From IMG/VR virus record IMGVR_UViG_3300027996_002186, positions 372,001 to 436,000 of that record: a DNA stretch of 64,000 nucleotides; one strand, 5' to 3'. Below, piece by piece: positions 1 through 64,000 of this stretch; position 1 is the stretch's first letter, and the number at the start of each line of letters is the position of its first letter. The DNA comes from a virus. Made by a program: the position numbers and the translations under genes. Below the pieces are notes generated by a model. It saw only the letters and a list, made by a program, of their open reading frames with translations, did no database searches and had not been told where the DNA came from.

Positions 1-522
1 TTTGTTAATAAAGTTTTGATAGTTCTCTGGTAAGAATAACTTTTCTTTATTATACATTTCATTAGTCATCATATTAACCCAAAGTGGATCAAAACTATGC
101 TTAACCATTTGTTTAATATCATAATCATTCGATACTATTATAGTAGATCTTCCTTCTTCATTAGCCTTCTCAACTAAATAAGCTATCCAGTCATCACCCT
201 CTATATGTGGTGCTTCTAATATTTTGAAAGTACCCTCCATTGATTCTTTGAATTCACCATAAGCCTCATAAACAAACTTCCAATCAATATCAGTATTTTT
301 CTTTCGGGTGCCTTTATACTCGTCTATGTATTTCTTTCTCCAAGATTTTTCTTTGGAATCAGAAACTAGGTAAACGTTAGCAAACGGATACCATTTCTTA
401 TATTTTAACATAGCATTTTCTAATGCTTTATGTAATGCTCCGTAAAGTAAATTATTTTTGTGTAAAGTGAAAACTAAACGACTAAGAATATAATTTCCAT
501 CGATGATTAAGTCACATCTCAT
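1..522 (-). CDS. rnh: 5'-3' exonuclease / RNase H, FEN family (C-terminus beyond window)
   Basis: Read by hand from the ATG at 522; 174 codons stay open to the window edge, so the C-terminus is missing. The protein shows the FEN/T4 RNase H metal-binding pattern: D8 in IIDGN, a basic helix K57-x-x-x-W-R...Y69-K-x-x-R73, the acidic cluster E108-G-D110-D111, and S131-N-D133-Y-D135 followed by Q138. Family members remove RNA primers and 5' flaps during lagging-strand replication. The T4 enzyme is about 305 residues, so a little over half is present. It is divergent from the homing endonuclease gene at 567. Confidence 0.85.
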   Translation of the reverse strand, partial: MRCDLIIDGNYILSRLVFTLHKNNLLYGALHKALENAMLKYKKWYPFANVYLVSDSKEKSWRKKYIDEYKGTRKKNTDIDWKFVYEAYGEFKESMEGTFKILEAPHIEGDDWIAYLVEKANEEGRSTIIVSNDYDIKQMVKHSFDPLWVNMMTNEMYNKEKLFLPENYQNFINK

Positions 523-538
523 AGCGTAAAAGTATTAT

Positions 539-548
539 TTAATATATA
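539..548 (+). promoter_or_regulatory. Candidate phage late promoter box TTAATATATA
   Basis: Exact 10-mer, 19 nt before the ATG at 567. Homing endonuclease genes of T4-like phages are often late-transcribed, which fits. Function is inferred from recurrence across the window. Confidence 0.4.
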
Positions 549-566
549 TATGAAAAAAGGTCAATT

Positions 567-2066
567 ATGTTGTTAACTATTGAGATAAAAGTAAAAATGA
601 ACAGAGGTAATCTTGGATATTATAATAAAAAAATGAATAGGAAGTTTAAAATTGATGATGAGGTATTAATACCAATAGATAAAATACCAAAGAGTTCGTA
701 TTTTGATGTTGGTGTAATGTGTGATATTTGCTCAATGGAGAAAGAAACAACATATAGAAATTATAATGATTGTTTGAAATATGGATTTTATTCTTGTCAA
801 AAATGCAAACACATCAAAAGGAGAATGACTAATAAGATTAAATATGATGATGAAAATTTCACAAACATAAAGAAGCGAAAAGAAACTATGATATCCAAAC
901 ATGGTTGTTATTTTAACAATAATGAAAAATCCAAAAAAACCGTTAAGGATAAATATGGTGTTTGTAACATTTCACAATTAGATTCAATTAAATGTAAAAA
1001 GAAAGAAACAACATTATTGAATTGGGGAGTTGATAATCCAACTTATATAAAGGATAATAAGTTTATCTATACACAAGATGGTTATATCGAATATAACAAA
1101 GTAGATAAATATCACAAAATTAAATGTGGAGTTGGTCATGAGTTTAATATAACTACAAATTTATTTTATAGTAGATATTATAGAGGATCAACAATATGCA
1201 CTACATGTAATCATATAAACAAACTAACATCCGAGGGTGAGAATGAAGTATATGATCTAATAAATGATAATTATGATGGGAGAATAATTCAATCATATAG
1301 GGATGTTTTGGAGATAGATATTTATCTACCGGATTTGAATATAGGATTTGAATTCAATGGATTATATTGGCACTCAGAAGAACATAAAAATAAAAATTAT
1401 CACCTACACAAAACCGAACATTTCAAGGAAAGGGGTATCAGGATTATACACATATGGGAAGATGATTGGTTGAAAAGGAGAGAAATAATGAAATCAATTA
1501 TTTTAAATAAAGTAAAAAAATCTAATAGAATATTTGCACGAAAATGTAAAGCATGTGAAATTAATAATATAACAGAAGTTAAAGATTTTTTGAATACCAA
1601 CCATATTCAAGGGTTTAATAATAATATCAAAAAATCAATTGGTTTATATTATAATGGTGAATTGGTATCAATAATGTCATTTAATGATATCGAAGGAAGA
1701 AAAAGAATGAAAAATGGGTTTAATATAACTAGATTTTGTAATAAGTTAAACACATCAGTCATAGGAGGAGCTTCAAAAATAATAAGCTTATTTAAATCCA
1801 AGTACAGATATGACTATATGATAAGTTATGCTGATTATTCACTATCAGATGGTGGTCTTTATAAATCAATTGGATTTGAATTGGTTAATAAAAGCTACCC
1901 GGATTATACTTATATAGTTGGTGGAGTTAGAAAACATAAATCAAATTATAAGAAAGATAAATTAGGTATAAAGGGTAAATCAATCACGGAATCAGAGTTC
2001 ATGAAAAATATTGGTATATATAGAATATATGATTGTGGTAAGCTAAAATTTATTATGAATTTTTAA
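567..2066 (+). CDS. Vsr-like (EDxHD) homing endonuclease with DUF723-type repeats
   Basis: 499 residues. The N-terminal half has CxxC pairs (CDIC, CQKC, CTTC), suggesting zinc binding, and repeated K-x-T-x-x-x-[KN]-[YW]-G units (KHG, KYG, NWG) typical of DNA-binding DUF723 repeats in phage homing endonucleases. A Vsr/PD-(D/E)xK core follows at about 225-315: GENEVYDLI, then EIDIYLPDLNIGFEFNGLYW, then HLHKTEHF and IWEDDW. This is the I-Bth0305I-like EDxHD class, which nicks or cuts DNA to spread its own gene. The C-terminal part is an unrecognised domain. It lies between rnh and a small minus-strand gene and overlaps the latter's end by 14 nt. An ATG at 597 is an alternative start. Confidence 0.8.
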   Translation: MLLTIEIKVKMNRGNLGYYNKKMNRKFKIDDEVLIPIDKIPKSSYFDVGVMCDICSMEKETTYRNYNDCLKYGFYSCQKCKHIKRRMTNKIKYDDENFTNIKKRKETMISKHGCYFNNNEKSKKTVKDKYGVCNISQLDSIKCKKKETTLLNWGVDNPTYIKDNKFIYTQDGYIEYNKVDKYHKIKCGVGHEFNITTNLFYSRYYRGSTICTTCNHINKLTSEGENEVYDLINDNYDGRIIQSYRDVLEIDIYLPDLNIGFEFNGLYWHSEEHKNKNYHLHKTEHFKERGIRIIHIWEDDWLKRREIMKSIILNKVKKSNRIFARKCKACEINNITEVKDFLNTNHIQGFNNNIKKSIGLYYNGELVSIMSFNDIEGRKRMKNGFNITRFCNKLNTSVIGGASKIISLFKSKYRYDYMISYADYSLSDGGLYKSIGFELVNKSYPDYTYIVGGVRKHKSNYKKDKLGIKGKSITESEFMKNIGIYRIYDCGKLKFIMNF

Positions 2067-2436
2067 GTATATCCTCGATCTTCTTGTCTCTCTCTAGTAT
2101 TATGAATCTTTGTTCTAGGAATTCTTCTATTTCAACTGGAAGATGAACATTTTGTTTTTTCAAATCATCATAGAATGGCTTACCCATTATATTTATAGAT
2201 GATATTATAATTGCGGTTGTTGAGTCTTGATATCCATCCACTTCCACTTCTTCGCCTAATATAATATATTTAGCTTTGTGTGAATATAATGTAGCACCAC
2301 CGGATGATGCCAATATTCGTCCTGGTGTAGTGGTTGAGTTTGTGTAAATACCAATTCCCCCATAAATACTAGACGTACCTACGAGGTTGATATTAGATGT
2401 ATGTACTTGCTGACTATTTACATTTATGAATCCCAT
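2053..2436 (-). CDS. Hypothetical protein, possible small virion protein
   Basis: 127 residues, not recognised. The N-terminal 70 residues are rich in G, S, T and N with alternating hydrophobics, like a beta-rich virion or tail-tip module; the C-terminal 40 residues are a charged helix ending in an E/K-rich tail. It lies 29 nt upstream of the tagged 541-residue gene's stop on the same strand and its end overlaps the homing endonuclease gene convergently. The virion role is a guess from composition only. Confidence 0.6.
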   Translation of the reverse strand: MGFINVNSQQVHTSNINLVGTSSIYGGIGIYTNSTTTPGRILASSGGATLYSHKAKYIILGEEVEVDGYQDSTTAIIISSINIMGKPFYDDLKKQNVHLPVEIEEFLEQRFIILERDKKIEDILKNS

Positions 2437-2465
2437 GTAAATTATAACAATTTTAATAAAAAAGT

Positions 2466-4091
2466 TTATTTAACTACTAAGTGTGGTGCTGACCAAATAG
2501 ATTCTGATTTAGCAAAATCAACTATTTTTGTTATATAATCATCTCTTATTTCTTGTGGTAGATTATATAACCAATCTATGAATACTATTGATTGTAGTCT
2601 TGAATTCTCCGCATTTGACTTTTCTCCATCACCAGATAAATCTTGATTGAATATACCGCTGAGGTAATCATTTTCAACCACAAACATCTCACCAACTAAA
2701 TATTCTCTTATTTCAGATTTATCCTTTTTCTTTCTTATAAACTCCTTGATTTGATACAAATTATCTGGCATTAAATGATTTATCATTGATCCAGCTTTAC
2801 CACTAACATACCCACCCTTACTCTTAAGCTCAAGTGATATGTTTGATGTTTGATTACTATCAAATGTTCTACAATCTATACCTGAACCATCTTTCCAATT
2901 ATTAGCAACATCGGCCTCGTTCTCAAATTTCCAGGAAAAGTCTATATTAGCTGTTTTTCTAGAAGGCTTTACCACTTTATCCAGGTTATCAGCTTTTAAC
3001 TTATTATCTATATCTTTATTACCAGAATTAACTATCATTAATTTTGGAGTATTTATCGTTTGCTTAAGTGATACTCCAACTAATCCTTTTCGATGAATAA
3101 CAGACTCACCTAAGAAATCATTAAGATCATCAATATTATCCATATCATAATATGAATTATAATTAGATAAAGATTCATTTCCCTTAAAAACTATCCAGAA
3201 ATCGCTTGGGTTCCATTTAGCCATATTTGAAAGCTCTGGTATATCATAAAAATTATAATCACCTAATAACTCACCAGCCTCGAGTATTATTCCTTTTTTA
3301 TTTTGTATTTCTTCTTTAAATATAAAATGAGCAAATTTATTAATAAGTAGATCTTTACTATTCTTCACTATATAAGAAATATTACTTATATCATCCTCAC
3401 TAAGGTATCCATCTTTAATTCTATTACCGCTTTTATCATATCCCAGTAGAAAATCACATTGATTTTCCATACCTTCCATGATTTTTTTACCTGTTGTAAA
3501 TATATCATATGAGTTATTAATATCATCCATAGATTTATTATTTGATATACTAGCAAATCTTATATCCTTTCTAGTCTCATACCTCATAAGTATTTTACCA
3601 TGATGTGTTTGTATGTTTAACTTAACACCAGCGTTTAACCAAGCTCTAATAGCTAATGTTATTAGAAAGGCAGTTTCTCTAAAATGGTTACCTCTTTTAG
3701 AAGGACCAACACGATCATATTGTCTAACCATATTGGATATTGATCCTCTCTTGGCTACAGCCCAGTCAATGTTAATATCATCAGAATCGGTATGATATAT
3801 CATTAAATCATCATTTGATTCAACTTCTAATTTTAATTTTAAGTCTGAGAAATTTATTTCAGTAACAGTTGAATTTCTTATCCAAATAACCTTTTCATCA
3901 TCACCTGGGATATCCCCCTTTGATAAATCTAATTTTATATCAAAATTATTAATGTTAGATGTTTCTATCTCATTTACTAATTTTTTCATCGCCACTGATT
4001 TCCCCTTTCTAGAAAGGCTATAAGGCATTTTTTTATCACCACTAAGAGTAGCTTCTTTAATAAACCTATTATACCTTAGTATTTTTTTCAT
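2466..4091 (-). CDS. Tagged large hypothetical protein (possible PD-(D/E)xK-like fold)
   Basis: 541 residues from the ATG at 4091. That start is chosen because it leaves the 10-mer TTAATATATA immediately upstream and makes the N-terminus MKKILRYNRFIKEA, the closest match in the window to the T4 capsid-targeting tag. A longer reading from 4112 would translate through the promoter box. Recognisable motifs: RVGPSKRGNHFRE at about 135, and WNPSDFWIVFKG ... KGLVGVSLK at about 295-345, where D and a later S-x-K could be a degenerate nuclease core. No family can be named securely. If the tag works, this is the largest candidate injected protein here apart from any outside the window. Confidence 0.75.
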   Translation of the reverse strand: MKKILRYNRFIKEATLSGDKKMPYSLSRKGKSVAMKKLVNEIETSNINNFDIKLDLSKGDIPGDDEKVIWIRNSTVTEINFSDLKLKLEVESNDDLMIYHTDSDDINIDWAVAKRGSISNMVRQYDRVGPSKRGNHFRETAFLITLAIRAWLNAGVKLNIQTHHGKILMRYETRKDIRFASISNNKSMDDINNSYDIFTTGKKIMEGMENQCDFLLGYDKSGNRIKDGYLSEDDISNISYIVKNSKDLLINKFAHFIFKEEIQNKKGIILEAGELLGDYNFYDIPELSNMAKWNPSDFWIVFKGNESLSNYNSYYDMDNIDDLNDFLGESVIHRKGLVGVSLKQTINTPKLMIVNSGNKDIDNKLKADNLDKVVKPSRKTANIDFSWKFENEADVANNWKDGSGIDCRTFDSNQTSNISLELKSKGGYVSGKAGSMINHLMPDNLYQIKEFIRKKKDKSEIREYLVGEMFVVENDYLSGIFNQDLSGDGEKSNAENSRLQSIVFIDWLYNLPQEIRDDYITKIVDFAKSESIWSAPHLVVK

Positions 4092-4096
4092 AACAT

Positions 4097-4106
4097 TATA
4101 TATTAA
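4097..4106 (-). promoter_or_regulatory. Candidate late promoter box TTAATATATA
   Basis: Exact 10-mer on the minus strand, 5 nt before the ATG at 4091; it decides the start of the tagged 541-residue gene. Confidence 0.45.
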
Positions 4107-4173
4107 TATCATGAAATCAGAATCATGTTATCTCACTCATTATTCAAAATGTATATTTCGAATATGTAATAAT

Positions 4174-5199
4174 TTAATTATTGTTATAAACCCTATTATA
4201 CTCTGTTCTATATTTATATGAAATCACTTGTATGGAATATCCTGTATTTGGTTCATATTTCAATTCTTTACCCAAAATATTATAGTACTTTATGGATATT
4301 GGACTTTCAGAATCTTTGTTTATTGATATTATATTAAAGTATTCGAAATCTCCATTATAATCTATTTGTTTTAATCGGTAATAAACTAAGTCTGTGGTTG
4401 TTTTATTATCATAATAATATGATAGTGTTTCACTAGAGTTACCGGCACCAGCAACCTGACCAACAAAATTCCATTGTTCTCCGTTAATAGATGAATAGAT
4501 TTCAAATCTATCATTGTTAGATTCAGATGCAGTTAACCATTTTAACTCATCAAGGCCGTTATTCTCGTTGTATTCACCAGTAAAAGATAATAATTCAATT
4601 GGTAGAGCAATAGAGCAAGTTGTTTCATAAACAAAGATATCATCAAAGTAATATTCTTCGGTATCAGCTTGATTACCTAATAATACTCTAATTTTCAATA
4701 TAGATCCTGTTCCAATATCTATACAATCTATTTGTGAATAACCATTAACAGCCCCACAGACTGCCATAAAGTTTATCCAAACACCGCCATCAATTTGATA
4801 TTCGGCATTTAGTAGGTCCTCACCAGAACCACAACTATTACACTCCATGTTACCCTCAGCTCTCATTGAGATGGATATAGACATAGTAGTATATCCTATT
4901 ATATTAATATCTTCTGATATCCAAATATTATCAGATTCACCTTGGCTATTAACACAACAAGTTAAACCCTCAATATCCTCACAACAAAATTCTTTATCAC
5001 CAAAGGTTGTTCTTGTTCCCCAATAATTATTACCAACTGTACCGGGAGCTCCATCAGCATCACAATTATTAGCAGATGTAGTCCACTTGGTAGTATTTTG
5101 TGTACCGTCTGTATATGATTCGAAATCTTCTGACCAAATAACTGTTTGTGAATTAAGAATAAATGGTAGTAATAAAACTAAAAATGTAAATATCTTCAT
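4174..5199 (-). CDS. Secreted protein resembling T9SS cargo, degenerate sorting domain
   Basis: 341 residues with a clear signal peptide (MKIFTFLVLLLPFILNSQT). Residues 20-195 form a cysteine-rich beta domain of the lectin/jelly-roll kind (CCEDIEGLTCC, CNSCGSG). LPIELLSFTG follows, the hallmark linker of Bacteroidetes T9SS cargo, and then a fibronectin-like module with WLTASESNNDRFEIYSS and YYRLKQIDYNGDFEYFN. The expected type A sorting domain is reduced to YYNILGKELK...GYSIQVIS and lacks the usual last strand, so export beyond the periplasm is uncertain. It resembles the gene at 29277 in the middle module. Such proteins are bacterial surface proteins; on a phage they may alter the host envelope. 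Confidence 0.75.
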   Translation of the reverse strand: MKIFTFLVLLLPFILNSQTVIWSEDFESYTDGTQNTTKWTTSANNCDADGAPGTVGNNYWGTRTTFGDKEFCCEDIEGLTCCVNSQGESDNIWISEDINIIGYTTMSISISMRAEGNMECNSCGSGEDLLNAEYQIDGGVWINFMAVCGAVNGYSQIDCIDIGTGSILKIRVLLGNQADTEEYYFDDIFVYETTCSIALPIELLSFTGEYNENNGLDELKWLTASESNNDRFEIYSSINGEQWNFVGQVAGAGNSSETLSYYYDNKTTTDLVYYRLKQIDYNGDFEYFNIISINKDSESPISIKYYNILGKELKYEPNTGYSIQVISYKYRTEYNRVYNNN

Positions 5200-5205
5200 A
5201 TAGAA

Positions 5206-5215
5206 TATATATTAA
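5206..5215 (-). promoter_or_regulatory. Candidate late promoter box TTAATATATA
   Basis: Exact 10-mer on the minus strand, 6 nt before the ATG at 5199 of the secreted protein. Confidence 0.4.
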
Positions 5216-5233
5216 ATATACTTAATTGTTTGA

Positions 5234-7078
5234 TTATTTTAATAACTCTGTTTTTCTTAGATCAGAGTTTTTACCAAACCAAATATTAAGAGAGTCTTTT
5301 GAAACATCATCTTTGGTTATAAGTGTTAACCTAGGTCTGTTTATAATATCTTCATACTCATCATCAACTAGAGCTGCTAAACCTTTCTTATACTTAATAT
5401 CATATTTCTTTAAGTCTTTATTCTTCTCCCATTCATTATATTCACTTTGATTATAGAATAGAATTTTCTTTTCTTTCTTAGCTCTTGGTATAGCTACCAC
5501 GATTGGTGTTTCAACCTTATATAACATACGTCTTTCGAACATATCTGGCCAATACTTATAAAAGAAGTTTATCAATAATGCGGCAATTGCATTTCCATCA
5601 ACATCAGCATCAACATATAAAAGAACTCGGCCATACCTAAGTGATTTTAATTCAATATCATGGCCCAATTTCAACCCAATAGAGGCCATTAAGTTAACCG
5701 CCTCTGTATTCTGAACTAATTTCTGACTTGATATATCAGACACGTTTATAAACTTACCTTTCAATGCAAAGGCTCCCATTGATTGAGAATCTCTATACTT
5801 TCTAAAAGCACCAGCAGCAGAATCTCCCTCAAATAACCCTAGTGAATACTTCCATCTATCCTTACCCTTAGCATCAATAAGTTTTTCAACCTTTATCTTA
5901 GATAACTTTTTATTTAGATTTCTTTGTAATTTATTCTCATCTGCATTTTTCTTTTGTTCTATCCAATCTAATATAGAGTTAACTATTTCGGATTTCAATA
6001 TAGATTGAACCATCTTCTTACTAACTTCAAAGGAAGTTCCAAAATCTTTAATCTCAGTAATTAACTTTTCTTTCGTCTGTGATGAGAATGATGGGTTAAT
6101 AACAGTAGAGTCTAAGAATAAGAACATATGGTTCTTTAATTCTGACGGTTTAACATCAGTCTTATGTTTCTTCAAGAAATAGGCTCTAAGATCTAATATA
6201 ATTTGATTCATAATATAATCTACGTGCGTACCACCATCATAAGTTTCTGTTGAGTTAGCAAAACTAACTTGTTGGAATCCATTTTCTGATAAAGCAATAC
6301 CAACAGACCAACTATTACCCTTTTTAGTTTCAAAGAAAAAGTCATCAACATATAATTTTATATAATCTTCATATGATTTGAAATTAATAACTTTACCATT
6401 GAAATAGATTTTAATCTTAGTGTTACATGCGGCTAAATCATAAACTCTTTTTTCCAATAATTGATAGTGTGATTCATCTAAACCATCCATCGTGAATTTC
6501 TCAAAATCTGGATTGAATGATATTTTAGTATGACTCCTGGTAGCCTTTTTAATCTTAGGAGAAGTTCTTTCTCTCATATTGTTAGTAAATGTCTGACTAA
6601 ATTGATTTTTACCATCACAAGTCTCAATAGTGAACTCATTTGAGTATATGTTTGTTAGTGTAGATCCAACACCATTAGTACCAGCCCAAGATCTTTCTTC
6701 ATCATCATTGAAATTAGAACCAGCTTTAAGGTTTGAGAATATCATCTCCGGAATCCACTCTTTATGTTCTTTGTGTTTAACAACTGGTATACCACCATTA
6801 TCCCAAATAGATATTGAATTCTTATCCTTATCTATTGTTACTTTAATTATATTAAGTTTGGATCCTTTTCTTTTACTCTCATCAACTGAATTAGTAATTA
6901 TCTCATCAAATATTTTTAGAAATCCCGGATTGTATGTTATTTCTTTTTGAATTGCCTTCTCTCCTTCGATTAACCATTTGTTAGATGTGTGTGGTTTTAT
7001 AGAACCGATATACATTCCAGGTCTTAGTATAACGTGGTCTATATCATCTAACTTCTTGAATTTCTTATCTATCGACAT
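5234..7078 (-). CDS. 39: Type IIA DNA topoisomerase large subunit (ATPase + TOPRIM)
   Basis: 614 residues. GHKL ATPase motifs: E59 and N63 in FDEIITNSVDE, DNGGIP at 93-98, GTNGVGS at 133-139, and the QTK loop at 334-336. TOPRIM motifs: EGDSA at 417-421 and DADVDG at 490-495. This is the T4 gp39 (plus gp60) equivalent in a single chain, without the T4 gene split. With the medium subunit encoded at 8294 on the other strand it should form the strand-passing enzyme that relieves supercoils at phage replication forks. The two genes are separated by two tagged genes instead of forming an operon. Confidence 0.95.
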   Translation of the reverse strand: MSIDKKFKKLDDIDHVILRPGMYIGSIKPHTSNKWLIEGEKAIQKEITYNPGFLKIFDEIITNSVDESKRKGSKLNIIKVTIDKDKNSISIWDNGGIPVVKHKEHKEWIPEMIFSNLKAGSNFNDDEERSWAGTNGVGSTLTNIYSNEFTIETCDGKNQFSQTFTNNMRERTSPKIKKATRSHTKISFNPDFEKFTMDGLDESHYQLLEKRVYDLAACNTKIKIYFNGKVINFKSYEDYIKLYVDDFFFETKKGNSWSVGIALSENGFQQVSFANSTETYDGGTHVDYIMNQIILDLRAYFLKKHKTDVKPSELKNHMFLFLDSTVINPSFSSQTKEKLITEIKDFGTSFEVSKKMVQSILKSEIVNSILDWIEQKKNADENKLQRNLNKKLSKIKVEKLIDAKGKDRWKYSLGLFEGDSAAGAFRKYRDSQSMGAFALKGKFINVSDISSQKLVQNTEAVNLMASIGLKLGHDIELKSLRYGRVLLYVDADVDGNAIAALLINFFYKYWPDMFERRMLYKVETPIVVAIPRAKKEKKILFYNQSEYNEWEKNKDLKKYDIKYKKGLAALVDDEYEDIINRPRLTLITKDDVSKDSLNIWFGKNSDLRKTELLK

Positions 7079-7166
7079 TTTTAATTTACTTGAATTTAGT
7101 TTATATATAGTAAAATAAAAACTTTGTTTTGGAAGTTTAGTAATTCGAATGATGTATTTTTAGAAA

Positions 7167-7580
7167 TTACTCACCTTTGATGAAGCTTATTTGATACGAA
7201 GCTTTCCTGTATGTGAATTCAAATTTAATAGGATCCGGATTGCTATTATCGAAACAATTATTCACTTTGAATCCTCTTGAATTCATATATCCGGTTATAT
7301 CTTCTATATTAGAATCGACAAGATATTTTTCGTGGAAATCACCATCTTCAGTTTTATTAATATTTATGTATAACTCTGGTGTTTTTCTTGCTTTAGCCAT
7401 TGTCATTGGTGAGAAACTAGCAATTGTTTCATATCCAATATCATCTAGTTCTGATAATTTATCTTCAATGAATTCAAAACAATCATTCATATCAACAATT
7501 ACATCACCATATACATTATAAAGATTTTTAGGAACTTTATTAAATGATTCAAATATTTTATATGTGTTTATGTGTTTCAT
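7167..7580 (-). CDS. Tagged hypothetical protein
   Basis: 137 residues. The N-terminus MKHINTYKIFESFNK carries the shared tag. The rest is a mixed alpha/beta domain with no recognised motif. It ends 88 nt upstream of the topoisomerase gene and starts 10 nt after the stop of the next tagged gene, so the pair 8256-7167 is probably one transcript. Predicted by the tag to be an internal head protein; unproven. Confidence 0.7.
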   Translation of the reverse strand: MKHINTYKIFESFNKVPKNLYNVYGDVIVDMNDCFEFIEDKLSELDDIGYETIASFSPMTMAKARKTPELYININKTEDGDFHEKYLVDSNIEDITGYMNSRGFKVNNCFDNSNPDPIKFEFTYRKASYQISFIKGE

Positions 7581-7590
7581 TCAACATACT

Positions 7591-8256
7591 TTAGATATTC
7601 ATCAATGGAATTTTAGGCTTGATTTCAAATCTTTCATTTAAATACATTTTCAATTCATTCTCGATATAATGTTCTGGAACCTCCATAGATGGATCCATAT
7701 GTTCCATTCTATCTGATAATTCTATTGAGAACTCGTGGAGTACAGTAGGTTTTATAGCTTGTACTAATCTATCAGAAACAACAAAAGCTCTAGTAAATCT
7801 ATCCTTTGGTGATATTTCACCTTCTGCCAATTTCATTGAACTCTTTATAACCTTTTTCAAAAAGGAATTGTAATTGTTACCTGGATCTTCTAAGATTGGT
7901 TTCATAATTTTATTAAATGCTCTAGTTGATCCGAATAAAAACCCTGCGATTGCTATTATTGGGAAGAAAGGAGCTAAAGCCATGGGTGTAATTCTATGCA
8001 CCATTTTAATAACACCAACTTTCATAGCTGATCTTTTCTTGGCTACTTGAGCATCTTTGAATAATGCATTCAACATACCAAATGTGAAAGATGTTCCATT
8101 CTCATTTAAATACTGACCAAGATTACCTCTATGAGCGTGATATAAATGTGTTTTTATATCTTTCTTAGTAACACCTAACCTTTTTAATTCGGCCTTAATG
8201 TTCTTATCATATTTTTCTTGAATTAAAAATTCATCATATTTCTTAATACTCTTCAT
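7591..8256 (-). CDS. Tagged membrane-associated hypothetical protein
   Basis: 221 residues from the ATG at 8256. A longer reading from 8400 would run back through the divergent topoisomerase gene, and only the 8256 start yields the tag MKSIKKYDEFLIQEK. A hydrophobic stretch at about 120-142 (ALAPFFPIIAIAGFLFG) can be one membrane span, flanked by basic residues. Proline and hydrophobic spacing there recall the LETM1-like core of the protein at 12806, but the match is too loose to assign. It shares a 37-nt divergent promoter region with the topoisomerase medium subunit gene. Confidence 0.7.
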   Translation of the reverse strand: MKSIKKYDEFLIQEKYDKNIKAELKRLGVTKKDIKTHLYHAHRGNLGQYLNENGTSFTFGMLNALFKDAQVAKKRSAMKVGVIKMVHRITPMALAPFFPIIAIAGFLFGSTRAFNKIMKPILEDPGNNYNSFLKKVIKSSMKLAEGEISPKDRFTRAFVVSDRLVQAIKPTVLHEFSIELSDRMEHMDPSMEVPEHYIENELKMYLNERFEIKPKIPLMNI

Positions 8257-8293
8257 ACAAAAACAAAATATACTTTTTACTATATATAAAACT

Positions 8294-9637
8294 ATGATGA
8301 CAGAAAAATCGATCTCAGAATTTTTATCTGATGAATACAAAGAGTTTGCGATGTACTCTATTGAGGGGAGGGCGATGCCTTCCGTCATTGATGGATTCAA
8401 ACCAACTCAACGAAAAGTAATACACATATCTAACCAAATATGGAAAACAGGAGGCGAGAAAACACTAAAAGTCTTTCAATTAGCTGGTAAAGTAGCATCT
8501 GATGCTTTTTATCATCATGGTAATACATCACTTGAGAATTCTATTGTAACGATGGCTCAAAAATTCAAGAACAACGCAGCTTTATTAGAAGAAGATGGTC
8601 AATATGGCTCACTTAGATCTCCTCAACCAGGAGCTCCTAGATACATTGGTACTAAATTAAACGAAAACTTTAGATTAATTTATAAAGATTTTGAACTTCT
8701 AAATTATAAAGAGGAAGAAGGAGAAACAATTGAACCAGAATTCTTTTTACCAATAATACCAACTGTTTTATTAAATGGATCATCAGGTATTGCTGTTGGA
8801 TTTGCATCAAACGTATTAAACAGAAACGTAGAACAACTAATAAACTCTTGTGTTAAGGTGTTAGATGGTAAGAAAATAAAGTCTATAAAACCTTCATACG
8901 CTGAATTTACTGGTGAGTTCATACAAGATGAAGAGAATAATAAGAGATGGATAATAAGAGGTGAATTCGAAAGAGTTAACACATCAACAGTAAGGATAAC
9001 TGAATTACCACCATCAATGACTTATGAGAAATATGAAGATCATTTAGATAAAATATCTGATAATAAAGACATTGTTTCTTATGATGATAATTGTAAAGAT
9101 AATATAGATTATACTATTAAATTCAACAGAAGTGTATTAGCCGATTTGGATGATACAAAACTAAGAAAGTTATTAAAATTAGAAGAATCATCTACTGAGA
9201 TATTCTCCACACTCGATGAGTTTGGTAAATTAAAAATATTTGAAACCTGTGAAGAGATAGTTGAATATTTTGTCAATTTCAGACTTACTTATTATCACAC
9301 CAGAAAAGAATTTCTACTAGAAAAGTTAAATAGAGAATTAAAAATACTTTCTAATAGAGGAAGGTTCATAAAAGCTATACTTGATGAAAAGTTAAAGATA
9401 AATAATGTTGCTAAATCCGAAATAATTTCACAAATTGTGGATATGGGGTTAGAACAAATTGATGATTCATATGATTACCTTTTAAGGATGCCTATATATT
9501 CACTAACAAAAGAATTATTTGAAAAATTAAAAATGGATTTCTCTGCTAAGAAAGAAGAGATTCAAATTTTAGAGAATACCGATCCAAAAGATATGTATCG
9601 ATTGGATTTGAGTGATCTAAAAAAGAAATTCAAATAA
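8294..9637 (+). CDS. 52: Type IIA DNA topoisomerase medium subunit (breakage-reunion)
   Basis: 447 residues, matching T4 gp52 in length. The winged-helix CAP domain has GFKPTQRKV near 34-42, GNTSLENSIVTMAQ at 76-89, and the catalytic tyrosine Y117 in PGAPRYIGTKL. NGSSGIAVGFA at about 155-165 is the conserved GyrA/gp52 motif, and the C-terminal third is the tower/coiled-coil. It lacks the GyrA beta-pinwheel, so it should relax DNA rather than introduce supercoils. Its partner is the large subunit on the opposite strand. Confidence 0.95.
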   Translation: MMTEKSISEFLSDEYKEFAMYSIEGRAMPSVIDGFKPTQRKVIHISNQIWKTGGEKTLKVFQLAGKVASDAFYHHGNTSLENSIVTMAQKFKNNAALLEEDGQYGSLRSPQPGAPRYIGTKLNENFRLIYKDFELLNYKEEEGETIEPEFFLPIIPTVLLNGSSGIAVGFASNVLNRNVEQLINSCVKVLDGKKIKSIKPSYAEFTGEFIQDEENNKRWIIRGEFERVNTSTVRITELPPSMTYEKYEDHLDKISDNKDIVSYDDNCKDNIDYTIKFNRSVLADLDDTKLRKLLKLEESSTEIFSTLDEFGKLKIFETCEEIVEYFVNFRLTYYHTRKEFLLEKLNRELKILSNRGRFIKAILDEKLKINNVAKSEIISQIVDMGLEQIDDSYDYLLRMPIYSLTKELFEKLKMDFSAKKEEIQILENTDPKDMYRLDLSDLKKKFK

Positions 9638-9652
9638 TTCAAATATTATTCT

Positions 9653-9660
9653 TATATTTG
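9653..9660 (+). promoter_or_regulatory. Bacteroidetes-type promoter -7 box TATATTTG
   Basis: Exact TAnnTTTG match upstream of the gene at 9759. An ATG at 9666 opens a 12-codon ORF that would be nearly leaderless. Confidence 0.55.
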
Positions 9661-9758
9661 TGACAATGATAAAATACATTTCTAAGAATATGAAGTTAGA
9701 TTAATCTAAATCAAAAAATCAGAAAGTAAGTTTACAAATTAAATAAATAATAACACAT

Positions 9759-10388
9759 ATGGGTATTTTTCAAATTATAATGGTATTTTTCAGCGGTATT
9801 ACACTTGGTGGTATAATACATAAATATATTAGTGATTGGTCAGAGAAGAATAAGAAAGATCATTTATTATCAAGCATTACTAAACAATTCAAACAAATAC
9901 AACTGAATATAACAAGAGGAAAATCTTCATTTAAAAACCGAGTGAATAATACGGTTTTTATAAAATCTTCATTAGAAGATCACGGTGATGTTGATATTGT
10001 TTATATAATGGATAGTAATATCAGTAATAGAATATCTATATTTCAAGAATCCAAATGTATCTACACATCAGACTCTATTGAAAAAGATATTATTGATGAA
10101 ATTTCATTCATAATCGAAAAGAGATATAAGAAACAAATTGAAGATGTTGTTGATATATTAGGTTTGAAATTTTATAGACCAGATTTTGAAAAAACGTTTG
10201 ATTTTGAAAAAGCGTTTAAGGACTCCGGTATTGATGAACATGATTCTGATATAGAAAAGATACAAATGGATAATGATTCTCGGTTTGATATCGATGATGT
10301 ATTAGATAAGATTAGTAAAGAAGGAATGGAAAGTCTTTCTGATAGTGAAAAGTTATTTCTAGAAGATTATAGTAGAAATAATGGATAA
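9759..10388 (+). CDS. Membrane-anchored protein with rhomboid-type DUF6576 C-terminus
   Basis: 209 residues. One N-terminal membrane span at about 4-22 (FQIIMVFFSGITLGGII), then a soluble domain, then a short C-terminal module at about 175-206: FDIDDVLDKISKEGMESLSD and SEKLFLEDYS. That module matches the domain normally attached to the C-terminus of Bacteroidetes rhomboid proteases (DUF6576). The phage rhomboid encoded about 1.2 kb downstream lacks it, so this protein may be a partner or recruiter. The same module ends the protein at 15944. It overlaps the next gene by 8 nt. Confidence 0.75.
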   Translation: MGIFQIIMVFFSGITLGGIIHKYISDWSEKNKKDHLLSSITKQFKQIQLNITRGKSSFKNRVNNTVFIKSSLEDHGDVDIVYIMDSNISNRISIFQESKCIYTSDSIEKDIIDEISFIIEKRYKKQIEDVVDILGLKFYRPDFEKTFDFEKAFKDSGIDEHDSDIEKIQMDNDSRFDIDDVLDKISKEGMESLSDSEKLFLEDYSRNNG

Positions 10389-10734
10389 TATAGAAATAAA
10401 TATTGAACCATGGGTAATAATTTCACAGGTAGGTGAGTATGAACACCACACACTAATAATGATGTTGACACTCATTGTTGAGTTTAATGGTAATTATTTT
10501 TATATCAAAGATGATGATCAAAAACTCAAAGATGTTTCTAATATGCCAAATTATATAAAGGAAGATTGGTTAAACTACAATAAGAAAGAATTGGGTATAT
10601 CTGTTATTAATAAACAGATAAGGAACCTAGAAATGATTTTAGAGAAAAAAAGTCCTTATGATCCAAAAGATGAAGAATCTCTCACACAACTAATATCAAT
10701 ACGTAGAGATTTAATTATCAACGGTATCATTTAA
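10381..10734 (+). CDS. Hypothetical acidic protein
   Basis: 117 residues, starting inside the end of the preceding gene (overlap ATGGATAA), so probably translationally coupled to it. The N-terminal part is beta-rich; residues 75-110 form a helix with KKSPYDPKDEESLTQLISI. No family recognised. Its 3' end overlaps the convergent tagged gene by 24 nt. Confidence 0.6.
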   Translation: MDNIEINIEPWVIISQVGEYEHHTLIMMLTLIVEFNGNYFYIKDDDQKLKDVSNMPNYIKEDWLNYNKKELGISVINKQIRNLEMILEKKSPYDPKDEESLTQLISIRRDLIINGII

Positions 10735-11178
10735 TTCAAAAGCTATATCAATAGAAGAAATCCAACTAAGTGCTGCTTCTGACATAGATTCAATATATTT
10801 CTTGAAGTTATCAACATTACTTACCCACACAACATTATTTTTCACTAGATAAATATTAGATAACTTACAATTATATCTACTCTCAAAGTGATCAATTGTT
10901 AATTTTAATTCTTCATAAAAATCATTACTAAAATTAAATTCCGAGTTTTTATGTGCTTCTCTAATCATAATTAGATCTATCATCAGACCGCGTTTTATAT
11001 TAGTCATATCTAATTCATTGTGGTCCTCAATAATGTCTTTGCCGCCCATTGATGCTATATTTACAAGATTAACATCGTGAAATCTCATACCAAAATCACA
11101 GACATTACCAAATATATCTTTAATATCATGAAAATTCATATCATCAGTAAAGTCCTCGAATAATTTAATATACTTCAT
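10711..11178 (-). CDS. Tagged hypothetical protein
   Basis: 155 residues with the tag MKYIKLFEDFTDDMN. The body is a helical and beta mixed domain without recognised motifs. A TTAATATATA box sits just upstream. It is flanked on both sides by plus-strand early-type genes, so it looks like a single-gene late unit inserted between them. Confidence 0.72.
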   Translation of the reverse strand: MKYIKLFEDFTDDMNFHDIKDIFGNVCDFGMRFHDVNLVNIASMGGKDIIEDHNELDMTNIKRGLMIDLIMIREAHKNSEFNFSNDFYEELKLTIDHFESRYNCKLSNIYLVKNNVVWVSNVDNFKKYIESMSEAALSWISSIDIAFELNDTVDN

Positions 11179-11182
11179 ATTG

Positions 11183-11192
11183 TATATATTAA
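11183..11192 (-). promoter_or_regulatory. Candidate late promoter box TTAATATATA
   Basis: Exact 10-mer on the minus strand, 4 nt before the ATG at 11178 of a tagged gene; back-to-back with the host-like box at 11203. Confidence 0.45.
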
Positions 11193-11202
11193 TATAATTT
11201 CG

Positions 11203-11210
11203 TATATTTG
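11203..11210 (+). promoter_or_regulatory. Bacteroidetes-type promoter, nearly leaderless
   Basis: TATATTTG with TTG 20 bp upstream (11180-11182); the ATG at 11216 starts 5 nt after the box, so the transcript should begin at or next to the start codon. Confidence 0.6.
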
Positions 11211-11215
11211 TTTAA

Positions 11216-11380
11216 ATGGAAAAAATAAGAACTAAAAGAAAAGGACCCACTGATGGTTATACTCCTATTGGAGAAGCATTATGTCAGGGTAAATGTGATA
11301 CAGAAGCTAGAAGAACTAAATCTGGTATTGTAGTAGTTTGTGATGCTTGTAAAAGAGTTGTTATTGATAATAGAGACTAG
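11216..11380 (+). CDS. Small Cys-rich putative zinc-binding protein
   Basis: 54 residues. It contains a CQGKC pair and a CDAC pair 18 residues later, a possible four-cysteine zinc site, in a K/R-rich chain (RTKRKGP at the start). The stop codon TAG is followed directly by the ATG of the next gene, which supports a co-transcribed pair. The TATATTTG box ends 5 nt before the ATG. No family recognised; a small nucleic-acid-binding or host-takeover protein is possible. Confidence 0.6.
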   Translation: MEKIRTKRKGPTDGYTPIGEALCQGKCDTEARRTKSGIVVVCDACKRVVIDNRD

Positions 11381-11647
11381 ATGAAATGTAGATGTATTGA
11401 ATCGTTTAAGATAAATGATTTTATTTGGGAAGTTGGTCAGGTATATGAATATACAACCAACACACATGAAGAAACTGGATTTATTATTTATTCTGTACAT
11501 AGTGACTCTCTCTACTTAAATCGTATGCAGCTTACTGATAGTTTACCAATGATGGAAGATAAATTCCGAAAAAGATTTGATGATAGAGAAGAATTAAGAG
11601 AAAAAAAACTAAAACAATTATTTAATGAAACTAACGAAAATAGTTAA
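11381..11647 (+). CDS. Small hypothetical protein (SH3-like beta, related to 17614 gene)
   Basis: 88 residues. It begins MKCRCIESFKINDFIWEVGQ, a beta-rich start resembling those of the small proteins at 15673 and 17614 (K-x-x-C-x-x-x-F-x-x-N-x-x-x-W/F). The C-terminal 30 residues are a basic helix. It follows the preceding stop with no gap and overlaps the rhomboid gene by 23 nt. Function unknown. Confidence 0.65.
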   Translation: MKCRCIESFKINDFIWEVGQVYEYTTNTHEETGFIIYSVHSDSLYLNRMQLTDSLPMMEDKFRKRFDDREELREKKLKQLFNETNENS

Positions 11648-12191
11648 ACAGATTGCATTATTAAATGTGATAATTTTTATCATATCATATTCTATGGAGT
11701 TTTCATTTTATGATCAATTCGCTCTTTTCCCAAATGGTAGCGAATTATTCCAAACACACCAATATATAACACATATGTTTCTACATGCATCACCAACACA
11801 TATAATTTTTAATATGTTGGCTTTTTTATCCTTTGGATCTAATGTTGAGAATTTCTTTGGTAGTAATAAATTTATAGTATTCTACTTACTATCAGGACTA
11901 GGAGCAGCCTTTCTGCATATAATCATAACCGGGAGTCAATCTCCGGTGGTTGGTGCGTCAGGTGCAATCTTTGGTGTACTATTAATCGCCGCTATTCTTA
12001 ACCCAGAACAGAAATTTTACTTATTCTTTATACTACCAATAAAAGCAAAAATAATTATACCATTAATACTAATATCTGAATTATATTTCGGATTAATGTA
12101 TCCTACTGACCATATAGCACACTTTGCTCATATAGGTGGATCACTAACTGGAGGGTTATTTTACTTAGGAAATAAATTCATAAAAAAATGA
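11625..12191 (+). CDS. Rhomboid-family intramembrane serine protease
   Basis: 188 residues, six membrane segments, the compact bacterial rhomboid size. Conserved features: HIIFNMLAFLSFG (N63), the catalytic serine S112 in GASGAIFG, and the catalytic histidine H169 in HIAHFAHIGGSLTG. Rhomboids cut transmembrane helices within the membrane. Bacteroidetes homologues usually carry a C-terminal DUF6576; here it is absent but occurs on two separate proteins (9759 and 15944). Overlaps by 23 and 4 nt with its neighbours indicate one operon with the phosphatase gene. A phage-encoded rhomboid is unusual; targets could be host membrane receptors or defence proteins (inference). Confidence 0.9.
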   Translation: MKLTKIVKQIALLNVIIFIISYSMEFSFYDQFALFPNGSELFQTHQYITHMFLHASPTHIIFNMLAFLSFGSNVENFFGSNKFIVFYLLSGLGAAFLHIIITGSQSPVVGASGAIFGVLLIAAILNPEQKFYLFFILPIKAKIIIPLILISELYFGLMYPTDHIAHFAHIGGSLTGGLFYLGNKFIKK

Positions 12192-12754
12192 AAAACAAAT
12201 TATTAATACTAGACCTAGACGAATGTTTATTTCACTCAGTTTATAAAAGTGAATTTAGTACTCAAAGTTACGACTTCATAAAAAACTCATTTGAGGTTTT
12301 AGATGGTGTGTATAGAACTATGTTTCGGCCTCACTTACTAGAATTCCTAGAATTCGCATTTGAAAACTTTAATGTTGCTGTTTGGACAGCGGCTGGGAAA
12401 GAATATGCTGAATTCATTTTAAACGAAATGGAACTTGATACAACAAAATTAGAATTCTTTTACACTGAGAAAAACTGTACTCCGAAATATGATTATGGTG
12501 AAGGATGGGGAATGGGTCACTATGTATATAAGAAAAACATTACTAAGCTAAGTAAGAAGGGATATGATATGAATAAAGTATTGATGGTTGATGATAAACC
12601 AGAACATATTGATTCGTATGGTAACGTTATTAAAATACCTCCTTTTTATGGAGACACTAATGATACTTACTTATTGAAGTTAAAGGAATACTTAAAGGAA
12701 ATAAAAGATGAACCCAATTATCGAAAAATCGAAAAAAGAGGGTGGTCTAATTAA
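12188..12754 (+). CDS. HAD-superfamily FCP1/SCP-like phosphatase
   Basis: 188 residues. Motif I is LDLDECLFHS (nucleophile D9, acid D11), motif II VWTAAGKEY at about 74, motif IV VDDKPEH near 137. The C-terminal layout (KIPPFYGDTNDTYLLKL) is typical of the NIF/FCP1 subfamily, which in eukaryotes dephosphorylates the RNA polymerase II CTD; bacterial and phage members have unknown substrates. Overlaps the rhomboid gene by 4 nt. A protein phosphatase or small-molecule phosphatase are both possible. Confidence 0.8.
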   Translation: MKNKLLILDLDECLFHSVYKSEFSTQSYDFIKNSFEVLDGVYRTMFRPHLLEFLEFAFENFNVAVWTAAGKEYAEFILNEMELDTTKLEFFYTEKNCTPKYDYGEGWGMGHYVYKKNITKLSKKGYDMNKVLMVDDKPEHIDSYGNVIKIPPFYGDTNDTYLLKLKEYLKEIKDEPNYRKIEKRGWSN

Positions 12755-12791
12755 CTCTAATTAGGAAATATTTTTATTATGGATTGTATAT

Positions 12792-12801
12792 TTAATATAT
12801 A
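12792..12801 (+). promoter_or_regulatory. Candidate late promoter box TTAATATATA
   Basis: Exact 10-mer, 4 nt before the ATG at 12806 of a tagged gene. Confidence 0.45.
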
Positions 12802-12805
12802 ATTT

Positions 12806-13210
12806 ATGAATCATTTAAAAAAATATGATGAATTTGTAAACGAGAATTTTTCAGATAGTATTAAGAAAGCTTATAATAGTACTAAACAGAAAGTAAAAGA
12901 CTTTAGTATTAAAGGATTATATAGAGATAGTGTTGATTTTACTAAGAGTTTTTGGGAAGCTACTAAACGTGAAGGTAAAGAAACTAGTCAAGCAATTGGT
13001 ATTTTAAGAAAAATGATTAAAGGACAAGAGGTTAGTGACCAAGAGAAATCATTCTTTAAAAAACAAGCTGGTGATGTTGCTAAGATATTCCCACTTATTG
13101 CAATACAAGGAATACCAGGTGGGTCGGTTGCTATAACTCCATTATTGAAAATTATCGGTAATAAATATAACTTTAATCCATTCCCATCCAAGACTGAGTT
13201 AGGTGAGTAA
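12806..13210 (+). CDS. Tagged protein with LETM1-like domain
   Basis: 134 residues. The tag is MNHLKKYDEFVNENF, with V-N-E at 11-13 (possible prohead-protease site). The C-terminal 65 residues (KGQEVSDQEKSFFKK, GDVAKIFPLIAIQGIPGG, ITPLLKII) match the pattern of the LETM1 core, a weakly membrane-inserting helix pair known from mitochondrial and Bacteroidetes proteins. Preceded by its own TTAATATATA box. If packaged, it could act on the host membrane on entry; that is inference. Confidence 0.72.
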   Translation: MNHLKKYDEFVNENFSDSIKKAYNSTKQKVKDFSIKGLYRDSVDFTKSFWEATKREGKETSQAIGILRKMIKGQEVSDQEKSFFKKQAGDVAKIFPLIAIQGIPGGSVAITPLLKIIGNKYNFNPFPSKTELGE

Positions 13211-13301
13211 AATTCTTGACAATATATCCTTATCTTAAATTTATCTTATAATTTTACCAGATAAGTATCAATACTAAATAATATTTCCTTACTTTTATAC
13301 T

Positions 13302-13673
13302 ATGAATCCAAGTAGAATAGAAAAATTTATAGACCAAAAAATAAAAAAGCTTTTAGTTGAAGGTGAATCATACTCTGTTGTGATTAATAATCTTAAAGAT
13401 AGTATTGATAGATTCCAAAAAAGACCGGATTTTATAAGAGTAAGTAAAAAATACTTATTAAAAAACTGGATTCAAATTAATTTCAAAAAAAGATATACAA
13501 CTTATTATGTTATATACTCAACTAAGAGGTTGCATGATATGGAATGGATTATTAAAAATACAAGTAAGTTCCCAACTTATCAAAGATCTAAGATGTTTGG
13601 TCTTGTTAATTTGAAAGATAAGTTATCAGAAAAGAAATTATCCTCGAATATTTTCATTGAGGTTACTGTCTAA
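13302..13673 (+). CDS. Hypothetical basic protein
   Basis: 123 residues, strongly basic. Helical N-terminus (MNPSRIEKFIDQKIKKLL), then a beta-rich middle (KRYTTYYVIYSTKR). No family recognised. The upstream sequence TACTTTTA, 4 nt before the ATG, is a degenerate form of the host -7 box. Confidence 0.6.
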   Translation: MNPSRIEKFIDQKIKKLLVEGESYSVVINNLKDSIDRFQKRPDFIRVSKKYLLKNWIQINFKKRYTTYYVIYSTKRLHDMEWIIKNTSKFPTYQRSKMFGLVNLKDKLSEKKLSSNIFIEVTV

Positions 13674-13712
13674 ATCCTTTGATAATTCAATAGTTTTCCT
13701 TATCTTTATAGT

Positions 13713-13937
13713 ATGAAAGATAGAAAGGAAATATTATGGTCAGTACTCGAAAAATATGATGGTATCTCGAAGTTAAATAAATTTTGTGACTCTATCTCTA
13801 AATTCATACAAGATAAGCAAAATGGTGACGATATAATTAACGTGTACCAATCTTTTGATAATATCGAAAAATCAGATCTTAGAAAAATAAAAAATACAAT
13901 TGGTGTAGATATAGACTATTTTTTATTTTCTATCTAA
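13713..13937 (+). CDS. Small hypothetical protein
   Basis: 74 residues, alpha-helical and charged. No motif recognised. TATCTTTA, a near match to TAnnTTTG, lies just upstream of the ATG, as for its neighbour at 13302, so both may be read from short-leader host-type promoters. Confidence 0.55.
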   Translation: MKDRKEILWSVLEKYDGISKLNKFCDSISKFIQDKQNGDDIINVYQSFDNIEKSDLRKIKNTIGVDIDYFLFSI

Positions 13938-14010
13938 ACTTCATGTAACATCATGATACCCTATACTATAATATTACTCGGTTTTTTACTGTTTATCACA
14001 TATGGATTTT

Positions 14011-14844
14011 TTATGGAACACCTCTTCTTCCCGCATGATTTCTTGGTACTGGTGTTGTTTTAATTCTTAATTCTTCTTCTTTTATTTCTATATCCCTAAG
14101 GGCATCTTTAATTTCTTCTTCTTTATACAAAAGTATATCTTCTCTATTCTTAATATCTTTTATATTAATTTCTAAATTCTTTTCTTTTTCTGTTACAATT
14201 TTCAAATCTTTATCAATTTTTGATTTTAACTCTATATACTTTCCATCAATGTCTTTTGATGATTCTAGTATAGTTCTATCAAGGTTTCTTTCCTTTTCGT
14301 TTATATCTTGTAGTTTATCTTGAACATCTAATTCTCTATCTTTTACTTCTTTATATTTATTTCTTAAATCATCTTCTTTTTTATCTAATGATTTGATATC
14401 CTCTTTATATTCATTCTCTCTCTTTTCAACTCTATTGAGTCTAATATCAATTTCTTCTTCTTTACTCTCAATCACTTTTTCTCTACTATTTAATTCAGAT
14501 TCTTTATTTTCTATTTCCTTTAAACGATATTCATCGACTTGTATACCATCATCTTTACTCATAGATGATAATATCATATCCTCCATGAATGGAATCAATT
14601 TATTAGCCAAGGTCTTTGGTGATGGTAACTTATTTATTTTTATAAGTGAGTGTAGTTCTGCCTTCCAATCGACCAATTCAAAAAAGTCAGGGTTGTTGTC
14701 GATTATATCTCTATCTATCTTTACATCTTCTCCTTTTACGTTATAAACGTATTCGTTTAATATAGTACCTAACTTCAATATAAAAATTTTCTTATCAGGG
14801 CTCAAGTATTGAAACTCTTTTATACATTTATGTTTGATTTTCAT
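14011..14844 (-). CDS. Long coiled-coil protein
   Basis: 277 residues. The N-terminal 100 residues are globular (a small beta module beginning MKIKHKCIKEFQYLSPDKK). Residues 105-262 form an almost continuous E/K/D/I/L heptad coiled coil with repeats such as KEEEI and KEEEL. The last 15 residues are a Pro/Arg tail (TTPVPRNHAGRRG). It could be a virion fibre, scaffold or cytoskeletal-type protein; nothing identifies which. Confidence 0.7.
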   Translation of the reverse strand: MKIKHKCIKEFQYLSPDKKIFILKLGTILNEYVYNVKGEDVKIDRDIIDNNPDFFELVDWKAELHSLIKINKLPSPKTLANKLIPFMEDMILSSMSKDDGIQVDEYRLKEIENKESELNSREKVIESKEEEIDIRLNRVEKRENEYKEDIKSLDKKEDDLRNKYKEVKDRELDVQDKLQDINEKERNLDRTILESSKDIDGKYIELKSKIDKDLKIVTEKEKNLEINIKDIKNREDILLYKEEEIKDALRDIEIKEEELRIKTTPVPRNHAGRRGVP

Positions 14845-14904
14845 AATAAATTTTTCAAATTTTAATTATATATAAAAAACCTTTGTTTTTCTTTCAATTT
14901 TGAC

Positions 14905-14912
14905 TATATTTG
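14905..14912 (+). promoter_or_regulatory. Bacteroidetes-type promoter, nearly leaderless
   Basis: TTTG (14882-14885), 19-bp spacer, TATATTTG, then ATG 6 nt later at 14919. Full match to the Bacteroidetes consensus; the start codon is at the expected transcription start. Confidence 0.65.
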
Positions 14913-14918
14913 TTAGAT

Positions 14919-15419
14919 ATGACAAAAGAGCAATTAGATAATCTTATTTACTTCACATTTCATTTCCACCAAACTATGGATATAAAAGTGTTTGAGTGTG
15001 ATAGAGATTATCTAATTGAAAAATGGAATAAATATATTGGTGTAAAACCAAAATCAGTAAATTTATCATTTGAGTTTTTTTCTGAAAATATGATTTATTT
15101 TCATTTAAATATAAGAAGATGGTTTACAAAATGGGATAAAAAAGGAGAACACTGGAATGAAATATTACCAGTTATTAACTTCATCAATGAAATTAACCTT
15201 TTAGACCCAGTTGGTAGACGATACCATCTCCATGAGCAGCAATTTACAAAGCAAATGACACCAGAAGATTTGGTTATGTTATTTAATAAACATATTGGTG
15301 ACGAAAAAGAAATTAATAAAAAAGAATACAATTCACTACATCAGTTAATTAGAAACAAAGTAACGAATTGGAAAACTAAATTACAAAGAGAATATAATCT
15401 GATGTTAGTGTTGGATTAA
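14919..15419 (+). CDS. Hypothetical protein
   Basis: 166 residues from the ATG at 14919; an upstream TTG at 14910 lies inside the promoter box and is rejected. Aromatic- and charge-rich helical protein (NMIYFHLNIRRWFTKWDKK). No family recognised. It directly precedes the structured RNA, whose terminal helix starts 5 nt after the stop, so the RNA could be made from its own promoter or processed from this transcript. Confidence 0.65.
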   Translation: MTKEQLDNLIYFTFHFHQTMDIKVFECDRDYLIEKWNKYIGVKPKSVNLSFEFFSENMIYFHLNIRRWFTKWDKKGEHWNEILPVINFINEINLLDPVGRRYHLHEQQFTKQMTPEDLVMLFNKHIGDEKEINKKEYNSLHQLIRNKVTNWKTKLQREYNLMLVLD

Positions 15420-15423
15420 AAAG

Positions 15424-15660
15424 ATTAGTATAAGTCAGAGAAGCTATCGCCGGTCCCGAAAGGGTGGAATATACTGGAGAAACCTCGACACTACTGAACC
15501 TAACGTGGGAGACAGTCTTCGGATAGTCGTTTTTACCACGGAAGTAGCGACACGTACAGACCTAGGGTATCGGTTCCCCTTTGATGGTCGGGTTTGTGGC
15601 AATAGATAGATGATAGCATAAAGCAAAATGTTGGGTAAGCTCAACTTATACTAATTTTTT
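15424..15660 (+). ncRNA. Structured non-coding RNA, class unknown
   Basis: The only base-composition outlier of its size: 89 of 180 bases at 15421-15600 are G or C by hand count, in a strongly AT-rich genome, and there is no plausible gene. The ends form a perfect 12-bp helix (15424-15435 with 15644-15655) followed by six Ts. Inside are 15443-15449/15611-15617; 15450-15454/15473-15477 around a CCC-GAAA-GGG hairpin; a three-part arm 15491-15495/15543-15547, 15504-15508/15536-15540 and 15511-15517/15522-15528 closed by C(UUCG)G; and 15559-15562/15586-15589 around 15564-15567/15577-15580. It lacks the conserved motifs of RNase P RNA and tmRNA. Strand is assigned from the 3' T-run. Confidence 0.75.
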
Positions 15661-15672
15661 AATAAAAAATAT

Positions 15673-15879
15673 ATGAAGAAAGGTGATAAATTAATCTGTA
15701 TTAATGAAGTAAATAACTTTTTAAAACAACCTCTTTTTGAAAAGAGTAAAACATATGATGTACTTTATGTAGATAATGAGGATGTTGAAGTTATGGTTTG
15801 TTTAAATCATAACTTATACGCGAATGAATATAATTCCTTCCCATTAGATTGGGTTAATAAAAACTTTAAACATGTATGA
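15673..15879 (+). CDS. Small SH3-like hypothetical protein
   Basis: 68 residues, beginning MKKGDKLICINEVNNF. KGDKLICI...KTYDVLYVDNEDVEVMV is an SH3-like beta-barrel pattern common in small phage proteins. It begins 12 nt after the RNA's T-run. Function unknown. Confidence 0.65.
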   Translation: MKKGDKLICINEVNNFLKQPLFEKSKTYDVLYVDNEDVEVMVCLNHNLYANEYNSFPLDWVNKNFKHV

Positions 15880-15943
15880 TAGAGAAACTAAATAAGGTTT
15901 AGACAATATAAGATAATATAGGATAAAAAAATATAAGAATAAT

Positions 15944-16531
15944 ATGTTTATAATTGACACAAATAGAGAAGATGTACTAAAAGATTTCCCATTCGTACAA
16001 GAATGGATAGACACTGCTCAGAAAGTTTTTATTAAAAAAGAAATCGATGAATCAAAAATAGAGTTTTATTACTCCTATGGGTTTTTTGTACCTAAGGTTG
16101 ATGATAAACAAGAACTATATGAAGATATGTATGAAAAGAGTTCTAAGATGTTATTTGAAGACAGATTAACTTTTGAGTTATCTAAGGTACGAGTTAATAT
16201 AACTATGAAGATCGGTAAATTTATACTATCTAATAGATTAGAGAAAGGAAGTATACCAGAAATAATTAATAGTATTGTTAAGGAAATAACTAAAGTTAAA
16301 ATGACAATAGAGTCAGAATATCATGACAACCAAGATGTGGTTGATTCTATTCCAGAAATTGATCCAGAGATAATAAAATTCGAATCGGTTAAAGAAATTG
16401 TGAGTAGTGATTACTCCGAGACTCCTGATTTTGATATTGATTTAATACTTGATAAAATCAATAAAAAGGGATTGGATGCATTATCTGATGAAGAAAAAGA
16501 ATACTTAGATAAGAAAAGCAAAGACCTTTAA
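15944..16531 (+). CDS. Hypothetical protein with DUF6576-like C-terminus
   Basis: 195 residues. The N-terminal 150 residues are an unrecognised helical domain. The C-terminal module at about 164-193 (DFDIDLILDKINKKGLDALS, then DEEKEYLDKKS) is the rhomboid-associated DUF6576 pattern, shared with the protein at 9759. Unlike that one it has no membrane span. The last codon overlaps the ATG of the methyltransferase gene. Confidence 0.7.
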   Translation: MFIIDTNREDVLKDFPFVQEWIDTAQKVFIKKEIDESKIEFYYSYGFFVPKVDDKQELYEDMYEKSSKMLFEDRLTFELSKVRVNITMKIGKFILSNRLEKGSIPEIINSIVKEITKVKMTIESEYHDNQDVVDSIPEIDPEIIKFESVKEIVSSDYSETPDFDIDLILDKINKKGLDALSDEEKEYLDKKSKDL

Positions 16532-17343
16532 TGGATAGTAATAAAATATACAAAGGTGATTCTTTACAATTATTAAAGAGTATGTCTGATAATTCGGTAG
16601 ATCTAATTATCACATCGCCACCTTATGCTGATTTAAAAACTTATATTGATTTTAAGGGAATACTTGCTGATGATTATGTAGAGTGGTTTTTACCTTATTG
16701 TAGTGAAATATGTAGAGTTATGAAACCCACTGGTTCTTTTATTTTAAATATAAACGATAAAGTAGAAAAAAGATTTAGACACCCTTATGTTTTTGATTTA
16801 ATATCAGAGTTACATAAGAGAACAGACTTAAAATTATTCGAGAGGTTGTTTTGGAATAAAATGAAAGGTCTTCCTAATAGATATAGGTTTGGTGATAGAG
16901 TTGAATATTTATTCTGGTTTGCTAAAGATAAAAGTTTCTATTTCAATATAGATGAAATGAGAACAGAATATTCTGAAACTTCTATCAAAAGGATGAAGAA
17001 ACCACTAAAGAAGAGATATGCTAGGGATGGAGATTGTGATGAATATAAATCTTGGGCACCAAATCCAAAAGGAGCATTACCAACAACACTTATAAATATA
17101 TCATCAGAGTCTAAAAAGATTGCTGATAGTCACGTTGCGGTTTATCCCATCGAGTTGGTCAAGTATTTTATAAATGGATCAACCAAAGAAGGTGATGTTG
17201 TTTTGGATCCATTTATGGGAACTGGTACAACAGCTATAGCCGCAAAAGAATTGAATAGGAATTATATTGGATTTGAATTACAACCTAATTATATAACTAT
17301 TGCTGAAAAAAGAATAAAAGATTATGATAAGAATATCAAATAA
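16531..17343 (+). CDS. DNA methyltransferase, beta class (N4-cytosine or N6-adenine)
   Basis: 270 residues. Catalytic motif IV S29-P-P-Y32 comes first; the SAM-binding motif D226-P-F-M-G-T-G232 is C-terminal, the beta-class order. SPPY is found in both m4C and m6A enzymes, so the base cannot be told. No restriction enzyme lies beside it, so it probably protects phage DNA or alters transcription. Overlaps by 1 nt upstream and 20 nt downstream place it in an operon running 15944-18602. Confidence 0.9.
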   Translation: MDSNKIYKGDSLQLLKSMSDNSVDLIITSPPYADLKTYIDFKGILADDYVEWFLPYCSEICRVMKPTGSFILNINDKVEKRFRHPYVFDLISELHKRTDLKLFERLFWNKMKGLPNRYRFGDRVEYLFWFAKDKSFYFNIDEMRTEYSETSIKRMKKPLKKRYARDGDCDEYKSWAPNPKGALPTTLINISSESKKIADSHVAVYPIELVKYFINGSTKEGDVVLDPFMGTGTTAIAAKELNRNYIGFELQPNYITIAEKRIKDYDKNIK

Positions 17344-17617
17344 TACTAGTAAAGTAATATCAATTAAAAGGTATTATAAAGAAACTGATGATAGTACTGA
17401 TGTTGATAGCTTCGTAATAATACCTGGTGTTACTATTTATAGTAGTATCTACCAAAGAAAAAATACGCTTGTTTTTGTAGAACAAACAGGAAATTCTTTA
17501 ATTGTTGAGTTTCTTTCAGAAGGTGATCTTGAAAGATTTTTTATACAACTAATGAGAGATACTAAATTAAATCAACTAATGTATAATGTTGATCCAAAAA
17601 ATAATATCAATGGTTGA
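17324..17617 (+). CDS. Hypothetical protein
   Basis: 97 residues starting 20 nt inside the end of the methyltransferase gene. Beta-rich N-terminus, amphipathic C-terminal helix (ERFFIQLMRDTKLNQLMYN). No family recognised. Its stop overlaps the TTG start of the next gene. Confidence 0.6.
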   Translation: MIRISNNTSKVISIKRYYKETDDSTDVDSFVIIPGVTIYSSIYQRKNTLVFVEQTGNSLIVEFLSEGDLERFFIQLMRDTKLNQLMYNVDPKNNING

Positions 17618-17850
17618 AAGCTTATTGTAAAAGGACATTTATAAACAATGATGAAATTAGGTGGGGTAGAGATAAGTATTATCAAACAATAACACCAGAA
17701 GATTATGAGGTGGAAAATGGTATTCATATTTATATATTGATGGAAAACCATATTCAAAAGTTTTATCCCTTATCGAAAAAGGATTTCGATAAGTATTTTA
17801 TCGGAATTGATGAAATTAGAAGTAGTAAAATTGAGAAAATATTAAAATGA
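17614..17850 (+). CDS. Small hypothetical protein, TTG start
   Basis: 78 residues. Begins with TTG overlapping the upstream stop (TTGA); no in-frame ATG lies near the start. The N-terminus M-K-A-Y-C-K-R-T-F-I-N-N-D-E-I-R-W echoes the protein at 11381, so the two are probably distant paralogues. The stop overlaps the next ATG by 4 nt. Confidence 0.6.
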   Translation: MKAYCKRTFINNDEIRWGRDKYYQTITPEDYEVENGIHIYILMENHIQKFYPLSKKDFDKYFIGIDEIRSSKIEKILK

Positions 17851-18602
17851 AAAAATTCTTAACTGATAAAGAAATAATGAAATGGAATGATATTGTGAAA
17901 AATTATATCATAAAATCATACGATGGTCGTTATTCATCTGTTCCTGATATACTAATATTTAAAGATGTAAGTGATCCTTGGGGTGGTCAGTCTATGGAAC
18001 AAGTACCAGAACCAAACATTAAATATAACTTAACATTCTCTGTTAGTTCTAACAGAACTGAATCTTTTTTTGATATTCTTGAAAAGACTTTAAGTGCTGA
18101 ATTCTTGACAAATTTATCTATTACGAATAATGATAATTCATCGGACAAAATGACTAATGAGACAAGGAAATTAATTAAACCTGATGTCGGTGTCTTGGTA
18201 AGTAAAAAATCAGAACAACATGAAGTTATAAATAGAACATTCACCAGATATACTTATAAGTTCTCTGGTGAGTTAACTAGTATAATGGCTTATGTTTCTT
18301 GTATAACGGATACTATAAACTATTTCCAAATGATATGGGGATATGATGATAATAAAGAACATTGCTTATTACAATACCCTATTGGATCAATTGTTTCAAA
18401 AATAAAAGATAAATCAAAAGATTATTTAATATTAGAATATGATTTTTCAAAAAACACAAATGATATATTTGAGATAAAATATTATGTTTCTGAAATGTTA
18501 AATACTAACTCAAGTATTATACAATATGGAGAATCTATATTGTGTGATGAAGATGAATTATGCCATAGTCGAAATAATAGAATTGATGATATTTTAAATT
18601 GA
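17847..18602 (+). CDS. Hypothetical protein
   Basis: 251 residues, ATGA overlap with the preceding gene. Mixed alpha/beta; the last 23 residues (DEDELCHSRNNRIDDILN) look like a conserved tail motif. No family recognised. End of the 15944-18602 operon. Confidence 0.65.
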   Translation: MKKFLTDKEIMKWNDIVKNYIIKSYDGRYSSVPDILIFKDVSDPWGGQSMEQVPEPNIKYNLTFSVSSNRTESFFDILEKTLSAEFLTNLSITNNDNSSDKMTNETRKLIKPDVGVLVSKKSEQHEVINRTFTRYTYKFSGELTSIMAYVSCITDTINYFQMIWGYDDNKEHCLLQYPIGSIVSKIKDKSKDYLILEYDFSKNTNDIFEIKYYVSEMLNTNSSIIQYGESILCDEDELCHSRNNRIDDILN

Positions 18603-18625
18603 TTTGTTTAATTGATTTTTATCCT

Positions 18626-18633
18626 TATATTTG
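18626..18633 (+). promoter_or_regulatory. Bacteroidetes-type promoter TTTG-N19-TATATTTG
   Basis: TTTG at 18603-18606, 19-bp spacer, TATATTTG; the ATG at 18657 follows after 23 nt. Confidence 0.6.
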
Positions 18634-18656
18634 TTCAATAACTTAAATTATTAATA

Positions 18657-18974
18657 ATGAAAAAGGGTGAATGGAACGGTCAAACTAAGACCGAATTTAA
18701 TAAGAACTCAAAAAGAGTTAAAGATATCGTTACTAAGAGTAACGGTAATAAAGATAAGGCTATTGCTTTATCAACGACACAAGCAAATAGAATAACTGAT
18801 GAATGGAAAGCTATCAACAGAGCTATGGCTGCTAAACAAGCACCTTACTTAGATGATAAAGAATATGGAATGTATGAAAGTGTATTTGAGGTATTCTTCC
18901 AAAGAGCTTTTGAATTAGGATCGGTTTCAAAACAAGATTATCGAAATTACAAACTTGAGAAATTAGGAATATAG
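18657..18974 (+). CDS. Small helical hypothetical protein
   Basis: 105 residues, basic N-terminal half (KKGEWNGQTKTEFNKNSKRV) and helical remainder. No family recognised. Has its own full host-type promoter. Confidence 0.6.
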   Translation: MKKGEWNGQTKTEFNKNSKRVKDIVTKSNGNKDKAIALSTTQANRITDEWKAINRAMAAKQAPYLDDKEYGMYESVFEVFFQRAFELGSVSKQDYRNYKLEKLGI

Positions 18975-19023
18975 CATGTGTGAATTTAGAGACAAATTAG
19001 AAACAAAAACAAAAAAGTAAATT

Positions 19024-19419
19024 ATGGATAGTAAAGAAGTGCAAAAAATAAAAGTATCAAATGAATTCGTTGATATTTATACAAATTTTAATGTTGTGAC
19101 TCAAGTAGAGAACATGAAAAGATTATCAAAAAGAGAACAATATCTTTTGTTATTAGTTTGTTTGGATAAACATTCAGATGAAGACCCTGTTGTTGTACAC
19201 AACTTCATAGATTTCAAAGATCAGTGTATGCAAATATTTGATATACAAGATGATAAAGAAACAGAAGATGAAGTTCTAAAAGAATTAATAAAAGAAACTG
19301 GTGATAAATATATCGAAACTGATAACTTAATTTGTCAAAATGGTGATTCATTACCATCACCTTTCAGTAAAGAAGAAGTAAGAGATGCTAAAATTGATAT
19401 CATTAATAGTGTCGTATAA
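19024..19419 (+). CDS. Hypothetical acidic protein
   Basis: 131 residues, helical, acidic in the second half (DDKETEDEVLKELIKETGD). No recognised domain. It follows the 18657 gene by 49 nt and may share its promoter; the TATATTTG box of the next gene lies just after its stop. Confidence 0.6.
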   Translation: MDSKEVQKIKVSNEFVDIYTNFNVVTQVENMKRLSKREQYLLLLVCLDKHSDEDPVVVHNFIDFKDQCMQIFDIQDDKETEDEVLKELIKETGDKYIETDNLICQNGDSLPSPFSKEEVRDAKIDIINSVV

Positions 19420-19443
19420 TTTGGTATTTTAATATAAATTGAG

Positions 19444-19451
19444 TATATTTG
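19444..19451 (+). promoter_or_regulatory. Bacteroidetes-type promoter TTTG-N20-TATATTTG
   Basis: TTTG at 19420-19423 and TATATTTG with a 20-bp spacer; the ATG at 19471 follows after 19 nt. Confidence 0.6.
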
Positions 19452-19470
19452 TATAATTATAAATTATAAC

Positions 19471-20742
19471 ATGGAAGAAAATAAACAAAATAGTGAGAAA
19501 GAAACACCAATAGTGATTGGTGAATTTAAACCAAAGAGAAAATTCTTAACTTTCGTATCAGCAATTAATGGAGCGAGAGTTCGTTTAATTCGTGATATTG
19601 CCTTTCTAAAAGGAGAGAAACTCTCAGGAGTTTTAGAAGGAGTTATTTTCAAATTAACGATTTGTGATGAAGGTACTATAAAATTTGAAGAAGAAGGTAC
19701 TAAACAAACAGACGCAGCTCAGCGTCAAAGATTACTTGATGATATTGATGTAATAGATGTAACAGGATACGCACAGAAGTTCGTTGTTAATGGTCTAGAA
19801 TTTGCTGATGTTGATGGTAATCTTTGTTACTTAGAAGTAGAACACCAAAAACCAATTGATAAACTAAAATCATTTTTTGAAGATATGGATAAAGAAACAG
19901 AGGAAGTAATACTTTCCAATAAGGGTCTTAGTGCTCTTGATGCACTACTTAACATGACTAAAGATGTTGAGGAAGATGTTGAAGAATTTGACGAAGAACA
20001 CACAACAGACATGGTTATGAACTCAATGGTTGAGGATATGACTGATGAAGAAGTAAATGAAATTGATGAAGAAGTAAATGAAATTGTTGAAGAAGTAAAA
20101 CCTAAGAGTTATATGGAAGAGCAATTCGAAAGAATGAATGATGAAAAAGTAACTGAATTAAAAACTAGAGTATCTGATAAACAAGATGATGTTAGAAAAT
20201 ATCAAAAAGAGATTTCATTCTCTGAGTCTAAGTTAAAAGAAACACAAGATGCACTTGGTATACTTGAGACAAGACTCGATAGTATGTCTGGTGGAGAAGA
20301 TTCAAATGGATTTGTATTCTTTGTATCAGAAGAACAAAAGAATGAAACTGGCCTTGACGAAAACACAAAAGAAATAGCTGATAAGATTGCTGATTTAATG
20401 AATCTTAAAAAAGATGTTTTGTTTAAGTATTTAACCGGTGGATTCTATAAAATAAGAATTAATACAAAGGATGATTTTGAAAACAATGAATCTGAATTTA
20501 GTAAAGAAATTTTATCAAATGTTATTGATATCGACTCGTCTGGTAAATTCACATTAATTGGGAATGGAGAATTTGAATATAGAGGTGAATTAAATTGGCA
20601 TCAACTTGTTGGTAAAATGATACGTACCGGTTTTGAACAAGAGCCAGATTTTGATAAATTCTGCAATTCGAATTCTTATGACACATCAGTCTTAAATGAT
20701 TTATCCGAAGATGATATTGGTAAAGATGATATCACAACTTAA
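19471..20742 (+). CDS. Acidic coiled-coil hypothetical protein
   Basis: 423 residues. Residues 10-125 form an ordered beta-rich domain (RKFLTFVSAINGARVRLIRD). Residues 165-215 are extremely acidic and include two copies of DEEVNEI, from a 21-bp tandem repeat at 20044-20085. Residues 230-275 form a coiled coil and the C-terminal 150 residues a second ordered domain. It lies directly before the metallopeptidase/VWA gene, each with a host-type promoter, so joint function with that protein is likely but unproven. Confidence 0.7.
   Translation: MEENKQNSEKETPIVIGEFKPKRKFLTFVSAINGARVRLIRDIAFLKGEKLSGVLEGVIFKLTICDEGTIKFEEEGTKQTDAAQRQRLLDDIDVIDVTGYAQKFVVNGLEFADVDGNLCYLEVEHQKPIDKLKSFFEDMDKETEEVILSNKGLSALDALLNMTKDVEEDVEEFDEEHTTDMVMNSMVEDMTDEEVNEIDEEVNEIVEEVKPKSYMEEQFERMNDEKVTELKTRVSDKQDDVRKYQKEISFSESKLKETQDALGILETRLDSMSGGEDSNGFVFFVSEEQKNETGLDENTKEIADKIADLMNLKKDVLFKYLTGGFYKIRINTKDDFENNESEFSKEILSNVIDIDSSGKFTLIGNGEFEYRGELNWHQLVGKMIRTGFEQEPDFDKFCNSNSYDTSVLNDLSEDDIGKDDITT
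20044..20085 (+). repeat. 21-bp tandem repeat inside coding sequence
   Basis: Two copies of a 21-bp unit (GATGAAGAAGTAAATGAAATT) followed by a partial third; encodes the repeated acidic DEEVNEI segment of the protein at 19471. Confidence 0.8.
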
Positions 20743-20790
20743 AACTTGAAAAGATATTAACTTAAACCTAGATTATTAGAATAATATTTG

Positions 20791-20798
20791 TATATTTG
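20791..20798 (+). promoter_or_regulatory. Bacteroidetes-type promoter -7 box TATATTTG
   Basis: Exact TAnnTTTG 21 nt before the ATG at 20820; no TTTG at the expected distance. Confidence 0.55.
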
Positions 20799-20819
20799 TA
20801 AAAACAATAAATAGTTAAG

Positions 20820-22304
20820 ATGATTATAAAAAACATACACGAAAAACTTTTAAATGGTATCCAAACAATGTTAATTGATACTAAAGTAAATTTACCATAC
20901 TACGGTGAGTTTAACTTACATATCAATTTTGTTGAACAAGATTCTATCGGTACTTGCGCCGTAAACGTATCTTCAAAAGGTATGAACTTCTTTTATTCTC
21001 CTAAATTCTTAGAGGATATGTCACAAAAAGAAGTAAACTTCATTACTATACATGAGGATTTCCACTTATTATTCAATCACCCACAACGTACTGTTAGTGG
21101 TCAATACGACCACAAGATGTCTAACATCGCACAAGATATGATTATTAATCACGTTATTTGGGAAGATATTCCACACTCATTTGTTGAGATTCCTAAGTCG
21201 AAAGATGGTAAGAATATGGCACTTTTTGTACCTAAAGATTACCCTGGTAAACTTATCTTTGAAGAGTTATACGAATGGTTGAAAGACGAGAAAGAGAAAT
21301 GGGATAAAGAAAAGAAAGAACAAGACAAGTGTAAATCTTGTGATGGATCTGGAAAGAAAGAAGATAAAGACGAAAAAGGAGAAAAGTCTAAAGAAAAAGG
21401 CGAAGGTCAGAAGCCTGGTGAAGGTGACGGAGAAGGTGAGTCTAAAGAAAAGGGTCAAGACGAAGGTCAAGGTGACGGAGAAGGAGAATCTTGTCCTGAT
21501 TGTGATGGAACTGGAAACAAGGGTGGTAAAGATTCTGGTGGTAAAGACGCTTACGGACCTTATGGACAAAACCCATCAAAAGATTCTGAGTCATTAGATA
21601 CTTGGTCTAAAGAACAAATTTTCCAAGATATGGAAGATGGGAATGGTGAGTATATGGATAAACACATTGCTGATGATGTCCCGGAAGAAATGAGAGAAGG
21701 AATGGTTAAAGACGTTATGGAAAGACTTGCGGCTCGTGGGTTATCAGCGGGTAACGTTGAACAAACACTTAACAAACTTCGTAAGAGAAGAAAAGATTAC
21801 TTAAAAGATATAAAGAGAGCAGTTTCTAATGTGATTTTCGGTACTAAGAAACAAAAGACGATTGTTAAACCAAACAGACGACAGATTAAGGGTCTTAAAG
21901 GAAATCGTAAAGTTAAGACTAAGATAAACTGTATCCTTGATACCTCTGGTTCAATGGGTGGTACGTTTGAGAAAGTTCTTTCTTATGTATATAGAAATGA
22001 TATTGAAATCAACTTAATTGAGGCTGATACCGAAGTTAAGTGGGTTGAAACCATAAAGAAGAAAAGAGGGTTAGAAACACTTAAAATTAAAGGACTTGGT
22101 GGAACAATACTACAACCAGCAATTGATATGGTGGCGGCAGACTTCAACGACTTCAACACTGTTGTATTAACAGATGGTTATTGTGATTCACTTGACCTAA
22201 CAAGAATTAAAGGTAAAGTACTACTGATTTCAATTGGAGTTAAAGTACCTATCACGAGATCTAATGGAAAAGTAAAACAAATACTTGTCGAAAGAAACGA
22301 CTAA
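20820..22304 (+). CDS. CobT-like protein: metallopeptidase-like domain + VWA domain
   Basis: 494 residues. N-terminal DUF2201-type metallopeptidase-like domain with H78-E-D-F-H82 and H87. The middle (about 155-265) is a low-complexity K/E/G/D region holding two DnaJ-type CxxCxGxG knuckles (CKSCDGSGK and CPDCDGTGN), a possible zinc site. The C-terminal VWA domain has the MIDAS motif DTSGSMGG at about 374 and GLGGTILQPAID. VWA proteins of this type work with MoxR/CobS AAA+ ATPases, and one is encoded at 32603. Such CobS/CobT-like pairs occur in other T4-like phages with unknown purpose; assembly of a metal centre or remodelling of a protein complex is the usual idea. Confidence 0.85.
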   Translation: MIIKNIHEKLLNGIQTMLIDTKVNLPYYGEFNLHINFVEQDSIGTCAVNVSSKGMNFFYSPKFLEDMSQKEVNFITIHEDFHLLFNHPQRTVSGQYDHKMSNIAQDMIINHVIWEDIPHSFVEIPKSKDGKNMALFVPKDYPGKLIFEELYEWLKDEKEKWDKEKKEQDKCKSCDGSGKKEDKDEKGEKSKEKGEGQKPGEGDGEGESKEKGQDEGQGDGEGESCPDCDGTGNKGGKDSGGKDAYGPYGQNPSKDSESLDTWSKEQIFQDMEDGNGEYMDKHIADDVPEEMREGMVKDVMERLAARGLSAGNVEQTLNKLRKRRKDYLKDIKRAVSNVIFGTKKQKTIVKPNRRQIKGLKGNRKVKTKINCILDTSGSMGGTFEKVLSYVYRNDIEINLIEADTEVKWVETIKKKRGLETLKIKGLGGTILQPAIDMVAADFNDFNTVVLTDGYCDSLDLTRIKGKVLLISIGVKVPITRSNGKVKQILVERND

Positions 22305-22364
22305 AATAAAATTAAAAATATCCAGGTATAAATCTGTATAAACATAAATTAAATTAAAATAAAA

Positions 22365-22763
22365 ATGAGTGAATTTAAATGGTTTTTATCAGTATCAACA
22401 ATGATAATAGTGATAATAATTGGACTAATGATTGGGTTACCCAAGTATAACGTATGGAGATCATCAATTTCGATTGAAAAGGCCCAAAACTACGGTAAGG
22501 CTGCTATGGCTGAAGCTGAAGAAAATAGAAAGATTGCCATCGAGGAAGGTAAAGCAGACCTAGAAGTACAGAAGCTTAAATCACAAGCAGAGGTTATACG
22601 AGCAACTGGTATGGCTGAAGCTATCGAAATAGAGAATGGAAAATTAACAGCGATGTATATTCATTACCTTTGGGTAAGGAATATTGACAAGATGGACGGT
22701 GAAAAAATCTATATCCCAACAGAAGCTGGTCTACCTATATTAGAAGCTAGTCATTCTAAGTAG
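22365..22763 (+). CDS. Membrane-anchored SPFH/prohibitin-like short protein
   Basis: 132 residues. One N-terminal membrane span at about 7-27 (FLSVSTMIIVIIIGLMIG). An Ala/Glu-rich helix follows (AMAEAEENRKIAIEEGKADL, QAEVIRATGMAEAIEIE), as in the C-terminal half of SPFH/stomatin proteins, then IYIPTEAGLPILEA. The SPFH beta domain itself is missing. SPFH proteins regulate membrane proteases; T4-like phages have short relatives. A strong terminator follows. Confidence 0.75.
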   Translation: MSEFKWFLSVSTMIIVIIIGLMIGLPKYNVWRSSISIEKAQNYGKAAMAEAEENRKIAIEEGKADLEVQKLKSQAEVIRATGMAEAIEIENGKLTAMYIHYLWVRNIDKMDGEKIYIPTEAGLPILEASHSK

Positions 22764-22783
22764 ATTTTAAAATTAATGTGAAA

Positions 22784-22813
22784 AAAAAGACCTAGATTTC
22801 TCTAGGTCTTTTT
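22784..22813. terminator. Bidirectional intrinsic terminator
   Basis: AAAAA-GACCTAGA, loop TTTC, TCTAGGTC-TTTTT: perfect 8-bp core extended by A/T tracts, between convergent genes ending at 22763 and 22841. Confidence 0.85.
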
Positions 22814-22840
22814 ATATACAAATTTTTAATTTATTTCATC

Positions 22841-23095
22841 TTAAAACTCAATCTTCTTGATATTACGTAAGTCTATCCCATATTCATTATTATCATATTC
22901 TATGGTGACTAATCCATCCTCATCTACACTAACAGCTCTCAAAGGATCCTCTTCTTCTATACCAGGTAAATCCTTAATAGCTGTTGCATAAACAACACCT
23001 TCTCCTTTAATACATTTTATGATATCATCTTGTGTTATCAAAGATCCTTCTTCGTTATTTTGCTTAAAATCCTCAAATAATTTAATCCATTTCAT
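22841..23095 (-). CDS. Tagged small hypothetical protein
   Basis: 84 residues with the tag MKWIKLFEDFKQNN. The remaining 65 residues are acidic and beta-rich (GLVTIEYDNNEYGIDLRNI). No family recognised. Divergent from the first of the four tandem paralogues; the 140-nt region between holds a 23-codon ORF at 23153 that also begins MKHI. Confidence 0.7.
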   Translation of the reverse strand: MKWIKLFEDFKQNNEEGSLITQDDIIKCIKGEGVVYATAIKDLPGIEEEDPLRAVSVDEDGLVTIEYDNNEYGIDLRNIKKIEF

Positions 23096-23235
23096 GTTTG
23101 AATTTAATATTTTTTATTCACTTTTCTACAAACGTGTTGTATATTTTTGTTTATGAAACATATTGAGTTACATAACTTCACCACATTTATTGCACTTTTT
23201 CATCTTTCTATATATAAAAAATAATATATAATGTT

Positions 23236-24063
23236 ATGGAATGGATTAAAAGATTTGAAGAATTAAACTCAAATACATATAGATCAGCTGGAGATCATCT
23301 TATAAATATCAATAAGATATCAAGAGGTCAAAAACTAATTGATTATGCTGATGAAAAAGATTTCGGATTCTATAATGTTTGGTGGGGAAACACAAATAGT
23401 GCCATTAGTAAAAAACCTTTAGTGTTTACTAATCCAAAGTCTGATTTTATTTACAACGTTTTTAAGATAACTCGAGGAGGACCGAAAGCTAATGACATTA
23501 AACATAAACTTTCCAATAAGGGTCCAGAAGAATTAGTTAAAGATTGGTATGATGGAGTTTCTTCTTTATCATTCACCATAAATTTCACATTCAAAACCGC
23601 AGGTGAATCTTTAAAAGTACATGATAGATTAAAAAGATGGAAAGTTCCATTATTTTCTATAAACTTTCAAATAGCTGAGTGGGTAGAAAAAGAAGATTTT
23701 GAAGGTGTAGATGACGATCCGATAGTAAAAAATGCTCTTGATTTATATCAACACATGGATGGTTATCATTATCCACAGATTTCTATACAAAGACCTTTAG
23801 ATGATCACTACTTTGGTATATTTAGTGATAGAAAATCAGCCAATAAATTTAAAAGAGATGTACTTGGTCCTGCTATAGAAGAACATCATGATAAAATATT
23901 TGAGATATTCTCTATCATAGGAGCTTCTGCAAAAGATTTTGAAAAAGCAATTAAAGCATTTAAAAATATCAGAACCAACTATCTATATGATGAATCAATA
24001 GGAAGATCAAACCCAGAGCAATTATGGTATAATAATTATGGTTGGGATAATGAGATGCATTGA
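23236..24063 (+). CDS. Tagged tandem paralogue 1 of 4
   Basis: 275 residues with the tag MEWIKRFEELNSN, then TYRSAGDHLININKISRGQK, the family signature T-Y-x-x-A-...-[GR]-x-x-x-L. A second shared element is SDRKSANKFKRDVLGPAI at about 197-214 (F-x-D-R-x-S-A-x-[KR]-F-[KR] in the family). It is the most divergent of four consecutive genes. The tag suggests an internal head protein; the body matches nothing I recognise. Confidence 0.75.
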   Translation: MEWIKRFEELNSNTYRSAGDHLININKISRGQKLIDYADEKDFGFYNVWWGNTNSAISKKPLVFTNPKSDFIYNVFKITRGGPKANDIKHKLSNKGPEELVKDWYDGVSSLSFTINFTFKTAGESLKVHDRLKRWKVPLFSINFQIAEWVEKEDFEGVDDDPIVKNALDLYQHMDGYHYPQISIQRPLDDHYFGIFSDRKSANKFKRDVLGPAIEEHHDKIFEIFSIIGASAKDFEKAIKAFKNIRTNYLYDESIGRSNPEQLWYNNYGWDNEMH

Positions 24064-24090
24064 TATGGTAATAAATAAAGATATAAAGAT

Positions 24091-24834
24091 ATGAAATACT
24101 TAAAACGATTTAACGAAGAGTTAAAACCTCAAACATATAGAAGAGCGGCTCATAAACTTGATAAAATGGGTCATACTGGTAGAGCTAAGGAATTAAAGGA
24201 TTGGTCTTATAAAATAGAAGATGATGTCAATATCACTAAATGGAAAAATAACTTAGAAGAATATAGTAAATTTGGAACATATAAATTGAATATTAAAACA
24301 GAGAAAGGTGACATAAGTGGTGATTTTTTCTTAGATATTATTTTTGATGGTGATAGTTTTGTGGATTCATTATATGACAATGAAGAAACCTCTAATAAAT
24401 CTGGTGGTATATGGTTCTTTGTTGGTATTATTCCAACAACAGAAGAACTTTTAAAAGAATGTAAAGATAAATTTCCGGATAATGATATGGGTAATGGTTT
24501 TTTCTGGGGATTGTCTGTTGGTTTAGATTATGAAATAGAAGATGATAAAGTTAATTTCAAGAAATTTGAAATTCATAATTATGACAAACACATATCAGGT
24601 GATATTTCTTTAGGTGATAGAGGAACCGCAAATAGATTTAGAAATATCTTAAAGAAGATGTTTACTGATCCATCATTCAATTATCCAAGTGGTAGAAATG
24701 ATGTTGAATATGTGTATCAAGCATTTGAACAAGTTATTTTAAGCGAAGCTGGATTCTCATCAGATTATGGATTTAAATTAGAAGATGTTGCTGAGTTTAT
24801 AAATACTATATCAATAAATACACTATATAAATAA
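24091..24834 (+). CDS. Tagged tandem paralogue 2 of 4
   Basis: 247 residues. Tag MKYLKRFNEELKP, then TYRRAAHKLDKMGHTGRAKE (signature TYxxAAxKLxKMGHxxR). The later shared element is GDRGTANRFRNILKKM at about 184-199. Central part acidic and aromatic-rich (GGIWFFVGIIP). The stop TAATG overlaps the next start. Confidence 0.8.
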   Translation: MKYLKRFNEELKPQTYRRAAHKLDKMGHTGRAKELKDWSYKIEDDVNITKWKNNLEEYSKFGTYKLNIKTEKGDISGDFFLDIIFDGDSFVDSLYDNEETSNKSGGIWFFVGIIPTTEELLKECKDKFPDNDMGNGFFWGLSVGLDYEIEDDKVNFKKFEIHNYDKHISGDISLGDRGTANRFRNILKKMFTDPSFNYPSGRNDVEYVYQAFEQVILSEAGFSSDYGFKLEDVAEFINTISINTLYK

Positions 24835-25736
24835 TGAAATACTTAAAACGATTTAACGAAGAATTAAACTCTTATACTTATACTAAAGCGGCGAATGCTC
24901 TTAAAAAAATGGGTCATAATAGAAGATCTAGTGTTTTAACAAAATGGGGAGAAGAAACCAAGAAAAGAGAAAAAATAAAAGCTGCGAATGAATTAAGAGC
25001 TAAGCTTGAAAAGACACCACCATTTAGTATGAAAATTTTCAGAGATAAGTGGAATAGTGCCACGAAAAGTAGAGATTTCTCACAAGGTCCTTATCTTGAA
25101 GGTAATTTTTACTTAGGAGCTTATTTTGAAGAAGACTGGGCTTATGATGGTGAATATTTTATGGAATATGAACAGGATAATAAATCAACGATGCAATTTT
25201 CATTTGGTTTATCACTTTTTCCAGCTGATGAAGAAACACAATTAAAGTTTGATAAAGAAGAATGGGAAAATGAATGGAATAATCAAATCTGGCCAGTTAT
25301 TTTCACAATTAGATTAAATAATGATAAAACTACTTTAGATCAAGAAAAATCAGCATTCTTTTGGGAAGAAAGAGAGGATGGTAATTTTTTATTTTCAAGT
25401 AGGTCTGAAGCTATGAAATTCAAAAGATACTTAATATACTCATTGAGTGGTGTTGATAATGATTTTAGTAAAGCATTTAGTGGTGTTAAATCAATAATTA
25501 GTGATATGATTAAACGTTATAATGATAAAGATGGTTATTACTTGACTAGGGTTCCAAAAAACGTTGTTGGGAACGGTATTGTTTTCGATAGAGATGATTA
25601 TGAAATAATAAAAAAAGGTAATTTTGAATATTATTGGCCATTTGGTGATAAAGAATGTAATCTAAAGGAAAGTGATTATAATTATTTTGAGAAAGCGATT
25701 AAACGTATGGGTCTAAATAATTTATATAGAGATTAA
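24834..25736 (+). CDS. Tagged tandem paralogue 3 of 4
   Basis: 300 residues. Tag MKYLKRFNEELNS is nearly identical to paralogue 2 at DNA level for the first 30 nt, which points to recent duplication or selection on the tag. Then TYTKAANALKKMGHNRRSSV. The shared element SSRSEAMKFKRYLIYS lies at about 205-220. Starts and ends with TAATG overlaps. Confidence 0.8.
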   Translation: MKYLKRFNEELNSYTYTKAANALKKMGHNRRSSVLTKWGEETKKREKIKAANELRAKLEKTPPFSMKIFRDKWNSATKSRDFSQGPYLEGNFYLGAYFEEDWAYDGEYFMEYEQDNKSTMQFSFGLSLFPADEETQLKFDKEEWENEWNNQIWPVIFTIRLNNDKTTLDQEKSAFFWEEREDGNFLFSSRSEAMKFKRYLIYSLSGVDNDFSKAFSGVKSIISDMIKRYNDKDGYYLTRVPKNVVGNGIVFDRDDYEIIKKGNFEYYWPFGDKECNLKESDYNYFEKAIKRMGLNNLYRD

Positions 25737-26524
25737 TGAGATATTTAAGAAAATATAATGAAGAGTTAGATGGTAAGACTTACTTAGATGCCGCTCGTAA
25801 GCTAGGTAAACTAGGTCATAAAAATAGAGTATCTAAATTAAAAGACTGGGCCAAAAAAAGTGCATACAATTCTCTTAGGAAAGGAATTGAAAGTTTAGGA
25901 ACCTTTGAGTTAACTATTGATAGCAATTATGGCTCAACATATACTGGTGAGTTTTATATAGATTTACAATTCGATGAGGATCAATTCAATGATAGATATT
26001 ACAACTGGATTTGTGGTGATGTTATTGATCTTTGGCTTTATTTTAATATTAGTATTTTACCAGTAGATGATTCTTTCAAAAAACATGATTCTGCTAGTTC
26101 TGGAGAGATTAATGAAAAACTTAATGGATCCTATGGAATAGGTGAGATATCAATACATTTGGGTAATATTCCTGAGGATTTGGATGTGCATGATATGGAA
26201 AAAGTTTATCAAATATACCAAAAGGATAAGTACTCATCTAAAATACCACATGTGGTTAACCCCTTAGGTAAGGTTTCTATGGATTATTTTGATGTTCCTT
26301 TCTACTTTACTGATAGAAAATCAGCATCTAGGTTTAGAAAGGGTTTAATAGATATATTTAAGGGTAATATCGTTTATAAAGAAACTAGTAAACAACCTGG
26401 CGGATTAAAGGAAGAAATTATTGACTTTCTAATATCAGATAATAACTATCTTGATTTTGATGAATTCCAAATTTGGCTAGAAAGGTTAGGAAGAATAAAT
26501 ATTAATAGATTATATAAAGATTAA
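25736..26524 (+). CDS. Tagged tandem paralogue 4 of 4
   Basis: 262 residues. Tag MRYLRKYNEELDG, then TYLDAARKLGKLGHKNRVSK. The shared element TDRKSASRFRKGLIDI lies at about 200-215. The last gene of the array; the CCA-adding enzyme gene follows after 15 nt and may be in the same transcript. Confidence 0.8.
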   Translation: MRYLRKYNEELDGKTYLDAARKLGKLGHKNRVSKLKDWAKKSAYNSLRKGIESLGTFELTIDSNYGSTYTGEFYIDLQFDEDQFNDRYYNWICGDVIDLWLYFNISILPVDDSFKKHDSASSGEINEKLNGSYGIGEISIHLGNIPEDLDVHDMEKVYQIYQKDKYSSKIPHVVNPLGKVSMDYFDVPFYFTDRKSASRFRKGLIDIFKGNIVYKETSKQPGGLKEEIIDFLISDNNYLDFDEFQIWLERLGRININRLYKD

Positions 26525-26539
26525 AACTTATATTTACAA

Positions 26540-27742
26540 ATGATAATCAAAAAATACAAAAAATTTTTAGAATCAACTAAAACAGAACAAGATATGTGGA
26601 ACATAATTCCAGATTCAGTTAAAGATTTGCATAAACTTTTCCAATCAAGTGGTAAGAAATTATACCTTGTTGGAGGATCAGTTCGTGATTTTTTAACAAA
26701 TGACACCCCAAAAGATTTTGATTTAGCAACTGATGCACTTCCGGATGAAGTGTTAGAGATTGTTAAAGGTAAATACAGAACTAACTTACAAGGTAAGGCA
26801 TTTGGTGTTGTAGTTGTTTATACAGATGAAATTCCAGAAGGAATGGAAGTGGCTACATTCAGAGAAGATATAAGTAAAGGTAGAAATCCTGAGGTTAAAC
26901 TTGGTGTTACTATTGAAGATGATGTTAAGCGTAGAGATATAACTTACAACGCTCTTTTCTATGACTTAGATAAGAAAGAAATTATAGATTTAACTGGCGG
27001 TAAGGCAGATTTAGAATCTGGTATCACTAGAATGGTTGGTGAGCCAATAGAGAGGTTTGATGAAGATTCGCTTCGTATTCTTCGAGCATTTAGATTTGCA
27101 TCTAGATATGAACATCCATTACACAAAGATACAGAACGTGCAATAGAGAAGAGAAAACAACTTGAGAACATCGATCCTGAGACAGGAGACATGAAAAGAA
27201 TATCACAAGAAAGAGTTTGGGAAGAAATGACTAAAGCTTGGAAGCAAGCTAAAGATTACAGATACTACTTAAACTTCTTTACTAAGTTTGATATGTGGGA
27301 TCAAGTATTTCCTGGAGCTAACATCAACACAGAGTTGGTTGATAGTAAAAACTTTGCTGTTGTTATATCTAACCTATTTAAGAACGAATCTACTAGTGGT
27401 TTGGCTACTAAATTGATACAAGAGTATAAAATGGATTCTTGTTCAGATGTTACTGGTGTAGATAACTTAGTATCTAAGATAATATTCTTAATTGACTTCT
27501 TAAAATTCGATACTGATAAGGTATTTGAAACTTTCAAAAAGAAACAACAATGCGCTATTGATGATACAACCATTTTAGAGTGGTTAGATGTTAATAACAT
27601 AACAGATGATTATTTTATCAAGTTTGTTGAATACAAACCATCTGTCTCTGCAAAAGATTTGATGTTACAAGGGTTCAAGGGATCTAACTTGGGTAAGGAA
27701 ATCAAGAGATTGGAGATTGAAAAATTCAAGAATATTCTATAA
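26540..27742 (+). CDS. cca: tRNA nucleotidyltransferase (CCA-adding / poly(A) polymerase family) with tag-like N-terminus
   Basis: 400 residues. Class II nucleotidyltransferase head: LVGGSVRDFL (43-52), KDFDLATDA with catalytic D59 and D61, then RRDITYNALFYDL and DSLRILRAFRFASR. The enzyme adds or repairs the 3' CCA of tRNA without a template. The extra N-terminus MIIKKYKKFLESTKTEQDMW precedes the catalytic domain and fits the capsid-targeting tag pattern. The 2H phosphoesterase gene follows, which suggests an RNA-repair or RNA-end module. TATATTTA, a near host -7 box, lies just upstream of the ATG. Confidence 0.9.
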   Translation: MIIKKYKKFLESTKTEQDMWNIIPDSVKDLHKLFQSSGKKLYLVGGSVRDFLTNDTPKDFDLATDALPDEVLEIVKGKYRTNLQGKAFGVVVVYTDEIPEGMEVATFREDISKGRNPEVKLGVTIEDDVKRRDITYNALFYDLDKKEIIDLTGGKADLESGITRMVGEPIERFDEDSLRILRAFRFASRYEHPLHKDTERAIEKRKQLENIDPETGDMKRISQERVWEEMTKAWKQAKDYRYYLNFFTKFDMWDQVFPGANINTELVDSKNFAVVISNLFKNESTSGLATKLIQEYKMDSCSDVTGVDNLVSKIIFLIDFLKFDTDKVFETFKKKQQCAIDDTTILEWLDVNNITDDYFIKFVEYKPSVSAKDLMLQGFKGSNLGKEIKRLEIEKFKNIL

Positions 27743-27788
27743 TTTCAAATTAATATTTTTTTAATAATTTTTTACAATATATACTCAT

Positions 27789-28526
27789 ATGATAAACTTC
27801 GTTACATATGTAAAAGATGTCGTTGGTAATAACTACCTGGCTATCAAATTCGATAAAGGAACAATAGAAACATACTTAAACCAATTAAAAGAAATTATTG
27901 GTTCTGATTTCGAAAACTTTACAGAGAACCAACAAAAAAGAGATGGTGGATCACATCACATGACCGTTATTAACGTAATGGATTATAATAAACTTTCTAA
28001 AGAAGTTGGTATGGATAAGTTTGTATCATCACTTGACTCAGTTTTCAACTATGAGATAGATGATTTGAAATTCATGGGTATTGGTACCGCTGAACGAAAT
28101 ACAAACAGAGCTTATTTTATTGTTTGTAAAAGTGATAAATTAGATGCTATTAGAACTAGATATGGGTTAAAAGATCACGACTTTCATATAACTTTAGGAT
28201 TTAAACACAAAGATGTTTTTGGTGTTAGAAAAAATGAGATAGTAAAAAAAGAGGGTAAGTTTCTGAAACTTTTGAAGCAGGAATTTTATAAGAGTGATAA
28301 TTGGAATTTTATAAGAAAGATTGAAAACTACCAACTCGACCCAAAATCAGAGATTATTCCTGTGTCTATAAGTGATTCACACTTGAAAGTAAAATGTTCT
28401 GGGTATTATATAGATATAACTTATATGGATGATGGTGAGAAATTTTGGATAGTTACAAAATATCCAATCGAAGAGGAATTACCTCGTATGTCAGAGACAG
28501 AAATTGCTAAAAAATTGAATAAATAA
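27789..28526 (+). CDS. 2H phosphoesterase-family protein
   Basis: 245 residues. Two H-x-T motifs about 75 residues apart, H57-M-T59 in SHHMTVI and H133-I-T135 in FHITLGF, are the signature of the 2H superfamily (2'-5' RNA ligase, cyclic phosphodiesterase, T4 Acb1). Such enzymes open 2',3'-cyclic phosphates or cut cyclic and 2'-5' oligonucleotides. Possible roles are tRNA end repair with the adjacent CCA enzyme, or destruction of CBASS-type signals as T4 Acb1 does. The sequence does not decide. The C-terminal 100 residues are an extra domain. Confidence 0.8.
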   Translation: MINFVTYVKDVVGNNYLAIKFDKGTIETYLNQLKEIIGSDFENFTENQQKRDGGSHHMTVINVMDYNKLSKEVGMDKFVSSLDSVFNYEIDDLKFMGIGTAERNTNRAYFIVCKSDKLDAIRTRYGLKDHDFHITLGFKHKDVFGVRKNEIVKKEGKFLKLLKQEFYKSDNWNFIRKIENYQLDPKSEIIPVSISDSHLKVKCSGYYIDITYMDDGEKFWIVTKYPIEEELPRMSETEIAKKLNK

Positions 28527-28527
28527 T

Positions 28528-28776
28528 ATGGAGTTACTTTACAGCTTAGATGAGTGCATAGATAGAGAAAGAGTAGTAGGTAGGTTAGAACTACTTAAAT
28601 TAGCAGGAAAATTATATTATGATATAGAATATGATATACTAGAAATAGAAGATTTAGATTTATCTGATGATGAGTTAGATAAGTTATTAAAGCTTCTAGA
28701 TAAAAACGATGTTATTGAATACACTGAAAGAGAGAATGATATTGATAAAGATGATTTTCTTAATGAAGATTATTAA
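28528..28776 (+). CDS. Small acidic hypothetical protein
   Basis: 82 residues, highly acidic (LEIEDLDLSDDELDKLLKLL), predicted all-helical. Starts 1 nt after the 2H gene stop, so co-transcribed. Could be a DNA-mimic or inhibitor-type protein by charge; unproven. Confidence 0.6.
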   Translation: MELLYSLDECIDRERVVGRLELLKLAGKLYYDIEYDILEIEDLDLSDDELDKLLKLLDKNDVIEYTERENDIDKDDFLNEDY

Positions 28777-28822
28777 ACATCAACAAGTCTGATATTGGTG
28801 ATCAAATATCGAGTTGAATAAA

Positions 28823-28832
28823 CTAATATATA
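28823..28832 (+). promoter_or_regulatory. Candidate late promoter box, one mismatch (CTAATATATA)
   Basis: Lies 4 nt before the ATG at 28837; one mismatch to the TTAATATATA consensus. Confidence 0.3.
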
Positions 28833-28836
28833 GTAT

Positions 28837-29205
28837 ATGAAAAAGTTCACCGACATAACAGATAAAGATTCTTCAATGGAATTCAATAAAGATAAGGAGT
28901 CAGATTTATCAAATGATATAACAGAATTGAATGACCAAGTATCGGATGAAGTTAAGAATACTATTCTTGATGGTGAGTGGGAGATTTGTAATGTGATTGA
29001 TGTATCAGCTAACAAACCAACAAACGAAGCTATTATAATCAATGCTGAGTTGGGTGATAAACAAGTTAAAAGAGGAGAGTTTCTTTATGTAACAGCACTT
29101 ATAAATAAAAAAGGTCGACCATATCACCAGAGTCAAATGGGTGTTTTAAAGGTTAGAGTAGTGGAGATATATAACACACTATTAGTCCTAAATTCATTAA
29201 GATAA
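28837..29205 (+). CDS. Hypothetical protein
   Basis: 122 residues. N-terminal 45 residues acidic and disordered-looking; the rest is a beta-rich domain (DGEWEICNVIDVSANKPTN, KGRPYHQSQMGVLKVRVVEI). MKKFTDITDKDSS at the start is only loosely tag-like. No family recognised. Confidence 0.6.
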   Translation: MKKFTDITDKDSSMEFNKDKESDLSNDITELNDQVSDEVKNTILDGEWEICNVIDVSANKPTNEAIIINAELGDKQVKRGEFLYVTALINKKGRPYHQSQMGVLKVRVVEIYNTLLVLNSLR

Positions 29206-29276
29206 CATGAAATGTGTTAAAATACACATAAAATATTAACAACTAAATCAATATTTATATCTAAACACCACATCAC

Positions 29277-30248
29277 ATGAAAAATCTATTAATAACCATA
29301 TTACTATCAATAACAAATACTATACCAGCTATGTGCACACTGGTTGTAGATAATGGTAATTGGAGTAGTGCTTCATCTTGGGATTGTGGGTATATACCTG
29401 CATCGGATGGGGATACTATGGTTATCCCTTCTTCTATGACTGTTGTAGTTGATTTAAACAGCCCTACCTATGTTGATATGAGGATTGAAGTTTATGGAAC
29501 AATGCAGTTCAGTAATGGAAAGAAAATCAACATGGATAGTGATGGTATTGTTGAAATTTATACTGGAGGAACATTAACCGGTGGTAATTCTGGTTCTAGA
29601 TTAACGATAGGTGGAACTACTTGGTGGAGTGGAACAGATCCTCCCTTAATAGGCCCAACCATTGTTAGTAATAGCGGGTTTTTACCAATTGAATTAGTAG
29701 AATTTAATGCTATTGTAAATGAAGATAGAGTAGAAATATCATGGACAACTGCATCCGAAATAAACAATGACTATTTTATTGTTGAGAAAAGTAAAGATAC
29801 ATTTATATGGAGTAAGGTAATTGAAGCCAAGGGAGCAGGTAATAGTAATATCATAATCAATTATTTTGAAATTGATAACAACCCACTAATGGGGCTATTT
29901 TACTATCGCCTCACTCAAGTCGATTTTGATGGTAAGCAAGAGACATTTAATATTATTCCTGTTGAAAACGCTATAAAAGGTGAGGGTATTATGAACATCT
30001 ACCCCAACCCAGTAAATAAAGGAGAATGTATTAGTCTTTCATTTGAAAGTTTACATCGAGATAAGCAGGGAATTCTAGTTGTTCTTAGAGACATAAGAGG
30101 TAATGAAGCATATTCTATAATAAAATTTGTTGATTGTAAAGATGGGTTGGTTGTTATTGATATTCCTCATCACCTTACATCAGGCACATATTTAGTAGTT
30201 GCTACTTCTGAAAATTTATTATACAGTAAAAAAATAATCATAAAATAA
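29277..30248 (+). CDS. Secreted T9SS cargo protein with G8-like domain and type A sorting domain
   Basis: 323 residues. Signal peptide MKNLLITILLSITNTIPAMC; then WSSASSWDCGYIPASDGDTM, a G8-like pattern of extracellular Bacteroidetes proteins; then the linker LPIELVEFNA and the module SWTTASEINNDYFIVEKSKD ... YYRLTQVDFDGKQETFNI. It ends in a complete type A T9SS sorting domain (NIYPNPVNKG, LRDIRGNEAYS, LTSGTYLVVATSENL). In hosts this domain directs export across the outer membrane and often anchoring to the cell surface. The phage gene would therefore need a T9SS-bearing host. It lies just before a SiaC-like gene, sharing one base with it. Confidence 0.85.
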   Translation: MKNLLITILLSITNTIPAMCTLVVDNGNWSSASSWDCGYIPASDGDTMVIPSSMTVVVDLNSPTYVDMRIEVYGTMQFSNGKKINMDSDGIVEIYTGGTLTGGNSGSRLTIGGTTWWSGTDPPLIGPTIVSNSGFLPIELVEFNAIVNEDRVEISWTTASEINNDYFIVEKSKDTFIWSKVIEAKGAGNSNIIINYFEIDNNPLMGLFYYRLTQVDFDGKQETFNIIPVENAIKGEGIMNIYPNPVNKGECISLSFESLHRDKQGILVVLRDIRGNEAYSIIKFVDCKDGLVVIDIPHHLTSGTYLVVATSENLLYSKKIIIK

Positions 30249-30628
30249 TGATAATCAAGGGCGATCAAAGTACTCCATACGTAAAGTTAGATAAAGAAAA
30301 CTGTACACTTACTATTATAGGTAAATCTTACCCAGAACACCCATCATTATTTTATGATCCGATAGTGGAAGAGATTGATAAATGTAAAAGTGATTTGGGA
30401 AAATCTAAAATCACAATCAGAATAGCATTAGAAATATTAAATTCAGTTTCAACTAAATACCTTTTCCATTTGGTAAAAGAGTTATATGAATCAGCTATGG
30501 AGACGGAGGTTAATTGGTATTATGAAGAAGATGATGAAAGTATGTTAGAAGAAGGTAATTATTTAAAATCATCCCTCCCTAAATCAAATTTTAATTTAAT
30601 AGGTGTGTTGGATCTTAGATCAATCTAA
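30248..30628 (+). CDS. SiaC-like regulatory phosphoprotein (DUF1987)
   Basis: 126 residues matching the SiaC/DUF1987 pattern: STPYVKLDKENCTLTIIGKS, YPEHPSLFYDPIVEEI, LEILNSVSTKYLFHLVKEL and WYYEEDDESMLEEG. SiaC is the substrate of the SiaB kinase/SiaA phosphatase switch that tunes cyclic-di-GMP and aggregation in bacteria. In SiaC the phosphorylated residue is a threonine in the segment that here reads NSVST (T is present). Its last base of the upstream stop is shared with this start (TAATG). Whether it acts as a decoy or active switch is unknown. Confidence 0.8.
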   Translation: MIIKGDQSTPYVKLDKENCTLTIIGKSYPEHPSLFYDPIVEEIDKCKSDLGKSKITIRIALEILNSVSTKYLFHLVKELYESAMETEVNWYYEEDDESMLEEGNYLKSSLPKSNFNLIGVLDLRSI

Positions 30629-30710
30629 TAGTCTTGTAATATTCTAACCATTCTTCACTTTGACCAGAAATGAACTCCGGTGTTAAACAAGTTGGTATTT
30701 TTAATCATTT

Positions 30711-31085
30711 TTATCTCTTCTTGTCTAACAGAAGTCGAACAGATCGAAGAATATCTGTGTGATCAAATGGTTTAAATATGTAATCAGCGGCTCCTAAATT
30801 CATTCCTTTTTGAAGGTCCAAAGTATCTACTTTTGCTGTTACAAATAGGAAAGGAGGAATTACTTCCGTTGTCCAAATCAATTGTAACTCCCAGAGTAAT
30901 TCAAACCCGTCTAATTCAGGCATAGCAACGTCACAAATAACCAAGTCTGGACAATCTTTCATAATTGCATCATAACCTAATCTACCATTAGTAGCAGTTG
31001 AAACTTTGTATCCTGATAATTCAAATATTTCTTGTAATGTTTCTCGGATGTTTATATCATCTTCAACAATTAGTATGTGATCCAT
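30711..31085 (-). CDS. CheY-like response regulator receiver protein
   Basis: 124 residues, a single receiver domain. All functional residues are present: acidic pair D9/D10, phosphoacceptor D52 in ICDVAMPELDG, T83 in FVTAK and K105 in FKPF. There is no output domain, so it signals by protein-protein contact. A TTAATATATA box lies 63 nt upstream and a 13-bp palindrome (TATGAG-T-CTCATA) between. The candidate kinase gene is 23 kb away at 54669. Confidence 0.92.
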   Translation of the reverse strand: MDHILIVEDDINIRETLQEIFELSGYKVSTATNGRLGYDAIMKDCPDLVICDVAMPELDGFELLWELQLIWTTEVIPPFLFVTAKVDTLDLQKGMNLGAADYIFKPFDHTDILRSVRLLLDKKR

Positions 31086-31128
31086 AGTTACATCTTTCTT
31101 TTCTTCCTCTTCATATCACCCTCTATTA

Positions 31129-31141
31129 TATGAGTCTCATA
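31129..31141. promoter_or_regulatory. Perfect palindrome upstream of response regulator gene
   Basis: TATGAG-T-CTCATA, 43 bp before the ATG at 31085; possible operator for a dimeric regulator. Only one copy was noticed. Confidence 0.25.
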
Positions 31142-31147
31142 CATATC

Positions 31148-31157
31148 TATATATTAA
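31148..31157 (-). promoter_or_regulatory. Candidate late promoter box TTAATATATA
   Basis: Exact 10-mer on the minus strand, 62 nt before the response regulator ATG, a longer leader than at other sites. Confidence 0.35.
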
Positions 31158-31217
31158 TTTGGTAGTTTAATAAATAATGTGTATATTGTATTATTAATCA
31201 CTATAAAAGAAATAACT

Positions 31218-31508
31218 ATGGAATTTAAAATTGACGGAATAACACTCTATACTTGTGATAAGTATGGTAATAAAGGAAGAAAGATTGCTGATAATACATC
31301 ATTTGCATCATTTGATGAGTCTAGAAATATATTTATTGTTACTGATTTAGATGGTATCGTACAAACAAGAGATGGATATGGAAATCCTATTCGAAAAATC
31401 TGCGAAAATGCTATTGAGGCTAGATTTGTTGATAAAGATATCATTGTTCGTACTAGAAATGGAAATGAGCAACGTGATGAATACGGGAATTTAATTAGAA
31501 AAATATAA
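31218..31508 (+). CDS. Small repeat protein with three D-x-YGN-x-x-RKI units
   Basis: 96 residues from the ATG at 31218 (an upstream ATG at 31179 is less likely). Three copies of a unit ending in YGN-x-x-[RG]-RKI: DKYGNKGRKI, DGYGNPIRKI, DEYGNLIRKI, separated by beta-strand pairs (FIVTDLDG, IIVRTRNG). This looks like a small beta-repeat fold, like an unfinished propeller. No named family recognised. Confidence 0.7.
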   Translation: MEFKIDGITLYTCDKYGNKGRKIADNTSFASFDESRNIFIVTDLDGIVQTRDGYGNPIRKICENAIEARFVDKDIIVRTRNGNEQRDEYGNLIRKI

Positions 31509-31540
31509 CCATTTAATTAGGTGTGTTATAATATTATGAT

Positions 31541-31548
31541 TATATTTG
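31541..31548 (+). promoter_or_regulatory. Bacteroidetes-type promoter -7 box TATATTTG
   Basis: Exact box, 10 nt before an ATG at 31559 that opens a 15-codon ORF (basic, MRDISFVKIRIKKLK); may drive the gene at 31700 with a leader peptide. Confidence 0.4.
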
Positions 31549-31641
31549 TAATAACAATATGAGGGATATATCATTTGTCAAAATCAGAATAAAAAAGTTA
31601 AAATAACTTAAAAAAGGTTTGGTAGAAGAGATAAAGTTCCG

Positions 31642-31649
31642 TATATTTG
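31642..31649 (+). promoter_or_regulatory. Bacteroidetes-type promoter TTTG-N20-TATATTTG
   Basis: TTTG at 31618-31621, 20-bp spacer, TATATTTG; drives the gene at 31700 with a leader of about 45 nt. Confidence 0.6.
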
Positions 31650-31699
31650 TAAGACAAGAAACAATATTATTAATCACTACATAAAAAAAAACAAAAACT

Positions 31700-32317
31700 A
31701 TGTCATTATTTACAAAAGCAAAGAAATCACCAGCTAAAACTACTAAAGCAAAAGCTGAAAAAGTAAGAATTACTATCGAGGATACAACATTCTTCGATAA
31801 AGTTACAAAACTAGAGGCACTTCAATCAACTATGAAATCATCTAAGGCGAAAGCAGATATGATTTCTGATGAACTAAAAGACCTTGGAAAAGAAAAATGG
31901 GCTGAACTTTACACCGAAACGGGTAAAAACCCAGGATCTGTGATGTTAGAACAAATTAATGATTCTGACGATGTTGCACAAGTAATGTTCCTTCCTACTG
32001 ATAAGTATATCACTATCAATGAGGAAAGATCTGAAGAGTTACGTGAGACTTACGGAGAAGAAATTGTTAACGAAGATACTACTTTCTCTTTCGATTCAAA
32101 AATGATTGAGAAGTATGGAGAAGTTCTTTCTCAGTTGATTATGGATTCTGTGGAAATTGCAGATAAAGACAAAGAAAAAATCATCAAAGCAACTACTAAA
32201 TTCTCTGTGGCTAAGGGAACCATCGATAACTTCAAAACTTACGGAGAAATTGGTGAAGTAATGGAGTCAGTTAGACCAGTAATCGCTTTGAAAAACGTAG
32301 AAGTAATTAAAGGATAA
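31700..32317 (+). CDS. Hypothetical protein, probably highly expressed
   Basis: 205 residues. Lysine- and alanine-rich N-terminus (FTKAKKSPAKTTKAKAEKV), then a helical and beta domain. No family recognised. A strong promoter, a perfect 14-bp terminator after the stop, and the placement before the MoxR/CobS-like ATPase gene suggest an abundant protein, possibly a partner of that ATPase. Confidence 0.7.
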   Translation: MSLFTKAKKSPAKTTKAKAEKVRITIEDTTFFDKVTKLEALQSTMKSSKAKADMISDELKDLGKEKWAELYTETGKNPGSVMLEQINDSDDVAQVMFLPTDKYITINEERSEELRETYGEEIVNEDTTFSFDSKMIEKYGEVLSQLIMDSVEIADKDKEKIIKATTKFSVAKGTIDNFKTYGEIGEVMESVRPVIALKNVEVIKG

Positions 32318-32321
32318 AACT

Positions 32322-32352
32322 AAGAGAGTGTTATAATATATAACACTCTCTT
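32322..32352 (+). terminator. Intrinsic terminator, perfect 14-bp stem
   Basis: AAGAGAGTGTTATA, loop ATA, TATAACACTCTCTT followed by a T; 4 nt after the stop of the gene at 31700. Confidence 0.85.
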
Positions 32353-32367
32353 TAAAAATAAAATAAA

Positions 32368-32544
32368 ATGAATTTATTTAAAAATACACATATATTGAAA
32401 CAATTTGCTAAATCGTATCCAAATGATGAGGATTTAGGTAATATAGTTAGGAAATCTTTTCCTATTGATGAATTTGTTAAGAGTATTCCTAATGACCGAA
32501 CTTTGGGAACAGAAATTAGAAAAAAATTAATTCAAATTAATTAG
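32368..32544 (+). CDS. Small internally repeated hypothetical protein
   Basis: 58 residues read by hand. Two repeats of P-N-D-x-x-L-G-x-x-[IV]-R-K: YPNDEDLGNIVRKSF and IPNDRTLGTEIRKKL. The N-terminus is basic. It lies between the terminator of the 31700 gene and the promoter of the ATPase gene. A small helical protein of unknown role. Confidence 0.55.
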   Translation: MNLFKNTHILKQFAKSYPNDEDLGNIVRKSFPIDEFVKSIPNDRTLGTEIRKKLIQIN

Positions 32545-32565
32545 GTAGTATAAATTAATAATTAG

Positions 32566-32573
32566 TATATTCG
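32566..32573 (+). promoter_or_regulatory. Host-type -7 box variant TATATTCG
   Basis: One mismatch from TATATTTG, 29 nt before the ATG at 32603. Confidence 0.4.
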
Positions 32574-32602
32574 TAAAAGTTAAAATTAAAAATAATAAAA
32601 AT

Positions 32603-33739
32603 ATGTCGAAAATTTCAAAATCAAAACAAGTAAGTCCAGAATTACAAGAGAAATTATCTCTTTTAACTCCTAAAGAAAGAAAATACTTCTCTGTTATGTG
32701 GGCCAAGTATGGTGTTCTTAACATCATTTCTAAACCAGGAGTTGCGAAGTCTGCGATTGGTCGTTCAATCTGTGATAAATTAGGTTTCCGATATATGGAT
32801 ATCAGATTATCAATGGTTGATGAAACTGATGTAGGACTTTATCCAGATGTCTCAGAGATTGAGGTTGATGGTAAAAAAGTTAAATGTTTGGACTTCGTTG
32901 TTCCTAGATGGGCAATTGAATCTAACAAACAACCAACGATTATTCACTTTGAAGAGTTGAACAGAGCTTCTCAACAAGTTCGAAACGCGGCTCTACAAAT
33001 CTTACTTGAGCGTCAGATTGGAACAGAGTTTGAATTTAATGATAATGTCCTTATGATGTCTTCTGGTAACCTTGGAGACGAAGATGGGACAGATGTTGAA
33101 GAGTTCGATGCGGCACTTAACAACCGTTTAGTTCATATCAACCACGTACTTGGTGTTGACGAGTGGATTGAAAATTTCGCTGAAGAGAATGTTCACCGTT
33201 TAATTACGTCATTCATCAAAGCACACCCTGAGCAAATGTATAAAACTAGTGATAACGCTAAAGCATACGCTACTCCCCGTTCTTGGACGATGTTGTCTGA
33301 GTTCATCATTACCAACTTTGGTGAAGATGCTTCTCCTAAAGATTTCCTTCCATTAGTGAAAGAAGTCGCAACTGGTTACCTTGGTAACTCGTCTATGAAG
33401 TTCGTACAGTACTGTGAGGATATGTTAAATATCTCTATTGAAGATGTTCTTAACAACTATGATGGTATTAAGAAAGACTTGGCTAAATACAACCGTGATA
33501 AAAACTCCGAATTAATTCAATCATTAAAAGAGATCGAAATCACTAAATTAACTAATAAACAACTTAAAAACATTGTTAAGTTTCTTGAGAATGTTGGTGA
33601 TGATGAAAAAACGGCTTACTTACTTTACATCTTGGATAACGTAGCTGATGTTACAAATCCAAAATTAAAGAACTTCCTTTTAGAGTTCGAGGAATTGTTG
33701 AGAACTATTAAGAAAATCAACAAACCGGGTAGTAAATAA
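32603..33739 (+). CDS. MoxR/CobS-type AAA+ ATPase
   Basis: 378 residues. Walker A variant SKPGVAKSAI (43-52), Walker B and following motif in TIIHFEELNRAS at about 110-121, sensor 1 in LMMSSGNLGDE and arginine-finger region ALNNRLVHI, all typical of the MoxR/CobS clade. These ATPases act with VWA-domain partners; the VWA protein at 20820 is the obvious one. Arginine codons are often CGT here (at least six), whereas most neighbours use AGA, a hint of high expression or a different origin. A strong terminator follows. Confidence 0.88.
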   Translation: MSKISKSKQVSPELQEKLSLLTPKERKYFSVMWAKYGVLNIISKPGVAKSAIGRSICDKLGFRYMDIRLSMVDETDVGLYPDVSEIEVDGKKVKCLDFVVPRWAIESNKQPTIIHFEELNRASQQVRNAALQILLERQIGTEFEFNDNVLMMSSGNLGDEDGTDVEEFDAALNNRLVHINHVLGVDEWIENFAEENVHRLITSFIKAHPEQMYKTSDNAKAYATPRSWTMLSEFIITNFGEDASPKDFLPLVKEVATGYLGNSSMKFVQYCEDMLNISIEDVLNNYDGIKKDLAKYNRDKNSELIQSLKEIEITKLTNKQLKNIVKFLENVGDDEKTAYLLYILDNVADVTNPKLKNFLLEFEELLRTIKKINKPGSK

Positions 33740-33763
33740 TCTTAGTAATAAGATTCACAACAG

Positions 33764-33794
33764 GGGGGTATCGGTTGGATATCCCCTTTTTTTT
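33764..33794 (+). terminator. Intrinsic terminator
   Basis: GGGGGTATC, loop GGTTG, GATATCCCC followed by eight Ts, 24 nt after the ATPase stop codon. Confidence 0.9.
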
Positions 33795-33829
33795 GCTCAA
33801 ACAAATAAAAATAAAATGATATATAATAT

Positions 33830-34063
33830 ATGAATGATGATAAAGTCGAGATACAAATAGTTTTAAAGAATCACTTTGGTGAATTTCTTGGTAAGAAATC
33901 AGTTCTTAGTGAAGATCAGTACAAAAATCTATTACAGATGTCTAAGAGTTTTTATAATGGATCAGGGTTTGAATTAACGTGTGAGGATGGATCATTTGTT
34001 GTTTTCCCACCAGAGATAGTTCGGCAGTCTATATTACTAGTAAAAAAAATAAAGAATGTTTAA
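33830..34063 (+). CDS. Small hypothetical protein
   Basis: 77 residues, beta-rich at both ends (KVEIQIVLKNHFGEFLGKKS, GFELTCEDGSFVVFPPEIV). The end overlaps the next gene by 8 nt. It starts the operon 33830-35694. No family recognised. Confidence 0.6.
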   Translation: MNDDKVEIQIVLKNHFGEFLGKKSVLSEDQYKNLLQMSKSFYNGSGFELTCEDGSFVVFPPEIVRQSILLVKKIKNV

Positions 34064-34706
34064 AAATAGATTCAAGAGATTTGGTGGTGATTATATACCT
34101 GATATAATAGAATATCTTAGAGAGATCGTTAAAAACGATCCTACATCAACTATAACAGTTGGTTGTGACTCAATACAAAAGCGTAGAAAGACAGTCTATG
34201 CAAATACTATAATGATTTACAATTCGGATATTAAAAGGGGAGCACACGTTGTTTTCTTTAGAGAGGAATGTAGTAAGATTAGGGATAATCAAGAAAGGTT
34301 ATATAAAGAAGCTCAATGGTTACATGATATTGGAACTTATCTTGATAAGGAATTATCTGATTTTTATATTAGAAAAGATTTAACCGATAATGAGATAAAG
34401 AGATATAAGTATCACTTATTAAAATGTGTTGGTGAGTATTCTAATGTTGAAACACATCATGAAGATGGAGTTATGACTAACCTTGTTATAACCCCACTTG
34501 ATAGATTACAACCTAGATTAGTTGACTTACACGTTGACTTCAATCCATTTGAGGGTAATATGAATGAAAAGGGAGTTCGTAAGAATAAATCATATGCTGC
34601 TTATAAGGCTTACGTTCCTTGGTTGAGAGGTATGGGTTTTAGAACTTGGAGTAAACCGCAAGCATTCGCTGCAACTTCAGCAGCAGATTTATTATTAAAA
34701 GATTGA
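34056..34706 (+). CDS. RNase H-like nuclease-family protein (YkuK/DUF458)
   Basis: 216 residues. VGCDSIQ near the start supplies the first metal-binding aspartate (D38), VDLHVDFNP the second acidic cluster, and the C-terminal AATSAADLLLK is the YkuK-type helix. The family is predicted to have the RNase H fold but its activity is unknown. In an operon with a bifunctional nuclease gene, which supports a nucleic-acid role. Confidence 0.75.
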   Translation: MFKNRFKRFGGDYIPDIIEYLREIVKNDPTSTITVGCDSIQKRRKTVYANTIMIYNSDIKRGAHVVFFREECSKIRDNQERLYKEAQWLHDIGTYLDKELSDFYIRKDLTDNEIKRYKYHLLKCVGEYSNVETHHEDGVMTNLVITPLDRLQPRLVDLHVDFNPFEGNMNEKGVRKNKSYAAYKAYVPWLRGMGFRTWSKPQAFAATSAADLLLKD

Positions 34707-35086
34707 TGTTTGAGATAAATAAATACCTTTTAAGAAAGATGGGATGGGTTGACTATTGCCGATCAACGGGAATCGGACTGTACATAACTTGTATTAATAA
34801 CAATAAGATATTGAATTTATTTGAGGATGATGATTTGATAAAGTTTTTTATTGATATAAAGGATAGAAAATTTTGCTATTTAATAAAAGAACTTTCGGAT
34901 TTCGAAAAACAAAAATCAAAAAATACATATAAATTTATAATAACTGATTATATAGATCAATTACCCGTTATTGATTATGTTGAGTTTAACTCAAATGAGA
35001 GTCTATTTAAGATGATAATTATTAACGAAGCTTGTAACGATGAATATGAAAGACATTTTAAAATAAATAAACTATTAAATAGATGA
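34706..35086 (+). CDS. Hypothetical protein
   Basis: 126 residues from the ATG at 34706, which overlaps the upstream TGA. Cys- and aromatic-containing N-terminus (RKMGWVDYCRSTGIGLYI), charged middle. No family recognised. Its stop overlaps the next ATG by 4 nt. Confidence 0.6.
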   Translation: MFEINKYLLRKMGWVDYCRSTGIGLYITCINNNKILNLFEDDDLIKFFIDIKDRKFCYLIKELSDFEKQKSKNTYKFIITDYIDQLPVIDYVEFNSNESLFKMIIINEACNDEYERHFKINKLLNR

Positions 35087-35694
35087 AGAGAAGAGAATTA
35101 AAAATATTAGGATTATCATATAGTCAGAGCCAAGTTGGATCTTATGTTTTGGTACTTTCTGATAAAAATGGTAGTCGAAAATTACCATTGATAATTAAAC
35201 CACTAGAAGCTCAGAGAATAGCTCTTGAGTTAGAGGGTATTAAATCACCTAGACCATTAACACATGATTTGATAAAATCAATGAGTGATTCATATGGTAT
35301 TGATATACAAGAGGTTTATATACATTCTTTATTAGAGGGTGTTTTTTATACTAAACTTGTTACATCAAATGGTATAGAGGAATTTGAGATTGAATGTACT
35401 GCTGGTGATGCTATGGCTTTATCCGTAATTTACAAGTGTCCTATTTTTGTAACAACTGATATATTAGAATCTGCGGGTATAGTTATATCAAGTGAGGATG
35501 AAGAAGGCAGTATTTATGAATTTGGGGATGATGAAATTGACTCAGAACTTAATGATATTTTTGAACCGAAGCCAGAGAGAATTGTATCTATTGAGGACCT
35601 TGAAATAATGATGAATAGCGCTATTGATAATGAAGAGTATGAGATAGCAGCAGAGATTCGAGATAGGATCAATGAATTAAAAGAGGGTGAGTAA
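35083..35694 (+). CDS. Bifunctional nuclease family protein (DUF151) with UVR motif
   Basis: 203 residues. The N-terminal 130 residues match the DUF151 domain (LVLSDKNGSRKLPLIIKPLE, ECTAGDAMALSVIYKCPIF). The C-terminal 35 residues are a UVR (UvrB/UvrC-type) helical hairpin: SIEDLEIMMNSAIDNEEYEI then AAEIRDRINEL. This two-domain form is the normal chromosomal one in Bacteroidetes, so the gene was probably taken from a host. Activity as RNase/DNase is reported for plant and archaeal relatives. Confidence 0.8.
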   Translation: MKRRELKILGLSYSQSQVGSYVLVLSDKNGSRKLPLIIKPLEAQRIALELEGIKSPRPLTHDLIKSMSDSYGIDIQEVYIHSLLEGVFYTKLVTSNGIEEFEIECTAGDAMALSVIYKCPIFVTTDILESAGIVISSEDEEGSIYEFGDDEIDSELNDIFEPKPERIVSIEDLEIMMNSAIDNEEYEIAAEIRDRINELKEGE

Positions 35695-35723
35695 TTCAAC
35701 ATTATAAAAATAAATAAAAAGTT

Positions 35724-36599
35724 ATGGCATTAAGTTATATTGGCGGAAAGAGTCGCATTGGTACATGGATAAGGAATTACATTCCAAATGACGTAGAGAC
35801 TTACGTAGAACCCTTTTCGGGTATGTTTTGGGTATTCTTTAAGTTAGATGTTCCACAATTCAAAAATTTAAAGAGAGTTGTTTATAATGACTTTAATCCA
35901 TTAAATGTTAACCTATTTAATTGTATTGTAAACTATGATGATTTTTATGATGTGATTAAAGATTATAAATCACAGGATAAGGAATTATTCAATAGATGTC
36001 AGAGTGAAATATTTCATCCCGATTTCCAAGTTGATTTATCTGAACCTGATTATCATACAGCTGCAAAATATGCGTATGTTCTTAGTCAAGTTTGGTCTGG
36101 TACTAATCCAGAGAAAGGTAAGTTTATTGACTTAAAGGGTAAATATAAATCTAAGTTTGATTCATTCAAAGGTAAGTTAACCAATGATAAGTGGAAAGGT
36201 TATTTTGATAAGATTACTGTTTGTGAGAATATGGACTTCCAAGATGTTATTGAGAAGTATGATTCACCATCAACATATTTTTATTGTGACCCACCTTACT
36301 ATAAAACAGAAAAGTATTATGCTAATCATGATTTCGGTTTAGATACACATGAAAGATTAGCTGATTCATTAAAAGCAACAACTGGTAAATTCTCATTGAG
36401 TTACTACCACTTTGATCAATTAGAAGAATGGTTCGTGAGAGGTGATTATAGATGGGAGCAGAAAGACTTTCATAAAGCTTCTATGGCAAAGTCTGGTAAG
36501 GCACAAACAAAGGGAACAGAAATTCTGATAATGAATTATGGTATACCTAAAGATGATTTGGAATCCTCAGAAGAGGAAGAAGAAACATTTGAGATATAA
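35724..36599 (+). CDS. dam: DNA adenine methyltransferase (Dam/D12 class)
   Basis: 291 residues. N-terminal IGGKSRIG (6-13) is the D12-class SAM motif, EPFSGMFWVFF (29-39) motif I, and CDPPYY (188-193) the catalytic motif IV. An acidic tail (SSEEEEETFEI) ends it. N6-adenine methylation of phage DNA would block restriction or mark replication. It is the second methyltransferase in the window and of a different class from that at 16531. Confidence 0.92.
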   Translation: MALSYIGGKSRIGTWIRNYIPNDVETYVEPFSGMFWVFFKLDVPQFKNLKRVVYNDFNPLNVNLFNCIVNYDDFYDVIKDYKSQDKELFNRCQSEIFHPDFQVDLSEPDYHTAAKYAYVLSQVWSGTNPEKGKFIDLKGKYKSKFDSFKGKLTNDKWKGYFDKITVCENMDFQDVIEKYDSPSTYFYCDPPYYKTEKYYANHDFGLDTHERLADSLKATTGKFSLSYYHFDQLEEWFVRGDYRWEQKDFHKASMAKSGKAQTKGTEILIMNYGIPKDDLESSEEEEETFEI

Positions 36600-37013
36600 A
36601 TGAAAAGGATTCTTAAATCCAAGACTTATCCAGATGAGGGATCGTTTGCACCAATTATCTATATAATGTATTATGATGAAGACTTTGTTATATATGATAC
36701 TAGGATAAAATTAAGTGCTGAATTTATACAAGAACTTAATTCGATGGGTGTCCCATGTTTTGCCACGCGAGGAGATCAAGAAAGTAAATTACTTAATGAT
36801 ATGATTGAATTTTATCAAGTTCTTGAAAAAAATGAATTAGATATCAATGATATAGATATCAATGAAATTGAAAAAGAATATTTAGATGAGCTTTTAAAAA
36901 TTGAAATTAATTCTGTAAATGCAATCGCTAGATATGATGAAATGTATCTATTGAGATTAGATAACGTTAAACAATTAAGAAGGTTAAAAAATCTTAGTGA
37001 TTTGGGAGTATGA
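36600..37013 (+). CDS. Hypothetical protein
   Basis: 137 residues, starting directly after the Dam stop. Contains an acidic run with a short repeat (DINDIDINEIE). No family recognised; probably co-transcribed with dam. Confidence 0.6.
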   Translation: MKRILKSKTYPDEGSFAPIIYIMYYDEDFVIYDTRIKLSAEFIQELNSMGVPCFATRGDQESKLLNDMIEFYQVLEKNELDINDIDINEIEKEYLDELLKIEINSVNAIARYDEMYLLRLDNVKQLRRLKNLSDLGV

Positions 37014-37076
37014 ACGTGATAAAAAATAGATGAGGTACTTAGTTAATTAATAAATAATAAAATAACATTTTATTTT

Positions 37077-37289
37077 ATGAAATATAAATCAGGAGACTTA
37101 GTTATAAAAACAACCGGTGGGAATAAAATGTCGGTTTTTAGTATTAGTGACGGAATTTATAAGTGTATTTGGTGTGTTGGTAGTAAAATGAATGAATCAT
37201 TATTTAATGAAGACGAGATAATACCAATAGAAGATTATAAAATACTTGAGGAAAGACAATACAAGATAAGTCAGATATTAGATAACTGA
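37077..37289 (+). CDS. YodC-like small protein (DUF2158)
   Basis: 70 residues. Matches the DUF2158 pattern: KSGDLVIKTTGGNKMSVFSI then YKCIWCVG, ending with the acidic FNEDEIIPIE. A small beta-barrel of unknown function, common in bacteria and phages. Confidence 0.7.
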   Translation: MKYKSGDLVIKTTGGNKMSVFSISDGIYKCIWCVGSKMNESLFNEDEIIPIEDYKILEERQYKISQILDN

Positions 37290-37307
37290 TTCTAACGAAC
37301 TTCCCTA

Positions 37308-37940
37308 TCAATCTCCGTTGAGATGATTATTGAAGTCATCTGAGTTTTTTATCACTTCACCAGAAGATGTTATAAAGGTTCCCCAAGTACAATCCATTTT
37401 AAAATAAACTCTAATCTCTAATGGATCTACCTCTCGTAAGGCTGTATCGAACTTTGTTTGCCAAAAACAAATTTTCATTTCATAACCCATTAATTTCAAT
37501 CTATTCTTAGCTTCAATTATATCATCAATCGAATCTATACCATTTTCATTTAACCAACCACCATGTGTACCATCATAAGTAAAATCAACACCGATTGATA
37601 TAAAAGTATTTTCAAACTCAGCATAGTATTTAGGTACAAAAAATTCAGATATCGATTCTAAATCTTTCTTTGATGGTTCTCTGTGAAATTTATTTCCAGA
37701 TATTGATGGTGAATAATTTATATTTAAATCTCTAGGTGTATCTTTCTTTGGGTTATAAATACCACCAAATTTATAACCATTTATAATACCTTTATCCTCA
37801 AATGATATAAAACAATTTCTAACATCATCAATAACTTTTTTAATCTGAGGTGTATTTTCAGCAGCTAATCTATCTTTCATATCTAAATATGATGGTATCT
37901 CATCATTATTTTCATTGAATTTGCTCCAGCCTTGAATCAT
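37308..37940 (-). CDS. Tagged hypothetical protein
   Basis: 210 residues. The N-terminus MIQGWSKFNENND is a variant tag (W-S-K-F-N-E-N). The body is beta-rich with aromatic and Gly residues (TYDGTHGGWLNENGIDSIDD) and ends LNGD. A TTAATATATA box is just upstream; divergent from the gene at 37958. Confidence 0.68.
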   Translation of the reverse strand: MIQGWSKFNENNDEIPSYLDMKDRLAAENTPQIKKVIDDVRNCFISFEDKGIINGYKFGGIYNPKKDTPRDLNINYSPSISGNKFHREPSKKDLESISEFFVPKYYAEFENTFISIGVDFTYDGTHGGWLNENGIDSIDDIIEAKNRLKLMGYEMKICFWQTKFDTALREVDPLEIRVYFKMDCTWGTFITSSGEVIKNSDDFNNHLNGD

Positions 37941-37945
37941 AATAA

Positions 37946-37955
37946 TATATATTAA
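37946..37955 (-). promoter_or_regulatory. Candidate late promoter box TTAATATATA
   Basis: Exact 10-mer on the minus strand, 5 nt before the ATG at 37940. Confidence 0.45.
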
Positions 37956-37957
37956 AT

Positions 37958-38302
37958 ATGAAACTGGATATTAATGAAATATATCATCAATACATAATTA
38001 GAGTTATAATATTCTCACTTTTTCTTTATAAAAGGCAAATTAGACAACCATCGGTTTATAGACAATCTGTATTATCATTTGTTAATAAAAGATTGCCTTG
38101 GAAAATAAATCTGTATGTTGATACAGGTCTTAAATTAGGGAAAGAGGATGAGAGAGATATTATATTAGATGAGTTATTAAATGGTATTGAATCGGAACAA
38201 ATATCACTTGTCACAATAACATTTACTTCACCACTGAAGGAAGTTACAATGGAGATTGATCTAAAGAGCGAAGAAAAATATCAAAAGTTTTTATATAAAT
38301 AA
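37958..38302 (+). CDS. Hypothetical protein
   Basis: 114 residues. The N-terminal helix (YIIRVIIFSLFLYKRQI) is hydrophobic then basic; the rest is beta-rich with LVTITFTSPLKEVTMEIDL. No family recognised. Convergent with the tagged gene ending at 38305. Confidence 0.5.
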   Translation: MKLDINEIYHQYIIRVIIFSLFLYKRQIRQPSVYRQSVLSFVNKRLPWKINLYVDTGLKLGKEDERDIILDELLNGIESEQISLVTITFTSPLKEVTMEIDLKSEEKYQKFLYK

Positions 38303-38304
38303 TT

Positions 38305-38913
38305 CTAAATAATATGTTTATGAAGAACACTACTTTCTGTCCATATTTGTAAATTACTTTCTCCTTTTTTTGATAAATCTAAAAGCTCATCATACGTTAA
38401 ATTACCAACAACACCACCTTTTATTAATAGGTTCTGATAATTAGAAATTTCTTTTAAAAAATCAGATTTATTTTCCTCCATGTCAGGAAAATCCCAATAA
38501 CCACTCCAAAGTGGGTTATCTATATCCAAAAATTCCTCTATTGTTCTTTCTACAAACCACCAAGTAGATCCCAACCCACCATTTCTTAATTCCCTACTAA
38601 ATGAGAATTTAGCATCCTTATTTGGAATTGGTTTGTATGGATTTCCATACCAAGATAAGTATTTTGTTTGGCTTTCTGTTGGATTTAAATAAAAATGAAT
38701 AGATTTTGTAGGATTTTGTAAACCAAGGTTTTTATAATTATTAAGAAAAGAAACATAGTCTTCATCCATAGATTGACCTGTTGATACATTCCTTAATTTA
38801 GGATCATCAATATATTCTTCTTTATCAACTTTAACTCCCCTGAGTAATGAATTTCCGAAAATATCCGGGAATTCATCTTCATAGAATTTTTCAAATAATC
38901 TTATATGTTTCAT
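38305..38913 (-). CDS. Tagged hypothetical protein
   Basis: 202 residues from the ATG at 38913 (a TTG just upstream at 38916 is rejected). Tag MKHIRLFEKFYEDEF. The middle (YVSFLNNYKNLGLQNPTKSI, GGLGSTWWFVERTIEEF) has regularly spaced aromatics. No family recognised. A TTAATATATA box precedes it; divergent from the cyclase gene. Confidence 0.72.
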   Translation of the reverse strand: MKHIRLFEKFYEDEFPDIFGNSLLRGVKVDKEEYIDDPKLRNVSTGQSMDEDYVSFLNNYKNLGLQNPTKSIHFYLNPTESQTKYLSWYGNPYKPIPNKDAKFSFSRELRNGGLGSTWWFVERTIEEFLDIDNPLWSGYWDFPDMEENKSDFLKEISNYQNLLIKGGVVGNLTYDELLDLSKKGESNLQIWTESSVLHKHII

Positions 38914-38918
38914 CAAGT

Positions 38919-38928
38919 TATATATTAA
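38919..38928 (-). promoter_or_regulatory. Candidate late promoter box TTAATATATA
   Basis: Exact 10-mer on the minus strand, 5 nt before the ATG at 38913; back-to-back with the box at 38947. Confidence 0.45.
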
Positions 38929-38946
38929 AATAAGTAATAAGGATTT

Positions 38947-38956
38947 TTAATATATA
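38947..38956 (+). promoter_or_regulatory. Candidate late promoter box TTAATATATA
   Basis: Exact 10-mer, 5 nt before the ATG at 38962 of the tagged cyclase. Together with 38919 it forms a divergent pair serving two tagged genes. Confidence 0.45.
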
Positions 38957-38961
38957 CTTTG

Positions 38962-39648
38962 ATGGAACATTTAGATAAATATAAATCTTTTAGTATAAAC
39001 GAAGCTGATGAAAAGGAAGTTGAATCGAAAGAGCAACCAAAACGATCAGAGAGAGTTTTGAACCAAGCTCAAAAAGAATGGGATGATGAACAAGAATCCG
39101 GTATAGAAAAAACTGAAAACATGCCAACTATGCTATTTAGTGATGTTGTTGGTTCTTCTAAGATGTGGTCTGATGATCCACTAAGTATGTCAAAGCAATT
39201 ATTAGATCATCATGAACTTGTAAATAATTTATCTGAAAAATATGGTGGATGGGTTGTTAAAACAATCGGTGACGCTTTTATGGTATACTTTGAAAGTAGT
39301 GATAAATCTTTAGTAAATGCTCTTAAATTCTCAAAAGATTTAACTAAATTAGAGAAAAAATATAAACTAAGAATAGGTGTTTGTTCTGGTAATATGGAAG
39401 CCAGATCTTATAGATTACAAAAGGTTGACTTAAAAGATTTCTTCGGGAATGCTGTTAATACCGCTTCTAGAATGGAATCTAAAGTATCTGATGCTAGAGG
39501 AGTAGCTTTCACATCAGTTAAACCAATTTCAAAAAAATTATTAAGTATAATAAAAAAGGAAGTTGGTAACTTAGATAAGGCTGATTTATCCAAGATTGAT
39601 TTAAAAGGTGTTACTGTTGATGCTGCTTATAAAATGAAATTTAGATAA
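38962..39648 (+). CDS. Tagged class III adenylate cyclase
   Basis: 228 residues from the ATG at 38962 (a TTG just upstream is rejected). The tag MEHLDKYKSFSINEAD has I-N-E at 12-14, a gp21-like site. After a charged linker comes a class III cyclase domain with both metal aspartates (D61 in MLFSDVVGSS, D104 in KTIGDAFMVYF), the adenine-selecting pair K100 and D159, and the transition-state pair N166/R170 in GNAVNTASRM. The catalytic set is complete, so ATP to cAMP is predicted. The domain occupies about 55-200, close to the minimal size. It has a late-type box. If packaged, the enzyme would be active in the cell at the moment of infection. Confidence 0.88.
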   Translation: MEHLDKYKSFSINEADEKEVESKEQPKRSERVLNQAQKEWDDEQESGIEKTENMPTMLFSDVVGSSKMWSDDPLSMSKQLLDHHELVNNLSEKYGGWVVKTIGDAFMVYFESSDKSLVNALKFSKDLTKLEKKYKLRIGVCSGNMEARSYRLQKVDLKDFFGNAVNTASRMESKVSDARGVAFTSVKPISKKLLSIIKKEVGNLDKADLSKIDLKGVTVDAAYKMKFR

Positions 39649-39649
39649 A

Positions 39650-40378
39650 TTATTCTGGATTTGGATCTGGGTTTATCCAGAACTTAACACTTAACCAATC
39701 AGTTCCGGTTAATTCATGTTCGTAATAATCAAATCCAAGTACTTCTATCATTCTATCTAATTTATCTTCGATATCATCTGGTATACTACCATCATATTCA
39801 AATGATTCAGCACCAACGTGACACATATTATCATCAACTTCATACTCAATATCTTCAGCATTTAATCCAAAGTTAGCGAACTTAGCCTTTATCTCTTCCA
39901 CACTTGGTAATTCATCATCGGTTACTTCATCTGGTTTATTAAATGAATATTTTATATTAGTAAATCTAAAATTTGTATTATCTTTGTTTGATGATCTAGG
40001 TGTTGATACATTAAAATTATCAAATATCCACCCAATATCAGCTAGTCTATCAATGGCGGTTGTCATTTCACTTACTATATCACCAAACTCTTCATTACCC
40101 ATATGTTTACTAGCAGAATTTGAATTTATAACTATATTTAATTTATTTTTAATTTTATTACCAGCTTTGAATGTTGGTTTGAAGTCAGATACATCACCAT
40201 TATCAATATAATCACTTATTGATATTTTACCATTAGGTGATTCAAACCAAATAAGATATCCCTTATCAGCAATATCTTGGACTATATCAACCAAGTCAGG
40301 TAATAATTGATTTATATTTTCTTCCTCGAATTTGCTCTCATTTAAGGAAAATTTGTTATATTTGTTCAAATACTTCAT
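39650..40378 (-). CDS. Tagged hypothetical protein
   Basis: 242 residues. Tag MKYLNKYNKFSLNESKF with L-N-E at 12-14. Acidic body with a C-terminal domain (DIEYEVDDNMCHVGAESFEY, DWLSVKFWINPDPNP). Convergent with the cyclase gene, 1 nt apart. No family recognised. Confidence 0.72.
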   Translation of the reverse strand: MKYLNKYNKFSLNESKFEEENINQLLPDLVDIVQDIADKGYLIWFESPNGKISISDYIDNGDVSDFKPTFKAGNKIKNKLNIVINSNSASKHMGNEEFGDIVSEMTTAIDRLADIGWIFDNFNVSTPRSSNKDNTNFRFTNIKYSFNKPDEVTDDELPSVEEIKAKFANFGLNAEDIEYEVDDNMCHVGAESFEYDGSIPDDIEDKLDRMIEVLGFDYYEHELTGTDWLSVKFWINPDPNPE

Positions 40379-40384
40379 TGTTAT

Positions 40385-40394
40385 TATATATTAA
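40385..40394 (-). promoter_or_regulatory. Candidate late promoter box TTAATATATA
   Basis: Exact 10-mer on the minus strand, 6 nt before the ATG at 40378. Confidence 0.45.
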
Positions 40395-40424
40395 ATTAAA
40401 TTTTGAAAAACGAATAATAATATG

Positions 40425-40432
40425 TATATTTG
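40425..40432 (+). promoter_or_regulatory. Bacteroidetes-type promoter TTTG-N19-TATATTTG
   Basis: TTTG at 40402-40405, 19-bp spacer, TATATTTG; ATG at 40448 follows after 15 nt. Confidence 0.62.
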
Positions 40433-40447
40433 TTAAAACGAAAAAAT

Positions 40448-41314
40448 ATGAGAGGATTTAGAAGCTACAATAAAAAAGAATTATTTAACCAGATAGACCA
40501 GTTATCTATTGAAAGGATTAATAATCAGATAATTACCAAGTATGGTGGTCGCGTGATCAAAACTGCTAATGTGTCTAACCGATATGAGATATTTGATATT
40601 GTTAAATATCTTAAAGATAAGATTAATGATATTGAGAATAATTTTACCATCACGAATTACCAACTATCAATTAAGGGTGGTCAACAATACCTTAAGCTAA
40701 TTTCTGATAAGATTGATGTTGGTGGTGTTGAATTTTATAAATCATTTTATATACTAAACTCAAGTGATAAATCAAGAAGATTGAGCTTCAACGTAGGACT
40801 TTACTCAGAAACATCTAAGTTCCATGTAGTTAACAGTTCAAAAAACATTGGTCTAACTAAAAAACATCTTAAAGGTGTTACACAAGCGGCTGAAGAAGCA
40901 ACGCTTGGGTTGAATGATGAAACATTCGATGAACAAATAAAATCATTAAAATCATTAGTCGGTCATAGAATATCATTCTCTAAATTAAGAGAAGTTATTT
41001 TAGGAGACAAAGAAGATATACCAAGAATCAACCACCTTAAATTTGACGCATTTAAGAACTCTGTGAGAACTACTCCATTTACGGGGGTTAGTATAACAAA
41101 AGAACAGAGAACGATGTTATATACACATTCTGAGGATTTATCAGAGGTGCCAAATGATAAAGATTTTTACCTTGATGCTTTTTGGTCATTCCAAGTTTAT
41201 CTTAGAATTTTCAATAAACAAGATTCTCATATAATAAAGAATGAAACTGATAGAATTATGAAAATGACTCAATGGTCAGTTAGAAATGCAGTTTTAGAAT
41301 CATTAGGAATTTAA
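40448..41314 (+). CDS. Hypothetical protein
   Basis: 288 residues from the ATG at 40448; a longer reading from TTG 40430 lies inside the promoter box. Beta-rich N-terminal half (LSIKGGQQYLKLISDKIDVG), helical C-terminal half. The layout recalls phage DUF932-type proteins but the match is too weak to assign. It has a full host-type promoter, so probably early. Confidence 0.65.
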   Translation: MRGFRSYNKKELFNQIDQLSIERINNQIITKYGGRVIKTANVSNRYEIFDIVKYLKDKINDIENNFTITNYQLSIKGGQQYLKLISDKIDVGGVEFYKSFYILNSSDKSRRLSFNVGLYSETSKFHVVNSSKNIGLTKKHLKGVTQAAEEATLGLNDETFDEQIKSLKSLVGHRISFSKLREVILGDKEDIPRINHLKFDAFKNSVRTTPFTGVSITKEQRTMLYTHSEDLSEVPNDKDFYLDAFWSFQVYLRIFNKQDSHIIKNETDRIMKMTQWSVRNAVLESLGI

Positions 41315-41317
41315 TTT

Positions 41318-41779
41318 ATGTTAAGAGAAGATAATAGTGGTTTTGTGACCTTTCCGATAGAAGGTAAATATTTCAGTAGATCCAATGGTAAAACATTTAT
41401 TTACTTGGTAGCTTTTGATTCAGAAGATTTCCTCAATAAAGGATATGATTTATCTAATATTAACCTTAACCTTAGAGGAAATTTTGTATCGGATGATGTA
41501 TCAATGAGAAGTAAAGATTTTTCAAAATCTTTGATTGATACCGGTAGATATTTCCCAAACACCTTCATTAAAAATGAGAAAGATTTTGTATCTTCAATAC
41601 CACTAACAGCATGTATTTGTGTAGGGTGGGACACATCAACATTTGATTTTAGGGAGGAAGATATTCCTTGGTGTGCTACTTTTAGAGACTTAACAAGCGA
41701 AGGTAGAAGATTATACTATTCAATAAAAAAATTACACAACACAAAAGAAGTTCGAATTTTGACCTTCAATAATATATAA
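41318..41779 (+). CDS. Hypothetical protein
   Basis: 153 residues, 3 nt after the previous stop, so co-transcribed. Beta-rich with a conserved-looking segment ACICVGWDTSTFDFREEDIP. No family recognised. Confidence 0.6.
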   Translation: MLREDNSGFVTFPIEGKYFSRSNGKTFIYLVAFDSEDFLNKGYDLSNINLNLRGNFVSDDVSMRSKDFSKSLIDTGRYFPNTFIKNEKDFVSSIPLTACICVGWDTSTFDFREEDIPWCATFRDLTSEGRRLYYSIKKLHNTKEVRILTFNNI

Positions 41780-41796
41780 AATAAGAATTAATTAAT

Positions 41797-41804
41797 TATA
41801 TTTG
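41797..41804 (+). promoter_or_regulatory. Bacteroidetes-type promoter -7 box TATATTTG
   Basis: Exact box 11 nt before the ATG at 41816; no TTTG at the expected distance. Confidence 0.55.
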
Positions 41805-41815
41805 TAAAAAAAATT

Positions 41816-43099
41816 ATGCCATACGAAAGAAAAACAGTTGATATTTATATCTCAAATAATTTGAAAAAAGTTTTACAAGAAATCGAGCACGATTCATTAG
41901 TAGCTCAACTTTTATTGAAAAAAAGACATGATAAGGTTGATGTAGCGGAGGATTTCGTGAATTACATATCTCTATCATCACAAGATAAACGTAGAATATC
42001 TTATCTAACAACAGATAGAATTGAATCATTATCCGAAGGTGAATATTGGAGTTCTTCTCGTAGATATCACGCAAAACCTGGATCTTTTATCACCAAGATA
42101 TTCAAAAATATACCATCAAAGGAGGTTGAGAAATTCTCTAACCTTTTCAAAGCGGAAGTTTCAAAACCAGCATTTAAATTCGAGGTGGTGACTGGACACC
42201 GAATAAAAGACCTTTATTACTGGGAATCTTATGCTTCTGATAGAGGACCACTTGGTATCTCTTGTATGAAACATGAGCATTGTCAGAAATTTCTTGATAT
42301 ATATGTTGATAATAAGGAAGTTTCTATGGTGGCAATGTTTAATCCAGAAGGTAAACTTATCGGTAGAGCTTTATTGTGGAGTTTCGAATCTTATAAATTG
42401 ATGGATAGAATCTATACAATTTGTGATGAAAAATACTCTTCTTATTTTAAGCAGTGGGCGGTTAAAAATGATTTCTTACATAAGAAAGAACAAAATTGGT
42501 ATAACACAATTTTGTTCGAACAATTTGGACAAAAACGAGTTGAGTTGAAGTTAGAATTGAAATTAAGATACAGCTCATATGACTATTACCCATATATGGA
42601 TACATTTAAGTTCTTAGGAACTAATGGTACTTTATATAATTATCAACCAACGTGTGTTGATTATAGAACACTTTGTTCTACTGATGGTTATAAACAAGAA
42701 AGTGATTATCTGAGATATGATGCAATCTCTAAGGTATTTAGATATCCTGGTGATACTGTTTGGTTAGAATATCAATCAATTTACACACACCACGATAACT
42801 GTAACTACTCAGAATCTAATGATAAATATATCTTAAATGTTGATGCAATATACTGCGAAGACGCCCAAGATTATATATTCAACAGAGAAAATGAGTATAA
42901 TAATAATAGAGAAAGAATTGATGATAGAATATCATACAACAAACAAAGATTAGAAGAAAGAAATAGATATCTGGCTCGCAAAAAGAAACGTGACAGCGGG
43001 TTGGTCAGAAGTGATCTGTTAACAGGAGGGGAAATTATGGAAATTATCGAAGGTAGATCTGATAGTGATCAGATTGACACACTTAGAATTCGATGTTGA
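41816..43099 (+). CDS. Conserved-type phage protein, possible +1 frameshift near C-terminus
   Basis: 427 residues. The middle has the pattern GPLGISCMKHE ... FLDIYVDNKEVSMVAMFNPE ... IGRALLW ... MDRIYTICDE, which I associate with uncharacterised proteins of large phages. The C-terminal region is an R/K-rich helix. The frame ends at 43099 in DTLRIRC, but the +1 frame is open from 43023 to 43163 and reads LEFDVEPADRLTDREGF then VPPPIFEGF, which looks like a natural C-terminus. The slip site would be ACA CTT AGA at about 43077-43085. Either a sequencing or real indel, programmed +1 shifting, or coincidence. Confidence 0.7.
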   Translation: MPYERKTVDIYISNNLKKVLQEIEHDSLVAQLLLKKRHDKVDVAEDFVNYISLSSQDKRRISYLTTDRIESLSEGEYWSSSRRYHAKPGSFITKIFKNIPSKEVEKFSNLFKAEVSKPAFKFEVVTGHRIKDLYYWESYASDRGPLGISCMKHEHCQKFLDIYVDNKEVSMVAMFNPEGKLIGRALLWSFESYKLMDRIYTICDEKYSSYFKQWAVKNDFLHKKEQNWYNTILFEQFGQKRVELKLELKLRYSSYDYYPYMDTFKFLGTNGTLYNYQPTCVDYRTLCSTDGYKQESDYLRYDAISKVFRYPGDTVWLEYQSIYTHHDNCNYSESNDKYILNVDAIYCEDAQDYIFNRENEYNNNRERIDDRISYNKQRLEERNRYLARKKKRDSGLVRSDLLTGGEIMEIIEGRSDSDQIDTLRIRC

Positions 43100-43213
43100 G
43101 CCGGCGGATAGACTAACCGACAGAGAGGGTTTTGTACCTCCACCTATATTTGAAGGATTTTAATACACCTTAACGTTTCAAACAACTTTGATTATTATCT
43201 GTATATAATACAT

Positions 43214-44047
43214 ATGGATATATTTTCATCAATACCCGATATAAATGGTGATGTTCCGGAAGAAATAATCTTACCGGAACAAACGGATTCTATCAGAAGG
43301 GTAAATATCAATGGTAAAAGACATTATGAAGTAACAACAAAAGATGGTGTTATAATTGGTGCTTTCCCAAGTATAACAACAATTTTATCAGAGACACAAG
43401 ATAAAACTTTTTTAAAAAAGTGGAAAGATCGTGTTGGGGATGCCGAAGCTTATAAGATAAGTGTTGACGCTACAGAACGTGGTAATGTTATGCACAGACT
43501 TTGTGAGCTATATTGTGAGCTACCAGATATGGATAAACACAAGAGATTGCAATTGATGTTGGAGACAGCTCGGACTGACGGTGAGGTTAATCAACATGAT
43601 ACTAGAGCAATCATAGTAGGAACACAATTATTTTTCAACTTCTACCACACTGGATTCTTTGATAATATCAAAAAGGGAATATTCCAAGAGAAATTCTTAT
43701 GGAACTATTTTATATACAAAGGTGAGGATTTATCTTATGCTGGTACTGTTGATAATTTTAGTGTTGTTATTGAAAACGGACATAAGAAAGTTATTGATTT
43801 CAAAACGTCTAAGAAAAGAAAACCAGATAAATGGATAATATCTTATAAAAAGCAATGTGCTGCTTATTCATATGCTATAAAAGCAAGGTATGATATCATG
43901 CCTGATGGTTGTGAGATATGGATTAGTAATGAGATGGATAATGATCCACAATGTTTCAAGATGAATTCGGATGATATAAAATATTATTTCAAGGAATTTA
44001 TGAAAGACAGGAGAAAACTTAATCAAATAAAAAAAGAGACTGTTTAA
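43214..44047 (+). CDS. PD-(D/E)xK exonuclease, RecB/MGME1-like
   Basis: 277 residues. FPSITTILSE near 51-60 and RGNVMH at 89-94 are typical of RecB-like phage exonucleases. The core has E159 (QEKFLW), D180 in AGTVDNF and D195-F-K197 in VIDFKTSKK, then the QxxxY-type helix KKQCAAYSYAI. Expected to degrade single-stranded or resected DNA ends, in recombination or host DNA turnover. The terminator hairpin starts inside its last codons. Confidence 0.85.
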   Translation: MDIFSSIPDINGDVPEEIILPEQTDSIRRVNINGKRHYEVTTKDGVIIGAFPSITTILSETQDKTFLKKWKDRVGDAEAYKISVDATERGNVMHRLCELYCELPDMDKHKRLQLMLETARTDGEVNQHDTRAIIVGTQLFFNFYHTGFFDNIKKGIFQEKFLWNYFIYKGEDLSYAGTVDNFSVVIENGHKKVIDFKTSKKRKPDKWIISYKKQCAAYSYAIKARYDIMPDGCEIWISNEMDNDPQCFKMNSDDIKYYFKEFMKDRRKLNQIKKETV

Positions 44048-44058
44048 GTCTCTTTTTT
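44030..44058. terminator. Bidirectional intrinsic terminator overlapping a stop codon
   Basis: AAAAAAGAGACT, loop GTTTA, AGTCTCTTTTTT; the loop contains part of the exonuclease stop codon (44045-44047). Also serves the convergent gene ending at 44077. Confidence 0.85.
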
Positions 44059-44076
44059 ATTTGATGTTTTAATTAA

Positions 44077-44538
44077 TTAAACAGTCTCTAACATTTCAAT
44101 AAATAATTCCTTCTTCTTTAGTAAAGTTAATATATTATCAGTAACCTCAAATTTAGGATTTGAATAAACAACTTCCATTTTACCAGTAATTAAATCAATT
44201 TTGTTATTACTACCCCATTCTGATATAATTACGGATAATTCTTCATATATTTTAGTGTTAAGATCATCACGTAATTTTTTCATCGAATTTTTGAATTCTC
44301 CATCAATTTCAACAGCTTCTTCTTGTAATTGTTGAAACCTTTCAGCTCTTGTTTTTTGTGTTTTTTGATCGACAACCACTCCACTATTAGAGGTTCTGAT
44401 AATTGATTCCATTTCTGTTTTTAATGGTGTCATTTTATCTACAAATCTTTCTCTTTCGGTATTTATTTCTTTAACACCGTCTTGGTAGTTTATGTAATGT
44501 TTTGTTAAGATTTCGAAATCTACTATTCTGGTTTCCAT
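44077..44538 (-). CDS. OmpH/Skp-like protein without signal peptide
   Basis: 153 residues. A long central helix (about 20-110, RERFVDKMTPLKTEMESII, RFQQLQEEAVEIDGEFKNSM) and a terminal EVVYSNPKFEVTDNILTLLK resemble the ends of Bacteroidetes OmpH/Skp chaperones, whose tentacles hold client proteins in the periplasm. This copy has no signal peptide, so would act in the cytoplasm, possibly as an assembly chaperone for the downstream structural genes on the same strand. Homology is by pattern only. Confidence 0.55.
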   Translation of the reverse strand: METRIVDFEILTKHYINYQDGVKEINTERERFVDKMTPLKTEMESIIRTSNSGVVVDQKTQKTRAERFQQLQEEAVEIDGEFKNSMKKLRDDLNTKIYEELSVIISEWGSNNKIDLITGKMEVVYSNPKFEVTDNILTLLKKKELFIEMLETV

Positions 44539-44576
44539 AATTTAAAATTTTATTTACATATTATAGTATAATAATC

Positions 44577-45455
44577 TTAAATGTTGGGTATTAAAATATC
44601 TAAAGCTGTCTTATACCTATTTAATAGGTTTTGATCGAATGATAATGATGTATTATTTGCATCTATTAATGTTGTTTCTCCATTTAGTTCTGTTACTTCT
44701 AAGTAATAAATAACCTCACCAACTATTCTAGCATATTGTTGGTTCTCTAAATAATATTTAGCATTTGCTGTATATGTATCAATCTCTCTTATTTGACCAA
44801 TGATATTGTTTTTAACAACATCTAATTTATAATTTAATTCTAAGAAACTAGATCTTTCGTATGTTTTTATCAGGTATTCTCTAGAGTGTGTTGTTGGTAT
44901 TTGAGTTTCTATTGATGATTGAGTACCAATATTTATATTTTGTAATATTTCAATATTCGTTGGTAAATCATCCACCCATTCAGCTCTTGATATTTGAATA
45001 AGATAAGTATCCGAATTTAAAACATTAATACTAACTACATCCTCTTGTCGTGTAAATGATATTGATTGTGTGTATCCAGTTTGTGAGAATGTGCTTGATA
45101 ATGGATTAGATAAATTCATCTGTATAGCATTTGCATCAGATGTTAGTATATCAAATGAGCTTTGATAAACATTATTTTTGTTATAAAGGTTAGATAATTT
45201 TTTTAGAAATGAGGATGTTGTTTGGAATAAAATAGGATCCCAAGTTTTCTTTTTAACAACATCTACATCAGCAGCATCGATTATATCAATATAATAATAA
45301 TCATATAAAACTTGTTCAAGTTCAGCATAATCACCATTCGATACCAACTCATCAATATATTTAGTGTATTCAAAAACATTATCTCTACCTTTAGTAGCGA
45401 TACTATCAATTTTTTTATAAATTTTTTCTTGTTTTCTTCTGTATAAAGTGCTCAT
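44577..45455 (-). CDS. Probable structural protein
   Basis: 292 residues. Helical N-terminal 75 residues, a beta-rich S/T/N/Q-rich middle (TGYTQSISFTRQEDVVSINV) and a helical end. Composition and its place among late-type minus-strand genes suggest a virion or baseplate component. Preceded by a TTAATATATA box. No family recognised. Confidence 0.6.
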   Translation of the reverse strand: MSTLYRRKQEKIYKKIDSIATKGRDNVFEYTKYIDELVSNGDYAELEQVLYDYYYIDIIDAADVDVVKKKTWDPILFQTTSSFLKKLSNLYNKNNVYQSSFDILTSDANAIQMNLSNPLSSTFSQTGYTQSISFTRQEDVVSINVLNSDTYLIQISRAEWVDDLPTNIEILQNINIGTQSSIETQIPTTHSREYLIKTYERSSFLELNYKLDVVKNNIIGQIREIDTYTANAKYYLENQQYARIVGEVIYYLEVTELNGETTLIDANNTSLSFDQNLLNRYKTALDILIPNI

Positions 45456-45459
45456 AACT

Positions 45460-45469
45460 TATATATTAA
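45460..45469 (-). promoter_or_regulatory. Candidate late promoter box TTAATATATA
   Basis: Exact 10-mer on the minus strand, 4 nt before the ATG at 45455. Confidence 0.45.
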
Positions 45470-45516
45470 GAAACTAAATATACATTAGTCATTACTGATA
45501 CATATAGCGAATGAAA

Positions 45517-45942
45517 TCACCAAAATTGCCGTCTGTTCTGACTATCTAATGTGGTATCAACATCTGAAATATATTGCATATGGCACACAAAGTATAACAT
45601 TGGTCCTAATCCGAAATTGAATTCAAATTCAAACCCAATTTTATATCCTATGGATTCTAACCTTTGTTTAATTTCTTCGATTGTTTTTAGAAAATTCATT
45701 TGATTTGTTATCTCACTTATATTTGTTATTCCATAAGCACTACCAACATCAATCGGATCAAGTATCGATTCTTCTAAATTTTTTCTAAATTCAAAGAAAT
45801 AAGATCCATGTGAAGCAGTATCAAAAAATTTTATATCGAATCCATCATCAATAATTTCAATGAATAAATCATTAACATCATCATTACTTAGATAATTGTG
45901 GCTCGACTCAAATACTTTGAATTTCTTAACCTTCTTCCTCAC
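45517..45942 (-). CDS. Tagged hypothetical protein
   Basis: 141 residues, tag variant MRKKVKKFKVFESSHN. Aromatic-rich body (GSYFFEFRKNLEESILD, IGFEFEFNFGLGPMLYFVCH). It starts 17 nt inside the end of the upstream tagged gene, so the three genes 48114-45517 form one operon. Confidence 0.68.
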   Translation of the reverse strand: MRKKVKKFKVFESSHNYLSNDDVNDLFIEIIDDGFDIKFFDTASHGSYFFEFRKNLEESILDPIDVGSAYGITNISEITNQMNFLKTIEEIKQRLESIGYKIGFEFEFNFGLGPMLYFVCHMQYISDVDTTLDSQNRRQFW

Positions 45943-47038
45943 CTGTTATTATCTTTTTGATTTCTTCTACTTGGTCTTTTTTAGAATCATCTTGTAACAT
46001 ATCAGCTAAATCAGCGACAGTTTTCATTTTATCAGCATCATCCTTTATATTACCCAAAGATTCTGCTGCTTTTTTAGCTTCTTCACTTTGGTCAACCTCA
46101 ATTTTCATTAAGATATCTTCCTTTGTCTTTTTAAAATCAGCATCTTCGAAAGATATATCATCACCAGAAACATCTTTAACCTTTTTAACACCAATCATTT
46201 CCTTATCTTGTAAGTCTTGCATTGGTCCTTCATCAGTTTTTTTCTTATCATCATCACTTAACTTTTCCCACTCATCCGCACTGAATTTATCTCTTTTATA
46301 AACAATTGTATCTCCAGATTTAAGTTCACCTGGTCCTTCTGATGATGCTTCTATACCTTTAGAATCCAAGTATTCTTCAACTTTTGAAGAATCAACTTCC
46401 TCTACGTATTTTAATAATGTCGGTGTTAGTGTTTTATTAACCCATCCAAGAGCTGCTTCTTTTCTTTTCACACCATCTTCTCCCGCGCTTTGTAAAACCT
46501 TCTTAAAATCTGGTAAATGTGTTGTGTCAGCCATATCCATCTTCTTAGAAGCCGGGTCAATCTTAGCTTCTCCAATTTTCAAGTCTGGTCCCCCAGCATA
46601 TTTAAATTGTTTTATTGCTCTGTTTCTAGCTGTTTCAAAATAATATTTAATAGTTTCTAATGGTGCTAAATTATCACCATAAACCTTTTTAAGACTTTCG
46701 TATAATGGTTCAAGTCCTTGTGTACCAAGAGCTCCTGTTTCAGGATCTAGAATATTATCAACCAAGGTTAAGCAATCTTCATTGTTTGCTTCTGGTTTCT
46801 TTTCAAACTCTTCAATAACAGATTTGAATAAATAAGTACCATCTGATGGGTTAAATATCTTAGTTTCTATCCAAGTGTCTATATCTTCTGTTTTTGGGTT
46901 ATCTCCTCCCATTTTTTCTAGATCTTGTACAGCCTTACCCCACATTTTCTTAAAAAAATCAATTAAACCACCAAACAATTCCTCATTAACGGGAGCATTT
47001 CTAAACGATTCAAATGTTTTTATGTAATTCTTTTTCAT
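45926..47038 (-). CDS. Tagged charged protein, internal-head/scaffold-like (paralogue of 47050 gene)
   Basis: 370 residues. Tag MKKNYIKTFESFRN, then APVNEELFGG with V-N-E as a possible prohead-protease site, then FFKKMWGKA. The chain is rich in K, E and D. A module at about 240-310 (VYKRDKFSADEWEKLSDDDK, then VKKVKDVSGDDISFED) is repeated in the neighbouring gene product. Composition and tag resemble T4 internal and core proteins, so this is a good candidate for an abundant internal head or scaffold protein. Confidence 0.75.
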   Translation of the reverse strand: MKKNYIKTFESFRNAPVNEELFGGLIDFFKKMWGKAVQDLEKMGGDNPKTEDIDTWIETKIFNPSDGTYLFKSVIEEFEKKPEANNEDCLTLVDNILDPETGALGTQGLEPLYESLKKVYGDNLAPLETIKYYFETARNRAIKQFKYAGGPDLKIGEAKIDPASKKMDMADTTHLPDFKKVLQSAGEDGVKRKEAALGWVNKTLTPTLLKYVEEVDSSKVEEYLDSKGIEASSEGPGELKSGDTIVYKRDKFSADEWEKLSDDDKKKTDEGPMQDLQDKEMIGVKKVKDVSGDDISFEDADFKKTKEDILMKIEVDQSEEAKKAAESLGNIKDDADKMKTVADLADMLQDDSKKDQVEEIKKIITGEEEG

Positions 47039-47049
47039 ATTATTTATAT

Positions 47050-48114
47050 TTATTTTTTAGAATCTTCCGATGCTCTATCAGCTTTTGCTTTTACACCAGC
47101 AGCTTTAGCGTCTTCTTGCTCCTTATCCATTAACTTATTAGCCTTATCCTCAGTTGTTTCTTCTGTGGATTCATCAGTTTCCTCTTTAGGTTCTTCCTTA
47201 ACCTTAACTTTAAGTAAAATATCAGTAAGAGGTTTTGTTATATCTTTATCATCTTTATTCTTGAATGTGAAATTATCACCATCAATTTTAGTAATTGATT
47301 TACTACCAACTTGAACATCATCCCACTTATCCTCATCTGTTTTTTCTTCATCTGAAAGTTTATTCCATTCCTCTTCTTTGAAATCCTTTCTTTTATAAAT
47401 AACAACATCATCTTCTTTATACTCAACTGGTTTTCCAGTTTTTTCAAATTTAACCCAGTCTTCTCTTTGTTTCTCTCCAAGTGTTTTAGCTTCTATTTGT
47501 TTAGCTGCGGCTAGTTTCTTAGATTCTGGATCCTCTGATTTTTCTAAAGATGATATTTCAGCATTCAATAAATCCAATGTGAATTGATCCTTTTTAATAT
47601 TAATTATTATTTGTAATTGTGGGTTCTTAGAACCACCACCCTGTTTTACTAATACAGCATCCATCTCTTTAATAGCCATACCTTTCATTTGTACAATTAT
47701 CTTTTTTAAGATATCTTGCTTTTGTTTTAATATCTTAGGATCTACAGCTGGTTTCTTTTCGGCCTCTCCTGGTTTTTTATCAGTAGTTTCCTCTGCTCCT
47801 TCTTCTGCTACTGCTCCTTCTTCTCCTTCTTCTGCTACTGCTTCTTCTGCTTCGAATACTTTAGACTCTTTGACAGAAACTTTACCTAATTCTAAGTTTA
47901 AACCAGTTTGTTTAACAATAGCATCATTTATCAACTTCAGATATTTTTTATAAATAACCTCAATCTCATTACCACCCTGCGTCTTTCTTATATTTTCTCC
48001 AGCTTTTTTAAACATTTTTCCGAAGAATTTACCAATAGCACCAAGAAATTCTTCATTGACTGGTTTATTATTATTATTATTCTTGAAAGATTCAAAGGTT
48101 CTTACATATTTCAT
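47050..48114 (-). CDS. Tagged charged protein, internal-head/scaffold-like (paralogue of 45926 gene)
   Basis: 354 residues. Tag MKYVRTFESFKNN, then KPVNEEFLGAIGKFFGKMF, matching the VNEE-F-G/A-FFxKM stretch of its neighbour. Residues 85-130 are low-complexity Glu/Ala (repeats of VAEEG). The shared module VIYKRKDFKEEEWNKLSDEE ... KSITKIDGDNFTFKN lies near 235-285. C-terminal E/T/K-rich tail. Gene duplication is clear at protein level. First gene of its operon, with a one-mismatch late box about 26 nt upstream. Confidence 0.75.
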   Translation of the reverse strand: MKYVRTFESFKNNNNNKPVNEEFLGAIGKFFGKMFKKAGENIRKTQGGNEIEVIYKKYLKLINDAIVKQTGLNLELGKVSVKESKVFEAEEAVAEEGEEGAVAEEGAEETTDKKPGEAEKKPAVDPKILKQKQDILKKIIVQMKGMAIKEMDAVLVKQGGGSKNPQLQIIINIKKDQFTLDLLNAEISSLEKSEDPESKKLAAAKQIEAKTLGEKQREDWVKFEKTGKPVEYKEDDVVIYKRKDFKEEEWNKLSDEEKTDEDKWDDVQVGSKSITKIDGDNFTFKNKDDKDITKPLTDILLKVKVKEEPKEETDESTEETTEDKANKLMDKEQEDAKAAGVKAKADRASEDSKK

Positions 48115-48139
48115 AATTTTATAATATTTTTATATAATC

Positions 48140-48149
48140 TATATATTAG
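48140..48149 (-). promoter_or_regulatory. Candidate late promoter box, one mismatch
   Basis: CTAATATATA on the minus strand, 25 nt before the ATG at 48114. Confidence 0.3.
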
Positions 48150-48202
48150 TTTTCTAAACTATAATTTAATTTAAACATATAAACAAAAAGTATTATATAA
48201 TT

Positions 48203-48673
48203 ATGGAAAAGATAGATTCTTTAAATCAAGTGGCTGAATTCCACAAAACTTTCAAAGCTCCCATTTTAGATACCCCACAAATACCAGGTGAGGATAGATG
48301 TGAACTACGTGTAAACCTTCTACAAGAAGAATTAGATGAGTTATCACAAGCAATAAAAGAAAACGACCTTGTTGAGGTAGCTGATGCTCTTTGTGACTTA
48401 CAATATGTATTGTCTGGTGCAGTTCTTGAATTTGGTTTAGGTGATAAATTTGTTGAGTTATTCGATGAGGTACAAAGAAGTAATATGTCAAAGGCATGTG
48501 ATACAATGAAAGAAGCTTTGGCTACATTATCACACTACAAAAAGAAAGATGGTACAGAGGGTAATTATAAAGAAGTAAATGGTAAATATGTTGTTTACAG
48601 AAACTCTGATAATAAAGTATTGAAGTCAATTAACTACTCACCTACTAGTTTAAAAAACATAATAGAAGGATGA
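48203..48673 (+). CDS. MazG-like nucleotide pyrophosphohydrolase
   Basis: 156 residues. All-alpha NTP-PPase motifs: LLQEELDELSQAI (EExxE) and VEVADALCDLQYVLSG (ExxD). The C-terminal 40 residues are an extra beta module (GKYVVYRNSDNKVLKSI). Phage MazG-like enzymes hydrolyse dNTPs or alarmone-like nucleotides to steer the host pool. First gene of the plus-strand metabolic operon; overlaps galE by 4 nt. Confidence 0.85.
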   Translation: MEKIDSLNQVAEFHKTFKAPILDTPQIPGEDRCELRVNLLQEELDELSQAIKENDLVEVADALCDLQYVLSGAVLEFGLGDKFVELFDEVQRSNMSKACDTMKEALATLSHYKKKDGTEGNYKEVNGKYVVYRNSDNKVLKSINYSPTSLKNIIEG

Positions 48674-49671
48674 AAACAATTTTAGTCACTGGTGGTGCTG
48701 GGTATATTGGATCACACACAATTTTAGAATTATTGAAAGAAGGAAGTGAAGAATGTGAAGTTTTAATACTTGATGACTTTTCTAATTCAAACCCTTTGAT
48801 TATTAATAAACTTAATAAGATGGTTAATAATGTAAAAGTGTATGCTAGAGATTGTAGAGATACAATAGATGATATATTAACTAATCATAAGATTGATGGT
48901 GTTATACATTTTGCAGCATCTAAAGCAGTTGGTGAATCGGTTAATAACCCATTAGAATATTATGATAATAACATTAATTCTTTATTAAATATTTTGGATG
49001 CTTGTAAAAGATTTGATATTAGAAGTTTAGTATTTTCATCTTCTTGTTCTCTTTATGGTGATGTTGATAAATTACCAGTAAATGAAGATACTGAGTTATC
49101 TGATCCACAATCACCATACGCTTATACTAAGTTGGTTGGTGAGAGAATAATATCAGATTTTTGTAATTCAAATTCGAATATTAGTGTTGTATCACTTAGA
49201 TACTTTAATCCTGTTGGTGCTCACGAAAGTGGAGAGATAGGAGAATATCCAATAACAAAACCAAATAATATACTTCCGGTTATATGTAACTCTGCTGATA
49301 CAGGAGAAGAAATGGTGGTGTTTGGTGATACTTATGATACTCGTGATGGTTCTTGTATAAGGGATTATGTTCATGTCTCAGATATAGCTAGAGCTCATGT
49401 TGACTCTCTTAATTATATGTCATCAAATGTTGGTATTTGTGATGTTATTAATTTAGGATCAGGTGATGGTGTTTCTGTTTTAGAGTTGATTAAAACATTT
49501 GAAGAGGTAAATGGTGTTAATATAAACTATAAAATAAGTGATGCGAGAGAAGGTGATATAGTTCAAATATACTCTGATTCATCAAAAGCTAAAAAACTTT
49601 TGGGATGGGAAACTAAATATGATATTAAAGATATGGTATCATCTGCTTGGAAATGGCATAAAAACTTGTAA
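48670..49671 (+). CDS. galE: UDP-glucose 4-epimerase
   Basis: 333 residues, full-length short-chain dehydrogenase fold. TGGAGYIGSH at 7-16 binds NAD; catalytic Y150-A-Y-T-K154 and the FSSSCSLYG serine are present; LRYFNPVGAHESGEIGE is the GalE signature. It interconverts UDP-glucose and UDP-galactose. With the glycosyltransferase encoded at 51785 it suggests sugar modification of phage DNA, virions or host surface. Confidence 0.93.
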   Translation: MKTILVTGGAGYIGSHTILELLKEGSEECEVLILDDFSNSNPLIINKLNKMVNNVKVYARDCRDTIDDILTNHKIDGVIHFAASKAVGESVNNPLEYYDNNINSLLNILDACKRFDIRSLVFSSSCSLYGDVDKLPVNEDTELSDPQSPYAYTKLVGERIISDFCNSNSNISVVSLRYFNPVGAHESGEIGEYPITKPNNILPVICNSADTGEEMVVFGDTYDTRDGSCIRDYVHVSDIARAHVDSLNYMSSNVGICDVINLGSGDGVSVLELIKTFEEVNGVNINYKISDAREGDIVQIYSDSSKAKKLLGWETKYDIKDMVSSAWKWHKNL

Positions 49672-49695
49672 TAACTAATAATTTTAATTACCTTT

Positions 49696-50076
49696 ATGTA
49701 TATGATTTCAAATAAATCGAAAAAAAGAAAACAACATCAAAAAGAATTAAACTCTCTTAGAAATAGGATGGGTTCTAATATCGTTTGGTTTAATTCTCTT
49801 TCTGAAAAAAACCAGTGTGATATATTATTTCAATGGAAAAAAGAAAAATATCATAATAAATTAACACAACCAGAAAAGGTTATAGATAAACTATTCCTAC
49901 CAAGAAATAGAAAACCACTAAGATATGGATATGGTAATAAAAGGTTCAAATGGGTTGAGCGAATAAATTACCCACCAAATATAAAACATTTCATCAATAG
50001 TGTGAAGTTACGTTACAAACCAAATGTGGTTCAGTTACGTGAATCTGCTATTGACTTACTTTTAAAAAATAAATAA
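49696..50076 (+). CDS. Hypothetical basic protein
   Basis: 126 residues, strongly basic (SKKRKQHQKELNSLRNRM, RKPLRYGYGNKRFKW), likely nucleic-acid binding by charge. Two ATGs (49696, 49702) are possible starts. No family recognised. Lies between galE and prs in the metabolic operon. Confidence 0.6.
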   Translation: MYMISNKSKKRKQHQKELNSLRNRMGSNIVWFNSLSEKNQCDILFQWKKEKYHNKLTQPEKVIDKLFLPRNRKPLRYGYGNKRFKWVERINYPPNIKHFINSVKLRYKPNVVQLRESAIDLLLKNK

Positions 50077-50081
50077 ATAAT

Positions 50082-51065
50082 ATGAAAATTTTCAACGGAT
50101 CAACTAGTGAGAAATTAGCAAATAGTATTTGTAATATACTATGTGTAGAGTTTGACATCGATATCAAACCAGGCAAACTAAAGATAGACAAGTTCTTAGA
50201 TGGTGAGATATTGCCATTATTCGAAGAGACTGTTAGAGATGAAGATGTTTTCTTTATTCAATCAACAATGTCTTCTGATACAATTATGGAAACTCTATTA
50301 ATAATAGATGCTGCTAAGAGAGCAGGGTGTAAATCATTTACGTTAGTTTCTCCGTTTCAAGGATATTCAAGACAAGATAAAACAGACCATTTGAGATCAT
50401 CTATTGGTTCTAAACTATTAGCCGATATATTAGAGAAAGCTGGTATGACGAGAATTATCACTATTGACTTACACGCATCTGCTATTCAGGGATTTTATAA
50501 TGTTCCGGTTGTTCACCTTAATGGTAACAAGATATTCATTGAACATATCAAAAATAACCAAATTGATGATTTAACTATTATTGCACCTGATCAAGGAGCT
50601 GTTAAGAGAGCAACAGATTTCTGTAAAGCTTTCCCTGAAGCAACATTTGCAATGATTAATAAGAAAAGAATTAAACCAAATGAAATTCACTCTATGGAAT
50701 TGGTTGGTGATGTTGAGGGTAGAAATGTTGTTATCGTTGATGATATGGCTGATACACTTGGTACATTAAAAAAAGCTAGTGAATTGGTTATGAAGATGGG
50801 AGCTAAGAGTGTTAGAGCAATAGCTACACATGGAGTATTGAGTGGTAAAGCACTTGATAATTTAGAAACATCTATGTTAACTGAGTTAATGGTTTCTGAT
50901 AGTATCTCAACAGTTGTTGATAAAAAGTTTAATGAGTCATTGAAAAACAGAGAAGGTGTTATGGGTGGTCAAAAATTAAACATCATTTCTTGTGATAGAA
51001 TTTTAGCTAAGTCTATTAATTTTATCTCAAAGAAAAAGAGTATTCATGAATTGAATATAGTGTAA
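50082..51065 (+). CDS. prs: Ribose-phosphate pyrophosphokinase family
   Basis: 327 residues with the PRPP synthetase layout: FLDGEILPLFEE, SPFQGYSRQDKTD, IITIDLHASAIQGFYNVPV, APDQGAVKRA and the ribose-5-phosphate loop VVIVDDMADTLGTLKKA. The segment after the RQD motif (KTDHLRSSIGSK) differs from typical cellular enzymes, so substrate use could be altered. Phage Prs homologues either make PRPP for nucleotide and NAD salvage or, in the NARP1 pathway, pyrophosphorylate ADP-ribose (Adps). No nicotinamide transferase is seen in the window. Confidence 0.9.
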   Translation: MKIFNGSTSEKLANSICNILCVEFDIDIKPGKLKIDKFLDGEILPLFEETVRDEDVFFIQSTMSSDTIMETLLIIDAAKRAGCKSFTLVSPFQGYSRQDKTDHLRSSIGSKLLADILEKAGMTRIITIDLHASAIQGFYNVPVVHLNGNKIFIEHIKNNQIDDLTIIAPDQGAVKRATDFCKAFPEATFAMINKKRIKPNEIHSMELVGDVEGRNVVIVDDMADTLGTLKKASELVMKMGAKSVRAIATHGVLSGKALDNLETSMLTELMVSDSISTVVDKKFNESLKNREGVMGGQKLNIISCDRILAKSINFISKKKSIHELNIV

Positions 51066-51080
51066 AAAATAATAATTAGT

Positions 51081-51446
51081 ATGAAAGTATTTTTAGTAGA
51101 TATAGATGGAACCTGTTGTGATGATATTAGTAATGAAGATTCACACTTATATGCAACTGCAAAAGTTATTGAGGGTTCATTAGAACAAATTAATAAGTGG
51201 TATGATGATGGACATCATATTACATTTTTCACGGCTCGTGAATCAAAAGATAGAGATGTTACAATAAAATGGTTAGATGATAATGGGTTTAAATATAATG
51301 GCCTAATAACAGATAAACCAAGGTGTAAAGGTGAGGATGATGAATATATCTGGATAGATAATCGTAAAGTACGCGGGATAACATATAGTGAAGTGTGGGG
51401 AGATTTGAAGAAAGTGAATAAAGAAATTTTAACATTCGGAGACTAA
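51081..51446 (+). CDS. HAD-superfamily phosphatase-like protein
   Basis: 121 residues. Motif I VDIDGTCCDD (nucleophile D7, D9), FFTAREs as motif II, KPRCKGED and YIWIDNRKVRG as the later motifs. Size and order resemble small phage HAD proteins related to the polynucleotide kinase phosphatase domain. Substrate unknown; in the operon with prs. Confidence 0.75.
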   Translation: MKVFLVDIDGTCCDDISNEDSHLYATAKVIEGSLEQINKWYDDGHHITFFTARESKDRDVTIKWLDDNGFKYNGLITDKPRCKGEDDEYIWIDNRKVRGITYSEVWGDLKKVNKEILTFGD

Positions 51447-51460
51447 AAATAACCTTTGTA

Positions 51461-51754
51461 ATGAATGAGTGGGTAATAAAAGATATGATAAAACGAGGAA
51501 TAATCTCCTTTAGTAAGGGAGATGAGGTCGTTCTATTGAAGAGAAAAAAAAATGGTTATCCAAAATCTGTTAAGGGAGATGAGGTTTATATAATCACTCA
51601 TATAGAAAATGATAATATAACTATTGCTCAACATTCCACTGATGGTGTTGGTTGGGTAAACCATAATAAAGTAAATAAAATATATCTAATAAATAAATCA
51701 AAATTAAGAGATATCAAAATAAACTCTATACTGAATGAAACAAATCGGTTATAG
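51461..51754 (+). CDS. Small hypothetical protein
   Basis: 97 residues. KGDEVVLLKRKKNGYPKSVK, then GDEVYIITHIENDNITIAQH, is an SH3-like beta pattern. No family recognised. Confidence 0.6.
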   Translation: MNEWVIKDMIKRGIISFSKGDEVVLLKRKKNGYPKSVKGDEVYIITHIENDNITIAQHSTDGVGWVNHNKVNKIYLINKSKLRDIKINSILNETNRL

Positions 51755-51784
51755 TAGATATAAATAAAAAATAATAATATTTAA

Positions 51785-52963
51785 ATGGGGAAATTAGCGC
51801 TTAATTTCATATGTAAGGACGAATCACATGTGATAGGAAAGATGTTAGAAAGTGCAAAATCATTCACTGATCTAATTGTCGTAACAGATACCGGATCTAC
51901 TGATGGTACACAGGATATAATAAGAAAGTTCGGAGAAGATAACAACATACCAACGTATGTTTATGATAGACCGTTTGATAACTTTGAAAATAGTAGAAAC
52001 CATTCAATGGAGAAGCTAAGAGAGGTTGTTAAAGAATTGGATTGGAATGCAGATAAAACATACGGGTATTGGTTTGATTGTGATGAAACTGTAATCATAC
52101 AGCCAAAATTCGATAAGAGACAATTCACAAAAGATTTATATATGATGAATACGTATATCGGTCAAATGAAATATACTAGAAATACTTTCTTTAGAGTGTC
52201 TAAGCCATTTAAGTGGTATGGTCCTGTTCATGAATTTATCATATGTGAAGATAAGAATATTACCTCGGCACTTGCTGAGAATATTCATGTTGATGTTAAG
52301 ATGACTGGTAACTCTTGGCAAGGTGATATACCAGCTAAATATAAATCTCATGCTCACGTATTAGAAAATTATATTGATAATGATAGAAAAGATCCAAGGT
52401 GGATTTTCTATACAGCTCAATCATATCATGATTCAGCATCTTTACCAAATAACAAAGACGAGAATGAAGAAAGGTTAAGAAGATCTCTTAAATATTATAG
52501 AGAAAGAACTTCTAGGCCTGATGGTTATGCTGAAGAAATTTACTATTCACAATTTAGAATAGGAACAGTTATGAGACTTCTTGAAGAACCTTGGTCTTTA
52601 ACACATCAAGAGTGTTTGAAAGCTTATTCTATGGATCCAATGAGAGGTGAGTCTATAAAAACAATAATAGATTATTACTTACAAGTTGGTGAATGGCATA
52701 TGGCTTATCTTTATACGAAGTTCTGTAAGGTTAATTTCCACGGTAAAAATCCTTATCCTAAGAGATTATTATTTGTTGATGAGGCTCTTTATACTTGGAA
52801 GTTTGCTGAGGCACACGCCGCGGCTAGTTTTTATACTGGTAGAATGGATGAAGCTAAGGCTAATTTTCAAGAGATAGTCAATTTAGTTAAAACACAACCA
52901 CAATCTTTTACTCCGGATGATTTGAAGAAGATTGAAACAAATGGTCAATTCTTTAATAAATAA
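51785..52963 (+). CDS. Family 2 glycosyltransferase with C-terminal helical repeats
   Basis: 392 residues. GT2 N-terminus LNFICKDESHVIGKML with TDTGSTDGTQDI at about 36-47, the metal-binding acidic motif YWFDCDETV at about 98, and GPVHEFI near 140. The C-terminal 190 residues are TPR-like helical repeats (GRMDEAKANFQEI). The GT2-TPR form is common in Bacteroidetes and large phages. Probable partner of GalE; the acceptor is unknown. Confidence 0.87.
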   Translation: MGKLALNFICKDESHVIGKMLESAKSFTDLIVVTDTGSTDGTQDIIRKFGEDNNIPTYVYDRPFDNFENSRNHSMEKLREVVKELDWNADKTYGYWFDCDETVIIQPKFDKRQFTKDLYMMNTYIGQMKYTRNTFFRVSKPFKWYGPVHEFIICEDKNITSALAENIHVDVKMTGNSWQGDIPAKYKSHAHVLENYIDNDRKDPRWIFYTAQSYHDSASLPNNKDENEERLRRSLKYYRERTSRPDGYAEEIYYSQFRIGTVMRLLEEPWSLTHQECLKAYSMDPMRGESIKTIIDYYLQVGEWHMAYLYTKFCKVNFHGKNPYPKRLLFVDEALYTWKFAEAHAAASFYTGRMDEAKANFQEIVNLVKTQPQSFTPDDLKKIETNGQFFNK

Positions 52964-53006
52964 TATATCATATACTGGTAAATTATGTTAGTAACAATAA
53001 GTAGAT

Positions 53007-53486
53007 ATGATTAAGATAATTGTAGCAACTTCGAAAAATAGAGTCATTGGTAATGATAACTCTTTGATATGGAATTTACCATCAGATTTGAAGCACTTCA
53101 AGAAACTAACAACTGATAATTCAATTGTTATGGGTAGGAAGACTTATGAATCAATTGGTAGACCTTTACCAAATAGAAGAAATATAATAATAACAAGACA
53201 AGAAGATTATGAGGTGGATGATTGTGAGGTTGTTGGTTCATTAGAAGAAGCTTTATTATTATGTGGTTCTAATTGTTTTATAATTGGTGGAGGTGAGATA
53301 TATAAACAGTCAATTAATATAGCTGATAAAATATATCTCACCCTTATTGATGAGGAGTTTGAAGGAGATACTTATTTTCCTGAGATTGATGAGGATTGGG
53401 TAGAAGTGATAAGAGAGAATAAAGAACAGGATGATAAAAACGAGTATAATTATTCATTTATAGAATATGAAAGATATAAATTTTAA
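53007..53486 (+). CDS. folA: Dihydrofolate reductase
   Basis: 159 residues. IIVATSKNRVIGNDNSLIWN, LPSDLKHFKKLT with the active-site aspartate, VMGRKTYESIGRPLPNRRN and FIIGGGEIY are all standard DHFR motifs. It supplies tetrahydrofolate for thymidylate synthesis, as in T4. Overlaps the next gene by 20 nt. Confidence 0.95.
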   Translation: MIKIIVATSKNRVIGNDNSLIWNLPSDLKHFKKLTTDNSIVMGRKTYESIGRPLPNRRNIIITRQEDYEVDDCEVVGSLEEALLLCGSNCFIIGGGEIYKQSINIADKIYLTLIDEEFEGDTYFPEIDEDWVEVIRENKEQDDKNEYNYSFIEYERYKF

Positions 53487-54042
53487 GGGTAAATTAATAA
53501 TGATAATGGGTCCTCCTGCTAGTGGTAAATCAACATTAGCTTCTGAGGTACACACTGAATTGAAAAAGAGAAATATTAATTCTGTTTTTGTAGGTGAATC
53601 TGCAACTGATTATATTGCTGAGTATGGTATTCCAGATTCACCTAATGATCAAATGGTTATCTTTTATAAACAATTGAATAAGGAATTAATGTTTTTAGAT
53701 AGTAAGGATTATATAATATGTGATTCTAGTTCGATTCTAAATTATTTCTATTTCAGAAATTTATTCGATTCTAAACTATCTAATAAAGATATAGCATCAA
53801 TAAATCATTTACAGAAGGAAATATTAAAACACATAAATACGATTGATGAAATATTTTATGTACCAGCTATGTCAGTTAATGATAGTGATGATGGTATTAG
53901 ATTTCATGATAAAGGTGAGATTGAGAAGTTAGGAACTTGGATAAAGTCTTATTTAGAAATAGAAAATATAAAACATATTGATTTATCTAATGAGAATATG
54001 GATAATAGAGTTGATTTTATAATAAAAAGTTTAATAAAATAA
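53467..54042 (+). CDS. P-loop kinase, NadR/AAA_28-like
   Basis: 191 residues. Walker A GPPASGKST at 15-23, then VFVGESATDYIAEYGIPDS, in the place of the E-x-x-R-x-Y motif of NadR-like ribosylnicotinamide kinases, and a second acidic motif DYIICDSSSILNYF. A nucleoside, nucleotide or nicotinamide riboside kinase is likely. The NadR idea gains weight from prs in the same operon but remains inference. Confidence 0.72.
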   Translation: MKDINFKGKLIMIMGPPASGKSTLASEVHTELKKRNINSVFVGESATDYIAEYGIPDSPNDQMVIFYKQLNKELMFLDSKDYIICDSSSILNYFYFRNLFDSKLSNKDIASINHLQKEILKHINTIDEIFYVPAMSVNDSDDGIRFHDKGEIEKLGTWIKSYLEIENIKHIDLSNENMDNRVDFIIKSLIK

Positions 54043-54044
54043 AT

Positions 54045-54239
54045 ATGATAATAATTAAAACAGAAAAGAAAATTGGTGAATTTTTAGATAACTCATCCGT
54101 TGATAATATTCCTTTAAGAAGAATCAATTCTTTGGATGAATTAAAAGAATTTGAAGATGACGATTACCAAATAATAAAAATGCCATCGACACCGATTATA
54201 GATATAGAAAAGGCTAAAGGAAATTCTTTTAGAAGGTAG
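54045..54239 (+). CDS. Small hypothetical protein
   Basis: 64 residues, 2 nt after the kinase stop. Short acidic centre (SLDELKEFEDDDYQII). Last gene of the plus-strand metabolic operon; its stop is 1 nt from the stop of the convergent response regulator gene. No family recognised. Confidence 0.6.
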   Translation: MIIIKTEKKIGEFLDNSSVDNIPLRRINSLDELKEFEDDDYQIIKMPSTPIIDIEKAKGNSFRR

Positions 54240-54240
54240 A

Positions 54241-54672
54241 TTATTTATAAACCTTAAATGGAAGACTTTTAGATTTATAACCTTTAAAATCCTCTCTAAA
54301 CTCTTCAAGTCTAGGTTCTATCTCGTCAGATTTTATTATCCAAAATTGAGCACCAGCTGCTATTGCTTTCGCTTTTTCGGATTCCTCGTTGGATGAGGAT
54401 ATTATTCCGACAACCACCTCATTTCCGTATTCAAAATTTATCTTTCTAATCAATTCTATACCATCGAAAGAACTACCTAATATATTTAAATCTATAAAGG
54501 CACAACTAGGTTTTCCTTTACCACTCTCAAACCATTCTTTAAACATATTACTAGCATCATCTGAACTAGACACACTTGTAAGGCTTAATGTTATATCTAA
54601 AAGACTGCAAGCGTCTTCGAAGACTAGGTGGAATAAGTCTTCATCATCTACTAATAATATTGAATCAATCAT
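54241..54672 (-). CDS. Response regulator receiver protein paired with histidine kinase
   Basis: 143 residues. Receiver domain with the acidic pair D9/D10 in LLVDDED, phosphoacceptor D61 in AFIDLNILGSSFDGIELIRK and the later VGIISSSNEESEKA and WIIKSD segments (switch Ser and conserved Lys). A 20-residue basic tail follows and there is no output domain. Its ATG overlaps the kinase stop (ATGA), so the two are translated together. This is Bacteroidetes single-domain type. Confidence 0.87.
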   Translation of the reverse strand: MIDSILLVDDEDLFHLVFEDACSLLDITLSLTSVSSSDDASNMFKEWFESGKGKPSCAFIDLNILGSSFDGIELIRKINFEYGNEVVVGIISSSNEESEKAKAIAAGAQFWIIKSDEIEPRLEEFREDFKGYKSKSLPFKVYK

Positions 54673-55925
54673 AATGGTATTTCTATTTTTATTTTAGTTC
54701 CTATTTTTATTTTTTCACTACTAACACCAAAACCATGTTCTTTCATTATCGCTAAACATATGTTTAACCCTAATCCCGTTCCAGACTCTTGTTGTTTATT
54801 TTTTCTTATATATGGTTTAGATAAGTCTTCAAATTCCTTTTGCGACATCCCTCTTCCATTGTCTTCTATTATTAGTAAATTTCTATACGAACCTCTATCT
54901 TTATTGTATTTCGCTTCATCCATATATATCTTAACTAACTTTGAATCACTGTCATTATATTTTAACCCATTTCTTATTAGGTTATCTACAGCAGTACAAA
55001 ATAAAGATTCATTAACGTTACATTCTATTAAATTTTCTATAATAACTTGTTTTGAGTATGCGGTAGTACTTAGGTGTGATTTTAATATATCCTTTAAATT
55101 AAAAATTTCTCTTTCTAATGTAGCATCTTTTTTAACAAGATTTGTAAATTCTTTAACACCAGTATATACTTTTTGTGAGTGTTTTAACCCTTCCTCTATT
55201 AACTTTAAAGAGGATTCTAGTTTTAATTTTTTAATAATTTCGGGAGACATCTTTCTTTTTAAAGAACGTAAACCTCTTGGCATATAGGTGTTTATCCCAC
55301 TATGCATATCGTGTCTTAATATTTTTGCAGCATGTTCTAGGTAGGAGTTGGTTTTTTCTATCTCAGCTTTTTGTTCTACCATTTCTGTTATATTGTTTAC
55401 TACTTTTAGTATCTTATAACATTTACCATTACCATCTAGAATAGGGTTGTAATTACCATTGATGTGAACCTCATCACCTTCACTATCTATTCTCACAAAT
55501 TCACCACTTTTAAATTCACCATCTCTTAAATCTTTCCAAAACTTTTTATATTTAAGTGTGTTTTTATATTCATGTTTAACGAACATACTATGATGTTTAC
55601 CTTTAACCTCTTCTATTGTATAACCAAATATGTCTAGGAAATTTTGGTTTGCTTTAATTACGTGTCCATCAGGACAAAATTCTATTACAGAATTAGATTT
55701 GTTAATAGCGTCTAACATGTTGGAATTGAAATTGGAGTTATTACCTATATTTTCTTTTAGTATAATACAAAAAGGTGGTAAAAATAATAACAAACTAATA
55801 AACTCATACCAATCTGTATATACCGAAGAATTAATAAATCCAGATAACAACATAACTTTAACTACAAAAAAAGTAATTATAATAAGGAAAGATGTGTAAA
55901 TTGATATGTGGAAACTTTTGTTCAT
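54669..55925 (-). CDS. Membrane sensor histidine kinase with PAS domain
   Basis: 418 residues. Two membrane spans (about 8-28 and 42-57) with a very short periplasmic loop, so sensing is probably in the membrane or cytoplasm. PAS domain about 70-185 (GYTIEEVKGKHHSMF). Phosphoacceptor H205 in LRHDMHSG. ATPase boxes: N319 in DNLIRNGLKYN, EDNGRGM at 354-360, GTGLGL at 382-387. All catalytic residues are present, so it should be active. An intact kinase/regulator pair is rare in phage genomes. It may report host physiology or rewire host signalling. Confidence 0.92.
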   Translation of the reverse strand: MNKSFHISIYTSFLIIITFFVVKVMLLSGFINSSVYTDWYEFISLLLFLPPFCIILKENIGNNSNFNSNMLDAINKSNSVIEFCPDGHVIKANQNFLDIFGYTIEEVKGKHHSMFVKHEYKNTLKYKKFWKDLRDGEFKSGEFVRIDSEGDEVHINGNYNPILDGNGKCYKILKVVNNITEMVEQKAEIEKTNSYLEHAAKILRHDMHSGINTYMPRGLRSLKRKMSPEIIKKLKLESSLKLIEEGLKHSQKVYTGVKEFTNLVKKDATLEREIFNLKDILKSHLSTTAYSKQVIIENLIECNVNESLFCTAVDNLIRNGLKYNDSDSKLVKIYMDEAKYNKDRGSYRNLLIIEDNGRGMSQKEFEDLSKPYIRKNKQQESGTGLGLNICLAIMKEHGFGVSSEKIKIGTKIKIEIPL

Positions 55926-55998
55926 AACTTATTAATTTTATTTAATCGATGAACAGGTTTGAGTTATATCGGAAATCTATCCCAAACCATCTCGAACA

Positions 55999-56277
55999 TC
56001 ACATTTGGTCAAGATTATCATCGGTATATTCACCCGGATAGTCGTCTTCGTCCTCACCAAGTATAGTATTGATTACTTCTCTAGTATATTTATCTGTCAG
56101 AAATGAGACAAAATTATCTAAGGTTGTATGACAAGATGAGTGTACATCATTTTCTTTATGAAAATCATCTAAGTCTGTGAAAAAATCTAAGGTTTTCCAT
56201 GGTCCTTCTTCCTCTTCTTGCATCTCTAAAATTCGATTGACTTTAGTATTTTCATTAAACCTATTTATATGTTTCAT
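55999..56277 (-). CDS. Tagged small acidic protein
   Basis: 92 residues, tag MKHINRFNENTKVNR. Very acidic thereafter (MQEEEEGP, GEDEDDYPGEYTDD). The upstream gene on this strand ends 12 nt before its ATG. No family recognised. Confidence 0.68.
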   Translation of the reverse strand: MKHINRFNENTKVNRILEMQEEEEGPWKTLDFFTDLDDFHKENDVHSSCHTTLDNFVSFLTDKYTREVINTILGEDEDDYPGEYTDDNLDQM

Positions 56278-56289
56278 AATCTTTTATTT

Positions 56290-56949
56290 TTATTTTGAAA
56301 GTAATCTAATTAAATCCTCAGTTATTATAGTTATAAGCTTTTTACCTTCAACTGTAACAAGTGGTATATTTTTAACCATTGAATACTTATCATTACCATC
56401 AACATAAACAGATTCTAGTAATTTTTTAAGTTTAGGTTCATTTTTATATTTATCAATATAATAAGATTTTAATTCAGTTACAAATTTACCTAAATCAACA
56501 CCTTCTTTATAGTTATATTTAACCATTTGAAGTTCGTTATCTTGTTTCTCAACCATTATATACCAGATTGATTTCTTAGGTACTTTAACATTTTCAAGGA
56601 AGTTATAAGCTTTAGAAGCTTTAATATTCTTAGGGAATTTAGCAATTTTACCAAAAGTCTCAACCTCTTTATTTTCATTCTCCTCTTCAAACTCATATCC
56701 GAAATCTTCGTTTTCATCATCATTAGATAAATTAATATCTTGATCTTCTGGCATCAGATTCTTTCTAGATGCTGGTTTCTCAATCTTTTTAGAGTCAAGT
56801 GGTAAATTTGGATTCATAGGAATATCAGAATCTTTAAATCCATTAAAGGGTAATGATGGATCTATTTCCTTAATCTTTTTAGATTCGGTTTTAATATCAG
56901 AGAATTTTCTGAAACCTACTATTTTCTTATTGTTTGACTTATCTGACAT
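56290..56949 (-). CDS. Hypothetical protein near baseplate genes, tag-like N-terminus
   Basis: 219 residues. N-terminal 100 residues are charged and disordered; KKIVGFRKFSDIKTESKK at 8-25 is loosely tag-like but offset from the start. The C-terminal 110 residues form an ordered domain (KSIWYIMVEKQDNELQMVKY). A TTAATATATA box lies upstream. Probably a late virion-associated protein; no family recognised. Confidence 0.6.
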   Translation of the reverse strand: MSDKSNNKKIVGFRKFSDIKTESKKIKEIDPSLPFNGFKDSDIPMNPNLPLDSKKIEKPASRKNLMPEDQDINLSNDDENEDFGYEFEEENENKEVETFGKIAKFPKNIKASKAYNFLENVKVPKKSIWYIMVEKQDNELQMVKYNYKEGVDLGKFVTELKSYYIDKYKNEPKLKKLLESVYVDGNDKYSMVKNIPLVTVEGKKLITIITEDLIRLLSK

Positions 56950-56972
56950 TCGTTTAAATTACTTTTGTTTAT

Positions 56973-56982
56973 TATATATTAA
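56973..56982 (-). promoter_or_regulatory. Candidate late promoter box TTAATATATA
   Basis: Exact 10-mer on the minus strand, 23 nt before the ATG at 56949. Confidence 0.4.
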
Positions 56983-56998
56983 AATTTGAAATGGTTTT

Positions 56999-57253
56999 TT
57001 ATCCTTGTTGTTTATAGTAATATTTATCCACCATGTAGTTCTTAAAATTCTTCATAACATTCATATGGTCGAAATTTATAGAAACTAAGGGTTGTAATTT
57101 TTTAAGGAAAGTATTCATGACATCATTCTCATACATATAAGGTGATAATGATTTATCAAGTAAATTATTTTCATAATCAAAATTTGAATCATCATCATCA
57201 TGTCTGTGTTTCATGTAATTAAGTTCACTAAGTTGTTGTCTATCGTATAACAT
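56999..57253 (-). CDS. Small hypothetical protein in baseplate operon
   Basis: 84 residues, Asp/Tyr/Met-rich (MKHRHDDDDSNFDYENN). Its ATG shares the last base of the upstream baseplate gene stop, so translation is coupled. Probable small baseplate or tail component by context. Confidence 0.6.
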   Translation of the reverse strand: MLYDRQQLSELNYMKHRHDDDDSNFDYENNLLDKSLSPYMYENDVMNTFLKKLQPLVSINFDHMNVMKNFKNYMVDKYYYKQQG

Positions 57254-58980
57254 TATATACCCGCTCTATTTTTTGAATCAACAATACCCTTTTTAATAAT
57301 ATTTACTGATTTTAAACCACCACCATCTATATTATCAGAATAATATAGACCGTTTCTATCATACCAACCACCTCTAATAACCGGTATTTCATCTGCTTCA
57401 AATATTATATCATCAAGAACCGGATCTAAACCAATAACTTTATTTGAAATATAATTTGGATCAGCTTTTGGTGTTGATATATCAACATTTATCTTAGAAT
57501 CAAAATTTGATAATTTGTTTTCAACATTTATTTTATTTTCTTTGTGGTAATCCTCATTCTTTTTACACATGAATTGAAGATCAATAGAGTGTACATCATT
57601 TATTGTTGATAGTTCTCTTATTATATCAAGCTTTGGTATTCTATCTATTCTTTTTAAGTCTAAAAAGTATTCTGATATCTTATCTAATATTTGTGCATTA
57701 ACCGAATCGTCAGTTGCATCCGAATAATTCATAACGAATATATTCATTATATAATATGATATTTTTGGTGAATCTACTCTATATTTTCTTGTTAATTGTA
57801 ACTGTCCTCCTGTCCTAAGATATTTATCTATCTTAGATTTCTCATATCTATCAAGCTCAAAAGCTTTTATATCAATTGTGAAATAATCAGCATTTCGATT
57901 CTTAAATAATCTTATATTTGGTGTAGCGACAATAAATATTGTTCCGAATCTCTCATAAGCATTTACATGTGAGAAAACTCCTAACTTCTTAATCTCATAC
58001 GCATATTGTTGTGGTAATCCTAAAACAAAGTTATTACTCGATATTGGTAATATATTTTTTGTAAATAATAGATTTTCAGCATCAGCACCAAAGTTTATAT
58101 CTGTATAAATATCTATGTTGAATACATCAGCGACATCCATGGTTTCACCATTTCCATCTAATACATTTCCAACAAACTCCCAATCATCTCTTGTTCTTCT
58201 AAATATGTTACCAGTCGATCCATCAGATACTAAATAATTTACCTCTATTGAGGAACCAATTGGTGGTTTCAATCCGAACCCACCATTACCAAAAACAATA
58301 TCTACACCACCGTTAAATCCAGTTCTAACAACACAAGCTTGTTCATCAGGCAACATTTCATAAATATGCTTTTTTAATGACCAAAAATCACCATTAACCA
58401 ATATTTCAACGTTGAAGTTCTCGATATCTTTTTGGCTTATTTCTGATAATGATAATGTTTGTAATTGTGTTCCATCACCTGTATAAGTTTTTCTCATCCA
58501 TTTACCTTGTATTATTGGTACGAAGAATTTATAATTAGGAGTTATTTTGTGTGTTACTTTTTCAGTTCCAATACTAAATGAGTAATCAAGAGCGTTTGTT
58601 TTATTCTTAATCAATAATCTATTATTAAATGTCAATCTTGATCCAGGTATTTGATCGGCCACATCAAGATTTGATTTTAAGGTAAACTTCAAAGTACCAG
58701 TAGCACTTATTGATCTACCCGGGATATGTCCAGCAAAAATTGCCGCATTTCTTATAACTTTCCTATTTAAAGCATTTGGGTTACTTAAATCAAATTGGTC
58801 AATTGAATTCTTCAAATATAAGATTGACATTTGGTGTAAATTTTCAATAACAGATAATATCTGACCATATGGAGAAGCAGGACTAAAAAGAAGACCCGCT
58901 TTGTTATGTTCTTTTTTTAAATACCTTTCTATCTCAGCCTTAATACCGGTAAAAGTTATTGATGAAAAATTAGTAGCCAT
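57253..58980 (-). CDS. Baseplate wedge protein, T4 gp6 / baseplate J-like
   Basis: 575 residues. Typical gp6/J features: helical start, LTGxL-type strand (ATGTLKFTL), the conserved VFGNGGFGLKPPIGSSIEVN and YLVSDGSTGNIF at about 230-265, and a C-terminal half with LRTGGQLQL and DIIRELSTINDVHSIDL. It forms the ring that holds the six baseplate wedges together and triggers sheath contraction. This identifies the virus as having a contractile tail. T4 gp6 is 660 residues, so the size fits. Confidence 0.85.
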   Translation of the reverse strand: MATNFSSITFTGIKAEIERYLKKEHNKAGLLFSPASPYGQILSVIENLHQMSILYLKNSIDQFDLSNPNALNRKVIRNAAIFAGHIPGRSISATGTLKFTLKSNLDVADQIPGSRLTFNNRLLIKNKTNALDYSFSIGTEKVTHKITPNYKFFVPIIQGKWMRKTYTGDGTQLQTLSLSEISQKDIENFNVEILVNGDFWSLKKHIYEMLPDEQACVVRTGFNGGVDIVFGNGGFGLKPPIGSSIEVNYLVSDGSTGNIFRRTRDDWEFVGNVLDGNGETMDVADVFNIDIYTDINFGADAENLLFTKNILPISSNNFVLGLPQQYAYEIKKLGVFSHVNAYERFGTIFIVATPNIRLFKNRNADYFTIDIKAFELDRYEKSKIDKYLRTGGQLQLTRKYRVDSPKISYYIMNIFVMNYSDATDDSVNAQILDKISEYFLDLKRIDRIPKLDIIRELSTINDVHSIDLQFMCKKNEDYHKENKINVENKLSNFDSKINVDISTPKADPNYISNKVIGLDPVLDDIIFEADEIPVIRGGWYDRNGLYYSDNIDGGGLKSVNIIKKGIVDSKNRAGI

Positions 58981-59041
58981 TTTAATTTATTAATTTATTT
59001 TAGTTGTAATTTAGTTATCCTTTATCACTCGATTTATTTTA

Positions 59042-59782
59042 TTATAGTAATGATAATAAATCATCTATATTACTATTTAACCAAGTAGTTAATTGTTTAG
59101 CAATAATTGTTTTAGCTTCATCATCATTAACATTTATCCAGTCCCCAACCTTTTTAGTGAATAAACCATGAGTATCACCTAAGTACAACCCATCAGTTCT
59201 GTTTCTACCATAGTCATTAACACCAACATTAGACTTAATTTTTTTAACTAAATCTAATTTATCAATTTTATTAAAATGTTTTATAAGTTTTTCATTGGAT
59301 AATATATCATCTAGTACTGTGTTAAGTTGATTAAGAACATTGATAGATACATCAGCCATATCCCAAGTAATTTGACCATCACTAATTTTATCCATTTCTA
59401 TCTTCATATTACTAACTAAGTCTCGTGACTTATCAATCATTTCTCCTGTTCTATTGAATATAGATAGTTCATTTATATATTCTGAGTTAAATCTATTTTT
59501 TTCAAAAATATCTTTAACATCTTCTATGAATAAACTAATTGAAGAGTTTCTATTCACTAAATCTGAATTCTCATTCAATGGGTTGGTAAAATATTTCCAA
59601 TTGAAATTATCACCTTCTAAATCGGTTTTAGAAACAATTAATTTTAGATTCTTATCACCTTCTAAAATAGACAATTCAATATAGTTTCCTAGTTTTATGT
59701 CACTTTTCTCGAATATAATAACTTCATCGAAGTTATTCGATAACTCAATGTGTATCCTGTTTATATTTTGTTTAAGGTTCAT
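59042..59782 (-). CDS. Probable structural protein upstream of baseplate gene
   Basis: 246 residues. Beta-rich N-terminus (NINRIHIELSNNFDEVIIFE), helical middle and end. The sequence NVGVNDYGRNRTDGLYLGDT at about 185-204 has a virion-protein look. It lies directly upstream of the gp6-like gene on the same strand and has its own late-type box. No family recognised. Confidence 0.6.
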   Translation of the reverse strand: MNLKQNINRIHIELSNNFDEVIIFEKSDIKLGNYIELSILEGDKNLKLIVSKTDLEGDNFNWKYFTNPLNENSDLVNRNSSISLFIEDVKDIFEKNRFNSEYINELSIFNRTGEMIDKSRDLVSNMKIEMDKISDGQITWDMADVSINVLNQLNTVLDDILSNEKLIKHFNKIDKLDLVKKIKSNVGVNDYGRNRTDGLYLGDTHGLFTKKVGDWINVNDDEAKTIIAKQLTTWLNSNIDDLLSLL

Positions 59783-59798
59783 GTGAAACTTTTTCTTT

Positions 59799-59808
59799 TA
59801 TATATTAA
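59799..59808 (-). promoter_or_regulatory. Candidate late promoter box TTAATATATA
   Basis: Exact 10-mer on the minus strand, 16 nt before the ATG at 59782. Confidence 0.4.
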
Positions 59809-59907
59809 AAAATTCTTACTCTTAATGTGTTTTTTGAATTATGAGTACATTTCAAAAATTTTTGAAAAACCATATTAAATATATATATAACAAGAAAATA
59901 CAAATAT

Positions 59908-60624
59908 ATGGGAATAAACGATATAACATCATTAATAGACAAGTATGGTATTAAAGGAGCAATTTTTGTGATATTCCTATTTTTACTTATTGCGATTTTT
60001 AAAAGTAAATGGTTTAGTATGGCATTATCTAAGCTATCAGATAAGTTCATAGAAAGGTTTATGAAAAATAAAACAAAGGATTTAGATAAAGTTAGAAATA
60101 TAAATGTTTCAGATATATCAAATCATGATATATTTAACTACATTGATTTCTGGATGTATTCAAAGATACCAACATTTCAATTCTCTACTGAGTATAGAAC
60201 AATAGTATTTAGAAAATATTTAACACTATATCTTAAAAGTTATAAATCAAATATATCAAAATTTGTTACCAATAAAGATTATCAAGATATGGATGATCCA
60301 AAGGTTTGGAAAGCTTTATTAGATTTAATAAACACAATTGTTTATGATTATGAAAGAGAAATGGTAGAAGCAGGTATACCTAAGGTTGTTATAGAAAAGA
60401 TGAAAGCTAGAAATAATGATACTATAACATTAACAATTGATTTAATACAAGGTGTTTGTAATTCACAATTTTATTCATCTGATAAGAATTATTTGAAAGT
60501 TTATTCGGTGGTAAATATATTACTATCTGTGTTAGAAAACACAATAAGTAATTCCGAAAATATTTGTAATAGTATAAATGGCCAATTAAAAGGACTAGAA
60601 TTTGGTGGTAAAAAAGAGCCTTAA
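59908..60624 (+). CDS. Single-span membrane protein, possible T4-type holin
   Basis: 238 residues. One membrane span near the N-terminus (about 17-35, KGAIFVIFLFLLIAIF) followed by a basic stretch and a 200-residue soluble helical domain. Size and topology match class III holins such as T4 T (218 residues, one N-terminal span, large periplasmic domain), but the positive residues right after the span would favour a cytoplasmic C-terminus. No sequence motif proves it. Upstream is TTAAATATATATATAA, a loose late-type box. Confidence 0.6.
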   Translation: MGINDITSLIDKYGIKGAIFVIFLFLLIAIFKSKWFSMALSKLSDKFIERFMKNKTKDLDKVRNINVSDISNHDIFNYIDFWMYSKIPTFQFSTEYRTIVFRKYLTLYLKSYKSNISKFVTNKDYQDMDDPKVWKALLDLINTIVYDYEREMVEAGIPKVVIEKMKARNNDTITLTIDLIQGVCNSQFYSSDKNYLKVYSVVNILLSVLENTISNSENICNSINGQLKGLEFGGKKEP

Positions 60625-60626
60625 TT

Positions 60627-61055
60627 ATGAAACACATTAAAAAGTTTAATGAAGAATTAGTACCAAGATTTCCCACTCATAATAAGGGGGAGGTTATTGT
60701 TTATGCTAAGGATTTAGATTATAGAAATGTTCAAGTATTTGCTAAGAAGCTTGGTTATGAAGTAGTTGGTGAGGTTAGAGATGATGGTTATTTAGTGAAG
60801 ACACCAGTTGGTCAAGAAGAACAAGCCGGTGCTGATTTTGTTGATAACTATCCAGAATTTTTCTATAACCACGAAAGAGAAGATATCAAAGATACTATGG
60901 CTTATGAAGAGTTAGATGATATCAAAAATGATGTTGAAAATTTAAGAGATTCTCTTGGTAGTCTAAATAAGTTTGGAAAAAGTATGTTACCTGATGGTTG
61001 GAATGAGGACATCGACAAAATTATTAATAGATTACAAAATGCCAAACACGAATAA
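60627..61055 (+). CDS. Tagged hypothetical protein
   Basis: 142 residues, tag MKHIKKFNEELVPRF. A small alpha/beta domain (VQVFAKKLGYEVVGEVRDD) then a helical acidic end. It starts 2 nt after the membrane protein stop and overlaps the next tagged gene by 17 nt, so all three are one operon. Confidence 0.72.
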   Translation: MKHIKKFNEELVPRFPTHNKGEVIVYAKDLDYRNVQVFAKKLGYEVVGEVRDDGYLVKTPVGQEEQAGADFVDNYPEFFYNHEREDIKDTMAYEELDDIKNDVENLRDSLGSLNKFGKSMLPDGWNEDIDKIINRLQNAKHE

Positions 61056-61407
61056 ATACATAAAATCATTTATATTGTTTGAATCTGATAACATAAATTC
61101 GGATGAAATACCTTGGGAGGTCTTTTGGGAATTTATACAAGATTCTCAAGACGTTTTTATGGAAATAATGGATGATGATTTATTATTAAGTGATTATGGT
61201 AAATACTCTTTTGATTATCAAGATGATTTTATTTTCTTAAAGTTTAAAAAGCCAACAGATTTAGAAACAATTTCTTTTTTATGGGAAGATATTAAAATAG
61301 CAATTAATAGATTGAGTGATAAATATAATATTACTCATAAAGTATCCGATTTACCTGGTATAATTAAGTTAGTTGTTACGTTGGAGAATCAATCCATTAA
61401 ACCATAA
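61039..61407 (+). CDS. Tagged hypothetical protein
   Basis: 122 residues from the ATG at 61039; a longer reading from 60973 would overlap the previous gene by 83 nt and hide the tag. N-terminus MPNTNKYIKSFILFESDN is an extended tag with five extra leading residues. The rest resembles other small tagged proteins in rhythm (DSQDVFMEIMDDDLLLSDYG). Convergent overlap of 19 nt with the guanylate kinase gene. Confidence 0.65.
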   Translation: MPNTNKYIKSFILFESDNINSDEIPWEVFWEFIQDSQDVFMEIMDDDLLLSDYGKYSFDYQDDFIFLKFKKPTDLETISFLWEDIKIAINRLSDKYNITHKVSDLPGIIKLVVTLENQSIKP

Positions 61408-61928
61408 ACATCATCAGCATTAAACTCTGGGTCGGTTATTTTCAAATCACAATCGATGAAATTGTTAAAATCTATTTCATCCGAATCTAATCTACGTTTG
61501 ATAGAATCATTCTTATCTTCTCTTGTATGTAATCTAGATTCTCTTATATTTCTATCAATATCTAAATAAACAACAAAACAACACTTTCTTTGTTCTTCTG
61601 TGATGTCTTTGAATTCACCAGGAGTCATTATCATAACTTGTGATGAGTTAAACTCATCTTTAGTTAATCCATAATACCACTTTTCTTTATCAGAATCTTC
61701 TGGTGTAACCTCAAATTCTTGGTGTGTTAGGAATTTATTTTCATTGATTGATTGTAAAAATTCAGAATCATCTACGAAGTTATAAGTAGAACCTTGTTCT
61801 TCAAATTTTCTTTTTGGTCTTGTTGTCCACTTTAGACAGGGTTTTAGACCTTTATCAGATAATTTTCTTAATAGAAAGTCTTTCCCCGATCCACTAGGTC
61901 CCATTATTATACATTTTTCATTTTTCAT
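61389..61928 (-). CDS. gmk: Guanylate kinase-like protein
   Basis: 179 residues. Walker A GPSGSGKD at 10-17, then KWTTRPKRKFEEQGSTYNFV matching the GMP-binding TTRxxRxxEexGxdYxFv motif, and a lid-like RLHTREDKNDSIKRRL. It should phosphorylate GMP/dGMP for phage DNA synthesis. Slightly short relative to bacterial enzymes (about 205). The T4 dNMP kinase belongs to another family. Confidence 0.8.
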   Translation of the reverse strand: MKNEKCIIMGPSGSGKDFLLRKLSDKGLKPCLKWTTRPKRKFEEQGSTYNFVDDSEFLQSINENKFLTHQEFEVTPEDSDKEKWYYGLTKDEFNSSQVMIMTPGEFKDITEEQRKCCFVVYLDIDRNIRESRLHTREDKNDSIKRRLDSDEIDFNNFIDCDLKITDPEFNADDVYGLMD

Positions 61929-61939
61929 TTCTAATTATA

Positions 61940-62749
61940 TTATCTTTTATCAATTTGTTCATATCTCCAATAGAATCCACGAGATTTCCTATTAATATTC
62001 TTACAACAAAATGAAATATTAGAAGAGTTACTACCTACATGATTTGCAGCTTCTTTGATAGATTTAAATTCCCCAACTAGTTGATTATCATTATCATATT
62101 GATATACTTTCTTACCTATTTTTTCTTTCCTAGTCATATCCACTTTCACCAATTCACTACCGTCATCATATTTCCAAATGAACTTTCTGTGGTGCTTTCT
62201 TATACCGGTTAAACAAGCTGATATTTTACCTGTGCTAAAAAAACCATCACTTTCAACAACAGCGTCTTTAATACACTTATACTTCTTTATTATGTTATAG
62301 TTTATATCATATTGTATTATTGATTTATAACTATTGATATTAGGAATCCCAATTAATTTATTTTTAATTTTCTGCTTGGTTTCTTCACTACAAGGAACTC
62401 CTTTGTTATGTGGTGTATTTCCTTTCTTAAAGGATCCTTTATTACCAAAGGTAGATCCATCACCACCTGATGTATAATTAACTAATGAAAATCCCCATGT
62501 TTTGAATAATGATATATAGAACATTTCCCAATATTGCCATTCAGATACCGGAACCTCATCTATAATAATTAACTCAGGTCTAAATCCATCCTTTCTAACG
62601 TTGTTAATCCAATTTCTTTTATGTGTATTCTTATCCCTAGCAGAATTAAAGTGATTTGTGTATCTATCTTTCGGATTGTTGGCTTTCCCAATATACCTAA
62701 TTTGGTTATTTCTGGGATCAGATAGAGCATATATAAAAACATTTTTCAT
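61940..62749 (-). CDS. GIY-YIG homing endonuclease with NUMOD domains
   Basis: 269 residues. GIY-YIG core variant IYALSDPRNNQIRYIGKA (6-23), R29 and catalytic E75 in YWEMFYI. NUMOD3 motif GNTPHNKGVPCSEETKQKIK at about 110-130. Two NUMOD1-type helices: YDINYNIIKKYKCIKDAV and YQYDNDNQLVGEFKSIKEAA, followed by SNISFCCKN. A free-standing selfish gene inserted between the guanylate kinase gene and a tagged gene. TTATATATAA lies just upstream, so expression may be late, as for I-TevI relatives. Confidence 0.9.
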   Translation of the reverse strand: MKNVFIYALSDPRNNQIRYIGKANNPKDRYTNHFNSARDKNTHKRNWINNVRKDGFRPELIIIDEVPVSEWQYWEMFYISLFKTWGFSLVNYTSGGDGSTFGNKGSFKKGNTPHNKGVPCSEETKQKIKNKLIGIPNINSYKSIIQYDINYNIIKKYKCIKDAVVESDGFFSTGKISACLTGIRKHHRKFIWKYDDGSELVKVDMTRKEKIGKKVYQYDNDNQLVGEFKSIKEAANHVGSNSSNISFCCKNINRKSRGFYWRYEQIDKR

Positions 62750-62801
62750 TTCTTATATATAAAAACACCCAGTACCTCTTTTACCTAAAATTATAACATT
62801 T

Positions 62802-63185
62802 TTAATTTGGTATGAATTGAAGGCTTATTGATTGTAGGATCCATTCTGGGAATTCTTCAATCCTCTTGATATTTATAAATCTAGCACTGCCATTAGATAA
62901 TACAATGTGTATATTTTTAATCTTACAATCCTCTGATATTATAATATCGTTAATTCGTTTAAGATATTCATTGACATCATTCAAACTAAATAAATACTTA
63001 TCTGGATAAACTCCTATTTGGTTGGTTGATTTATCAATATCTATTGTTATTCTTTCTAATGAATCGGATCTCTTTGTAACACTAGTTTTGAAATTTATAT
63101 CATCTAATTCAAGTAATACATCTCTTATATTATTCATCAGAGAATCTTCGTCATTAAATGACTCAAACATCTTTAGATAATTCAT
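62802..63185 (-). CDS. Tagged hypothetical protein
   Basis: 127 residues, tag MNYLKMFESFNDED. Alpha/beta body (ERITIDIDKSTNQIGVYPDK, IKNIHIVLSNGSARFINIK). The start shares one base with the stop of the upstream tagged gene, so translation is coupled. No family recognised. Confidence 0.7.
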   Translation of the reverse strand: MNYLKMFESFNDEDSLMNNIRDVLLELDDINFKTSVTKRSDSLERITIDIDKSTNQIGVYPDKYLFSLNDVNEYLKRINDIIISEDCKIKNIHIVLSNGSARFINIKRIEEFPEWILQSISLQFIPN

Positions 63186-63448
63186 TATAATGGTTTATAA
63201 TTTGGGATAGCTCCTTTGTAATTCTTATTACCACTCTTTAGTTGTTCTCTTTCTGCTTCAGATGCAGCTCCATATTCTGGATCTTTCTTTTCTTTATCTT
63301 TACAATCCATACAGATTATATCTTCATTGAACATACTCATTGTGGTCATATTATTAGTTGATTCACCACATCTATCACAATTATCTCTTCTCATGTCGAA
63401 GGAACCATGTCGTGCTGAATAATCTTCAAATGTTTTTAAGTTTTTCAT
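63185..63448 (-). CDS. Tagged small zinc-finger-like protein
   Basis: 87 residues, tag MKNLKTFEDYSARHG. CDRC and CMDC pairs 20 residues apart form a four-cysteine zinc site. A basic/acidic tail follows. A packaged zinc-binding protein could contact nucleic acid. It overlaps the upstream gene by 4 nt. Confidence 0.7.
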   Translation of the reverse strand: MKNLKTFEDYSARHGSFDMRRDNCDRCGESTNNMTTMSMFNEDIICMDCKDKEKKDPEYGAASEAEREQLKSGNKNYKGAIPNYKPL

Positions 63449-63804
63449 TCACCTAATTTAGTTTTTAATTCTTCTATGAATGGTTGAAAATTATGTTTAC
63501 CATAATCATCTTTAAGTACTGTTGCAACAGCATCTGCGAAATCTTTATATGACATACTATCATCAATTTGATTGATTGATTTACTTATATCACTTGATAA
63601 TAAATCTGATTCATTTGATTCATTGAATCTTTTAAATTTTTTAATTTCATTCACATCATCACTGACTGTTAATTTTTTAACAACCTTTAAGAGAAAATCT
63701 ACATCTTCTATAGCAGCACTTGGATTATCATAGTAATAATCATCACCCCTTTCTTGTAAATGGGTAAATATATATTCTCTTTCCCAATCAGTTAGTTTAT
63801 CCAT
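63445..63804 (-). CDS. Hypothetical protein with an internal tag-like segment
   Basis: 119 residues. N-terminal 50 residues are helical (DWEREYIFTHLQERGDDYYY). Residues 51-65 read VNEIKKFKRFNESNE, a good copy of the tag, and are encoded from an in-frame GTG. So either a second start gives a 69-residue tagged protein, or two genes have fused. Overlaps by 4 nt downstream and 8 nt upstream. Confidence 0.65.
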   Translation of the reverse strand: MDKLTDWEREYIFTHLQERGDDYYYDNPSAAIEDVDFLLKVVKKLTVSDDVNEIKKFKRFNESNESDLLSSDISKSINQIDDSMSYKDFADAVATVLKDDYGKHNFQPFIEELKTKLGE

Positions 63805-64000
63805 TATCTAAAACCTTTATTTTTAATGAATCTAACCATTGTTTAGCATCTTCTTCTGAATCAAAATATATCTCACCACCATCTACTGGATGGTTTTGAA
63901 ATTCATAATGATATCCTTCTGTTCCAAAGGATTCTTTTGGTAAAGATATGTAGTGTGTTGGTTCACTAACTTCTGGTTCAATTTCTTTAATTATAGCCAT
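63797..64000 (-). CDS. Hypothetical protein (may continue past the right edge)
   Basis: 67 residues with an ATG at the last base of the window, which may be the true start or an internal Met. Contains DGGEIYFDSEEDAKQWLDSL, a small acidic alpha/beta pattern. First visible gene of the tagged minus-strand operon at the right end. Confidence 0.55.
   Translation of the reverse strand: MAIIKEIEPEVSEPTHYISLPKESFGTEGYHYEFQNHPVDGGEIYFDSEEDAKQWLDSLKIKVLDNG

Follow-up and report, generated by a model that had tools for sequence, protein, structure and literature searches.

Why should some 23 genes within one stretch of a phage genome begin with the same few residues while encoding proteins that look largely unrelated? 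The stretch, here called the window, comprises 64,000 nt of the virus record IMGVR_UViG_3300027996_002186. A sequence-only reading of it had proposed that these proteins share one N-terminal tag like the capsid-targeting sequence (CTS) of phage T4, and that they are packaged for injection. A literature search of open-licence PMC papers found no earlier report of the tag in huge phages.

Occurrence of the tag

The tagged genes are listed below with coordinates within the window, strand and score against the tag profile; a slash marks the predicted cut.

2466..4091, minus strand: tagged protein of 541 aa, MKKILRYNRFIKE/A; 5.6 bits; phrog_1462, a function-unassigned family (2.8e-14, matched on the longer ORF)
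7167..7580, minus strand: tagged protein, MKHINTYKIFE/S; 15.9 bits
7591..8256, minus strand: tagged protein, MKSIKKYDEFLIQE/K; 14.3 bits
10711..11178, minus strand: tagged protein, MKYIKLFEDF; 24.4 bits
12806..13210, plus strand: tagged protein, MNHLKKYDEFVNE/N; 24.6 bits
22841..23095, minus strand: tagged protein, MKWIKLFEDF; 16.2 bits
23236..24063, plus strand: tandem-family member 1, MEWIKRFEEL; 7.1 bits; assigned by an HMM built with 23236
24091..24834, plus strand: tandem-family member 2, MKYLKRFNEEL; 11.0 bits
24834..25736, plus strand: tandem-family member 3, MKYLKRFNEEL; 12.2 bits
25736..26524, plus strand: tandem-family member 4, MRYLRKYNEEL; 5.0 bits
26540..27742, plus strand: CCA-adding tRNA nucleotidyltransferase-like protein, MIIKKYKKFLE/S; 5.7 bits
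37308..37940, minus strand: weakest candidate, MIQGWSKFNE/N; 2.9 bits, sub-threshold
38305..38913, minus strand: tagged protein, MKHIRLFEKFYE/D; 20.5 bits
38962..39648, plus strand: nucleotide cyclase-domain protein, MEHLDKYKSFSINE/ADE; 8.2 bits
39650..40378, minus strand: tagged protein, MKYLNKYNKFSLNE/S; 16.2 bits; LR745206 orthologue begins MKYLHKYNKY
45517..45942, minus strand: tagged protein with GTG start, MRKKVKKFKVFE/S; 6.3 bits; LR745206 orthologue begins MVVKQLKNFKLFES
45926..47038, minus strand: charged tagged protein, possible core or filler, MKKNYIKTFESFRNAPVNE/E; 16.3 bits
47050..48114, minus strand: charged tagged protein, possible core or filler, MKYVRTFESFKNNNNNKPVNE/E; 20.1 bits
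55999..56277, minus strand: tagged protein, MKHINRFNE/N; 13.6 bits
60627..61055, plus strand: tagged protein, MKHIKKFNE/E; 14.1 bits
61039..61407, plus strand: tagged protein, MPNTNKYIKSFILFE/S; 8.5 bits
62802..63185, minus strand: tagged protein, MNYLKMFE/S; 17.1 bits
63185..63448, minus strand: tagged protein, MKNLKTFEDY; 18.5 bits; lacks hydrophobic-x-E in residues 6-24

The profile HMM was trained on 243 N-termini from 98 IMG/VR loci of other viruses, none of which had a megablast match to the examined sequence of this record. With it the claim of a common tag holds: 22 of the 23 N-termini reach 5 bits and 15 of them reach 10 bits, the sole one under the threshold being 37940 (2.9 bits), with 25736 just at 5.0. 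All 23 genes are open frames; five (4091, 8256, 38913, 38962 and 61039) start in frame inside the longest ORF and 45942 uses GTG. Gene 8256 was scored among the internal starts because its longest ORF begins earlier. Shuffled start candidates gave a chance expectation of 2.4 at 5 bits or more, 0.45 at 8 or more and 0.1 at 10 or more.

Counted by ORF, 22/94 in the window reach at least 5 bits and 14/94 at least 10 bits, a count that omits 8256 and includes the unlisted ORF 14011-14844 (5.6 bits), which is probably a false tag. In a random viral control (120 loci picked by an arbitrary 14-base pattern, 1309 ORFs) the corresponding numbers were 20 (1.5%) and 4, giving Fisher p values of about 2e-16 and about 3e-14. 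The tag extends beyond the window: among 119 ORFs from a further 92.7 kb of this record, 23 score 5 bits or more. Roughly one in five of the phage's genes that were analysed bear it. Searching all 312,709 bases of the record for a strict DNA form of the tag gave 20 matches, and for its reverse form none. The huge-phage form of the tag reads MKHIKLFEQFINEA and is amphipathic.

The end of the tag

Many tags had been said to be followed by [ILV]-N-E. This motif is indeed enriched, being present within residues 6-22 of five of the 23 tags against 0.6 expected, but it is rarer than "many" implies. Wider definitions cover more of the window: [ILVM]-x-E is present in 15/23 tags (5.9 expected from their own bodies) and any hydrophobic-x-E 22/23 (8.9 expected), with F-N-E, Y-N-E or F-E-E at the tag ends of the tandem family. 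Tags so delimited are 8-20 residues long with a hydrophobic residue at P3, and the residue following the predicted terminal Glu is often A, S or G. Among 125 N-termini of relatives, selected on their first seven residues and excluding full-pattern matches, 97 have F10, 86 have E13 and 78 have [ILVMF]xE, the last against 3% in bodies. Conservation ends after the tag Glu, at E/A or E/S, and in this resembles a cut site.

Comparison with the T4 capsid-targeting sequence

The likeness to the T4 tag is borne out at the level of sequence. The same profile, which contains no T4 sequence, ranks ipIII, ipII and ipI first, fourth and fifth among 244 T4 ORFs, with nrdC.4 and soc at ranks 2 and 3; the chance of all three internal proteins falling in the top five is 4e-6. 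Further gp21 substrates stand low in the list (gp22 19th, gp24 51st and gp23 122nd), while Alt, gp67 and gp68 are absent under the annotated coordinates and hence unranked. When a 21-aa environmental tag was searched against 50,697 phage records, 15 were matched, each weakly when taken singly (E 0.8-9), and 8 of these have an internal-protein or Ip4 annotation there. T4-type internal proteins of other phages begin MKTYEDFINE/A and MKTYQEFINE/A.

According to excerpts of PMC9026906, ten residues of IPIII are enough for targeting, tag residues 4 and 7 serving targeting and 8 and 10 processing, and gp21 cleaves at the consensus (L or I)-x-E. The spacing F7, F10, I11 and E13 of the huge-phage tag, in general form aromatic-x-x-Phe-[I/L/V]-x-Glu, is that of the T4 aromatic residue 4, Phe 7, Ile 8 and Glu 10; the family consensus has the T4 residues at this spacing, and this genome's own tags match less strictly. 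Both systems place a short N-terminal tag on unrelated bodies, with aromatic-x-x-F-I-x-E/A spacing and cross-detection by profile, and most long tag-bearing records have an S77 protease and a gp23-type capsid protein. They differ in that the huge-phage tag is longer by about three N-terminal residues, that the cargo goes beyond that of T4 (RNA-repair enzymes, a cyclase, Acb1-like and Tad3 proteins), and that the protease sits on a much longer protein, annotated scaffold-protease in PTm1.

Very probably, then, the common N-terminus is a T4-type CTS, whose tagged cargo would be packaged, cleaved and injected as a pre-loaded kit. The earlier proposal of a large and varied set of proteins packaged for injection is supported at the level of sequence, the steps of packaging, cleavage and injection being argued by analogy with T4.

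Predicted cargo functions

Most cargo functions are predicted ones. The CCA-adding enzyme (26540..27742) matches PF01743 at 1.7e-30 from residue 41 and its N-terminus is similar in relatives; the nucleotide cyclase (38962..39648) matches PF00211 at 5.3e-19. Elsewhere in this genome the tag is carried by a T4-type RNA ligase, unlike T4's own ligase, and by an Acb1-like 2H phosphoesterase-exonuclease. Acb1 is tagged in 11 of 17 places, and the Thoeris inhibitor Tad3, in other records, in four of five. ART is also among the tagged cargos; ART-PolyVal as a general cargo was dropped, as it was present in 1/59 records. Also dropped was a phrog_858 match (L026:14117-14671), at first read as Dps-like, which provides no clean tagged/untagged pair because T4 rI.-1 has the same product name and itself starts with MKFSDF. 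PADLOC, run on 134 tagged representatives, gave 29 families; among the 25 listed, many are SMC- or ATPase-like and one is a weak Pycsar cyclase match, an uninformative outcome.

Packaged cargo might also be mostly structural, a core or filler of the huge head, instead of injected effectors. This reading, compatible with a CTS, is unlikely. In its favour, most window bodies lack a convincing Pfam family, and the proteins 45926 and 47050 are scaffold-like and rich in charge. It sits badly with a cargo that includes a CCA enzyme, a cyclase, an RNA ligase, a 2H phosphoesterase-exonuclease, Tad3 and ART, and with T4 Ip1-3, which an excerpt of PMC12373910 describes as injected inhibitors.

Prohead protease, capsid genes and other phages

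A gp21-type protease, which the packaging proposal calls for, was not found in the whole 313-kb record, either with the PF03420 profile or with the protease of LR745206 as query. Three PF07068 (Gp23) matches were dismissed as accidental, being short, widely separated and divided between the two strands, and no convincing capsid gene was found in the record. The nearest relative, LR745206, has a capsid gene and an S77 protease, the latter at E 1.1e-4, which falls short of the family cut-off; its capsid protein contains FHSINE/NAYA, with the cut predicted. Of the 38 records searched, 37 tag-bearing and this one, 24 have a gp21-type (S77) protease; among those of 100 kb or longer, 25 tag-bearing and this one, the count is 21 of 26. 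Among 80 random contigs listed, 3 exceed 100 kb, too small a number to give a co-occurrence baseline. A gp23-type capsid protein was present in 25 of the 37 tag-bearing records other than this one. In nine protease fusions the presumed scaffold part holds 57 tag-end motifs against a shuffle mean of 9.6; motif density is likewise raised in the protease part (8.9 per 1000 residues).

The tag is widespread but uneven among related huge phages. In LR756501 (735 kb) the strict form matches once, as often as its control does, and in Lak-A1 twice; in head-region stretches, 0/14 ORFs of LR756500 and 0/21 of Lak-A1 reach 5 bits. Sphingomonas phage PAU similarly has one short tag, MKT[IL]xxL[YF]E, on 14 genes (control 0), among them head-module genes annotated scaffolding and internal capsid, but the consensus is its own, with one match in LR745206 and none in G000. 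Head proteins of phiKZ and SPN3US, including ejection proteins, bear N-terminal propeptides cut after x-x-E and proposed to be CTS-like (excerpts of PMC5694885 and PMC9026906). By these excerpts several propeptides exceed 100 residues (one has 20), compared with 8-20 in this phage, and the sites are A-x-E or (S, A, G or T)-x-E instead of hydrophobic-x-E; the tags described here do not have the phiKZ-type long propeptide cut at (S or A)-x-E.

It is very unlikely that the tag is instead a docking peptide acting within the infected cell, at a replication compartment, membrane or complex. Such a role would fit the failure to find a protease in this record, the tags without a good cut site and the outcome of our literature search, which found no virion proteomics of any tagged phage (the MA9V-1 paper, in excerpt, shows a gel). 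It would not lead one to expect that the tag profile retrieves internal proteins of the T4 virion, that conservation stops as at a cut site, that protease and capsid genes are so frequent in the tag-bearing records, or that the PAU version is found on head-module genes.

Unrelated bodies and portability of the tag

The bodies had been described as dissimilar outside the tandem family. This stands for 17 of the 23, which have no mutual BLASTP match at E<=0.01, but 47038 and 48114 are also related. Within the tandem family, 24091, 24834 and 25736 are related by BLASTP, and 23236 joins them only through the profile built with it. Descent of all tagged genes from one family with diverged bodies, to which this family of four and the further pair might point, is highly improbable: 45 tagged proteins of this genome scoring at least 8 bits form 43 BLASTP clusters and 446 from all sets form 278, and identified bodies belong to unrelated families, with the tag joined at domain edges in orthologues. 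The alignment of the tagged RNA ligase with T4 RnlA begins at residue 27-29, equivalent to T4 residues 7-9, which leaves a tag-sized extension. Cyclase orthologues retain tags of varying length that converge on E/ADE. An AF2 model of tandem member 2 has a mean pLDDT of 74, with tag residues 2-7 below 50, and no fold match in the PDB at E<=0.001; no relatives of tandem member 3 were found in viral contigs. That the conservation reflects a nucleic-acid signal for translation or regulation can be practically dismissed. The tag does lie at the start codon, and Lys and Leu codons have lower entropy in tags than in bodies. In the viral loci, however, synonymous entropy in tags for Phe, Asn, His, Tyr, Glu and Gln about equals or exceeds the value for bodies and third codon positions vary most, selection on the tag being mainly at the protein level.

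Proposed mechanism and implications

Under the CTS reading, tagged proteins would bind the scaffold core during prohead building, the gp21-type (S77) prohead protease would cut after the tag-end Glu at hydrophobic-x-E, and the mature cargo would stay beside the DNA in the head until infection, when it would enter the host. A single portable tag could in this manner pre-load a large mixed cargo that includes enzymes of RNA repair and others whose probable role is counter-defence or signalling. The T4 CTS is a known kind of system; T4 has three internal proteins, and here the number of carriers rises to tens in each genome. Because the tag is on about one in five genes examined, each particle may carry a large protein kit ready at infection. 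The balance tips slightly towards Mahaphage-type phages pre-loading as much as a fifth of what their genes encode, a hundred or so different proteins in each genome, to form an injected kit that blocks or repairs host defences before phage gene expression, covering tRNA/RNA repair, cyclic-nucleotide and Thoeris signalling; the tag would therefore be a sequence handle for finding anti-defence proteins.

Under this reading, the tagged RNA ligase and CCA enzyme suggest that phage enzymes of the ordinary intracellular sort may become pre-delivered ones through a packaging tag. Tad1 is the only anti-defence protein so far described in jumbo phages, according to an excerpt of a 2026 review (PMC13282480). 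Should the tag function as it does in T4, some 13 residues at the N-terminus would reveal which uncharacterised huge-phage proteins travel in the virion, and the injected repertoire of these phages and its purpose would become testable by sequence, with a list of likely counter-defence proteins that would include tagged Tad3 and Acb1-like enzymes.

The N-terminal tag in the window

All 23 N-termini that the sequence-only reading had likened to the T4 capsid-targeting sequence (CTS) are present in the sequence. Against a profile HMM whose 243 training N-termini come from other viral contigs, 22 of them score at least 5 bits and 15 at least 10 bits, the sole exception under 5 bits being the gene starting at 37940 (2.9 bits). 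A shuffle control expects 2.4 N-termini at 5 bits or more and 0.1 at 10 bits or more, and random viral DNA gave 20 and 4 of 1309 ORFs, respectively. When all non-overlapping ORFs of the window are counted, 22 of 94 reach 5 bits and 14 of 94 reach 10 bits; the 22 include one ORF (14011-14844) missing from the earlier list. Long stretches of the same record outside the window hold 23 such ORFs among 119 (at least 5 bits). Extrapolated at uniform density, about one fifth of the genes, or some 90 in the whole record, would be tagged.

The consensus of 154 pattern-selected ORFs is M-K-H-[IL]-K-[LT]-[FY]-E-[QDES]-F-[IVL]-N-E/[ASKG], a slash marking the predicted cut here and below, and conservation ends past the Glu plus one mostly small residue. 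A further set of 125 N-termini was picked from the same loci by the first seven residues alone, with full-pattern matches removed; 97 of these have F10, 86 have E13 and 78 have a hydrophobic-x-E site, versus 3% for such a site in bodies. Hydrophobic tag residues line up along a single face of a helix, with a mean z of 1.25 in the present genome, 1.80 in viral loci and about 0 in bodies. Third codon positions are the most variable in the tag, where synonymous codon freedom is about that of the bodies, with exceptions mainly at Lys and Leu (in the present genome also Ile, His and Phe). The tag end is looser in the present genome, with [ILVM]-x-E in 15/23 and hydrophobic-x-E in 22/23; the [ILV]-N-E previously reported behind many window tags does occur, but is limited to 5 of the 23.

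Comparison with T4

The profile, trained without T4, ranked ipIII first, ipII fourth and ipI fifth among 244 T4 ORFs, which upholds the T4-like nature of the tag, with nrdC.4 and soc at ranks 2 and 3. Lower ranks went to gp22 (19th), gp24 (51st), gp23 (122nd) and gp21 (158th), while Alt, gp67 and gp68 were absent under annotated coordinates and hence unranked. The starts of T4 57B (MMEFKDFS), which we take to be Acb1, and of rI.-1 (MKFSDFS) slightly resemble that of ipI (MKTFKEF), probably by chance, since 57B scores 0.9 bits (rank 75).

A search with a single 21-residue tag through 50,697 phage records (E up to 10) matched 15. Eight of these, from six phages (Salmonella S16, Melville, STML-198, CGG4-1, AKM_NP4 and Yersinia P8), carry an internal-protein or Ip4 annotation beneath the match, six carry other or hypothetical names only, and the remaining one is the unannotated LR756500. 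Internal proteins at the matched places and their neighbours start MKTYEDFINE/A, MKTYEEFINE/S and MKTYQEFINE/A. According to PMC9026906, the first ten residues of IPIII are enough for packaging, residues 4 and 7 serving targeting and 8 and 10 processing, and gp21 cleaves at L or I-x-E. The tag consensus keeps this IPIII spacing of targeting and processing residues.

Source record and spread of the tag

The window corresponds to bases 56099-120098, minus strand, of the 312,709-base record. The sole phage-collection match to a 20-kb piece is LR745206 (634,780 bases; 79% identity over 37%). The capsid proteins nearest to that of LR745206 come from records LR756501-LR756504, which are 636-735 kb long; more distant are those from LR756500, Lak and jumbo phages of Bacteroidota in culture. 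The matches to LR745206 and, via its capsid protein, to LR756500-LR756504 suggest that the window belongs to Mahaphage, described in PMC7162821 as the clade with the largest genomes there, with predicted Bacteroidetes hosts. At half the size of its relatives, the record is probably a fragment.

At least 120 IMG/VR contig stretches match the full 13-residue tag written as a degenerate DNA pattern, and a single 14.8-kb locus contains ten matches; a permuted-codon version matched none. Counts with a shorter strict pattern (whole records, reversed pattern as control) and with the profile (stretches of each relative, and T4) show that the tag is very uneven across records and that few of the compared records carry it as densely as the present one.

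Strict pattern matches per record (reversed control 0 unless stated), followed where counted by ORFs of at least 5 bits
Present record (312,709 bases): 20
LR745206: 53; 12 of 109 ORFs
LR756502: 62 (reversed control 1); 5 of 27 ORFs
LR756504: 31; 1 of 22 ORFs
LR756500: 14; 0 of 14 ORFs
LR756501: 1 (reversed control 1); 4 of 23 ORFs
Lak-A1: 2; 0 of 21 ORFs
pT24: 2
PTm1, MaF61 and MA9V-2: 1 each
PAU: 0
T4: 0; 9 of 264 ORFs

In LR756501 (735 kb), strict matches are nearly absent, yet four ORFs pass the profile; further N-termini there read MENLNDYKQFNENI or ...FREFLNEA and are perhaps another version of the tag. Fourteen PAU genes, all on a single strand, start MKT[IL]xxL[YF]E (none in the control), including ones annotated scaffolding and internal capsid, beside protease and capsid genes; we read this N-terminus as a parallel version. 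In MA9V-2, the gene for an 82-aa protein (MKTFTYFINEAK...) has an annotated capsid assembly protein gene on one side and an annotated prohead protease gene on the other.

Proteins that carry the tag

The CCA-adding enzyme of the window matches PF01743 (1.7e-30) from residue 41. Homologues in six viral loci have four distinct N-termini (MKIKKYKQFLES, MKLKKYEQFLES, MKIKDYQGFLEE and a weaker MMRKVDFIKKVFNLNES), that of LR745206 starts MILKKYKMFLES, and in the 23 other records listed below two Mahaphage-type ones the alignment starts only at residue 39-40. The window's nucleotide cyclase-domain protein (PF00211, 5.3e-19) contains FSDVVGSS, IGDAF and NTASR, presumably the catalytic motifs, and its orthologues start MQHLDKYKYFQINE/ADE and MKHINNFRLFE/ADE. 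Outside the window, the same genome encodes a T4 RNA ligase 1-type enzyme (PF09511, 2.7e-21), which aligns from residue 27-29 to T4 RnlA residue 7-9 behind an extra N-terminus (MKKLSKYLEFINESS...), and a 2H phosphoesterase-exonuclease fusion starting MLKKYKEFIKES... (PF13563, 7.8e-8; PF00929, 3.8e-6; Acb1 just under cut-off at 9.2e-6).

Most members of the tandem family (23236-26524) and its homologues in four viral loci (L004, L029, L210 and L367) share a post-tag helix, TYxxAADKLxKxGHxxRxxxL; a structure model gave no significant PDB match. In two adjacent, related tagged proteins (45926-48114), VNE/E is followed by a stretch resembling FLGAIGKFFGKMF and by a charged tail; instead of effectors, these two might be proteins of the prohead core. 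The C-terminal stretches of 12806-13210 and 7591-8256 (IPGGSVAITPLLKIIGN... and FFPIIAIAGFLFGS...) are reminiscent of LETM1-like domains, for which Pfam gave no match in either. Tagged genes 7580 and 8256 are flanked by 5234-7078 and 8294-9637, which by their sequence look like the two type II topoisomerase subunits, and 30711-31085, 54241-54672 and 54669-55925 likewise look like phage-borne response regulators and a histidine kinase.

A Pfam scan covered 134 tagged proteins, three from the present genome and 131 from the 150 cluster representatives listed of 203 past filters; at least one of them, L211 (MIVKNIKIKNF...), probably lacks a genuine tag. It found 46 families, of which the 25 listed, among them Tad3, ART-PolyVal, NUDIX, lysozyme and GNAT, each occur in one member. 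A search starting from the body domain instead of the tag covered 58 tag-bearing records. Tad3 occurs five times, four tagged (23.8-30.4 bits) and one untagged; for Acb1-family domains there are 17 places, spread over 16 records, and the tag scores 10 bits or more at 11 of them, 6.7-7.7 bits at two and under 2 bits at three, one near a contig end being unscored. The tag is thus portable between bodies, although these counts give no rate for all phages because all 58 records were picked for having tags.

Processing machinery

Peptidase S77, the gp21 family, was matched (E up to 1e-3) in 24 of 38 records (37 tag-bearing plus the present one) and in 21 of the 26 of at least 100 kb, counts that are not independent since three records look near-identical. 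The matches sit mostly in 600-830-residue frames, and the PTm1 equivalent is annotated scaffolding protein and protease. S77 proteases with readable starts lack the tag there. In nine mutually homologous S77 proteins chosen by a motif filter, the part beyond residue 220 holds 57 [ILVM][NTSA]E[SAGN] sites versus a shuffle mean of 9.6 (maximum 22; 100 shuffles), or 15.5 per 1000 residues versus 2.1 in other ORFs; their first 200 residues also hold 8.9 per 1000. Capsid protein N-termini have matching sites, for example FHSINE/NAYA in LR745206 and HSLNE/SAG elsewhere, at which cutting is predicted. The gp21-type protease that the sequence-only reading would have sought elsewhere in the genome did not turn up: the 312,709-base record yielded no S77 protease and no convincing capsid gene.

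Some larger proteins are untagged. Residues 170-280 of one (L126:1858-2700, MPSTSKAQQQLMGM...) match an entire tagged protein, tag included, and two others (L085:144-1010 and L058:709-1830) match most and the first 96 residues, respectively, of another. These may be polyproteins cut by the same protease.

Relation to known systems

Given the tag and its statistics, the cross-detection of T4 internal proteins, the portability and the machinery in relatives, the best reading of the shared tag is a T4-type capsid-targeting system, in which tagged proteins would be loaded, cut and injected as cargo and may have defence roles. The kind of system is already known: according to PMC12373910, T4 carries three internal proteins with such a leader, the number is much larger in related phages, where ten or more have been reported, and Ip1-3 inhibit different type IV restriction enzymes. 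The new elements here, as far as the literature searched shows, are the scale of the tagging, the clade it occurs in and the cargo that it marks.
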